Source: an uncultured bacterium (GTDB lineage: Bacteria > JAAXHH01). Taken from it: DNA of 32,268 nt. The DNA is taken from positions 1 to 32,268 of the forward strand of contig CAJXCW010000027.1 of NCBI GenBank assembly GCA_913051705.1, written 5' to 3'. The translations under genes were made by a program, and so were the position numbers. The notes beneath the pieces are model-generated. The model ran no database searches and was not told the origin of the DNA. It was given only the letters and a program-made list of their open reading frames with translations. Shown here one piece after another: positions 1 to 32,268 of this stretch (position 1 is its first letter; each line of letters opens with the position of its first letter).

Positions 1-216
1 TACACCCCCAACCCGCTGACCAGCCGATATGAAGGAGTCATTGTACGGGGTGAACAGGCGCAATGGGCCCATCACGATGAGCGTCCGTGTCTGGTGCCGC
101 CTGACTGGTCGGGCGGATACACCTCGTTGTACGCGATGCAGCAACAGGAAGAGTGGAAGGAAGACCAGCTTGCCACGATATCCAGGCAGACTGCGCAGAT
201 TCGAAGAGAAAAATGA
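1..216 (+). CDS. C-terminal fragment of a probable phytanoyl-CoA dioxygenase-family protein
   Basis: An open frame enters from the left edge in frame 1 and ends at a TGA, giving 71 residues with no start inside the window. It contains RGEQAQWAHHDERPCLVPP and PPDWSGGYTSLYAMQQQ and ends in a charged helical tail. Such Trp/Pro-rich tails resemble C-termini of PhyH-type Fe(II)/2-oxoglutarate oxygenases from uncultured bacteria, and two further PhyH genes follow on the same strand. The iron ligands would lie upstream and cannot be checked. The overlapping 83-codon frame beginning at 29 looks like a shadow. Protein identity is an inference; that this frame is coding is more certain. Confidence 0.5.
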   Translation, partial: YTPNPLTSRYEGVIVRGEQAQWAHHDERPCLVPPDWSGGYTSLYAMQQQEEWKEDQLATISRQTAQIRREK

Positions 217-360
217 GATAGGTGTGATAAAAATCGAATGGGGACATGATCTTGGCGTAACATCCGTTAATCACGCTTGACAGATCGAATCGGACTTCGC
301 ATAATTTTGGACGACGTGATGAGCATTTAAAATGGGCCCCTGTTCCCCTACGGAGTATGA

Positions 361-762
361 ATGGCTACAAAAATTGAATCCTGGCTTAACCAGGCTGAAA
401 TGAACCTATCCAACGGCTCCGGCGTTTCCACTGAGGATCTCCGAACGCTTCGCGCCTTGATCTGCGGAGAGCAGCAGCACCTCCTATATATCTGGGCGAA
501 TGCTGATCTGGTGGCGGCCGACGTGATCTCGTGGAATTACTTCGGTCCGTTTGACAGTGAGTTCATGTTTGACCCCAAAAATGAATGTCCGTATAAAAAT
601 GTCAAGGAAGCCATGGCCGACGGCTGGCGTGTGATCTCATTCCCAGGCATAGAATATCCTCTTGATAATGCCCATACCCAGCTAGGTCATGAATTCATTC
701 TGGAACGTTTTTTCGCCTCGGGCGAAGGCCTGGACTACACACCGCACGGGGCGAGAAAGTGA
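361..762 (+). CDS. Hypothetical protein, 133 aa
   Basis: I do not recognise a family. The ATG has GGAG five bases upstream (352-355). The protein is soluble with no signal peptide or membrane segment. An N-terminal helical part (about 1-55) is followed by an aromatic-rich stretch (SWNYFGPFDSEFMFDP) and a C-terminal part with GWRVISFPGIEYPLDN, ending in a basic tail. It lies between PhyH genes on the same strand and may be co-transcribed with the upstream one. The 144-bp gap before it shows no other gene. A large inverted repeat follows its stop directly. Codon use looks like that of its neighbours, so it is probably a real lineage-specific gene. Confidence 0.6.
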   Translation: MATKIESWLNQAEMNLSNGSGVSTEDLRTLRALICGEQQHLLYIWANADLVAADVISWNYFGPFDSEFMFDPKNECPYKNVKEAMADGWRVISFPGIEYPLDNAHTQLGHEFILERFFASGEGLDYTPHGARK

Positions 763-777
763 ATTGAATTATAAATG

Positions 778-849
778 TTGAATTATGAATGTTGAATTAT
801 GAATAAAAAAATTTGGATCAACATTCATAATTCAACATTCATAATTCAA
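778..849. repeat. Perfect 27-bp inverted repeat built from tandem 14-bp units
   Basis: The left arm (778-804) and right arm (823-849) are exact reverse complements across an 18-nt A-rich loop. Each arm is nearly two copies of the 14-mer gttgaattatgaat, and a degenerate third copy lies to the left (from about 764). It fills the space between the 133-aa gene and the next PhyH gene, ending about 8 bases before the latter's ribosome binding site. It could act as a terminator or mRNA-stabilising hairpin, but no T-run follows. Confidence 0.85.
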
Positions 850-868
850 AAACAACAAGGGGTTGTGG

Positions 869-1660
869 ATGAAGCCAGATTTCAAATCGTTAAAAAAACA
901 ATTCATGGACGCCGGATATGTGATCCTCGAAGATTGGTTTGATCCGGCGTTGGTGGAGCAAACATTCAAAGATGGCATGGAATATAAAGGAATTTCCATC
1001 TTTGAATGTGAGCGAGTCGGGGATCTACTCTGTCATCCGCGTGTGGTTGAACTGGTGGCGTTTATACTGGGAACACCTGATGTCGCCATCAGTCCCTTCC
1101 GTTTCTGGAACCATCTTGTGACCGGACCCGGTGATGGCGGTGGCTGGCATGTGGACGACACCTGGATGGCCAATCGACCGCTGACGGAAATCCTGTGTAT
1201 GTATTACCCACAGGACGTGACAGAGGAAATGGGGCCTACGATGGTGCTACCCGGAAGCCACCGCCGGCTGTATACGCCGCCTCAGACGTCGAAACTCGGC
1301 TGGATTCGTGGTCAGGAGAAGCTGACTGTTACAGCAGGAACGCTCGTTATGACCTGCTCTTCCATCCTCCATGCCAAAGCGGCGCATGGCTCCGATCAAC
1401 CCCGGTCTATGATCAAATACGGCTACGAAGCCTCAGATCCGAAATACGGGTATTATCTTACGCAGGAAGTCTATGATAATTTAAGACGCACGGATCTGGG
1501 CCAGTCTCTGACGAAATATGCCGAAGTGAAAGACAAAAGAGAGGCCGTATGGAACAGCTACTGGGACTTTCATCAGAGCTATACGTTTCAGGATTTCAAA
1601 CATCAAATCGGCATCGCAGGTCGTGCATTGCGTAAACATCTGGAGCATGAGCAGGGGTAG
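869..1660 (+). CDS. Phytanoyl-CoA dioxygenase (PhyH) family oxygenase
   Basis: A 263-aa member of the Fe(II)/2-oxoglutarate-dependent PhyH family, cytosolic and of usual length. The facial triad is visible: HxD in GGGWHVDDTW (His94, Asp96) and the distal His173 in AAHGSDQPRS, with Arg179 as the likely 2-oxoglutarate anchor. PGSH lies between them, as is common in the family. I chose ATG 869 because AAGGGG (857-862) sits six bases upstream; a TTG two codons earlier would overlap that site. Members hydroxylate very different substrates, including phytanoyl-CoA, ectoine and small metabolites, so the substrate is unknown. Clustering with further PhyH genes suggests a lineage-specific expansion. 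Confidence 0.88.
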   Translation: MKPDFKSLKKQFMDAGYVILEDWFDPALVEQTFKDGMEYKGISIFECERVGDLLCHPRVVELVAFILGTPDVAISPFRFWNHLVTGPGDGGGWHVDDTWMANRPLTEILCMYYPQDVTEEMGPTMVLPGSHRRLYTPPQTSKLGWIRGQEKLTVTAGTLVMTCSSILHAKAAHGSDQPRSMIKYGYEASDPKYGYYLTQEVYDNLRRTDLGQSLTKYAEVKDKREAVWNSYWDFHQSYTFQDFKHQIGIAGRALRKHLEHEQG

Positions 1661-1676
1661 GCGATTATAGATAATT

Positions 1677-1740
1677 GGGTGATTGGGTGATTGAAAAAAT
1701 CAAATCAACAAATTAGGCAGGCCGGTAGGCCTTTCAATCA
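1677..1740. repeat. Tandem gtgattg words with an inverted counterpart
   Basis: Immediately after the PhyH stop the sequence reads ttgggtgattgggtgattg, a 7-bp word repeated. The inverted form caatcaccaa occurs about 45 bases later. Between them is the small palindrome aggccggtaggcct. It adjoins the longer element starting at 1735, so the whole 1661-1907 gap is repeat sequence without a gene. Confidence 0.6.
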
Positions 1741-1845
1741 CCAAATCAACAAAAAGCACAGCGAGCGAAGCGGAGCGTGTTTTAACTGATGCCTCGAAGA
1801 GGCGTTCATTACTTTCGATTGAGCGCAGCGAAATCAATCAACAAA
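1735..1845 (+). repeat. Interspersed ~105-bp intergenic repeat, copy A
   Basis: This stretch is repeated in inverted orientation at 17281-17382. Shared blocks include aagcggagcg, a small gcctc/gaggc hairpin, and ttactttcgattgagcg followed by agcgaaatc. Both copies are bounded by atcaccaa-like words in the same orientation, so the ends are direct rather than inverted repeats. No frame is conserved through it. It lies in the gap between the PhyH gene and the DUF481 gene. Confidence 0.85.
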
Positions 1846-1907
1846 CCCCGGAGGGCCCGCATCGTGTCCAAAGGACACATCCCATCACCAAATTGGGCAA
1901 GGTTTCA

Positions 1908-2678
1908 ATGAAACAACTAAACTATCTGTTTTCAGTTCTACTTCTGATTCTCTTCAATGCGCCTTCGTATGCCCAGGTGAACATTGAAGAATATAGACAG
2001 GAAGAAGGCGACACCGGATTCTCGGGCAGTTTTGCCGCAGGGGTGGAGGCGCAGACAGGTAACACGGATATTCAAGAGCTGGCTGTGGAAGGCCGTCTGG
2101 ATTACGTCAGGCCCACTGTGACTACCTTTATTCTGACGAATAGTGAATTCGGTTGGGAACAGGGACAACGTTTTTCGAACGAAGCCCTGGTGCATTTCCG
2201 GCAGATGTACCAGTTACGGGAAGGGTTTCGCCTGGAGATGTTCGGCCAGTACAATTTCGATAAGACGATATTTCTGGACACGCGTATACTTGTAGGCGCC
2301 GGTCTGCGATTTCGATTGATTGACCACCCGGCCTTTCATCTATGGCAAGGATCGGGATACATGCTGGAACATGAGCGTCTGGGCATTCCTGTCCTAGCAA
2401 AACACCCCAACCGAACGACGGTAAGCCGATGGAGCAATTATCTATCTTCCCGATTCAATATCAATGACCGGGTCGGCTCCGCCTGGACCGTATATATCCA
2501 ACCGCAGTTCCGTGCCATGCGGGATTTCCGGCTGTTAAGCGATATCAACCTGGAAGTCGATCTCGGCGGTCCGCTTGTATTGGTCCTGTCCTATCAGATG
2601 AGATATGACAGTCGCCCGCCCAGCGGCATAAAAAAGATCGACACCAAAATTGAAAATACGGTCGCCATTGTTTTTTAA
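1908..2678 (+). CDS. DUF481-family outer-membrane beta-barrel protein
   Basis: 256 aa from ATG 1908. A TTG five codons earlier is possible, but the ATG places a clean signal peptide at the N-terminus: Lys-containing n-region, SVLLLILF core, and cleavage after SYA before QVNIEEY. The mature part shows alternating hydrophobic strands rich in aromatic residues (GFSGSFAAGVEAQTGNTD, LEMFGQYNFDKTIFLD, LVLVLSYQMRYDSRPP) and ends in a hydrophobic strand with terminal Phe, as is usual for BAM-assembled barrels. The GNT-containing first strand and length fit DUF481 (YdiY-like, salt-induced outer-membrane proteins); the function of that family is poorly known. It implies a two-membrane envelope. The leader is occupied by repeats. 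Confidence 0.78.
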   Translation: MKQLNYLFSVLLLILFNAPSYAQVNIEEYRQEEGDTGFSGSFAAGVEAQTGNTDIQELAVEGRLDYVRPTVTTFILTNSEFGWEQGQRFSNEALVHFRQMYQLREGFRLEMFGQYNFDKTIFLDTRILVGAGLRFRLIDHPAFHLWQGSGYMLEHERLGIPVLAKHPNRTTVSRWSNYLSSRFNINDRVGSAWTVYIQPQFRAMRDFRLLSDINLEVDLGGPLVLVLSYQMRYDSRPPSGIKKIDTKIENTVAIVF

Positions 2679-2742
2679 CGCCCCATCATCGTAGGGCAGA
2701 TCAATGTGTATGCCCAAAAATAAAACCAATCAGGAGTTCACC

Positions 2743-3519
2743 ATGACCGGTGAAGAGATTATCAGAAGGTATGAAGAAGACGGATATGTCGTTATACCTG
2801 AAGTACTTGATCAGGATCTAACCAGAGAAGCGCAGGGCCATATCGAGTGGATGGGAAAAAAATATCCTGATATACGGCCGGAAGGCTATCACCATGACCT
2901 GATTGTAGATGATCCGTTCTGGATTCGCCTGTGTACAGACGCGCGGCTAATAGATGTAATCGAACCGTTTCTCGGACCGGATATTGCATTATTTGCGGCA
3001 CATTATATCAGCAAGCCACCTCGAACCGGGTTGCCGGTTCTCTGGCATCAGGACGGCAACTACTGGCCACTGGAGCCTATGGAAGTGATTACCATCTGGC
3101 TGGCAGTTGATGATTCTACAACTGAAAACGGATGTATGCGGGTGATACCGGGGACGCATAACGGTCAAAAATTATACAAACACCGTTCTGAAAAAGATAA
3201 AGCCAATGTCTTGAGTTCAACATTGGATGAGTATCTAGATGAGGAGAAGGCCACCGATGTCGTTGTCCCTGCCGGTGGCGTTTCCTTGCACGATCCGTTT
3301 CTGATACACGGTTCCGAAGCCAACCTTTCCGACAAACGCCGGGGAGGGCTGACCCTCCGATATATCCCCACAACCACCCGAATCAAACGGGAAAACTTTC
3401 CGGCTTACCTTTGCCGAGGCAAAGCCATCGAAGGGGTCAATACCTACCCCCCTCTGCCCCATTTTCGCGCAGAAGATCACTATCCATTTAAAGGGTGTGA
3501 CCAGCCGCCGTGGGGGTGA
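2743..3519 (+). CDS. Phytanoyl-CoA dioxygenase (PhyH) family oxygenase
   Basis: A 258-aa PhyH-family Fe(II)/2-oxoglutarate oxygenase. The N-terminal EEDGYVVIPEVL is the usual opening of the fold. Metal ligands are His102 and Asp104 (LWHQDGNYW) and His189 (LIHGSEANLS); Arg200 in DKRRGGLTLRY is the likely co-substrate ligand. The start is set by AGGAG (2732-2736) six bases before ATG 2743; ATGs at 2704 and 2710 lack such a site. It lies 64 bp after the DUF481 gene. Its TGA falls inside a perfect inverted repeat shared with the convergent gatD remnant. The substrate is unknown. It differs clearly from the other complete PhyH gene here, so they are not recent duplicates. Confidence 0.9.
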   Translation: MTGEEIIRRYEEDGYVVIPEVLDQDLTREAQGHIEWMGKKYPDIRPEGYHHDLIVDDPFWIRLCTDARLIDVIEPFLGPDIALFAAHYISKPPRTGLPVLWHQDGNYWPLEPMEVITIWLAVDDSTTENGCMRVIPGTHNGQKLYKHRSEKDKANVLSSTLDEYLDEEKATDVVVPAGGVSLHDPFLIHGSEANLSDKRRGGLTLRYIPTTTRIKRENFPAYLCRGKAIEGVNTYPPLPHFRAEDHYPFKGCDQPPWG

Positions 3520-3600
3520 AGGAAGCAAGTGGGCAGGTGGGCAAAAAACGATGTAACATCATTTCTATACCTGCCCACCTGCCCACTTGCTTCCTTCACC
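3515..3600. terminator. Perfect 29-bp inverted repeat spanning both stop codons of convergent genes
   Basis: Arms 3515-3543 and 3572-3600 are exact reverse complements with a 28-nt loop. Each arm begins ggtgaagg, so the TGA of the PhyH gene (3517-3519) and the TGA of the opposing gatD frame (3596-3598) occupy equivalent positions in the two arms. The arms carry the 8-bp word gggcaggt/acctgccc also found at 4361-4390. A very stable hairpin at the end of both transcripts would suit bidirectional termination or 3'-end protection. No U-tract is present, so factor-independent termination is not certain. Confidence 0.7.
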
Positions 3601-4338
3601 TCCCCGCCTGATCAAGCACACGCTGATGTGCTTCCCATTCCAATTCGTCGTCGAGGGGAATAAGAGGGACATCACCATAGCGACGTTTTAACGCCAGATG
3701 GATTAAATAGTCGGTGAAATGCGGGTTGCGCGGCAAAATCGGTCCGTGAAGATAGGTGCCGAAAATATATTCCGTCCGGCACCCTTCAAAGGCATCTTCG
3801 CCGTTGTTCCCCTGACCGATAATCCGGCGTCCTAACGGTCGGCCGGTCGGTCCCAGAAACGTCTTGCCGCTATGGCTTTCGAATCCGACAAGCGTATTGG
3901 GGCTAAGCCAGTCGCATTCTATGATAATATCTCCCGACATAACCTCATCGTTATCGACAGTCCATGTATCAAGCAGGTGGATGCCGGGAATACGACCGCC
4001 GTCTTCCGCTTCGAAAAATTGGCCTGATAACTGGTAACCACCGCCCGTCAACAGCATGACGGTTTTCTGCGCTGCCGCATCCTGTAATGCCTGCTCCTTG
4101 CTCTTCTTCAGGTCGTCTGCAACAAAGGTCTGCATCCGCCAATCCTGCCCGCCGCCGAAAAGAAGCAAATCAAATAGGCCGATGCCAGAGTGTCCCCGAG
4201 TGATATGGATTGGGTTTCAATCTCAATACCACGCCAGCGGCACCGGTTGGTCAGGATCAGCAGATTACCGTAATCTCCGTTGATACGCATCCGATCCGGG
4301 TAGAGAACCCCAATGCGCAGGGTGATGTTGTTGTTCAT
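3596..4338 (-). pseudogene. gatD: GatD-like glutamine amidotransferase subunit, frameshifted and lacking the catalytic Cys
   Basis: GatD releases ammonia from glutamine for MurT, which amidates the alpha-carboxyl of D-Glu in lipid II. The N-terminal part (from ATG 4338: RIGVLYPDRMRINGDYGN ... SLGDTL) and the C-terminal part (LLLFGGGQDWRMQ ... GTYLHGPILPRNP) lie in two frames that must be joined near 4170-4180. One missing base, or two extra T, restores a normal GatD of about 245 aa. The C-terminal half retains the conserved His (YLHGP), but the nucleophile loop reads LLTGGGYQLSG, with Gly (codon 4043-4045) where families have Cys (ICGGYQ-like). The murT gene lies upstream on the same strand. 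It may be a decayed gene, a sequencing indel in a divergent gene, or a protein with a non-enzymatic role. Confidence 0.75.
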
Positions 4339-4360
4339 AAGCTACAAAGGTTATATTTTA

Positions 4361-4390
4361 CTTGCCCACTTGCCTACCTGCCCACCTGCC
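4361..4390. repeat. Tandem tgcccac-type words between murT and gatD
   Basis: The short murT-gatD spacer contains cttgcccacttgcctacc followed by tgcccacctgcc. These are the same 8-bp words as the right arm of the hairpin at 3572-3600 (ctgcccacctgcccacttgc). No inverted partner is seen within the spacer. It appears to be one more member of the intergenic word-repeat family, sitting inside what should be an operon junction. Confidence 0.6.
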
Positions 4391-4396
4391 GTATCT

Positions 4397-5755
4397 TCAC
4401 AAAACCCCCAGCTCTTTCAACGATTGTCTCAGCTCAAACATAGCCGTATCAGTGGCCATAACCCAGAGCCGGGCATTGTCCGGCATATGGCGCATGGTCT
4501 GGTGAAAGGCATCGTCTATATCGATATTCACTTCCGTGACTTCTACCCCCGCATGTTTGAGTCTCAATACAAGATGATCGGCGCCGGAACCGGCAACATA
4601 TATTGTGCTGGTCCGTGTGGCCAGCACCTCCAGATCCGCATCCCAGATCCAGGAGACATCCCCACCGGCGTCGATCTCATCGTCTACTAAAAACAAGTAA
4701 CGGGAGGGGTGGCCATCCATGAACGTCGTTCTCAGTGTTTCGTTAAGAGAAGTGGGGTTCTTGATCAGCATCAAGCGTGCTTGTCTGTTGTGAATGGTCA
4801 CCCGCTCATCGCGACCGAACATCGGCACGGCCTTTTCCAGACCGGCCCGAATGGTCGCCGTTTTAACGCCAAGGGAGACCGCGGCAGTTGCAGCAGCAAC
4901 GGCGTTATAGACATTATACAAACCGGTCAGGCCAAGATGTACATCCAGCGGTCCCTGAGGGGTGATAATACGAAAACGGGATTCGTTTGAATTGATTTCA
5001 ACATTGATGGCATAGATGGTAGGCATCGGCCGTTCCCAGCCGCAGGTACTGCACCTGTAGTCTCCTAAGTGTGCCAGGGCCACAAGTCGGTAGGACAGGA
5101 CGGTGCCACAGCGATAACACCGGGTAAAACGGGCGGCACGAGACTCGATAGCCAACCGCTCATCCTCCACACCGAAATACGTGACGCGAGGTGGGACGCC
5201 ACGGACAAATCCACCGCACAATATCGGATCGTCGGCATTGATCAGCAGATGATGTTCTACAGTCAGGGTATTGAATAGACGTCGCCATTCCCGCATTAAG
5301 GCATCGGTTCCGCCTTCGAAATCCAACCCGTCTAAATATAGATTGTTTAACACGAAAAGCCGCGGATTACATATGCTCACGGCTTCATACAACATCCTTG
5401 AATCGAACCCGAATATGCCGTAATGGGCATGAAGACCTCCCTGTATGTTCGAAGCCTGAACCAGCGTAGAGATGACCTCATCCAGCGAAGCGGCTACCTC
5501 TTGAGTATGCAACGTTTCATGCCCCGCATGTTGTAAAATTTCCGCCAGAAACCGACTGGTCGTACATTTTCCATTTGTTCCGGTTATGATAACAGGTTCG
5601 TTTTCTAACTGGCTGATCAAATCACCAGCCAGTCGAGGCCATAGGGAAGCAATACAAGTACCGGAGGGAATACGTCCTCGCGTCAGTTCAAACGTATCGG
5701 CAGCACGGGTGATGAACTTATCAAGCGCCAGAGCGGCGGAACGCAGCAGACCCAT
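4397..5755 (-). CDS. murT: MurT, lipid II isoglutaminyl synthase ligase subunit
   Basis: 452 aa, usual MurT length. Mur-ligase central domain with the ATP loop GTNGKCTTS (59-67), then the zinc ribbon specific to MurT within the central domain (Cys213, Cys216, Cys235, Cys238), FGRDERV (313-319), KNPTSLNETLR, and a C-terminal DUF1727 domain with DVSWIWDAD (366-374), the region that supplies the Asp of the composite GatD triad. MurT activates the D-Glu carboxyl of lipid II with ATP and uses GatD-derived ammonia. The family is best known in Gram-positive bacteria, so its presence next to outer-membrane genes is notable. Oddity: Cys64 (codon TGT) replaces the Walker-A Thr. No good ribosome binding site precedes the ATG. 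Confidence 0.9.
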   Translation of the reverse strand: MGLLRSAALALDKFITRAADTFELTRGRIPSGTCIASLWPRLAGDLISQLENEPVIITGTNGKCTTSRFLAEILQHAGHETLHTQEVAASLDEVISTLVQASNIQGGLHAHYGIFGFDSRMLYEAVSICNPRLFVLNNLYLDGLDFEGGTDALMREWRRLFNTLTVEHHLLINADDPILCGGFVRGVPPRVTYFGVEDERLAIESRAARFTRCYRCGTVLSYRLVALAHLGDYRCSTCGWERPMPTIYAINVEINSNESRFRIITPQGPLDVHLGLTGLYNVYNAVAAATAAVSLGVKTATIRAGLEKAVPMFGRDERVTIHNRQARLMLIKNPTSLNETLRTTFMDGHPSRYLFLVDDEIDAGGDVSWIWDADLEVLATRTSTIYVAGSGADHLVLRLKHAGVEVTEVNIDIDDAFHQTMRHMPDNARLWVMATDTAMFELRQSLKELGVL

Positions 5756-5763
5756 GGGAGATT

Positions 5764-5882
5764 AATGGTAAGTTAGTGAGGTGGTGAGGTGGTGAGGTGG
5801 CACGCACTCCGTTATGTTATTTCTTGCCTTGCTGCTAATCTGGTGCTTTGCTGTTTTGCTTTTCAATCACCAAACCACCATT
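5764..5882. repeat. Intergenic repeat: three exact gtgaggtg copies with an imperfect inverted end
   Basis: Positions 5776-5799 are three exact tandem copies of gtgaggtg. The left flank aatggta... is imperfectly complementary to caatcaccaaaccaccatt at the right end (5864-5882). The 129-bp gap between murT and the next gene therefore holds only this element. The terminal caatcacca word is the same as in the elements at 1735 and 17382. Confidence 0.55.
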
Positions 5883-5884
5883 TT

Positions 5885-6958
5885 CTACAGCGTTTCCCAT
5901 ACCTTGTCCCGATAGGCCAGTTTGACGACCAGGCTTTGCCAGGGCTGGTGAACTAAGACGGCAATATATCCATCATCGGTTGCTCGGTATAAGATTTTAT
6001 GGTCCAGCTTCAACGGCTGCATAGCATCGCCGCCAACAGGTTGGGGTCGAACTTCCTGTAGGATCGCCCGCAAACGTGACTGTGTAGCCTCATCCATCTT
6101 TTTGACCTGGAAAACCAGAAAAGGGACGGCACCTATGGAGGCAAAACCATATAAGCCGGGACGAAGGTCCTGCGGCATATTGGGCGGATAAACACGGTTG
6201 TCTACATCGGGATATAGAGGATAATTGGCACCGAACCAATGAGAGATAGCGAATATGGATCGCTGAAACTCAGAAGCGTTGACCGCATGACTCGTGGGAA
6301 CCCGATTTGAAGGCATCCAGGACGTACGGCGTCTCTGTTTATCATCACGCCAAAAATCTCTTGGGGTTTGAAGATGCGCCAGGACGCGTTCCATATTAAC
6401 GGCTTCCCGATTGCCTCCCGCCTTTCTAAGTCCTCTTAAGGCATCTTCAAAATCCCCCCGATAAGCATAAACCCGGGCCGATAGAAGGCGTGTGGCCTCT
6501 GTCCCCTTATTCAAGGGAATCTGGTTGATGGTGGCTATACAGGCGCTATAACGCCCGGCTTTAAGATGTCGCCGTGCCAGATTATTCAGATCCATATCCA
6601 TGGGGGGGGGAGACGTCAGGGCGAGGATCTGTTCACTCACGATCTCCGACTCACGAAATTGCCCCATAGTTTCATAGGTCTGAGCTAACTCGGTTAAAAC
6701 CATATTCCGCCTGTCATCGATTATCTCGATGGCCAGCTTGCTTTGAACATCGGCAGGAATAGCATACAGACCGATAGTGTAATACCCAAGGCCCTGAACA
6801 CGCCGCGCGTCCTGTTGTAAAGCAACGCTTATTCCAGGCTTGTCGATCAGGCCCCTGAGCAGCCAGAATGCTTCTTGTCTGCGTACCCAATTCTGGAACG
6901 GAATATGCGTGGTGGTCCGCATCTCCCGGGAGGATCGCAGGAATAAGCTTTCCGTCAT
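5885..6958 (-). CDS. Hypothetical TPR-like protein, 357 aa
   Basis: Start supported by AGGAG nine bases upstream of ATG 6958. The first 85 residues contain two or three hydrophobic helices but no clear signal peptide. Residues about 88-180 read as three helix-turn-helix repeats of tetratricopeptide type (LAQTYETMGQFRESEIVSEQ; LARRHLKAGRYSACIATI; SARVYAYRGDFEDALRGL). The C-terminal 160 residues form an unknown, probably globular domain (GLYGFASIGAVPFLVFQVKK). TPRs mediate protein contacts; no partner can be named. Codons 117-119 (Pro-Pro-Pro) are an uninterrupted run of nine C on the coding strand, prone to slippage. It lies 126 bp from murT in the same direction but with repeats between, so co-transcription is uncertain. 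Confidence 0.65.
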   Translation of the reverse strand: MTESLFLRSSREMRTTTHIPFQNWVRRQEAFWLLRGLIDKPGISVALQQDARRVQGLGYYTIGLYAIPADVQSKLAIEIIDDRRNMVLTELAQTYETMGQFRESEIVSEQILALTSPPPMDMDLNNLARRHLKAGRYSACIATINQIPLNKGTEATRLLSARVYAYRGDFEDALRGLRKAGGNREAVNMERVLAHLQTPRDFWRDDKQRRRTSWMPSNRVPTSHAVNASEFQRSIFAISHWFGANYPLYPDVDNRVYPPNMPQDLRPGLYGFASIGAVPFLVFQVKKMDEATQSRLRAILQEVRPQPVGGDAMQPLKLDHKILYRATDDGYIAVLVHQPWQSLVVKLAYRDKVWETL

Positions 6959-7194
6959 TTACGCTAGCTCCTGATCTTTCTCATCCTGATCCTGAGCGAA
7001 AGTGACGTCAATAGACAGTAAGCACATGACACAAACAAAGTGTAAGAATCGACCGGGTAAAGACACAACCCTCCCTGGAAAGGATCTTTCATCAATCGGT
7101 TCATGTATATTCACTATCGCGCGGACGCGGCTTATATCCGTTTGTACTTACACCGCGCGCTGTGTGACCTACACCTACTTGCCCCTGCTACCTA

Positions 7195-7602
7195 TTATAC
7201 TTTAACACCGCGCCATTCGTTGCGGTCACTAGAAATATCAATCACATTGCCGTCAGGATCGATCGCTTTAAATGCAATATCAGGCAAAGTCTCAGTATCA
7301 ATATCGTACCGGCCTTTTACTGTTTTCGGCCTTTCTGCTCCCCAGACTTTAATCCGTTGCCAGATGGCCTCAAGGTCATCGACCAGAATACCGAAGTGGA
7401 TATATTCCTCACCTTCTTCAAGAACAGGTCGTGGTTGATTGCCGTGGGGAAGCAGGGTGATATTGGAGGTGCCATCACTCAGATCGACAGCTGCACCCTC
7501 ACCACGATAGCCGACGAACGTAAATCCGATGACTTCTTCATAAAATCGACGGGATACAGCCACATCACGGCAACGCAAAGCGAGATGACGTAAGAAAGCC
7601 AT
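7195..7602 (-). CDS. VOC superfamily (glyoxalase/dioxygenase-like) protein
   Basis: 135 aa, the size of a single-chain VOC protein with two beta-alpha-beta-beta-beta modules. Module one starts FLRHLALRCRD with His6, a usual metal ligand; module two starts EEYIHFGILVDD with His69 and ends DPDGNVIDIS, where Asp122 occupies the position normally held by the metal-binding Glu. The paired YEEVIGF motif of module one is also typical. The ATG has AGGAG six bases upstream. Family members include glyoxalase I, extradiol dioxygenases, epimerases and resistance proteins; none can be preferred. It lies 104 bp downstream of the Tat aminotransferase-like gene on the same strand. Confidence 0.85.
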   Translation of the reverse strand: MAFLRHLALRCRDVAVSRRFYEEVIGFTFVGYRGEGAAVDLSDGTSNITLLPHGNQPRPVLEEGEEYIHFGILVDDLEAIWQRIKVWGAERPKTVKGRYDIDTETLPDIAFKAIDPDGNVIDISSDRNEWRGVKV

Positions 7603-7706
7603 GAGAAACTCCTGCTTGACAGCATGGTCGCAAGCTGTATACCATATAAATGTTCAGCAATCAGCAAATTAAAGGTTGAGACCGATAATTCATCAATCAA
7701 CAATTG

Positions 7707-9131
7707 TTACAACCTCTTCTCCTTGGCGATCTCTTCAACGGCGTCGATCAGCTTATCCGTCTGTGCATCGGTCACCATCACATGCATGGACGCCCGGTTG
7801 GCATCCCAGTTGATCTCCGAATGCGTCACATTGCGGATGTAAATACGATTCCGTTCCCAGAGTCTAGCATTCAGGTCGCGGGTGGCTACGCCGTCGACCT
7901 TGAAGGCCACCAGCGCCGCGCTCATTCGCGGATCTTCGGAACTGTATACCGTCACACCGTCAATATTACGGAGTGCGTTGGCCAGGCGGACAGCCTGATA
8001 CCGGTTACGGGCTTCGAGGGCTTGGGGGGTGATCATATTATGAAAATCAAGCGCCGCATTAATAGCGACTCTGGCCGGGGCATTGGAGGAGCCACGTAAT
8101 TCGAACTTGGCGGCGCCGGCCAGGTATGGTTCATAATAATCCTTGGTAGCGCCCGTCAGTTCCTGGCCATACATGGACATCCCGTTGATCGGCCCGGAGT
8201 ATACCGTCGGCCAAACGCGATCGACGACATCTTCACGCACGTAGAAAAAGCCGGTATACATCGAGGCCAACATCCATTTATGACACGGACCGGCATACAT
8301 GTCGCATGCGAGGTCATGCATATTCATTTTCAGCATGCCCGGCGGCTGGGCGCCGTCCACGAGCGTCAGAATGCCTCTCGCCCGGGCCATCTCGCAGATT
8401 TCTTTCACGGGCAGAAGCAGACCGTCGGTGTAATTGATATGGCAGAAGCTGATCAGCTTGGTGCGCGGCGTAATAGCCGCCTCAAACGCCTTGACGAGTT
8501 CGTCCGGATTATCCGGCGGATGAAATTTGTGGTCGGACAGATCGATCATCACCGTTTTGGTTTTCTGCCGGGCAGCCCGCAGGTTGATGGGCTGCACACC
8601 ACCGGAGTGATCGTGATTGGTAGTGATAATTTCATCCCCCGGCTCCATATCGATACCGAAGGTCCCGAATACCATCCCTTCCGTGGTGTTGTTGGTAAAC
8701 GCTACTTCGCTGGACTTACAGCCGATAAAATTTGCCATCTTGTTACGTAGGTTGTCTCTGAATTCACTATTGTATACATACCGGGAATAACTCTGATAAT
8801 CGCTGTTGATGCCTTCCAGTGCAGCAATTTGCGCTCTGTGTACGGGGCCCGGCGACGGACCTCGGGTACCGGTATTCATATAGGCGATATCATCGCGTAT
8901 AACAAACTGATCGGCCACCCAGTTCCAGTAGCCGACATCATTCGGTTCTGCCGGTTCATCGGCTGGTAAAGGCGCGGCAGTTGCCTTACGGCCGGTCAGT
9001 GTCATCAAGGCCGTTCCGGCAGCAATCCCGCCCATGACCCGACCCAGAAATCCACGACGCGTCAACGCCTTTAGCTTTTCAGGATCTTCAAAACGCGGAT
9101 CGAAATTGATCCCTGCTTCTTCTGTATACAT
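7707..9131 (-). CDS. Tat-exported class V aminotransferase-fold PLP enzyme
   Basis: 474 aa. The N-terminus carries a twin-arginine signal (TRRGFLGRVMGG, Arg25-Arg26, then a weakly hydrophobic AAGTALMTLTG core and ATAAP cleavage region), so the folded enzyme with PLP bound is probably exported. The catalytic domain shows NNTTEGM (phosphate cup), NHDHSGGV, DGAQPPG (Asp259 for the pyridine nitrogen, Gln262) and GPCHKWMLA (Lys285, the Schiff-base Lys). This matches the isopenicillin-N epimerase/cysteine desulfurase-like subgroup of fold type I. GAGGAG nine bases upstream supports the start. The reaction is unknown; an exported amino-acid epimerase or lyase is possible. Confidence 0.9.
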   Translation of the reverse strand: MYTEEAGINFDPRFEDPEKLKALTRRGFLGRVMGGIAAGTALMTLTGRKATAAPLPADEPAEPNDVGYWNWVADQFVIRDDIAYMNTGTRGPSPGPVHRAQIAALEGINSDYQSYSRYVYNSEFRDNLRNKMANFIGCKSSEVAFTNNTTEGMVFGTFGIDMEPGDEIITTNHDHSGGVQPINLRAARQKTKTVMIDLSDHKFHPPDNPDELVKAFEAAITPRTKLISFCHINYTDGLLLPVKEICEMARARGILTLVDGAQPPGMLKMNMHDLACDMYAGPCHKWMLASMYTGFFYVREDVVDRVWPTVYSGPINGMSMYGQELTGATKDYYEPYLAGAAKFELRGSSNAPARVAINAALDFHNMITPQALEARNRYQAVRLANALRNIDGVTVYSSEDPRMSAALVAFKVDGVATRDLNARLWERNRIYIRNVTHSEINWDANRASMHVMVTDAQTDKLIDAVEEIAKEKRL

Positions 9132-9501
9132 ATCATGAATCTCCTCAAAGGGCGCGCAGCATCGCTACGACGTCCAATCGTAATCAACCGTGATAACAGG
9201 ATGATAATTTCGTTTCTTTACTCAGCTATACGAGAAAACAAAAAGACATCGATATTTTATCAGGTCGACCTGATTCAGGCTGAAAGGTGAAATTAGGATG
9301 TAATAATGAAAATACAATGCGGGATAGAAAATTCAAATGAAAAATCCCTTTGTACTGAAAGTAATTCACCTATGGGATTTTCAAAATGACCAAAAAACTC
9401 TTTCTTCGTCAGGTTGAACGATATAGATTGTGCCAAAACCAGCCTTAGGGAAAATAAACAGAACATTTCACGGCGTACTAAAAAACCAGGGAAAACCGGT
9501 T
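9132..9501. other. 370-bp divergent intergenic region
   Basis: It separates the divergent aminotransferase-like gene and the enolase-superfamily gene, so both promoters should lie here. It is AT-rich with no convincing open frame. A possible operator or hairpin is formed by aaaatccc (9341-9348) and gggatttt (9374-9381), separated by 25 bases. No clear -35/-10 pair could be fixed. Confidence 0.5.
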
Positions 9502-10590
9502 ATGAAAATCACCCGTATCAACCTGTACGTCGTCAACGTGCCCGAACGACATTGGTGGTGGTCGGACGACACCTACGGCCAGCCGCTCCATCAGCGGGCG
9601 GAACATGGTGTCGCTGAGATAGAAACGAATCAGGGTCTCATTGGACTGACCCAAATAGAGCGGTTCACGCCGTGGGATGTGGTCCATCGGGAGTTAGCGG
9701 ACTGGCTGGGTATGGATGTGTTGGAAATCAATCTACCCGATAGACGGCCCGTGATGACGGGCTCTTTTGAGCAGGCTATTCTGGACATCCGAGGACAGGC
9801 GCTGGGCGTGCCCATCTGGCAATTATTGGGCGGTCGGTATCGAGACCTACTGCCTATCACGCAATGCACCGGTTATAAGGCACCGGACCATACGGCAGCA
9901 GATGCGCAATGGGGCTGGGAACACGGTTTTCGTTCGTATAAAATGAAGTGTATAACACAGAATGAAACCACACCTGAAGCCCGTATAAACTATGTGGCCG
10001 ATCGGGTGGAGGCTATACACGCGGTGCTACCTGACATGATAGTCCGGCCGGATATACGGTGGCGCCTGAAAGAAGTATGGGCTGTTCAGGAACTGGCCGG
10101 CCGGCTTCAGGGCCATAAATTGGATTCTCTTGAAAGTCCGATCGCCCGGAGAAAAACAGCCAACTATCCGGAATGGCGACGATTGCGTCAGACTATTTCT
10201 TTTCCCGTAGCCGATCATGTCAGCAGTACGGACAATCTGCTGACTGCCTACCAGGAACAGGCGATCGACTATGCCATCATAGGCGATGCCAGTTATATCG
10301 ACACCGTTCGCCAATCACACTTAGCCCACGCCCTTAATTTTGGCGGCTGGTCGCAAACCGTGTCTTACGGCCCGGGCGCCGCTATGGGCATACACGTCGC
10401 CGCGTGTATGCCGCATATAACCCAACCCTATGATATGGTAGGCCCCATGGCCTGGGAGAATACCCTGGTCAACGAAGACTTTCCCTTCGAAAACGGCAGC
10501 CTTCTCATACCCGACCGACCCGGCCTCGGCTACACGCTCAACCACGAGGCCGTGAAAAAGTATCTGGTGTCCCAACAGATATTTGAGTGA
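9502..10590 (+). CDS. Enolase-superfamily protein (mandelate racemase/muconate lactonizing type)
   Basis: 362 aa. N-terminal capping domain (1-115), then a TIM-barrel domain with the KxK catalytic motif YKMKC (Lys147, Lys149), Asp184 (VRPDIRW), Glu211 (LESPI) and Asp238 (VADHV) as probable Mg ligands, and GDAS (261-264). Members abstract the alpha proton of a carboxylate to racemise or dehydrate it. The third ligand as Asp and the lack of an obvious barrel-end His dyad make a classical dehydratase less certain; a racemase/epimerase or cycloisomerase is possible. Start: AGGGA nine bases before ATG 9502; an upstream GTG adds 24 unlikely residues. First gene of a + strand cluster; HAD follows after 13 bp. 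Confidence 0.85.
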   Translation: MKITRINLYVVNVPERHWWWSDDTYGQPLHQRAEHGVAEIETNQGLIGLTQIERFTPWDVVHRELADWLGMDVLEINLPDRRPVMTGSFEQAILDIRGQALGVPIWQLLGGRYRDLLPITQCTGYKAPDHTAADAQWGWEHGFRSYKMKCITQNETTPEARINYVADRVEAIHAVLPDMIVRPDIRWRLKEVWAVQELAGRLQGHKLDSLESPIARRKTANYPEWRRLRQTISFPVADHVSSTDNLLTAYQEQAIDYAIIGDASYIDTVRQSHLAHALNFGGWSQTVSYGPGAAMGIHVAACMPHITQPYDMVGPMAWENTLVNEDFPFENGSLLIPDRPGLGYTLNHEAVKKYLVSQQIFE

Positions 10591-10603
10591 GGACGACAAC
10601 CTG

Positions 10604-11269
10604 ATGATTAAAGCTGTTATCTTCGACATGGATGGTATTCTGATCGACTCGGAAACGATCTGGCACGAAGCCGAGATCAAAGTGTTCGGCCGGGTGGGGC
10701 TGGAGATGGCCGTCGGAGATTGTCTGAAAACACAGGGCTTACGGGTGGATGAAGTGGTCGATTTCTGGTACCGGCAGCATCCATGGACTGCGGTTTCGAA
10801 AACCGATATCGCCGATCAAATTGTCGAGGCGGTCATCGTCGGAGTCAAACAACGAGGGGTATTGATCGATGGGGCCGAACAGGCGCTCGGGTTTGTGGGC
10901 AGTTTGCGCTTGCCCGTCGCTCTGGCGTCCTCTTCTTCGTATGCGCTCATTGATGCGGTGATCGATAAGTTCGATCTAAGATCTCATTTTGATGTCATCT
11001 ACTCAGCACAGGAAGAGGTCCTGGGCAAACCTCATCCGGGGGTATATATTACGACCGCCCGAAAAATGCAGGTTCCCACGGATCAGTGCGTGGCCATCGA
11101 AGATTCAATTAACGGCGTCCTATCCGCTAAAGCGGCCAGAATGGCCTGCATCGCCGTACCGGAACAGGTTGCCCGATATGACCGCCGTTTCGGTATTGCG
11201 GATTGTCAGATCGAATCGCTCCATCAGATCGGCCCTGAACTCTGGGCGACATTATCGGGAAATGGTTAA
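10604..11269 (+). CDS. HAD-family phosphatase (beta-phosphoglucomutase/hexitol-phosphatase-like)
   Basis: 221 aa from ATG 10604; TGAGG about 11 bases upstream overlaps the stop of the preceding gene. Motif I is FDMDG (nucleophile Asp8, acid/base Asp10), motif II is ALASSSS, the Lys is in GKPHPGVY and motif III is AIEDSINGV. A helical C1 cap lies between motif I and motif II. This is the subgroup of 2-deoxyglucose-6-phosphate and hexitol phosphatases and beta-phosphoglucomutase. Between two enolase-superfamily genes it probably dephosphorylates or isomerises a sugar phosphate; phosphatase versus mutase cannot be settled by eye. Confidence 0.9.
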   Translation: MIKAVIFDMDGILIDSETIWHEAEIKVFGRVGLEMAVGDCLKTQGLRVDEVVDFWYRQHPWTAVSKTDIADQIVEAVIVGVKQRGVLIDGAEQALGFVGSLRLPVALASSSSYALIDAVIDKFDLRSHFDVIYSAQEEVLGKPHPGVYITTARKMQVPTDQCVAIEDSINGVLSAKAARMACIAVPEQVARYDRRFGIADCQIESLHQIGPELWATLSGNG

Positions 11270-11290
11270 TAAAATGAGAGGATACGAACC

Positions 11291-12418
11291 ATGAAAATTG
11301 AAGACATCGAATCCTATTTTGTTGGTGGGGGGTACCTCATCCGTATCCGTACAGATACCGGCCTGACCGGCCTGGGACAGACCGCCTGCTGGGGATATCC
11401 GGAAGCTGTACATCAAATTGTCGAGCGATTTAAAAACTATCTGATCGGGCAGAACCCCTTTCGGATCGAGCACCATTGGCAATATTTATATCGCATGTCA
11501 CCGTTTCGTGGCAGCGCCCTGTCCGGGGCGATCAGCGCGGTCGATATTGCCCTCTGGGATATTAAAGGCAAACATTTTGGTGTGCCGGTCTGGGAATTAC
11601 TCGGCGGCAATTGCCGGGATAAGATCCGGCTGCATTTGCTCGGCGGCGGTTCTACGCCGGACACGATGTACGAAGCAGCTCAGAATGCAGTAAAAGAAGG
11701 ATTCACGGCTCTTAAGTTTGATCCACTTCCGGGTGGATATCAGGATATGGCGGTAGATCGGTTAATTAAGACGGCACGCGATCTGGTGGCTGCCGCCCGT
11801 GAAGGAGGCGGCCCGGATCTGGACCTGATCATCGAGATCCACCGCAAACTGACGCCACTCACTGCGATGCCTCTGGCGGACGCCCTGCATGAATTCAATC
11901 TGATGTTATACGAGGATCCGTTGCAGATAGACAGCATCATGGCCCAGGGTGAGGTCGCCCAACGGGTTCGCGTGCCGGTCGGTAACGGGGAACGACTCAA
12001 TACAATCTGGGAGTTCCGTGAATTGCTCGCCCATGGCGGTCCGCAATATGTCCGTCCGGATGTCGCATTGGCCGGCGGATTGACCCATTGTAAGAAGATT
12101 GCCGCCATCGCCGAATCCTACCATTGTGCTGTGGTCACCCATAACTTTCTATCGCCCCTGATCACCGCCGCCTCTCTTCATCTGGACACCAGTATTCCAA
12201 ACTTCATCACACAGGAATACAGCAAAGGCGATGAATCGGAGAAAAACGCCGTGTTTAAAACAGATCATCGGCGTGAAGGCGGATATATTCCCATATCAAA
12301 CGCCCCGGGTTTAGGGGTGGAACTGGATGAGACCCTGCTCGCCGAAGCGACCTTCACCCCTATGAACCAGGCCAGTACCCTGTTACGCGAAGATGGGTCC
12401 GTGGCCTTTTCAGTGTAG
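11291..12418 (+). CDS. Enolase-superfamily sugar-acid dehydratase (galactonate/mannonate dehydratase-like)
   Basis: 375 aa with GAGAGG nine bases before the ATG. Capping domain to about 110 (GAISAVDIALWDIKGK). Barrel: Lys142 (LKFDP), Glu182 (IIEIHRKLTP) where most relatives have Asp, Glu208 (YEDPL), Glu234 (GNGERL) and His284 (VVTHNFLSP). The EIH.KL.P and THNFLSPL patterns belong to acid-sugar dehydratases, which remove water from an aldonate to give a 2-keto-3-deoxy acid. It follows the HAD gene by 21 bp and is probably co-transcribed. It is only distantly related to the other enolase-superfamily gene here, so the pair likely acts on different substrates or steps. Confidence 0.88.
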   Translation: MKIEDIESYFVGGGYLIRIRTDTGLTGLGQTACWGYPEAVHQIVERFKNYLIGQNPFRIEHHWQYLYRMSPFRGSALSGAISAVDIALWDIKGKHFGVPVWELLGGNCRDKIRLHLLGGGSTPDTMYEAAQNAVKEGFTALKFDPLPGGYQDMAVDRLIKTARDLVAAAREGGGPDLDLIIEIHRKLTPLTAMPLADALHEFNLMLYEDPLQIDSIMAQGEVAQRVRVPVGNGERLNTIWEFRELLAHGGPQYVRPDVALAGGLTHCKKIAAIAESYHCAVVTHNFLSPLITAASLHLDTSIPNFITQEYSKGDESEKNAVFKTDHRREGGYIPISNAPGLGVELDETLLAEATFTPMNQASTLLREDGSVAFSV

Positions 12419-12453
12419 CCACCAAGTCATAATTAACACACCGGACTTTTTCA

Positions 12454-12488
12454 CCTTCTCCCCTTCTCTTTCATTAAAGGGGAGGAGG
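12454..12488 (+). promoter_or_regulatory. Pyrimidine/purine hairpin in the leader of the phosphodiesterase gene
   Basis: ccttctcccctt (12454-12465) pairs with aaggggaggagg (12477-12488) with one mismatch and an 11-nt loop, ending 15 bases before the GGAG of the next gene. Similar hairpins of C/T-rich left and G/A-rich right arm precede the genes at 14259 and 20319. Confidence 0.5.
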
Positions 12489-12515
12489 CTTAGGGCAACC
12501 ACCGGAGAACATATT

Positions 12516-13301
12516 TTGAATGAAAATTTATCCGTCATCCTGTTTTCTATAGACGGCATGCGACCGGATGGCCTGATGCAGGCCCATACGCCGGCGATCG
12601 ATACACTTATGGATCAGGGCGCTCACACCTTGACGGCACAGACGGTCATGCCGTCCTCAACCCTGCCGTGTCATTCTTCCATGTTCTACGGATGTCTGCC
12701 CGAACGGCATGGTATTACAACCAACACGTGGACGCCGCAAGTTCGACCTGTCCCGAGCGTGATCGAGGTTGTCCATCAGGCCGGCGGGGTGACCGCCTCC
12801 TTTTATAATTGGGAACAGTTACGCGATCTATCCCCACCCGGCTTTCTGGACGCTTCTTTCTTTTTGAATAACTGTGATAGACCGGAGGGTGATCATGAAC
12901 TGGCGGATCTGGCGGTTCGCTGGATGCAGGGCCATGAATTTTCTTTGGCGTTCGTATATTTCGGGTATGTGGATATCGCCGGTCATAATCACGGGTGGAT
13001 GTCTGATCCGTATATAGAGGCCATAGGAAACGCCGACCAGTGCATTCAAAAGGTGCTTGATGCAGCGCCCGACAGTTGTCTTATCATACTCACCAGCGAC
13101 CACGGCGGGCATGGACAATCACATGGGACGGACTGCGATGAGGATATGACCACGCCGGTCGTGCTGGCCGGCTTAAACATTCCGGCAGGAGTTACAATCG
13201 ATCGTCCCGTTCGCATAACTGATATTGCACCGACAATCACCCAGGCTTTACAGCTTACCATGCCATCCGATTGGATTGGTTCACCGTTGACGTTCAGTTG
13301 A
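12516..13301 (+). CDS. Alkaline phosphatase-superfamily phosphodiesterase/nucleotide pyrophosphatase
   Basis: 261 aa. The fold is shown by SIDGMRPDG (Asp13 metal ligand), SSTLPCHSS (Thr49, likely nucleophile), FGYVDIAGHNHG (Asp153, His157) and TSDHGGHGQSHG (Asp195, His196, His203), the seven ligands of the NPP-type alkaline phosphatase superfamily. It is short compared with usual 400-aa members and lacks a signal peptide, so it is likely cytosolic. The in-frame start is TTG 12516, eight bases after GGAG; the nearby ATG at 12520 is out of frame and a more upstream start would overlap the preceding gene. Likely splits a phosphate mono- or diester; substrate unknown. Confidence 0.85.
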   Translation: MNENLSVILFSIDGMRPDGLMQAHTPAIDTLMDQGAHTLTAQTVMPSSTLPCHSSMFYGCLPERHGITTNTWTPQVRPVPSVIEVVHQAGGVTASFYNWEQLRDLSPPGFLDASFFLNNCDRPEGDHELADLAVRWMQGHEFSLAFVYFGYVDIAGHNHGWMSDPYIEAIGNADQCIQKVLDAAPDSCLIILTSDHGGHGQSHGTDCDEDMTTPVVLAGLNIPAGVTIDRPVRITDIAPTITQALQLTMPSDWIGSPLTFS

Positions 13302-13357
13302 CATTATGCATTTGCCACCGGCTACGTGCCACCCGCTATACGCAGTAAGGAATTCGC

Positions 13358-14155
13358 ATGCGTCGTTACAGTATTCTTCATCCATTATGGATGGCATTTT
13401 ATTCCGGCGACATCTATGATGATGTCGCCCGGAACTGGCGTATCCAACCTTTCCTGTATCTGATCATCCTGCTGGCCATCGGTTGGCTTCCGCGGTACAC
13501 ACAGCTTCAGAACGCGGTGGATGATTGGATGACCCAGGAAGCGCCTTTGATCATTGATCAGATTCCGGTCATCACCATATCGGAAGGTCAATTATCTACC
13601 AGCGTGAATACGCCGGTGCTGGTGCATGACCAGGCGGGCCAGGTGTTTTTGATCATTGATGCTACCGGTGAGTATACCTCTCTGGATGGAACGAATGCCA
13701 GCTTGCTGCTGACAAAAACAGACATTCATATCCGGGATGCGGCCTCTAATGTGCAAACACAGCCCCTCCCTGCAGGTCCGCCGGAAACACTCACGCAGGA
13801 GACCTTATACGAAATCGCAGATTTTATCCGATCACTGATTAACTCCTTATTGTTTCCAATTCTGATCATCATCTCCTATATATTCCGAATGGGGCAAGTT
13901 CTGATATACGCGCTTCTGGGCAGGCATTATTTAACGGCTCTACGGAAAGAGTTACCCTATAGAACGCTGGTCCATCTCGCGATAATAGCCGTCACCCCAT
14001 CTGTTTTGCTGGATGGCCTGCATGACCTGATGGAAACCCCCTTCCCCACATGGCTCTGGTGGCCCGCCTGTTTTCTCCTGTCGACAGGCTACCTGGTATT
14101 CGGCATCCGGACCGTCACCGGAACCGAGGAAGAACAAAACAACATACAATCATGA
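13358..14155 (+). CDS. DUF1189-family membrane protein
   Basis: 265 aa. The opening FYSGDIYDDVARNW followed by the first membrane helix FLYLIILLAIGWLP is the signature of DUF1189. A long extracytoplasmic segment (about 50-155) of beta character follows, then three more hydrophobic helices (SLLFPILIIISYIF; TLVHLAIIAVTPSVLL; WPACFLLSTGYLVFGI). AAGGA precedes the ATG at normal distance. The function of DUF1189 is unknown. It stands 56 bp after the phosphodiesterase gene and may share its transcript. No catalytic motif is visible. Confidence 0.8.
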   Translation: MRRYSILHPLWMAFYSGDIYDDVARNWRIQPFLYLIILLAIGWLPRYTQLQNAVDDWMTQEAPLIIDQIPVITISEGQLSTSVNTPVLVHDQAGQVFLIIDATGEYTSLDGTNASLLLTKTDIHIRDAASNVQTQPLPAGPPETLTQETLYEIADFIRSLINSLLFPILIIISYIFRMGQVLIYALLGRHYLTALRKELPYRTLVHLAIIAVTPSVLLDGLHDLMETPFPTWLWWPACFLLSTGYLVFGIRTVTGTEEEQNNIQS

Positions 14156-14200
14156 GCTTAAAATAGGCCCATTAATCATACCCCTCCAAACGCCATCTCA

Positions 14201-14235
14201 CCTCCTCTCTTTCCTTGTAAAGGAATGGTCCGAGG
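14201..14235 (+). promoter_or_regulatory. Degenerate pyrimidine/purine hairpin upstream of the ThuA-Gfo gene
   Basis: cctcctctctttcctt pairs partly with aaggaatggtccgagg: the outer cctc/gagg and inner ttcctt/aaggaa match. It ends about 23 bases before ATG 14259. It resembles the leader hairpins at 12454 and 20256, but the middle of the stem does not pair. Confidence 0.35.
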
Positions 14236-14258
14236 TCAGGCGTCCGAAAGGATTCTGA

Positions 14259-15923
14259 ATGAAACGCATCCTACTCTTAATCAACCAACCGGCCCCGCCA
14301 TACAGCGATTTTTCAGCGATGTTTTCTGGTCTGCTTGCCGATTCAGGACAATTCGACCTGGAGGTGACCGATGATCGGGACCGCCTGCGCGATCTGTCCG
14401 GCTTCGATGCCGCAGCGTTCTATATTGGTGGCGGCACGCTGACTGAGGACCAGGAAAGGGGCATTACCGGTTTTGTCCGGCAGGGGGGTGGGTTACTCGC
14501 GGTACATGGCGCCAATGTCGGTCTGGCGCAATATACGGATTATATCGAAATGATCGGGACCGAATTCATCGGCCATGATCCGCTGGGGCCCTTTGAGGTG
14601 AACGTCGGATCCGATATCGACGATATCCTGCCCCGCCTGAGTACGTCCTTTCGTGTGGAAGACGAATGCTACAACATGGCCATCAAAACCGAAGCGCCTC
14701 TCAGATGGTTCCAGCATGGCCTCTGGACTTTTGAGCGGAAACCGCTGGGCTATGTACGCGACTACGGCGAGGGACGTGTGTTCTATACGGCGCTGGGGCA
14801 TGATCGCCGGACCTTCGGTCACGCCGATTTTCAGGATCAGTTGATTAAGGGCTTGCGTTATGTATGCGGCATGCAGGACAATCCAAACATACGCATCGGA
14901 TTGGTGGGCTATGGTCCACTGTTCGGCATGGGCAGGCACCATAGCGAACAGATTGCCAACACACACGGTTTCGAGCTGGCTGCAATCTGTGATAAAGATC
15001 CAGCCCGGCTTGAAGCCGCCAGAGAAGAACAGGGAGAACAGATTCCCACCTTTACGGATACAACGGATCTGATCAACAGCGGTTTGATCGATCTGGCTAT
15101 TGTGATTGTCCCACATGTCTATCATGCCACGGTGGCCAGACTGTTTTTAGAAGCCGGTCTACACGTTATCACCGAAAAACCATTCACCGTCCATGTCTCG
15201 GAGGCGAATGAGTTGATTGCTCTCGCCCGTGAGAAAGACGTGATGATTTCTGTATATCACAATCGGCATTGGGACCCGGATATTCTGTCTCTTCGAGAAA
15301 TCGTGGAAGCGGGTACCATCGGTGATTTATATTCCATCGAGTGCAATATGGTCGGTTACGGCGCCCCGGGCCAGGCCTGGCGATCCCATAAGCCCATATC
15401 CGGCGGCGCCATGTACGACATGGGCGCGCATCAATTCGAGAAAATTTTGCAGCTCGTGCCGCAACACAACACCAGAGGAGAACGTATCAACAAACAGGCG
15501 TCGTTATACGGCAATTTCCTCAAGCGTGTGTGGCACAACAACACCAACGAAGATTTCTGCCGGGCGTACGTACGGTTTGATACAGGGCTTGAAGCGCAGT
15601 TGATCAATTCGAGTATTCATGCGTCTTCCAAACCACTGTGGACGGTCCAGGGTACAAATGGATCGGTGGTCATGGCGGGATGGGACGGCTCTGCGACGGT
15701 TACGAGGGCCTGTGTAGACGGGCGTCACCAGGTCGTCGAGGTACCGAAATTGGACCGGGGACATAACTGGCAGGGGTACTACAAAAATGTGTCGGACCAC
15801 CTGTTATCCGGCCTGCCCCTTCTCATAACGGGCGAATGGGCAAAAGGCCCCATACAGTGTATTGAAGGATGTGAAACGGCTGCAAGAGAGAACAAACTGG
15901 TTGAAATAAAATTTGACTTCTAA
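14259..15923 (+). CDS. ThuA-like domain fused to a Gfo/Idh/MocA oxidoreductase
   Basis: 554 aa in two domains. Residues 1-205 are a ThuA-like (class I glutamine amidotransferase fold, trehalose-utilisation) domain: YIGGGTL, GGGLLAVHGAN (77-87), IGHDPLGPF, YTALGHD (176-182). Residues 211-554 are a Gfo/Idh/MocA dehydrogenase: Rossmann IRIGLVGYGPLFGMGRHH, catalytic-type EKP (306-308), and GAMYDMGAHQFE (Asp387, His391). Such enzymes oxidise or epimerise sugars and polyols with NAD(P). ThuA and Gfo proteins are often neighbours in gene clusters; here they are one chain, suggesting consecutive or coupled steps. AAAGGA precedes the ATG. It is cytosolic by lack of a signal. Confidence 0.9.
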   Translation: MKRILLLINQPAPPYSDFSAMFSGLLADSGQFDLEVTDDRDRLRDLSGFDAAAFYIGGGTLTEDQERGITGFVRQGGGLLAVHGANVGLAQYTDYIEMIGTEFIGHDPLGPFEVNVGSDIDDILPRLSTSFRVEDECYNMAIKTEAPLRWFQHGLWTFERKPLGYVRDYGEGRVFYTALGHDRRTFGHADFQDQLIKGLRYVCGMQDNPNIRIGLVGYGPLFGMGRHHSEQIANTHGFELAAICDKDPARLEAAREEQGEQIPTFTDTTDLINSGLIDLAIVIVPHVYHATVARLFLEAGLHVITEKPFTVHVSEANELIALAREKDVMISVYHNRHWDPDILSLREIVEAGTIGDLYSIECNMVGYGAPGQAWRSHKPISGGAMYDMGAHQFEKILQLVPQHNTRGERINKQASLYGNFLKRVWHNNTNEDFCRAYVRFDTGLEAQLINSSIHASSKPLWTVQGTNGSVVMAGWDGSATVTRACVDGRHQVVEVPKLDRGHNWQGYYKNVSDHLLSGLPLLITGEWAKGPIQCIEGCETAARENKLVEIKFDF

Positions 15924-16013
15924 TTTGGAAGTATGAAACCTGATCACAGAAACACGTGAGAGACACGAGATCACGGAAGCTCTTCTCTCTCATTTTAATA
16001 TTGAGGTCTAATC

Positions 16014-16256
16014 ATGAAAAGGCGTGAGATCCTGGAATCTGCCTTTACTATCCTGGCGATCCTGGCCCTATGGCCGGTTATCCTGGGGTGGAAACATCCC
16101 ATTTATAATATCATGCTGGGCGTTATCCTGATCATTTTCATTGTCCTGGTCATTAACAAATTCCGGCGCGTAAAACACATGTATGAGGAAAGCAAAATAG
16201 AAGCAAAAAAACGCCCTCCCGGACCGCCGGATCCGAGAGATATGTTTCAGCCGTAA
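16014..16256 (+). CDS. Small two-helix membrane protein, 80 aa
   Basis: Two hydrophobic helices (ESAFTILAILALWPVILGW and IMLGVILIIFIVLVINKF) joined by a short loop, then a basic segment (RRVKHMYEESKIEAKK) and a Pro-rich tail (PPGPPDPRD). The positive charges after helix two suggest both ends are cytoplasmic. GAGG lies about eight bases before the ATG. I do not recognise a family. It ends 10 bp from the convergent aldo/keto reductase. The 90 bp before it contain no other gene. Confidence 0.65.
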   Translation: MKRREILESAFTILAILALWPVILGWKHPIYNIMLGVILIIFIVLVINKFRRVKHMYEESKIEAKKRPPGPPDPRDMFQP

Positions 16257-16266
16257 ACGAGGAGGG

Positions 16267-17247
16267 TCAGGCATACTTACGCGGTAGCAAAGGCCTGGAC
16301 ACCTCATCCAATTCACATCGGTCTACAGATTCCAGAGACCAGCCGACAGCCCCACATGCCTCTTCTACATGCTCCGGTAGATCTGCCCCTAAAATGGGCG
16401 CCGTGATCTCCGGGTGGTCTAAAATCCAGGCCAGGGCGATCTGCGCGGGTGTTTTGTCGTATTTCTTTCCTATTTCAATCAACGATTGAATAATTTGATC
16501 CATCTGTTCTGTCATCGCTTCTTCGAACGGATATTTATTCCGACTTAGGCCGGGACGCGGGTCGCCGCCCCAGGGACTATTTGCCGGCGGTGTCTGGCCC
16601 CGGCGGAACCGACCGGTCAGCAAACCAATCGCCAGGGGGCTGTATGCCATGATGCCGAGGCCGAACTCATGGGCCATGGGCATGAGTTCCAGTTCTGTCT
16701 CCCAGCGGGCCAACAGGCTATAATTATATTGCAGGCAGGCAAACGATTCCAGATTTCGTTTGTCGCTGGTCCATAAGGCTTCCATGACCTTATATACAGG
16801 AAAATTGCTGCACCCGATGTACCGGACTTTGCCCTGCCGGACCATATCATCAAGCGCCCGGATTGTTTCTTCCAGCGGCGTATGTGGATCAAAGGCATGC
16901 ATCAGATACAGATCAATATAATTCGTTTGAAGCCGCTTGAGACTGGCTTCCACGCCGCGCATCAGGTTTACACGAGATAAACCATGGTGATTGGGACTAT
17001 CTCCGATGGTGCCGGAGATTTTGGTACACAAGACCGCATTTTCCCGCCGCCCTTTAAGCGCCTTACCACAGATAATCTCCGATCGTCCCCCGCCGTATAA
17101 CGCCGAATCGATAAAATTAATACCCAGATCCAACGCCCTCTCAATCACCCGAATACCGACATGTTCATCCACTTCCCCTCGAAATGCCGTCCCCAGACAA
17201 ATAGGCGATACCCGCAATCCAGTCTTCCCAAGATAACGATATTCCAT
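16267..17247 (-). CDS. Aldo/keto reductase
   Basis: 326 aa, full length. All four catalytic residues are visible: Asp47 and Tyr51 (INFIDSALYGGG), Lys76 (LCTKI) and His117 (DLYLMHAFDP). The GKTGLRVSPICLGT opening and IGCSNF are also typical. It reduces aldehydes or ketones, or oxidises sugars, with NADP(H). Start: ATG 17247 has AAGGGA about six bases upstream; extending the frame by 30 codons would run into the interspersed repeat at 17281, so that extension is rejected. It belongs to a minus-strand group with the isomerase and the Gfo protein, suggesting a sugar or polyol oxidation route. Confidence 0.92.
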   Translation of the reverse strand: MEYRYLGKTGLRVSPICLGTAFRGEVDEHVGIRVIERALDLGINFIDSALYGGGRSEIICGKALKGRRENAVLCTKISGTIGDSPNHHGLSRVNLMRGVEASLKRLQTNYIDLYLMHAFDPHTPLEETIRALDDMVRQGKVRYIGCSNFPVYKVMEALWTSDKRNLESFACLQYNYSLLARWETELELMPMAHEFGLGIMAYSPLAIGLLTGRFRRGQTPPANSPWGGDPRPGLSRNKYPFEEAMTEQMDQIIQSLIEIGKKYDKTPAQIALAWILDHPEITAPILGADLPEHVEEACGAVGWSLESVDRCELDEVSRPLLPRKYA

Positions 17248-17280
17248 AAATAATCCCTTTCCGGATAGAGTCCTAGCCAA

Positions 17281-17382
17281 TTTGGTGATGGATTTCGCTA
17301 CGCTCAATCGAAAGTAAGGAACGCCTCTTTGAGGCATTATTAAAACGCGCTCCGCTTTGCTCGCTCTGCTTGTTGGTGATTG
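17281..17382 (-). repeat. Interspersed ~105-bp intergenic repeat, copy B
   Basis: The reverse complement of this stretch matches copy A (1735-1845) over nearly its full length with scattered substitutions and two short gaps, sharing agcgagc, aagcggagcg, gttttaa, gcctc/gaggc, ttactttcgattgagcg and agcgaaatc. It fills most of the 178-bp gap between the isomerase and aldo/keto reductase genes on the minus strand. Confidence 0.85.
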
Positions 17383-17425
17383 AAATGTTTTCTGCCCACT
17401 GCTTTCTGCCTACCGCCTACCGCCC

Positions 17426-18271
17426 CTACCCATCCCTCGGCACACCGGATTCCAGAAACGCCTTCTCCAGCGTCTGATAGCACATCGCCGCTGCGGCCAT
17501 CGGATCATAGTCCGGTCGCCTCTGCACCATATAGCTTACCTCTGCTGTAATGGAACCGGTATATCCGGCTTCGTGCATGGCTTGCAAATACGCTACGAAA
17601 TCAAAATCCCCTTCGCCCGGTATCAGAAACTCAAAATCCGGCGCCCTGCCTCGTTGATCTTTTACGTGGGTATGAGCCGCGTCGGGCGCCATGAGCCGGA
17701 CGGACTCTTCGGTCGATATCCCCATAATGTCAAAATGACTGATATCGAAATTGTGCTTCATATAAGGAGAATTAATAGTATGTATCAGATCGACCGCCTT
17801 CTCCACCGTATCAAGCGCAGCGCCGGTATGGGCCTCCAGGCCGATGACAACCCCTCTTTCTCCAGCATAATGGACCAGCGCCCACACACGCTCGATAATA
17901 AAATTCTGTTTTTCGTGCCAGTCGTCGGGCGAACCGCCGAGGACGGTATCCAACACCGGTTTACCCGTTCCATCCGCCCATTCGGCGCACAGATCAACGG
18001 CTTTCGTCAACACCTTCATATTCTCTTCATGGTCATCCGGTGCCTCAGCCAGCAAAGACCGATGAGCGGCAATTGCCGGCATCGCCAGCCCATGCTGATC
18101 ATACAAGCCTTTTATCCGTTTTCGCTCACTCGGCGTCAGCGTGTCGATGGCCGTAGTATAGTTCGGTAATACCGTCAATTCAACAGCATCAAAACCCTGC
18201 TTCGCCAGAAAAGGAATGGCATCATCAATAGGCACCTTCGGCATACCCCAAGTTGTGTAACCAATTTGCAT
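17426..18271 (-). CDS. Sugar phosphate isomerase/epimerase-type TIM barrel protein
   Basis: 281 aa, typical for the xylose isomerase-like TIM-barrel (AP_endonuc_2) family. The metal ligands expected at strand ends are Glu146 (GLEAHTG), Asp176 with His179 (NFDISHFD), His202 (HTHVKDQRG) and Glu244 (ITAEVSYM). The N-terminal QIGYTTWGMP and GFDAVELTV are also typical. Members isomerise or epimerise ketoses or act on inositol derivatives. GAGGAA about seven bases before the ATG fixes the start. It lies 88 bp downstream of the Gfo gene, on the same strand; such pairs occur in polyol and rare-sugar catabolism. Confidence 0.88.
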   Translation of the reverse strand: MQIGYTTWGMPKVPIDDAIPFLAKQGFDAVELTVLPNYTTAIDTLTPSERKRIKGLYDQHGLAMPAIAAHRSLLAEAPDDHEENMKVLTKAVDLCAEWADGTGKPVLDTVLGGSPDDWHEKQNFIIERVWALVHYAGERGVVIGLEAHTGAALDTVEKAVDLIHTINSPYMKHNFDISHFDIMGISTEESVRLMAPDAAHTHVKDQRGRAPDFEFLIPGEGDFDFVAYLQAMHEAGYTGSITAEVSYMVQRRPDYDPMAAAAMCYQTLEKAFLESGVPRDG

Positions 18272-18333
18272 ATTTAATTCCTCAGCATTTAGTTCCTGGA
18301 TTCATTGTATAATCGACTGCGGACATTAAGGTT

Positions 18334-18354
18334 TTCAATCACCATTCACCAATC
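18334..18354. repeat. Short caatcacc/caatc word repeat
   Basis: tcaatcaccattcaccaatc lies in the 88-bp gap after the Gfo gene stop. It carries the same caatcacc word as the elements at 1735, 5866 and 17382, here as a solo fragment with no inverted partner. Confidence 0.45.
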
Positions 18355-18359
18355 TTTTT

Positions 18360-19595
18360 TTAACCGGGAATACCCAACGCCTCATCGATCTCCTGCTGAT
18401 AGCCGTAGACCTGACAGGCTTCGATCTCCTGCATGCTGACCGACCGACCGGCCAGGGAGGATTCTAAAATTGCATAGACCGCCGCCACATCCTTCAGGCC
18501 TTCGAGCCCATCGAGTTCCACCTGCCGCCCATGGAGGATGGCTTCTCCCAGTTCGAAATATTCCAGGGCGATAAGCCGCCAGTCTACGTTTTCTGCACCG
18601 ATGCAGTCGGGGAAAAAGTGGGCAGCCAACGGCTCCAACTCGAAGTCGGACGCCATCTCTACAAGGGCTTCGTGCCCTTCCTTATCCTTGCCTTTGCGCT
18701 GTATTTCAGCACGCCCCCCGCGGGTGCCGTAACTCGCAATCTGTCCCTCCTCACAAAGGATCATCTCACCACCGATCCCGCCCGTACCGCCACGACCCAT
18801 GATCCAGTTGACCATAATCCCGCTTTCCATGCGGAACAGAGCAACAGACACGTCCTCCGCCGTAGCGGGGACCGATTCTTCCATCGCCCTGTGGCGGTTC
18901 TGGTAGAACGTATACTGATCACCGATGGATTCAGGTTTGTAGCGTAATTTTTCCAGCAACCGGGCATCACCGTAGACCTCGGCAATATCCCCAAGTTGGT
19001 ATCGGATCAAATCGGTATAATGTACCCCCATGTCAAGGATAGGCCCCCCTTTATCTTTGATATGACGCCAGGGCGTGATAAAGATGGTATTACCGCCGCC
19101 GAGGGCGTGACACCAGGCCAGGTAAGGCTTCCCGATCCACTCTTTTTCCAGAATATGGCGAATCAGGCGGGCCGATGGATCACGCCGGTAGTTTTCCGCC
19201 ACCGAGAGAATGCGGCTGTGGCGCGCGGCCGTGTCGATCATCATCCGGCAGGCGCCTACGGTGATGGCCATCGGTTTTTCGACCATCACATGCCAGCCCA
19301 GCTCAAGCGCCCGGCAGACGACCGTATGATGAACCGACGGATCAGTGACAACGGAAACGGCGTCGAGATCCGGTATGGCCACCGCCATCGTTTCCATGTC
19401 GGTGAAAACAGCCGGTTTATAACCAAAAAGTGTTTCCGCTTCCGAGGCGGCCAGTTCCGCATTTTCAAGACGGATATCACAGACCCCCACAGGTTCAATG
19501 TTATTGAACGGCGAGGCCAGAAGTTCCCGCATGCCGTACAGATGACGCGTCCCCATGCCGCCGCAACCGACAAGCGCCAGCTTGATCTTAGACAT
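18360..19595 (-). CDS. Gfo/Idh/MocA-family oxidoreductase
   Basis: 411 aa. NAD(P)-binding N-terminus KLALVGCGGMGTRHLYGM, EKP at 106-108 (VMVEKPMA), and GPILDMGVHYTDL with Asp188 and His192 in the substrate domain. It is slightly longer than the common 330-390 aa. These enzymes oxidise sugar or inositol hydroxyls, or remove groups through a keto intermediate. The ribosome binding site AGGAG (19601-19605) lies within a short palindrome, and a 15-bp hairpin is further upstream, so translation or transcription may be regulated at the leader. It heads the isomerase and aldo/keto reductase genes. Confidence 0.92.
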   Translation of the reverse strand: MSKIKLALVGCGGMGTRHLYGMRELLASPFNNIEPVGVCDIRLENAELAASEAETLFGYKPAVFTDMETMAVAIPDLDAVSVVTDPSVHHTVVCRALELGWHVMVEKPMAITVGACRMMIDTAARHSRILSVAENYRRDPSARLIRHILEKEWIGKPYLAWCHALGGGNTIFITPWRHIKDKGGPILDMGVHYTDLIRYQLGDIAEVYGDARLLEKLRYKPESIGDQYTFYQNRHRAMEESVPATAEDVSVALFRMESGIMVNWIMGRGGTGGIGGEMILCEEGQIASYGTRGGRAEIQRKGKDKEGHEALVEMASDFELEPLAAHFFPDCIGAENVDWRLIALEYFELGEAILHGRQVELDGLEGLKDVAAVYAILESSLAGRSVSMQEIEACQVYGYQQEIDEALGIPG

Positions 19596-19597
19596 AA

Positions 19598-19611
19598 TGA
19601 CTCCTGAGTCA
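19598..19611 (-). promoter_or_regulatory. Palindrome tgactc-ct-gagtca containing the Shine-Dalgarno site
   Basis: The inverted hexamers flank two central bases directly upstream of the start codon at 19595. On the coding strand the AGGAG is inside the palindrome, so a bound regulator or a hairpin would block ribosome access. The small size makes an operator more plausible than a stable hairpin. Confidence 0.4.
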
Positions 19612-19619
19612 ATGCGTTA

Positions 19620-19654
19620 CGCTTTAAACTGGATATCGAATCCAGTTTAAAGCG
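19620..19654. terminator. Perfect 15-bp hairpin with a 5-nt loop
   Basis: Arms 19620-19634 (cgctttaaactggat) and 19640-19654 are exact complements around atcga. It lies 25 bp upstream of the Gfo start and about 140 bp downstream of the DUF559 gene on the same strand. No T-run follows on either strand, so it could be a processed or Rho-assisted 3' end, an attenuator in the Gfo leader, or part of a repeat. A second small hairpin (ccccg/cgggg) follows near 19665. Confidence 0.6.
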
Positions 19655-19796
19655 GCGAATTCATCCCCGACCACAGGGCGGGGCGACCTTCGTAACTTTC
19701 GTGAATAGAAATTAAATGTGAGCAAGAAAATATACGGCGGGAAAAATACTGGCAAGCAGAATTGATAGTAGCAACCTGGGTATATTTAGATATTGA

Positions 19797-20159
19797 TCAG
19801 GTAGCTGCCAGAATTTCCTCAAGGACATTAAACAGGTCATATCGCACACGATCACTTGAAAATCTCAGGATGCGCAGTCCACATGCCTTCAGTACCTGTT
19901 CCCGTTTTGCATCTTGTTTTTTTCGTCGCTCATGGATGGGGTCTTCTATTTCTATGATGAAACCGGCAGCCCGGCAGTAAAAATCAACGATAAATCCTTC
20001 TATAATATGCTGACGCCGAAAATGGAACCCGTTGAGACGATTTGTTTTTAAAAATCCCCAGATCGTTTTCTCAGCAAGCGTCATAGATTGCCGTAACGTT
20101 TTCGCAACGTGTCGTTTTCGCCGAGTATGTCCCTCGCAAATGATCACTGATTTGTTCAT
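19797..20159 (-). CDS. DUF559-family endonuclease-like protein
   Basis: 120 aa, normal length for this Vsr/PD-(D/E)XK-like family. Recognisable parts are LRQSMTLAEKTIWGFLK, the basic NGFHFRRQHII, FIVDFYC (Asp59), FIIEIEDPIHERR (Glu70, Glu72) and LRILRFSSDRVRYDL. The usual family text is E-x-D-G; here it is E-I-E-D, so the second metal ligand is Glu rather than Asp and activity may be altered. GAGGAG six bases before the ATG supports the start. These genes are common, often solitary, and their biological role is poorly known. Flanking gaps contain hairpins, which fits a mobile or recently inserted gene. Confidence 0.85.
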   Translation of the reverse strand: MNKSVIICEGHTRRKRHVAKTLRQSMTLAEKTIWGFLKTNRLNGFHFRRQHIIEGFIVDFYCRAAGFIIEIEDPIHERRKKQDAKREQVLKACGLRILRFSSDRVRYDLFNVLEEILAAT

Positions 20160-20255
20160 TATCTTCTCCTCAGTGTAAATATCATTGTCATTTCCCTGCG
20201 TCCGCTCTATAATAGTCGTAATACTCTCCCAAATCTCGTATCACCATGTAAAATA

Positions 20256-20301
20256 AAACCCCATCTCCTCCCCTTCCCATTCAAGGAAGAGGCCGGGGTT
20301 T
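20256..20301 (+). promoter_or_regulatory. Pyrimidine/purine hairpin in the leader of the Asp-box protein gene
   Basis: aaacccc (20256-20262) pairs with ggggttt (20295-20301), and cttcc (20273-20277) with ggaag (20285-20289), giving an interrupted hairpin. It ends seven bases before AGGAG of the following gene, the same placement as the hairpins at 12454 and 14201. Confidence 0.45.
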
Positions 20302-20318
20302 AGGTCCAGGAGCCCAAT

Positions 20319-23300
20319 ATGCCACGCTATTTCTCAGCTTTACTCATACTGATCACGGCCACATATCCCCTTTCCGCTCCCCTTTCCGCGCAGGAGTTAA
20401 CCTCCGAGACGTTACACGGACTCGAATTCCGCAACATCGGTCCGGCCGCCATGAGCGGTCGTGTTGTGGATCTTGCGGTGTTGGAGAAAGACCCATACAC
20501 CTTCTACGTGGCCTCGGCGACCGGCGGACTGTGGAAGACGACCAACAATGGAGTGACCTTTAAAGTCGTGTTTAAAAACGAAGGAACGCATTCCATTGGT
20601 GACGTGGTTGTACACCAGAAGGCCGACAGTCTCGTATGGGTCGGCACAGGAGAGCGGGCTAACCGCCAGAGCTCATCATGGGGGGACGGCGTATACAAGT
20701 CGATGGACAGCGGCACGACGTGGACCAATATGGGCTTGCGGGATTCCCATCACATCGGCCGGATCGTGATGCACCCTGATGATCCGAATACCGTATATGT
20801 GGCCGCCATGGGGCATCTGTGGGGGCCTAACGACGAGCGGGGGTTATATAAAACGACCGATGGCGGCAAGACCTGGAATCGTGTGCTCGGCATAGATGAA
20901 CATACCGGTATTGTGGATGTGGCCATGGACCCCGATGATCCGAATATCCTGTATACAGCCGCCTATCAGCGACGGCGACGGCCCTACGGCTTCCACGGCG
21001 GTGGCCCGGGCAGTGGGCTGTACAAGACGACGGATGGTGGCGCTACCTGGCAGGAACTGACGAGCGGACTCCCGGCAGGGGATAAAGGACGCATGGGTAT
21101 TTCTATTTACCGAAGTGATCCGAACATCGTGTACATTTCCCTTGAGCAGGGGTACCGGTACAATGCATCCACCGCCTACAACGAACGGCGTGCAGGGCTC
21201 TATCGGTCCGAAGACAAGGGCGAGACCTGGACCTATACGGGCAACTGGAATCCACGGCCCATGTATGCCAGCCAGCCGCTAGTGGACCCCAACGACGATC
21301 AGCGGATCTACATGATGAACCGATACAGCTATTCGGAAGACGGCGGTAAGACCTTCCGCGCGCCTCGACAGTCTCTTCATGGGGACGACCGGATACTGTG
21401 GGTGAATCCAAAGGACTCCCGCCATGTGATCAAAGGGGACGACGGTGGTGTAGGCATCTCTTATGATCGCGGCATAACGTGGTTGTATGTCACCTCTTTA
21501 CCGGTAAGCCAGTTCTATCGTGTCAGCGTGGATATGCGCAAACCGTATTGGGTCTACGGCGGCCTGCAGGATAACGGCAGTTGGGCCGGTCCCGGCGCGA
21601 CCTATCTCAGTGACGGCATTCTGAATAACGAATGGATGAGGACCGGCGGCGGCGACGGCTTCGTCAATCTGCCGCACCGGGAAGATGAAAACACCCTCTA
21701 TGTCGAATCTCAGTACCTCGGATTATCTCGGTTTGATCTGAACACCAGGCAGCGCCGCGCCATCCGACCGGGTGATTCCAAAGGACGTATCGGCCCTCGA
21801 CGTAACTGGGATGCCTGGGGCCCGGGCACGCCGGAACCGGAACTGGGCAATGCCATGGCGCCGGGCAACTGGGACGGCCCGTTTATCCTGTCGCATCACG
21901 ACCCCAATACGATCTATGCGGGTACCAACATCCTGTGGAAGAGTACAGATGGTGGGGACGCCTGGACTGCCCTGGGTGACCTGACTACCGGCGTTAACCG
22001 TCGTAACCTGCCTATTATGGGCATGGCGCCGCACGATACAACACTCTCACTCGACGACGGTATTCCATACTACCCGACACTCACGGCTGTCGCTGAATCA
22101 CCGATGGATCCGTCGCTGCTCTATGCCGGTAGCGATGACGGTAATTTTCAAGTTTCGCGTGACGGGGGACAGACCTGGATTGAAGCCTCTGCCCGGATGC
22201 CCGGCCTACCCCGAAGTACCTGGATCAATAGCATTGAGCCTTCCCGGTACGAAGAGGGTACGGTCTACGTGGCCATCAATAATTACCGTAACGACGACTT
22301 CACCAATTATGTGTACCGATCCGCCGATTACGGCGCCACATGGCAAGCCATCACGAATGGCTTGCCCGACAGGCGGGTGGCGCGAACCATCCGCGAAGAT
22401 CCAAAAAATTCCGATCTTCTGTACCTGGGCACGGAGTTGGGTCTATTTATCTCGTTAGACCGCGGTGACCGCTGGGTCGAACTCAGAAATAATCTGCCGC
22501 TGGCAGCGATAAACGATCTGGTCGTTCATCCACGAGACAATGATCTGGTACTGGGCACCCACGGTCGTGGTATCTGGATTCTGGATAATCTGTCAGCCCT
22601 CCAGGAACTTACCCCTGAAGTCCTCGCCGCCGATGCCCATCTCGCCGGTATTCCTGATGCGGAAATGATTCGCTACACCCGTGCCCACGCCCATGCGGGT
22701 GACATGATTTTCCGGGGCAAGAATCCGGCGGCAGGCGCTTTGATCGACTACTATCTGAAAGAACCGGCGGCTAAAGACGCTATACAGCTTGCCATCCACG
22801 ATGCAGCAGGTACGTTGATCCGTGATCTGGCGCCGGATTCTACAGCCGGAATCAACCGGATGGTCTGGGATCTTCGCTACCCCAGACTACCAGCAGCACC
22901 GGTGGATACGCTCAATATCGACCACACGTTGATCCGTACCCGAAATCCATCACCAGATGGTCCATCCGGTCCGTGGGTCACACCAGGCCTCTACACCGCT
23001 CGCCTTACGGTCAATGGCCGGACACACAGCAGGACCTTTATCGTTGACGAAGATCCACGTATCAACCTGCAGGTCGAACAACGCCGCCGATGGACCGACA
23101 CCCTGCTGGAGATCGCAGATCTGTACACCCTGCTGGCGGCTGATAACACGGGTATTCAGCCGGTAATATGGCAGGTCGAGAAATATCGGAAAGAAAACAA
23201 AAAACTTGATGAAAATGCTGCGATCAAAATCGAAGAGACCGGTCGACTTTATTCTGAGTTATTCAGCCGGGTACGCTCCCTTTATAGTCATGTTTCCGGC

Positions 23301-23459
23301 TGGCCGGGACCTCTGACCACCGATCAGCACTCACAGTGGGTGTACTACCAGGACATGTACGAAAGCTTTATCTCATTAAAGGAAGATTTTAATAAAAAAC
23401 ATCTGCCGCGATTGAATAAAAAACTAGCGAAAGAAGACCGCATTGCGACAGGTTTGTAA
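20319..23459 (+). CDS. Secreted Asp-box (BNR/sortilin-like) beta-propeller protein, 1046 aa
   Basis: Signal peptide (YFSALLILITATYPL, cleavage near LSAQ), then SETLHGLEFRNIGPAAMSGR, the usual opening of bacterial VPS10/sortilin-like propeller proteins. At least ten Asp-box repeats (S/T-x-D-x-G-x-T-W) follow, e.g. KTTDGGKTWN, KTTDGGATWQ, RSEDKGETWT, KSTDGGDAWT, VSRDGGQTWI, RSADYGATWQ, over residues about 60-720, enough for two propellers. The last ~250 residues contain a beta-sandwich-like part (GLYTARLTVNGRTHSRTF) and a helical tail. Sialidase catalytic residues are not apparent. Probably periplasmic or cell-surface; members are often annotated as glycosyl hydrolases without proof. AGGAG lies six bases before the ATG. 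Confidence 0.88.
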   Translation: MPRYFSALLILITATYPLSAPLSAQELTSETLHGLEFRNIGPAAMSGRVVDLAVLEKDPYTFYVASATGGLWKTTNNGVTFKVVFKNEGTHSIGDVVVHQKADSLVWVGTGERANRQSSSWGDGVYKSMDSGTTWTNMGLRDSHHIGRIVMHPDDPNTVYVAAMGHLWGPNDERGLYKTTDGGKTWNRVLGIDEHTGIVDVAMDPDDPNILYTAAYQRRRRPYGFHGGGPGSGLYKTTDGGATWQELTSGLPAGDKGRMGISIYRSDPNIVYISLEQGYRYNASTAYNERRAGLYRSEDKGETWTYTGNWNPRPMYASQPLVDPNDDQRIYMMNRYSYSEDGGKTFRAPRQSLHGDDRILWVNPKDSRHVIKGDDGGVGISYDRGITWLYVTSLPVSQFYRVSVDMRKPYWVYGGLQDNGSWAGPGATYLSDGILNNEWMRTGGGDGFVNLPHREDENTLYVESQYLGLSRFDLNTRQRRAIRPGDSKGRIGPRRNWDAWGPGTPEPELGNAMAPGNWDGPFILSHHDPNTIYAGTNILWKSTDGGDAWTALGDLTTGVNRRNLPIMGMAPHDTTLSLDDGIPYYPTLTAVAESPMDPSLLYAGSDDGNFQVSRDGGQTWIEASARMPGLPRSTWINSIEPSRYEEGTVYVAINNYRNDDFTNYVYRSADYGATWQAITNGLPDRRVARTIREDPKNSDLLYLGTELGLFISLDRGDRWVELRNNLPLAAINDLVVHPRDNDLVLGTHGRGIWILDNLSALQELTPEVLAADAHLAGIPDAEMIRYTRAHAHAGDMIFRGKNPAAGALIDYYLKEPAAKDAIQLAIHDAAGTLIRDLAPDSTAGINRMVWDLRYPRLPAAPVDTLNIDHTLIRTRNPSPDGPSGPWVTPGLYTARLTVNGRTHSRTFIVDEDPRINLQVEQRRRWTDTLLEIADLYTLLAADNTGIQPVIWQVEKYRKENKKLDENAAIKIEETGRLYSELFSRVRSLYSHVSGWPGPLTTDQHSQWVYYQDMYESFISLKEDFNKKHLPRLNKKLAKEDRIATGL

Positions 23460-23510
23460 ATACGCTGGATGTCCCAACACAACCAACACCTCAATTAAGG
23501 AGATCGTCCT

Positions 23511-23885
23511 ATGTCAACAGGTGCTATGAACGTCCTTGGCGGTCCACTCGAGTTATGCTGTACAGATCCGCTGACCGGTTTTTACCGCGATGGCTCCTGT
23601 AACACCGGATCTGGTGATGCAGGTGTGCATGTGGTCTGTGCAGAAATGACAGGCCGTTTTCTGGCGTTTTCGAAGGCGACCGGCAATGACCTGAGTACGT
23701 CGGCACCTGAATTCGGCTTTGAAGGTTTGAAGCCCGGCGACCGCTGGTGCCTCTGTGTCCTCCGCTGGAATGAAGCCTACGATGCCGGTGAAGCTCCCCT
23801 GGTCCTTCTGGCCTCCACGCATGCTATGGCGCTTGAATTTGTAACCCTGGAAGCATTGCAGGAATACGCGGCGGATATGGAGTGA
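23511..23885 (+). CDS. DUF2237-family protein
   Basis: 124 aa. The segments MNVLGGPLELCCTDPLTGFY, RDGSCNTGSGDAGVHVVCAE, FSKATGNDLSTSAPEFGF, GLKPGDRWCLCVLRW and VLLASTHAMAL form the DUF2237 pattern, a small conserved cytosolic protein with several Cys and no assigned function. AAGGAG lies about eight bases before ATG 23511; the Met six codons later is a less supported start. It follows the propeller gene by 51 bp and may be co-transcribed with it, though no functional link is known. Confidence 0.9.
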   Translation: MSTGAMNVLGGPLELCCTDPLTGFYRDGSCNTGSGDAGVHVVCAEMTGRFLAFSKATGNDLSTSAPEFGFEGLKPGDRWCLCVLRWNEAYDAGEAPLVLLASTHAMALEFVTLEALQEYAADME

Positions 23886-23897
23886 GTAACAATTCCC

Positions 23898-23926
23898 TTG
23901 ATTTTTTACATATATTTTATTATACA
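23898..23926 (+). promoter_or_regulatory. Probable sigma-70 promoter for rpmG-rpmB
   Basis: TTGATT (23898-23903) and TATACA (23921-23926) are separated by 17 bases in a very AT-rich stretch, 88 bp before the rpmG start. A perfect palindrome gatttg-aat-caaatc (23951-23965) lies just downstream and could be an operator; gggatccc (23971-23978) follows. Confidence 0.5.
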
Positions 23927-24013
23927 TTAACATTCTGGGTTTTATCTGATGATTTGAATCAAATCCTTTAGGGATCCCTTATTCAGGGACATTCGTTGTT
24001 GAGGAGCAAGATT

Positions 24014-24175
24014 ATGGCCAAGAATAAGAACCGTTCTCTGGTGAAGCTGAAAAGCACCGAGAGCTCACATTGTTACTACACAAAGAAGAATCGGCGGAAT
24101 ACAACGTCCCGTATGGAACGTAACAAATACGATCCCACGCTGCGTAAGCATGTATTGTATCGTGAAACGCGGTAG
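24014..24175 (+). CDS. rpmG: 50S ribosomal protein L33
   Basis: 53 aa beginning MAKNKNRSLVKLKSTESSHC and containing YYTKKNRRN and KYDPTLRKHVLYRETR, the L33 pattern. It is the zinc-free (C-minus) form: only one Cys and no CxxC pairs. GAGGAG (24001-24006) lies seven bases before the ATG. It has its own probable promoter and is followed by rpmB, with a long hairpin between them. L33 sits near the tRNA exit site of the large subunit. Confidence 0.9.
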   Translation: MAKNKNRSLVKLKSTESSHCYYTKKNRRNTTSRMERNKYDPTLRKHVLYRETR

Positions 24176-24179
24176 GGGG

Positions 24180-24251
24180 GAAACTACGAATCAACAAATC
24201 GCGAATCAACGAATCGGGAATTGATTCTCTGATTCGTCGTTTCGTAGTTTC
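24180..24251. repeat. Long hairpin of cgaatcaa words between rpmG and rpmB
   Basis: gaaactacgaa (24180-24190) and ttcgtagtttc (24241-24251) are exact complements. Inside, caacgaatc and gattcgtcg also pair, and the 8-9-bp word cgaatcaac recurs three times in the left half. The hairpin begins five bases after the rpmG stop and ends about 25 bases before the rpmB ribosome binding site. It may set the L33/L28 ratio by partial termination or differential stability. Confidence 0.7.
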
Positions 24252-24288
24252 ACGATTCTTACGCTTTTGTATCACGGAGGTCCTACCC

Positions 24289-24528
24289 ATGTCCCGGACG
24301 TGTAAGTTAACCGGAAAAAGACCGTTGGTCGGTAATCAAGTATCCCATGCGAATAACAAGACCAAACGGCGTCAATATCCGAATCTACAGATGAAACGTA
24401 TCTTTGTACCTGAACTCGACCGCATGGTTCGCATCAAAATGTCCGTCAATGCCATTCGGACGATCACAAAAATCGGCCTTATGCCGTTTTTGAAAAAGCG
24501 GGGCCTGCAGCTTCGTGATGTGCTGTAA
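24289..24528 (+). CDS. rpmB: 50S ribosomal protein L28
   Basis: 79 aa with the L28 signature: [33 protein letters not shown] and [17 protein letters not shown]. Like the L33 next to it, it lacks the CxxC pairs of zinc-binding L28. GGAGG lies about nine bases before the ATG. It ends two bases before the moaB start, which indicates translational coupling. Confidence 0.95.
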
Positions 24529-24530
24529 CC

Positions 24531-25046
24531 ATGACTTCCAAGAGTGCGTCAGAGCACAAAACACGTGCCGCTGAGCGGGGACCGGTAGCCCTTGCGATCG
24601 TGACCGTCAGTGATACCCGCACAGAGGAAACGGACGTCAATGCCCGATATCTGCGGGAACAAATCGAGGCGCTTGGCCATCGGGTCGTAGCCTATCATCT
24701 CATTAAAGATGAGCCGGAGCAGGTCGAAAAAATCCTTGAATCCTGCGCCGATAGTGATGCCCAGGTGGTTTTGTTTAATGGGGGCACCGGGATCTCACGC
24801 CGGGACCGTACGTTCGATGTCCTGGAACGCAAGCTGGAAAAACCCCTGCCCGGCTTTGGTGAAATTTTTCGTATGCTCAGCTACGACCAGGTGGGGGCCG
24901 CTGCCATGATGTCTCGTGCTACTGCCGGCGTGTATCGTGATACGGTGGTCATTTCAACACCAGGCTCTCCGGCTGCAGTTAAACTGGCCTGGGAAAAGTT
25001 GATCGCATCCGAGCTGTCTCATCTCGCCTGGGAACTTGTGAAATAG
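24531..25046 (+). CDS. moaB: Molybdenum cofactor biosynthesis protein B (MoaB/Mog family)
   Basis: 171 aa. [16 protein letters not shown] opens the MoaB/Mog fold; [15 protein letters not shown] (GGTG at 84-87, Asp92) is the molybdopterin-binding loop; [14 protein letters not shown] is the conserved C-terminal segment. MoaB-type proteins adenylylate molybdopterin or bind it before metal insertion. The N-terminal ~15 residues are an unconserved extension. The two-base spacing after rpmB suggests it is read on the same mRNA. No other moa or moe gene is in the window, and nothing here obviously needs molybdenum. Confidence 0.92.
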
Positions 25047-25191
25047 ATCAGAGAATAAAAGATAGAAGGTGAAAGACGAATGATGAACATTAGGGCGGGT
25101 TATTCCCGTCCTGTTGTGTTTTATGCCCTTTGGTCTTATCAACATAATCTGTAATCACAGCAACCACCCTTTTTCTACGGAGACGTCGCCT

Positions 25192-26601
25192 ATGCTATAT
25201 CGAATGCGTCATGTGCTATGCGGTTTGATTGTGGGGCTGTTATTTAGTGTTCAACCCCCCGTATATGCCCAATCTGAGGATGAAACAACCATCAAATCGA
25301 TATTTGATGAACGACTGACGAGTGGCGAGATGTACGAACTGCTTAGAGAACTATGCAAGGACATCGGTCCCCGTTTGAGTGGGTCGGAGGGTGCGGCAAA
25401 GGCTGTAGATTGGGGTAAACAGGTAATGGAAGCCTATGGGTTTGACCGGGTCTTTCTCCAGGAAGTCATGGTGCCTCACTGGGAGCGTGGGGAGAAAGAA
25501 CAGGTGCAGGTCGTTAATGTTCCTGAAGGCATGATTGAATTACGGGCACTGGCCATTGGCGGTTCGGTCGGTACACCTGCCGAGGGCATTACAGCTGAGG
25601 TGGTCATCGTGAATTCGCTTGATGAAGTGGATGCACTGGGCCGCGATAAAATCGAAGGTAAAATTGTGTTTTACAACCGGGCGTTCGATCAGACCGTGGT
25701 GTCTACGGGCGCCGGTTACGGCGGCGCTGTGGATCAACGTGGCGGCGGGCCATCCAAGGCAGCAGAATACGGTGCCGCTGCGGTGGTCATTCGTTCGGTG
25801 TCTTCTGCATTTGATGATGAACCGCATACCGGCGGCTTGAGGTATCGGGATGGCATAGAACGCATACCAGCCGCTGCGCTCGGTTTTCATTCAGCCGACC
25901 GGCTCACAGAAATTTTAAAGGAAAGTCCGGATGCAAAATTGTATATCCGCATGACCAGCCAATGGCATCCGGATGCCAGATCATACAACGTGGTAGGTGA
26001 AATCCGGGGCTCTGAAAAACCGGATGAGATCATTCTGGTCGGTGGGCATCTGGACTCCTGGGATGTGGCTGAAGGTGCCCATGACGACGGCGCCGGTTGT
26101 GTGCATGCCATCAGCGTATTGCGCACCTTTAAAAAGCTGGGTATACGCCCCAAACATACCATTCGCGCCGTGTTGTTCATGAATGAAGAAAACGGTCTTC
26201 GTGGCGGTATTAAATATGCGGAGCTGGCCAAAGCAAACGGAGAAAAACACTTGATCGCCCTGGAAAGTGATGCCGGCGGGTTCAGCCCGCGGGGTTTCGG
26301 CGTGTCCGCTGACGATCGAGTGATCGATCAATTCCGTTCCTGGTTATCGCTATTTCCAAGGAATACGATTTCCTACATCAACAAGGGCGGTGGCGGCGCT
26401 GATATCGGTCCGCTTCGCCGGGAAACCGGTACGCCGACCATCGGCTTTATTCCTGATTCACAACGGATGTTCGATCTGCACCATGCGCCGACCGATGTCT
26501 TCGAAAATGTCAATCGCCGCGAACTGGAACTGGGCGCCGCATCCATCACCTCGCTGATCTACTTGATCGATAAATACGGTCTGCAAGGGATGGCGCAGTA
26601 A
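25192..26601 (+). CDS. Secreted M28-family zinc aminopeptidase/carboxypeptidase
   Basis: 469 aa from ATG 25192, preceded by GGAGA; the longer frame from 25114 would bury the signal peptide (RHVLCGLIVGLLFSVQPPVYA, cleavage before QSEDE). A PA-type insert (about 130-255) precedes the di-zinc catalytic domain: VGGHLDSWD (His286, with Asp288), AHDDGAG (bridging Asp298), MNEENGLRGG (Glu332 base, Glu333), ESDAGGF (Asp360) and DLHHAPTD (His430/431). This is the pattern of M28 peptidases of the plasma carboxypeptidase Q type. Probably periplasmic or extracellular, releasing amino acids or dipeptides. It stands 145 bp after moaB with a possible promoter region between. Confidence 0.92.
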   Translation: MLYRMRHVLCGLIVGLLFSVQPPVYAQSEDETTIKSIFDERLTSGEMYELLRELCKDIGPRLSGSEGAAKAVDWGKQVMEAYGFDRVFLQEVMVPHWERGEKEQVQVVNVPEGMIELRALAIGGSVGTPAEGITAEVVIVNSLDEVDALGRDKIEGKIVFYNRAFDQTVVSTGAGYGGAVDQRGGGPSKAAEYGAAAVVIRSVSSAFDDEPHTGGLRYRDGIERIPAAALGFHSADRLTEILKESPDAKLYIRMTSQWHPDARSYNVVGEIRGSEKPDEIILVGGHLDSWDVAEGAHDDGAGCVHAISVLRTFKKLGIRPKHTIRAVLFMNEENGLRGGIKYAELAKANGEKHLIALESDAGGFSPRGFGVSADDRVIDQFRSWLSLFPRNTISYINKGGGGADIGPLRRETGTPTIGFIPDSQRMFDLHHAPTDVFENVNRRELELGAASITSLIYLIDKYGLQGMAQ

Positions 26602-26644
26602 GGAAGGATAAAACGATCAGCGCGGCGCTTCATTGCCGGGCGGG

Positions 26645-27154
26645 ATGTATGATGATATGTTGAGATATCTGTTTTATATTGTTATCCTGATCGGTTGGCC
26701 GGCCCTGGCACAGGCGCATGTATTTTACATCAGTATCACCAAAGTGAAATGGAACGCTCAGCATGAACGGCTTGATATATCGGTTCGTATTTTTACGGAT
26801 AATCTGGAGGAGGCGGTAGCAGAAGAAGGGGGACCGAAATTGAAGTTGTGGACCGATAAAGAGCATACTGAAAGCGATCGGTTTATTGCTGATTATTTGA
26901 AGTCAAGGCTTCACTTCAGGGTCAATGAGAAGGAGGTGAATCTGGAATATCTCGGTAAAGCGGATGCCCTCGATGCCACGGCTTGCTTCTTCCAAATTCG
27001 CGGAATAAAGGACGTAAAAAAGATGGATGTAGGAAACAGTATCCTTATAGATCTGTATGATACGCAGGCCAATGTGGTGCGTTTTGAAGTAAAAGAAGAA
27101 AAGAAATTTATCAATTTAAATAAAAAATCAACCAGAGGTGCGGTTGATTTTTAA
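26645..27154 (+). CDS. DUF6702-family exported protein
   Basis: 169 aa from ATG 26645 (ATG 26657 is an alternative four codons later; the TTG at 26633 is less likely). Signal peptide LRYLFYIVILIGWPALAQA, then HVFYISITKVKWNAQHERLD and ISVRIFTDNLEEAV, the usual beginning of DUF6702. A Lys/Glu-rich beta domain and a charged tail follow. Function unknown. In Bacteroidetes-like genomes DUF6702 genes commonly precede a HupE/UreJ-type membrane gene, exactly as here (33 bp gap), so the pair probably forms one membrane-associated unit. Confidence 0.82.
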   Translation: MYDDMLRYLFYIVILIGWPALAQAHVFYISITKVKWNAQHERLDISVRIFTDNLEEAVAEEGGPKLKLWTDKEHTESDRFIADYLKSRLHFRVNEKEVNLEYLGKADALDATACFFQIRGIKDVKKMDVGNSILIDLYDTQANVVRFEVKEEKKFINLNKKSTRGAVDF

Positions 27155-27187
27155 TGAGGCGTCGTCAAGCACCACGTACGTATAGTC

Positions 27188-27772
27188 ATGTCGGAATTCG
27201 AGATCTATCTTCAGCTCGGCTTTAATCATATTGCCGATTTAAATGCCTACGATCATATCGTCTTTATCATCGCGCTGTGCGCCGTTTACCAGCTACGACA
27301 ATGGCGCATGATTCTGATGCTGGTCACTGCGTTTACGATCGGGCATTCGATTACCCTGGCCCTGGCCACGCTGAGTATTATTCTGGTTCCCATGGAACTC
27401 ATCGAATTCCTGATTCCGGTGACCATATTTGCGACCTGTATCATGAATGTCGTCAGACCATTCGATGAGCACACGAAAAGGAAAGTGTGGTTTAATTATC
27501 CTCTGGCTCTGTTTTTCGGTTTGATTCACGGGATGGGGTTTTCTTATTATTTAAGGGCGCTGCTTGGCATGGAAGAGTCGATTGTTATGCCGCTCTTCTC
27601 TTTTAATATCGGCCTGGAATTAGGCCAGCTCATGATCGTAACTCTGGTTCTGGCCGGCGCGGCGCTGGCCGTACAGGTTTTTAAAGCGCCTCACAAATCC
27701 TGGAATTTGTTTATTTCAGGGGTTGCTGCGGGTGTGGCGATTATCCTGATGATGGAGACGAAATTCTGGTGA
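27188..27772 (+). CDS. HupE/UreJ-family integral membrane protein
   Basis: 194 aa with about six membrane helices. The N-terminal GFNHIADLNAYDHIVFIIAL carries the His and Asp-His pair of HupE/UreJ proteins; GHSITLALAT and FGLIHGMGFSYYLRAL provide further conserved His residues. Relatives act in nickel, cobalt or other metal uptake, but the subgroup paired with DUF6702 is uncharacterised and no urease or hydrogenase genes are nearby. The start could also be slightly different, since no strong ribosome binding site is visible. Confidence 0.85.
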   Translation: MSEFEIYLQLGFNHIADLNAYDHIVFIIALCAVYQLRQWRMILMLVTAFTIGHSITLALATLSIILVPMELIEFLIPVTIFATCIMNVVRPFDEHTKRKVWFNYPLALFFGLIHGMGFSYYLRALLGMEESIVMPLFSFNIGLELGQLMIVTLVLAGAALAVQVFKAPHKSWNLFISGVAAGVAIILMMETKFW

Positions 27773-27818
27773 CCCGATCTCCTAACCCCGTATTATGGTT
27801 CGCTAATGGAGTAGTTGT

Positions 27819-28241
27819 ATGGATATGACGATTGAAGAACTGATTGAAGATTTTGAATACCTGGAGGACTGGGAGGATCGGTATCAGGAGATTATCGACT
27901 TAGGTAAACAGATCCCACCGCTACCGGAGCGATATAAAACAGATGCGTATAAGGTGCGGGGATGTGTCAGTCAGGTATGGCTGGTACCCAACGTCAGCGC
28001 CTCCAGCCCGCCGGTTATTACCTTTTCCGCAGATAGTGACGCCCATATCGTACGGGGTCTGGTGGCTATTTTACTGATGGTGTATTCCGACAAAACGCCT
28101 CAGGATATTCTCAACGCCGATATACAGGGCCTTTTCGATAAACTGGACCTGGCTTCCCACCTCAGTCCCAGCCGCAGCAATGGCTTTCAGGCCATGATAA
28201 AGAAAATCCGCAGCATAGCGGAAGGGGCGCTAGCCGCGTAG
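27819..28241 (+). CDS. sufE: SufE-like sulfur acceptor protein
   Basis: 140 aa, the usual SufE size. EELIEDFEYLEDWEDRYQ, LGKQIPPLPE, and YKVRGCVSQVWL with the sulfur-accepting Cys49, followed by DSDAHIVRGLVAILL and SPSRSNGFQAMIKKI, are all diagnostic. SufE takes persulfide sulfur from SufS and boosts its activity in Fe-S cluster assembly. sufS is not in the window. It ends 15 bp from the convergent helicase gene. Confidence 0.95.
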   Translation: MDMTIEELIEDFEYLEDWEDRYQEIIDLGKQIPPLPERYKTDAYKVRGCVSQVWLVPNVSASSPPVITFSADSDAHIVRGLVAILLMVYSDKTPQDILNADIQGLFDKLDLASHLSPSRSNGFQAMIKKIRSIAEGALAA

Positions 28242-28256
28242 CGGCCGTACTTTGTA

Positions 28257-29591
28257 CTACCGGCCAGCCCGCCTTGGAGATCGGGTTCGTCGACGACCGA
28301 ATGCCGGTTTGAGCGGCGGTGGTTCTACCGAGGCGGCGGTACTCTCATCCTCTTTGGCGTCTATTGGCCTGCCCAGGATGCGCTTTACGCGTGCCGATGT
28401 CCCACCGCCGGGACGGGTCCGGTCCCGGCCGCGATTTATTCGAACCTTCCCTGTGGATTCCGGTTCATTCAGATAATCGAATCCGGGATGGGAGGTCCAG
28501 TTAAACATGTCTTTCCCGATATGTTCTTCCAATATATTATACAGGTCAATATCTTCCGGAGCCACCAGACAAAAAGCGAAACCAGTCCCTTCAGCCCTGG
28601 CTGTACGACCGGCGCGATGGACGTAGTCTTCAGGATTGTCAGGCAGATCATAGTTAAACACATGGGAAACGGTAGGAATATCCAGCCCGCGGGCTGCGAT
28701 GTCGGTTGCGACCAGGATATCGAACCGGCCTTTTCGGAACCCACCCATCGCTTGATCCCGCTGCGCCTGGGTCATATTCCCCTGAAGGGCGACCGCACGG
28801 CGGCCTCTCCTGGAAAGTTGTTCCGCAAGTTTTCGCGCCCGATGCTTCGTCCGGGTGAAAATAATTGCGGAACTGATCGCTTCCTTGTTCATGAGGTAGG
28901 TGAGAAGGGGAAGTTTCCGTTCCCGTGCTACCGGATAGAGTGCGTGAGAGATCGTTTCCGCCGGAGCGGTCCGGGCCAGTTCCACAACGTGTGGATCGAC
29001 GAGGATATCGTTGGCTAGTTTCCGAATCTCTTTCGGCATCGTTGCCGACCAGAGGAGATTCCGCCTTTTTCGTGGAATGGCCGCTATAATTTTCCTGATG
29101 TCGGGAAGGAATCCCATATCAAAAAGTCTGTCCGCTTCGTCGAGAACGAGCGTATCAATCTGGCTAAGGTCGATCCTGTTCTGGCCCATGAGATCGAGAA
29201 GCCTTCCGGGGCAGGCAATAACGATTTCAGGAAATTTCTTAAGCCTGTCGATCTGGGTGTTCATCGAAACGCCGCCATAAATGGTGACCGTTTTCAATTT
29301 TGTGAACTTTGCGAGTGCCTTGAATTCCGTTTCGATCTGCATTGCGAGTTCCCGTGTAGGGGCGATCACTAGAGTGCGAATCGCCTGGGAAGGATTCGCA
29401 AGGAGCCCTTCTATAATAGGAAGAGCAAAAGCCGCGGTCTTTCCGGTTCCGGTTTGGGAGGCCCCAATGACATCACGGCCCTCGAGAATTAGTGGAATAC
29501 CTTGCTCCTGGATGGGAGTAGGGGTGGTGTAACCGGACTCTTCGACGGCCTGGAGGACCTCCTTGGAGAGCCCAAGCTCCTCAAACGACAT
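28257..29591 (-). CDS. DEAD-box RNA helicase (RhlE-like)
   Basis: 444 aa. All helicase motifs are intact: Q motif (YTTPTPIQEQ), motif I SQTGTGKT (45-52), Ia PTRELAMQ, II DEAD (151-154), III SAT (182-184), V ATDIAARGLD (296-304) and VI HRAGRTAR (325-332). The last ~70 residues are a basic, Arg/Gly/Pro-rich tail (NRGRDRTRPGGG, GRRRTRSPRRAGR) of RhlE type that binds RNA. The role is ATP-dependent RNA remodelling, in ribosome assembly or mRNA decay. Unlike the genes to its left, no Shine-Dalgarno motif precedes the ATG, and codon style seems closer to the genes at its right. Confidence 0.95.
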   Translation of the reverse strand: MSFEELGLSKEVLQAVEESGYTTPTPIQEQGIPLILEGRDVIGASQTGTGKTAAFALPIIEGLLANPSQAIRTLVIAPTRELAMQIETEFKALAKFTKLKTVTIYGGVSMNTQIDRLKKFPEIVIACPGRLLDLMGQNRIDLSQIDTLVLDEADRLFDMGFLPDIRKIIAAIPRKRRNLLWSATMPKEIRKLANDILVDPHVVELARTAPAETISHALYPVARERKLPLLTYLMNKEAISSAIIFTRTKHRARKLAEQLSRRGRRAVALQGNMTQAQRDQAMGGFRKGRFDILVATDIAARGLDIPTVSHVFNYDLPDNPEDYVHRAGRTARAEGTGFAFCLVAPEDIDLYNILEEHIGKDMFNWTSHPGFDYLNEPESTGKVRINRGRDRTRPGGGTSARVKRILGRPIDAKEDESTAASVEPPPLKPAFGRRRTRSPRRAGR

Positions 29592-29708
29592 GGCGTTAGG
29601 TAGTGGGATGAAGGTGAGCGGTCAAGGGGCAACACTCGAAGGGGGAAAGTCGCTCGATCTGTTCTCCCCCAACTCTGCCCGCGGCTGGATCCCCGTGGTC
29701 GGTCCTCC

Positions 29709-30764
29709 TCAATGGGGAGGAGCGGGAGACTGAATGAGAAGGCAACCTTCGAGAATAGGTTGGAGAACGCGGAAGAAGGCGTCCGTTTTGGTCCCCAGGC
29801 GGGCGCCAAAGCGCTCTTCCGCCTGCCGGAGAACGTAATCGAGATCGGCACGGACCAGGGCGTTGGAGCGACCGCGGAGGACGGCGACCAGGTAGCTGAA
29901 TTGGCCTTCCCGGACGAGTGCGAGGCGGTGCTTGGGCAGATCGAAGGAGGATTCCACGCTGCCGTCCGGGGCCTGGAGTTTGGAATTGAGATCGCGGACC
30001 CGCTCCTGGACCCGCCGCGGGGAAACATGGCAGCCGGGATCGTGATGAGCATACGAAACGAGGCTCCTGTCCTCCCGACGGAGCAGGTAGGCTTCTTCCA
30101 CCTGGTAGCGATGAGTGCGCTCGAAGACGATGTCGTCATAGGTGCGTGAGGTGAAGAGAGCCAGGAGGCGGAAGGCGAGCCGATCCATAGCCCCGAGCTG
30201 ACGGAACTGGCGGGAGCTGTCCATTTGCTCTGCGATGGCGCGGCGCACGGTGCTGCGAAGCATGGGCTCGAGGACGATGTGCAGGCCGTTCTCAGGTCCG
30301 TAGAGCGCCTTGTTGAGGGCACCTTCCATCACGGGCTGCAAGGCCTCGGCGAGGTCCTTGTCGGTTGCTCCCGCCGCGGCCTCCGCACCTGCTTCGGGGG
30401 ACGGCGGTTCCGTGTTCTCTCCGGAGTGAGCTTGCGACGATTGGAGGTCGTCCGCCATGAGAGCCGCGAGAGTTTCTTCCATGGTCTCCTCCGGATCGTT
30501 TGCCACCGGCGAATCTCTTGCGGGCACGCTGGGAGGCTCCGGTTGCTTGGGAGGTTCCGCTTCAGGATCCCCGCCCGGAGTCTCGGAGGTGGGGAAGCGC
30601 GGGACGCTGAGCAGGGGTGCTCGTGCCGTGCTCGGAAAGGGAGCGGCGGGAAGGGGGAGGCCCGAGGCATGCGCGCCCCTCAGAAGATCGGCGAGGCTCA
30701 GGACCGGCCGAATCCGATCCAGAGCATGCAGCTCGGGAAAGGGCGGCGTGGGGAGTTCAGTCAC
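29709..30764 (-). CDS. Hypothetical protein with a roadblock/longin-like C-terminal domain
   Basis: 351 aa from a GTG at 30764. Residues 1-130 are a low-complexity Pro/Ala/Glu-rich linker with no signal peptide. Residues 135-195 are helical (EALQPVMEGALNKALYGP, EPMLRSTVRRAIAEQM). Residues about 200-340 (FERTHRYQVEEAYLLRRE, SLVSYAHHD, HRLALVREGQFSYLVAVLRG) have the beta-alpha pattern of roadblock/longin-like domains found in OmpA-associated bacterial proteins. The coiled-coil gene lies 20 bp upstream on the same strand, so the two are likely co-transcribed and may interact. No start-associated Shine-Dalgarno motif was found. Domain assignment is tentative. Confidence 0.6.
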   Translation of the reverse strand: MTELPTPPFPELHALDRIRPVLSLADLLRGAHASGLPLPAAPFPSTARAPLLSVPRFPTSETPGGDPEAEPPKQPEPPSVPARDSPVANDPEETMEETLAALMADDLQSSQAHSGENTEPPSPEAGAEAAAGATDKDLAEALQPVMEGALNKALYGPENGLHIVLEPMLRSTVRRAIAEQMDSSRQFRQLGAMDRLAFRLLALFTSRTYDDIVFERTHRYQVEEAYLLRREDRSLVSYAHHDPGCHVSPRRVQERVRDLNSKLQAPDGSVESSFDLPKHRLALVREGQFSYLVAVLRGRSNALVRADLDYVLRQAEERFGARLGTKTDAFFRVLQPILEGCLLIQSPAPPH

Positions 30765-30784
30765 GGCGAAAGGGCGCGAGGTGT

Positions 30785-31342
30785 TCAGATCAGGAAGCCA
30801 TCATCCGGCTTGGGGTCGTCTTCCATGGCTGCGCTGGCGAGACGGGCAAAGCGACTCTTGAGCTCGGCTCGACTGACGCTGTCTTCGCGGACGGTTTGTA
30901 CCTCGCGATCGATCTGGCGCTTCCACTGGACGATCTCGGTCTGGAGATGCTGGAGGATTTCGCGGACGCGCGCATCGATGCGGGCAGCCATGGCAGAGCT
31001 CACTTTCTCAAGATGTGCGCTCAGGTTCTGCTGAAGCTCCTGGTCGTGTTGATGGATGTCGCGACAGGTCGCTTCCAGCTGTTTGCCCAGACGATCGATC
31101 TGGGTGCTTCGAAACTGGCTCTCCTGTTGGAGTTGTTGGCGCAGTTGCTGGGTCTCCTCCAGCACGGCGGCCTGGCCGCTCTGGACTTTCTGGACGACCT
31201 GCTCGCCGACGAGGGCCCCCTGTGAAGTGACTGCCCCTTCCAGGGTGCGAAGGCGATCCTCGACCTGGGTCATCTGGCGGCCGATGAGAATCTCGCGGAT
31301 TCGTTCGACCTGTTGCGAGGGATTCAGCGGGGGGTCTTCCAT
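30785..31342 (-). CDS. Coiled-coil protein, 185 aa
   Basis: The N-terminus VERIREILIGRQMTQVEDRL is followed by an almost continuous heptad region (about 30-165: LEETQQLRQQLQQESQFR, RLGKQLEATCRDIHQHDQEL, ARVREILQHLQTEIVQWK), ending in an acidic tail. No signal peptide or membrane segment. Similar proteins starting with an ILxG..M...E.RL motif accompany roadblock-like partners in other bacteria (from memory), so it may serve as a scaffold for the downstream protein. The first Met is the best start, though no ribosome binding site is evident. Function unknown. Confidence 0.65.
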   Translation of the reverse strand: MEDPPLNPSQQVERIREILIGRQMTQVEDRLRTLEGAVTSQGALVGEQVVQKVQSGQAAVLEETQQLRQQLQQESQFRSTQIDRLGKQLEATCRDIHQHDQELQQNLSAHLEKVSSAMAARIDARVREILQHLQTEIVQWKRQIDREVQTVREDSVSRAELKSRFARLASAAMEDDPKPDDGFLI

Positions 31343-31472
31343 GGGCTATCGGGACACAGATCTGGGTCCATTGAGGCGGGTGAGGTGCCTGGGTGGGGGA
31401 GAGGGGAACTCAATCCAGAAGCTAAGGACCTGTCGGGCGAGACGCAATGACTTTCAATAAAGTTTGGAGTCT

Positions 31473-31494
31473 TTGATAGTAAGATAGTTATCAA
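31473..31494. promoter_or_regulatory. Inverted repeat ttgata-N10-tatcaa in a divergent promoter region
   Basis: The only AT-rich stretch in the right-hand end lies between the divergent coiled-coil and sigma-factor genes. ttgata (31473-31478) and tatcaa (31489-31494) are exact complements. It may be an operator overlapping the promoter of the sigma-factor gene; no -35/-10 pair can be fixed with confidence. Confidence 0.35.
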
Positions 31495-31547
31495 TATTTT
31501 TGAGGTGGCGAAAGACATTGGTGCCGCTCTGTGGTATGAGTCCCCTA

Positions 31548-32231
31548 ATGCCTAGAGAGAGCACACGCAAGGGAGCCGACGATGCAGCCAAAGGGCAGAA
31601 GAAGGGCGTCGAGCAAGCCTACGAACGGACGCGAAAGAGCCTGATTGCGCGTTTGGAGAATTGGGATGACCAGCGGACGTGGGATGAGTTTTATCAAACC
31701 TACTGGCGCCTCATCTACTCGGTCGGTCTCAAGGCCGGCTTGCGCTCGGACGAGGCCTTTGACGTTGTGCAGGAGACCATCCTCTCGATCGCCAAGCAGA
31801 GCAAGAAGCGGCTCTATGACCCGGAGCAGGGTTCCTTCAAGACCTGGCTCATGAACATGACGCGGTGGCGCATCAATGATCAGTTTCGCAAGCGCAAGAA
31901 GGACACCGCGATGGCGGGCGCGGAGTGGGAGGACGATCGCAAGACGGCAGTCATCGACCGCTTCGAGGACCCCAAGGGAGATCTCCTGGAGCGGATGTGG
32001 GATGTGGAGTGGAAGAAGAACCTGGCGGACGCGGCACTTGCGCGCGTGAAGGCGCAGGTTTCACCCAAGCAGTACCAGATATTTCATTACTATGTCGTCA
32101 AGCAATGGGAGGCCAAGAAAGTGCAGGAGCACCTTGGCGTGAGCATGGCGCAGGTGTATCTTGCCAAACACCGGGTAGGTGCGGTGTTAAAGCGGGAGTT
32201 GGCGAAACTCGAAAAGCATGCAGACAAATAA
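31548..32231 (+). CDS. RNA polymerase sigma-70-family (ECF-like) factor
   Basis: 227 aa from ATG 31548 (ATG 31536 is an alternative; the TTG at 31500 is unlikely). Region 2 is at about 45-115 (FYQTYWRLIYSVGLKAGL, FDVVQETILSIAKQ, FKTWLMNMTRWRINDQFRKR), and region 4 at about 170-220 (PKQYQIFHYYVVKQWEAK, LGVSMAQVYLAKHRVGAVL). The style of region 2 (LENWDDQRTWDEFYQTYW) is common in Verrucomicrobia and Planctomycetes, where such factors often precede a protein kinase gene; the window ends 37 bp downstream, too early to see. No anti-sigma factor is visible. Confidence 0.88.
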   Translation: MPRESTRKGADDAAKGQKKGVEQAYERTRKSLIARLENWDDQRTWDEFYQTYWRLIYSVGLKAGLRSDEAFDVVQETILSIAKQSKKRLYDPEQGSFKTWLMNMTRWRINDQFRKRKKDTAMAGAEWEDDRKTAVIDRFEDPKGDLLERMWDVEWKKNLADAALARVKAQVSPKQYQIFHYYVVKQWEAKKVQEHLGVSMAQVYLAKHRVGAVLKRELAKLEKHADK

Positions 32232-32268
32232 GGTTCGCCCGGAACCAACGATTCCTGATCATGAGGTT

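Follow-up and report, generated by a model that had tools for sequence, protein, structure and literature searches.

Background

The DNA uptake sequences of Neisseria and Haemophilus are very abundant short words that form lineage dialects and occur as inverted pairs at gene ends; each genome uses one non-tandem word, frequent in genes too. Heptamer repeats of the word TAACTGA have been described in Beggiatoaceae and also in cyanobacteria and Bacteroidetes, with slippage suggested as the source of their 7-nt unit (PMC4679880), and heptamer long simple sequence repeats have been reported (Mrazek 2007, as cited in PMC4679880). In Geobacter metallireducens, the class 1-3 'global regulator binding sites' (Gmet_I) use three different words and have been proposed as IHF/HU sites (PMC2700814).

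Here we analyze a family of tandem 7-8-nt words found between the genes of an uncultured bacterium. Compared with uptake sequences, these elements share abundance and inverted pairs and differ in that uptake sequences consist of one non-tandem word. Like the Geobacter sites, which comprise three to five tandem octa- or heptanucleotides each in opposite-strand pairs, they occur in many copies with several words per genome and place opposite-strand tandem 7/8-mers at variable distance, a likeness of layout; insertion sequence (IS) elements lie near class 1 in Geobacter (PMC2700814). The Geobacter sites amount to tens of pairs and three words, whereas the arrays here number about 1,300 and draw on tens of words, and the polarity, mirrored variation and gene-edge rule described below are not stated for the Geobacter sites in the passages of PMC2700814 drawn on here. 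They are the closest precedent found, and the present architecture is thus not wholly undescribed: an earlier note on this DNA had judged it unlike known patterns, which holds for REP and MITE families, whereas the layout had already been published for G. metallireducens (PMC2700814). With the heptamers of Beggiatoaceae and cyanobacteria the elements share intergenic position, a 7-nt unit, 2-6 copies and a patchy distribution over phyla, but Beggiatoaceae genomes use one word each, sited ahead of start codons and nearly always direct (169 direct sets, one indirect; PMC4679880). REPINs and BIMEs likewise are inverted pairs of short repeats in gaps, with fixed polarity, hairpins and hundreds of copies, but the REP unit is a fixed ~16-mer associated with RAYT transposases (PMC3116915), whereas the words here are variable and tandem, with no Y1_Tnp protein. 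A search of the open-access literature, which was not exhaustive, found no paper on a many-word lexicon with such a grammar. Heptamer repeats have earlier been reported singly, bacterium by bacterium; here tens of words follow one rule set, which points to a little-described DNA process that, in several lineages of bacteria, writes such hairpins where genes adjoin.

Materials and methods

The window, that is, the whole stretch of DNA analyzed (32,268 nt), makes up contig 27 in full; the metagenome-assembled genome (MAG) to which it belongs has 5.45 Mb in 405 contigs and is 97% complete. The host was described as a Latescibacterota-like MAG; the nearest named relatives of its MurT-type protein are Latescibacterota MAGs and one labelled Gemmatimonadetes. 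Together with 80 further stretches of the genome, the window makes up a sample of 1.63 Mb, of which an earlier subset covered 831 kb. Gene calls came from a simple model of codon usage, by which about 86% of the DNA is coding, and the gaps between genes (n=1,007 in 1.63 Mb) were compared with genes. Tandem arrays were called by TRF, and word hairpins in the window were scored as folding-energy z against shuffles. The orientation of words was defined from hairpins, W denoting the G-rich array and W' the complementary one.

Results

Words, hairpins and dispersed modules in the window

The earlier note had reported tandem words in six gaps of the window, usually mirrored into hairpins. TRF and the sequence itself confirm 7/8-bp words in all six. 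Four of these gaps also fold far beyond shuffles (z -5.1 to -12.7), whereas those at 4361 and 5764 do not. The elements are as follows.

764..849, word hairpin with unit TTGAATTATGAATG (14 = 2x7), arms 764-795 and 818-849, z -9.6
1674..1753 (folded segment 1672-1756), word hairpin, z -5.1
1750..1840, + strand, copy of module A, a repeat of ~91 nt dispersed among gaps and containing three small stem-loops
1844..1883, - strand, copy of module B, a ~40-nt dispersed repeat with two small stem-loops
3509..3606, word hairpin with unit GGGCAGGT, 35-nt arms that are 94% complementary, z -12.7
4359..4390, - strand, array of the word GGCAGGTGGGCAGGTAGGCAAGTGGGCAAGTA (as read on the - strand) with no hairpin, lying between the murT stop and the gatD start
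5776..5800, + strand, array of GTGAGGTG x3.1 that points away from the start of the murT-like gene
5860..5880, - strand, facing arm built from another word (TTTTCAATCACCAAACCACCA on the + strand), adjoining the stop of the gene at 5885-6958
17286..17375, - strand, second module A copy of the window, followed by GGTGATTG at 17375-17382
18330..18353, - strand, single C-form arm TTTTCAATCACCATTCACCAATC, adjoining the neighbouring gene
24180..24251 (folded 24178-24252), word hairpin with unit CGAATCAA/CGAAACTA, z -5.4

The hairpin at 764-849 begins 1 nt past the stop codon at 760-762, that at 3509-3606 covers both stop codons of a convergent gene pair, and that at 24180..24251, with arms 86% complementary, lies between rpmG and rpmB. 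At 1674..1753 the left arm is built from ATTGGGTG/GGTGATTG and the right arm from CAATCACC/AATCAAC; the module A copy that follows is flanked by AATCA(A/C)C words and the module B copy by GGTGAT words. The segment 4340-4396 holds a direct array alone (z +1.9), and the fold of 5764-5884, in which the left word GTGAGGTG stands opposite the unlike right word CAATCACC, is not significant (z -0.6). An Rfam search of the window gave no match.

The window matches the word CAATCACC 9 times where 1.46 would be expected, a number reached in 0 of 100 shuffles. Six of them lie in gaps (1678, 1686, 1735, 5864, 17375, 18336) and three within genes, so that this single word is not strictly intergenic.

Abundance and period across the genome

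The pattern extends well beyond the window. Across the 1.63 Mb, intergenic TRF arrays number 151 at period 7, 183 at period 8 and 66 at periods 14-16, with at most 10 at every other basic period, and genes show no 7/8 period peak although they make up 86% of the DNA. These 400 arrays occupy 290 of the 1,007 gaps, which extrapolates to about 1,300-1,340 arrays in the full genome. Being head-to-tail 7-8-nt units in gaps, they are heptamer/octamer simple sequence repeats (STRR/LSSR). Longer word forms are about 40-fold to more than 100-fold denser in gaps than in genes (AATCACCAATC, for instance, occurs 51 times in gaps and twice in genes), and clustering yielded 78 distinct 7/8-mers among 185 arrays, a few of which recur many times.

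A scan for inverted repeats, as the earlier note had proposed, gave 17 intergenic and 0 genic instances of score at least 18 in 831 kb. In the full 1.63 Mb the ratio is 14 to 0 at score at least 20, while scores of 18-19 include 3 genic cases; three rounds of shuffled gaps (831 kb) contained no inverted repeat of score at least 14. Such hairpins are hence neither as frequent within genes nor expected by chance, and the feature is real, dense, rule-bound and far above chance.

Layout of arrays and hairpins

An inverted partner in the same gap was found for 103 of 311 arrays, against 12 with a direct partner and 8 in random array-bearing gaps, about nine and thirteen times fewer, respectively; the earlier wording, 'usually mirrored', was therefore too strong. 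Within the hairpins, differences from one word to the next are mirrored in the opposite arm in 102 of 162 cases (63%), compared with 33% between loci. The order of the arms is fixed. Adjacent arrays of one word, called strictly, read W..W' in 38 cases and W'..W in none, and the more independent test offered by adjacent arrays of different words gives 9 versus 1; a looser word search also favours W..W', by 99:7 for same-word and 48:16 for different-word pairs. G outnumbers C in the 5' arm of 54 out of 57 informative word hairpins (54:3, p=4e-13). Arms have copies elsewhere in 50 of 61 instances, whereas the spacers, with a median length of 29 nt, are unique in 30 of 40.

Orientation relative to genes follows a rule as well. 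Lone arrays face away from whichever gene is nearer in 123 of 160 cases (p=5e-12) and, read in gene sense in tandem gaps, W predominates after stops (53:22) and W' ahead of starts (37:6). Word content may by itself account for some of this bias, because some W forms contain TGA and can supply a stop, and a GTG- or TTG-bearing W would probably be harmful ahead of a start. An A-run lies on the inner side in 84 and on the outer side in 36 of 290 cases. The layout rules hold whichever word is used: period, mirrored arms, G-rich 5' arm, outward orientation and inner A-run are common to different words, which bears out the earlier description of a variable text in a fixed form. Overall, the earlier observation is partly confirmed and its interpretation is supported.

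A rival reading takes the elements for functional signals at junctions, recognised in RNA or by RNA polymerase: hairpins at 3' ends, or G-rich pause/R-loop elements, that would serve as insulators, terminators or stabilisers of mRNA. Many arrays do lie close to stops (87 of 139 within 20 bp in ++ gaps), stem energies fall well under those of shuffles, the hairpin at 3509-3606 bridges two convergent stops, and hairpins are 4-fold rarer in divergent gaps (0.13 vs 0.53 per kb). Convergent gaps, however, show no special excess of hairpins, there is no T enrichment past the 3' arm in 78 hairpins, and a terminator scan leaves the word hairpins unflagged. Elements also sit inside the conserved operon-like pairs murT-gatD and rpmG-rpmB, where a terminator would be harmful. 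Mismatches that would be G-U or A-C in the transcribed sense number 85:82, without bias, so the symmetry belongs to DNA and not to RNA. An early G-U excess suggesting RNA-level selection (54:39 in 831 kb) disappeared at twice the data. Lacking both the T-run and a G-U bias, the hairpins are neither intrinsic terminators nor RNA structures visibly kept by pairing, and we consider an RNA-level role unlikely; these results caution against labelling such word hairpins terminators or small RNAs. If the elements arose recently, however, selection on RNA would have left few marks.

Recent addition and spread across lineages

Two conserved junctions bear on the age of the elements. Between murT and gatD there are about 60 nt with a GGGCAGGT array here, against -1 nt (a one-base overlap, TGATG) in G001, a genome of the same family, and +3 nt in G014. 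From the last codon of rpmG to the start of rpmB there are 116 nt including the hairpin here, against 20-28 nt in seven relatives. Relatives are thus about 60-90 bp shorter at these two junctions, which marks the elements as recent additions; on this comparison of sequences, they would most simply have been added within operon-like pairs after the genera separated.

Among about 20 small samples from other genomes the trait is patchy: G031 and G033, like G080, look positive, the first two in small samples, and most others do not. The lexicon is denser still in G080, a 1.0-Mb genome outside the order (AGAGGCAC, ATTGGTA, TTCTGAC, TGTTAGG), and G001 has few arrays, with another word (GAAGTTTGAAGGGTGAAG). 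Over 191 genomes, GGTGATT x3 occurs at 36 places here, at 2 in G080 and in none of the 189 others. Two words looked for in viral contigs turned up no more often than their reversed controls did (4 vs 8; 5 vs 4), so the text is not specially shared between lineages. The form recurs where the text does not: all word hairpins from G001, G080, G014 and G031 and from unrelated viral contigs (five hairpins in the latter, two of them identical in sequence) have the G-rich 5' arm, mostly with other words; a non-word perfect palindrome in G044 was left out of this set. Because lineages with other words obey equal rules, why the units are of 7-8 nt, intergenic and patchy becomes testable.

These distributions also bear on the proposal that the words are binding sites for DNA-binding proteins, kept by selection for nucleoid organisation or as DNA-uptake-like signals. 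The roughly 1,300 arrays per genome are comparable to uptake-sequence density, and the paired inverted 7/8-mers of G. metallireducens have been interpreted as protein sites in the relevant passages of PMC2700814. Against it, more than ten unrelated words coexist in one genome, each locus shows mirrored drift, and the commonest word is missing from other members of the order, making selected protein sites a very improbable explanation.

Origin of the elements

Unique spacers, recurring arms, mirrored variants, strand-symmetric polarity, symmetry at the DNA level and the absence of target duplication together suggest local fold-back synthesis. Our preferred reading, held tentatively and at somewhat less than even confidence, is that the elements are DNA-level simple-sequence elements of gene junctions, arising by slippage growth and strand-biased fold-back (template-switch) copying. 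A gap word of 7-8 nt would be multiplied head to tail by replication slippage into a G-rich array W; the nascent G-rich strand would then fold back and be copied by the polymerase, as in quasipalindrome-type template switching, leaving W' 3' of W and transferring word variants to the opposite arm. Since DNA synthesis extends 3' ends only, the order would be 5'-W-spacer-W'-3', identical when read from either strand. Repeated template switching could maintain the likeness of the arms, and selection would clear such DNA from genes, leaving it in gaps, mostly directly past stop codons. The murT-gatD array may represent a stage preceding the hairpin. The ingredients have precedents: template switching homogenises inverted-repeat arms (PMC8604942), can give rise to hairpins (PMC8794818) and is known in E. 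coli (PMC7202029). If copying is by strand-biased fold-back, arms should be added on the 3' side, variants should be mirrored and array length should be polymorphic; the arrays would then be sensors of replication slippage and template switching.

Several observations weigh against this reading. Its weak point is that local copying leaves the recurrence of one word at tens of loci unexplained, ectopic template switching and an enzyme both being candidate routes for word spread. It does not fully account for the outward orientation of lone arrays, nor does it explain the inner A-run, and fold-back of the C-rich strand should at times yield W'..W, of which there was no instance among the 38 strict same-word pairs. 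Neutral slippage alone was rejected, as it can give neither the 38:0 polarity nor word recurrence. An assembly artefact was also rejected, because independent genomes and records show these patterns, as does the published genome of an isolate.

The main rival to slippage and fold-back copying is REPIN-like mobility, in which each word family would be the terminal repeat of a non-autonomous (REPIN/BIME- or MITE-like) element moved by a transposase in trans. Words present at many loci with a fixed inside/outside polarity, and hairpins newly added at junctions, are what such mobility would produce. Most spacers, however, are unique, and direct repeats of at least 4 nt flank 4.9% of elements versus 4.3% under random pairing, so that there is no target duplication; MITEs are further set apart because copies here are not alike end to end. 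Nor is there a conserved non-tandem palindromic unit of ~16-40 nt as in REPs and REPINs, the words being tandem and of 7/8 nt. No RAYT was detected, PF01797 (Y1_Tnp) giving 0 matches in the 97%-complete genome with control genomes positive, and PF00078 (RVT_1) likewise gave 0 matches in the genome, which leaves no reverse transcriptase for mobility or for a retroelement origin (retron, group II intron, DGR). Apart from local gene duplications, the 1.63 Mb contained no sequence of more than about 150 bp in several copies, although short-read assemblies lose IS elements, and one polarity rule holds across different words and lineages. The missing Y1_Tnp protein and flanking repeats and the mostly unique spacers agree with the earlier statement that no REP/BIME or MITE pattern fits, and we regard mobility as possible but doubtful.

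A further reading, which we consider rather unlikely, is that the elements form a distinct class of bacterial genome element. A writer would place tandem words of 7-8 nt where genes end and turn them by copying into mirrored hairpins, all under a single grammar (G-rich 5' arm, orientation away from genes, A-run on the inner side). The words would turn over fully from lineage to lineage and the grammar would persist across phyla, implying a dedicated trans-acting enzyme. If it exists, such an enzyme would represent a new type of genome-writing activity.

Modules A (91 nt, 17 copies in 1.63 Mb) and B (40 nt, 15 copies) have sharp edges and are mostly embedded in GGTGATT-type words. Their dispersal, with edges sharp within word context, favours mobile elements, and since both look like dispersed elements, some trans-acting spread exists. 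They are the exception to the rule that copies are not alike over their full length.

Dispersed repeats and word lexicons

Module A, a dispersed repeat of ~91 nt lying between genes, is present in 17 copies in the 1.63 Mb sampled from the host genome (the window and 80 further stretches), and module B, a repeat of ~40 nt, in 15.

Module copies in the window
1750-1840: module A, dispersed intergenic repeat
1844-1883, minus strand: module B, dispersed repeat
17286-17375: module A, second copy

Small stem-loops (GCCTCGAAGAGGC and others) lie within module A, copies of which are adjoined by AATCA(A/C)C-type words or, at some places, by CGAAAC-type words instead. Module B carries TTCG-type loops (GTGTCCTTCGGACAC, GAGCCCTTCGGGGTT), and most of its copies sit exactly within GGTGAT words. 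In G080, a 1.0-Mb genome of another lineage, the 7/8-mer lexicon is even denser than the host's: 7.8 kb of gaps hold 29 arrays whose period is 7 or 8 (stretches L175-L178).

Other palindromes, the first of them not built of 7/8-mers, were observed in the sampled stretches; the two REP-like ones are apparently distinct repeat families.

Palindromes by stretch
L015 7187-7347, L029 16776-16819, L134 15685-15800: dispersed, centred on GGGTGTACGGGAAGTT/AACTTCCCGTACACCC
L018 498-572, L031 5097-5180: REP-like, CGCCCGCAGGAGCGGGCTCCTACC
L159 16758, L174 11719 (G001, from the host's family): REP-like, GGGCGGGTTTCAAACCCGCCC

Genes of the window

863-1657 and 2704-3516: PhyH (phytanoyl-CoA dioxygenase) genes, with a DUF481 gene in between
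3596-4341, minus strand: gatD, the murT partner

A frame change near 4170 breaks gatD, leaving its N-terminal part in one reading frame and the remainder in another; this reflects either a pseudogene or an assembly error.
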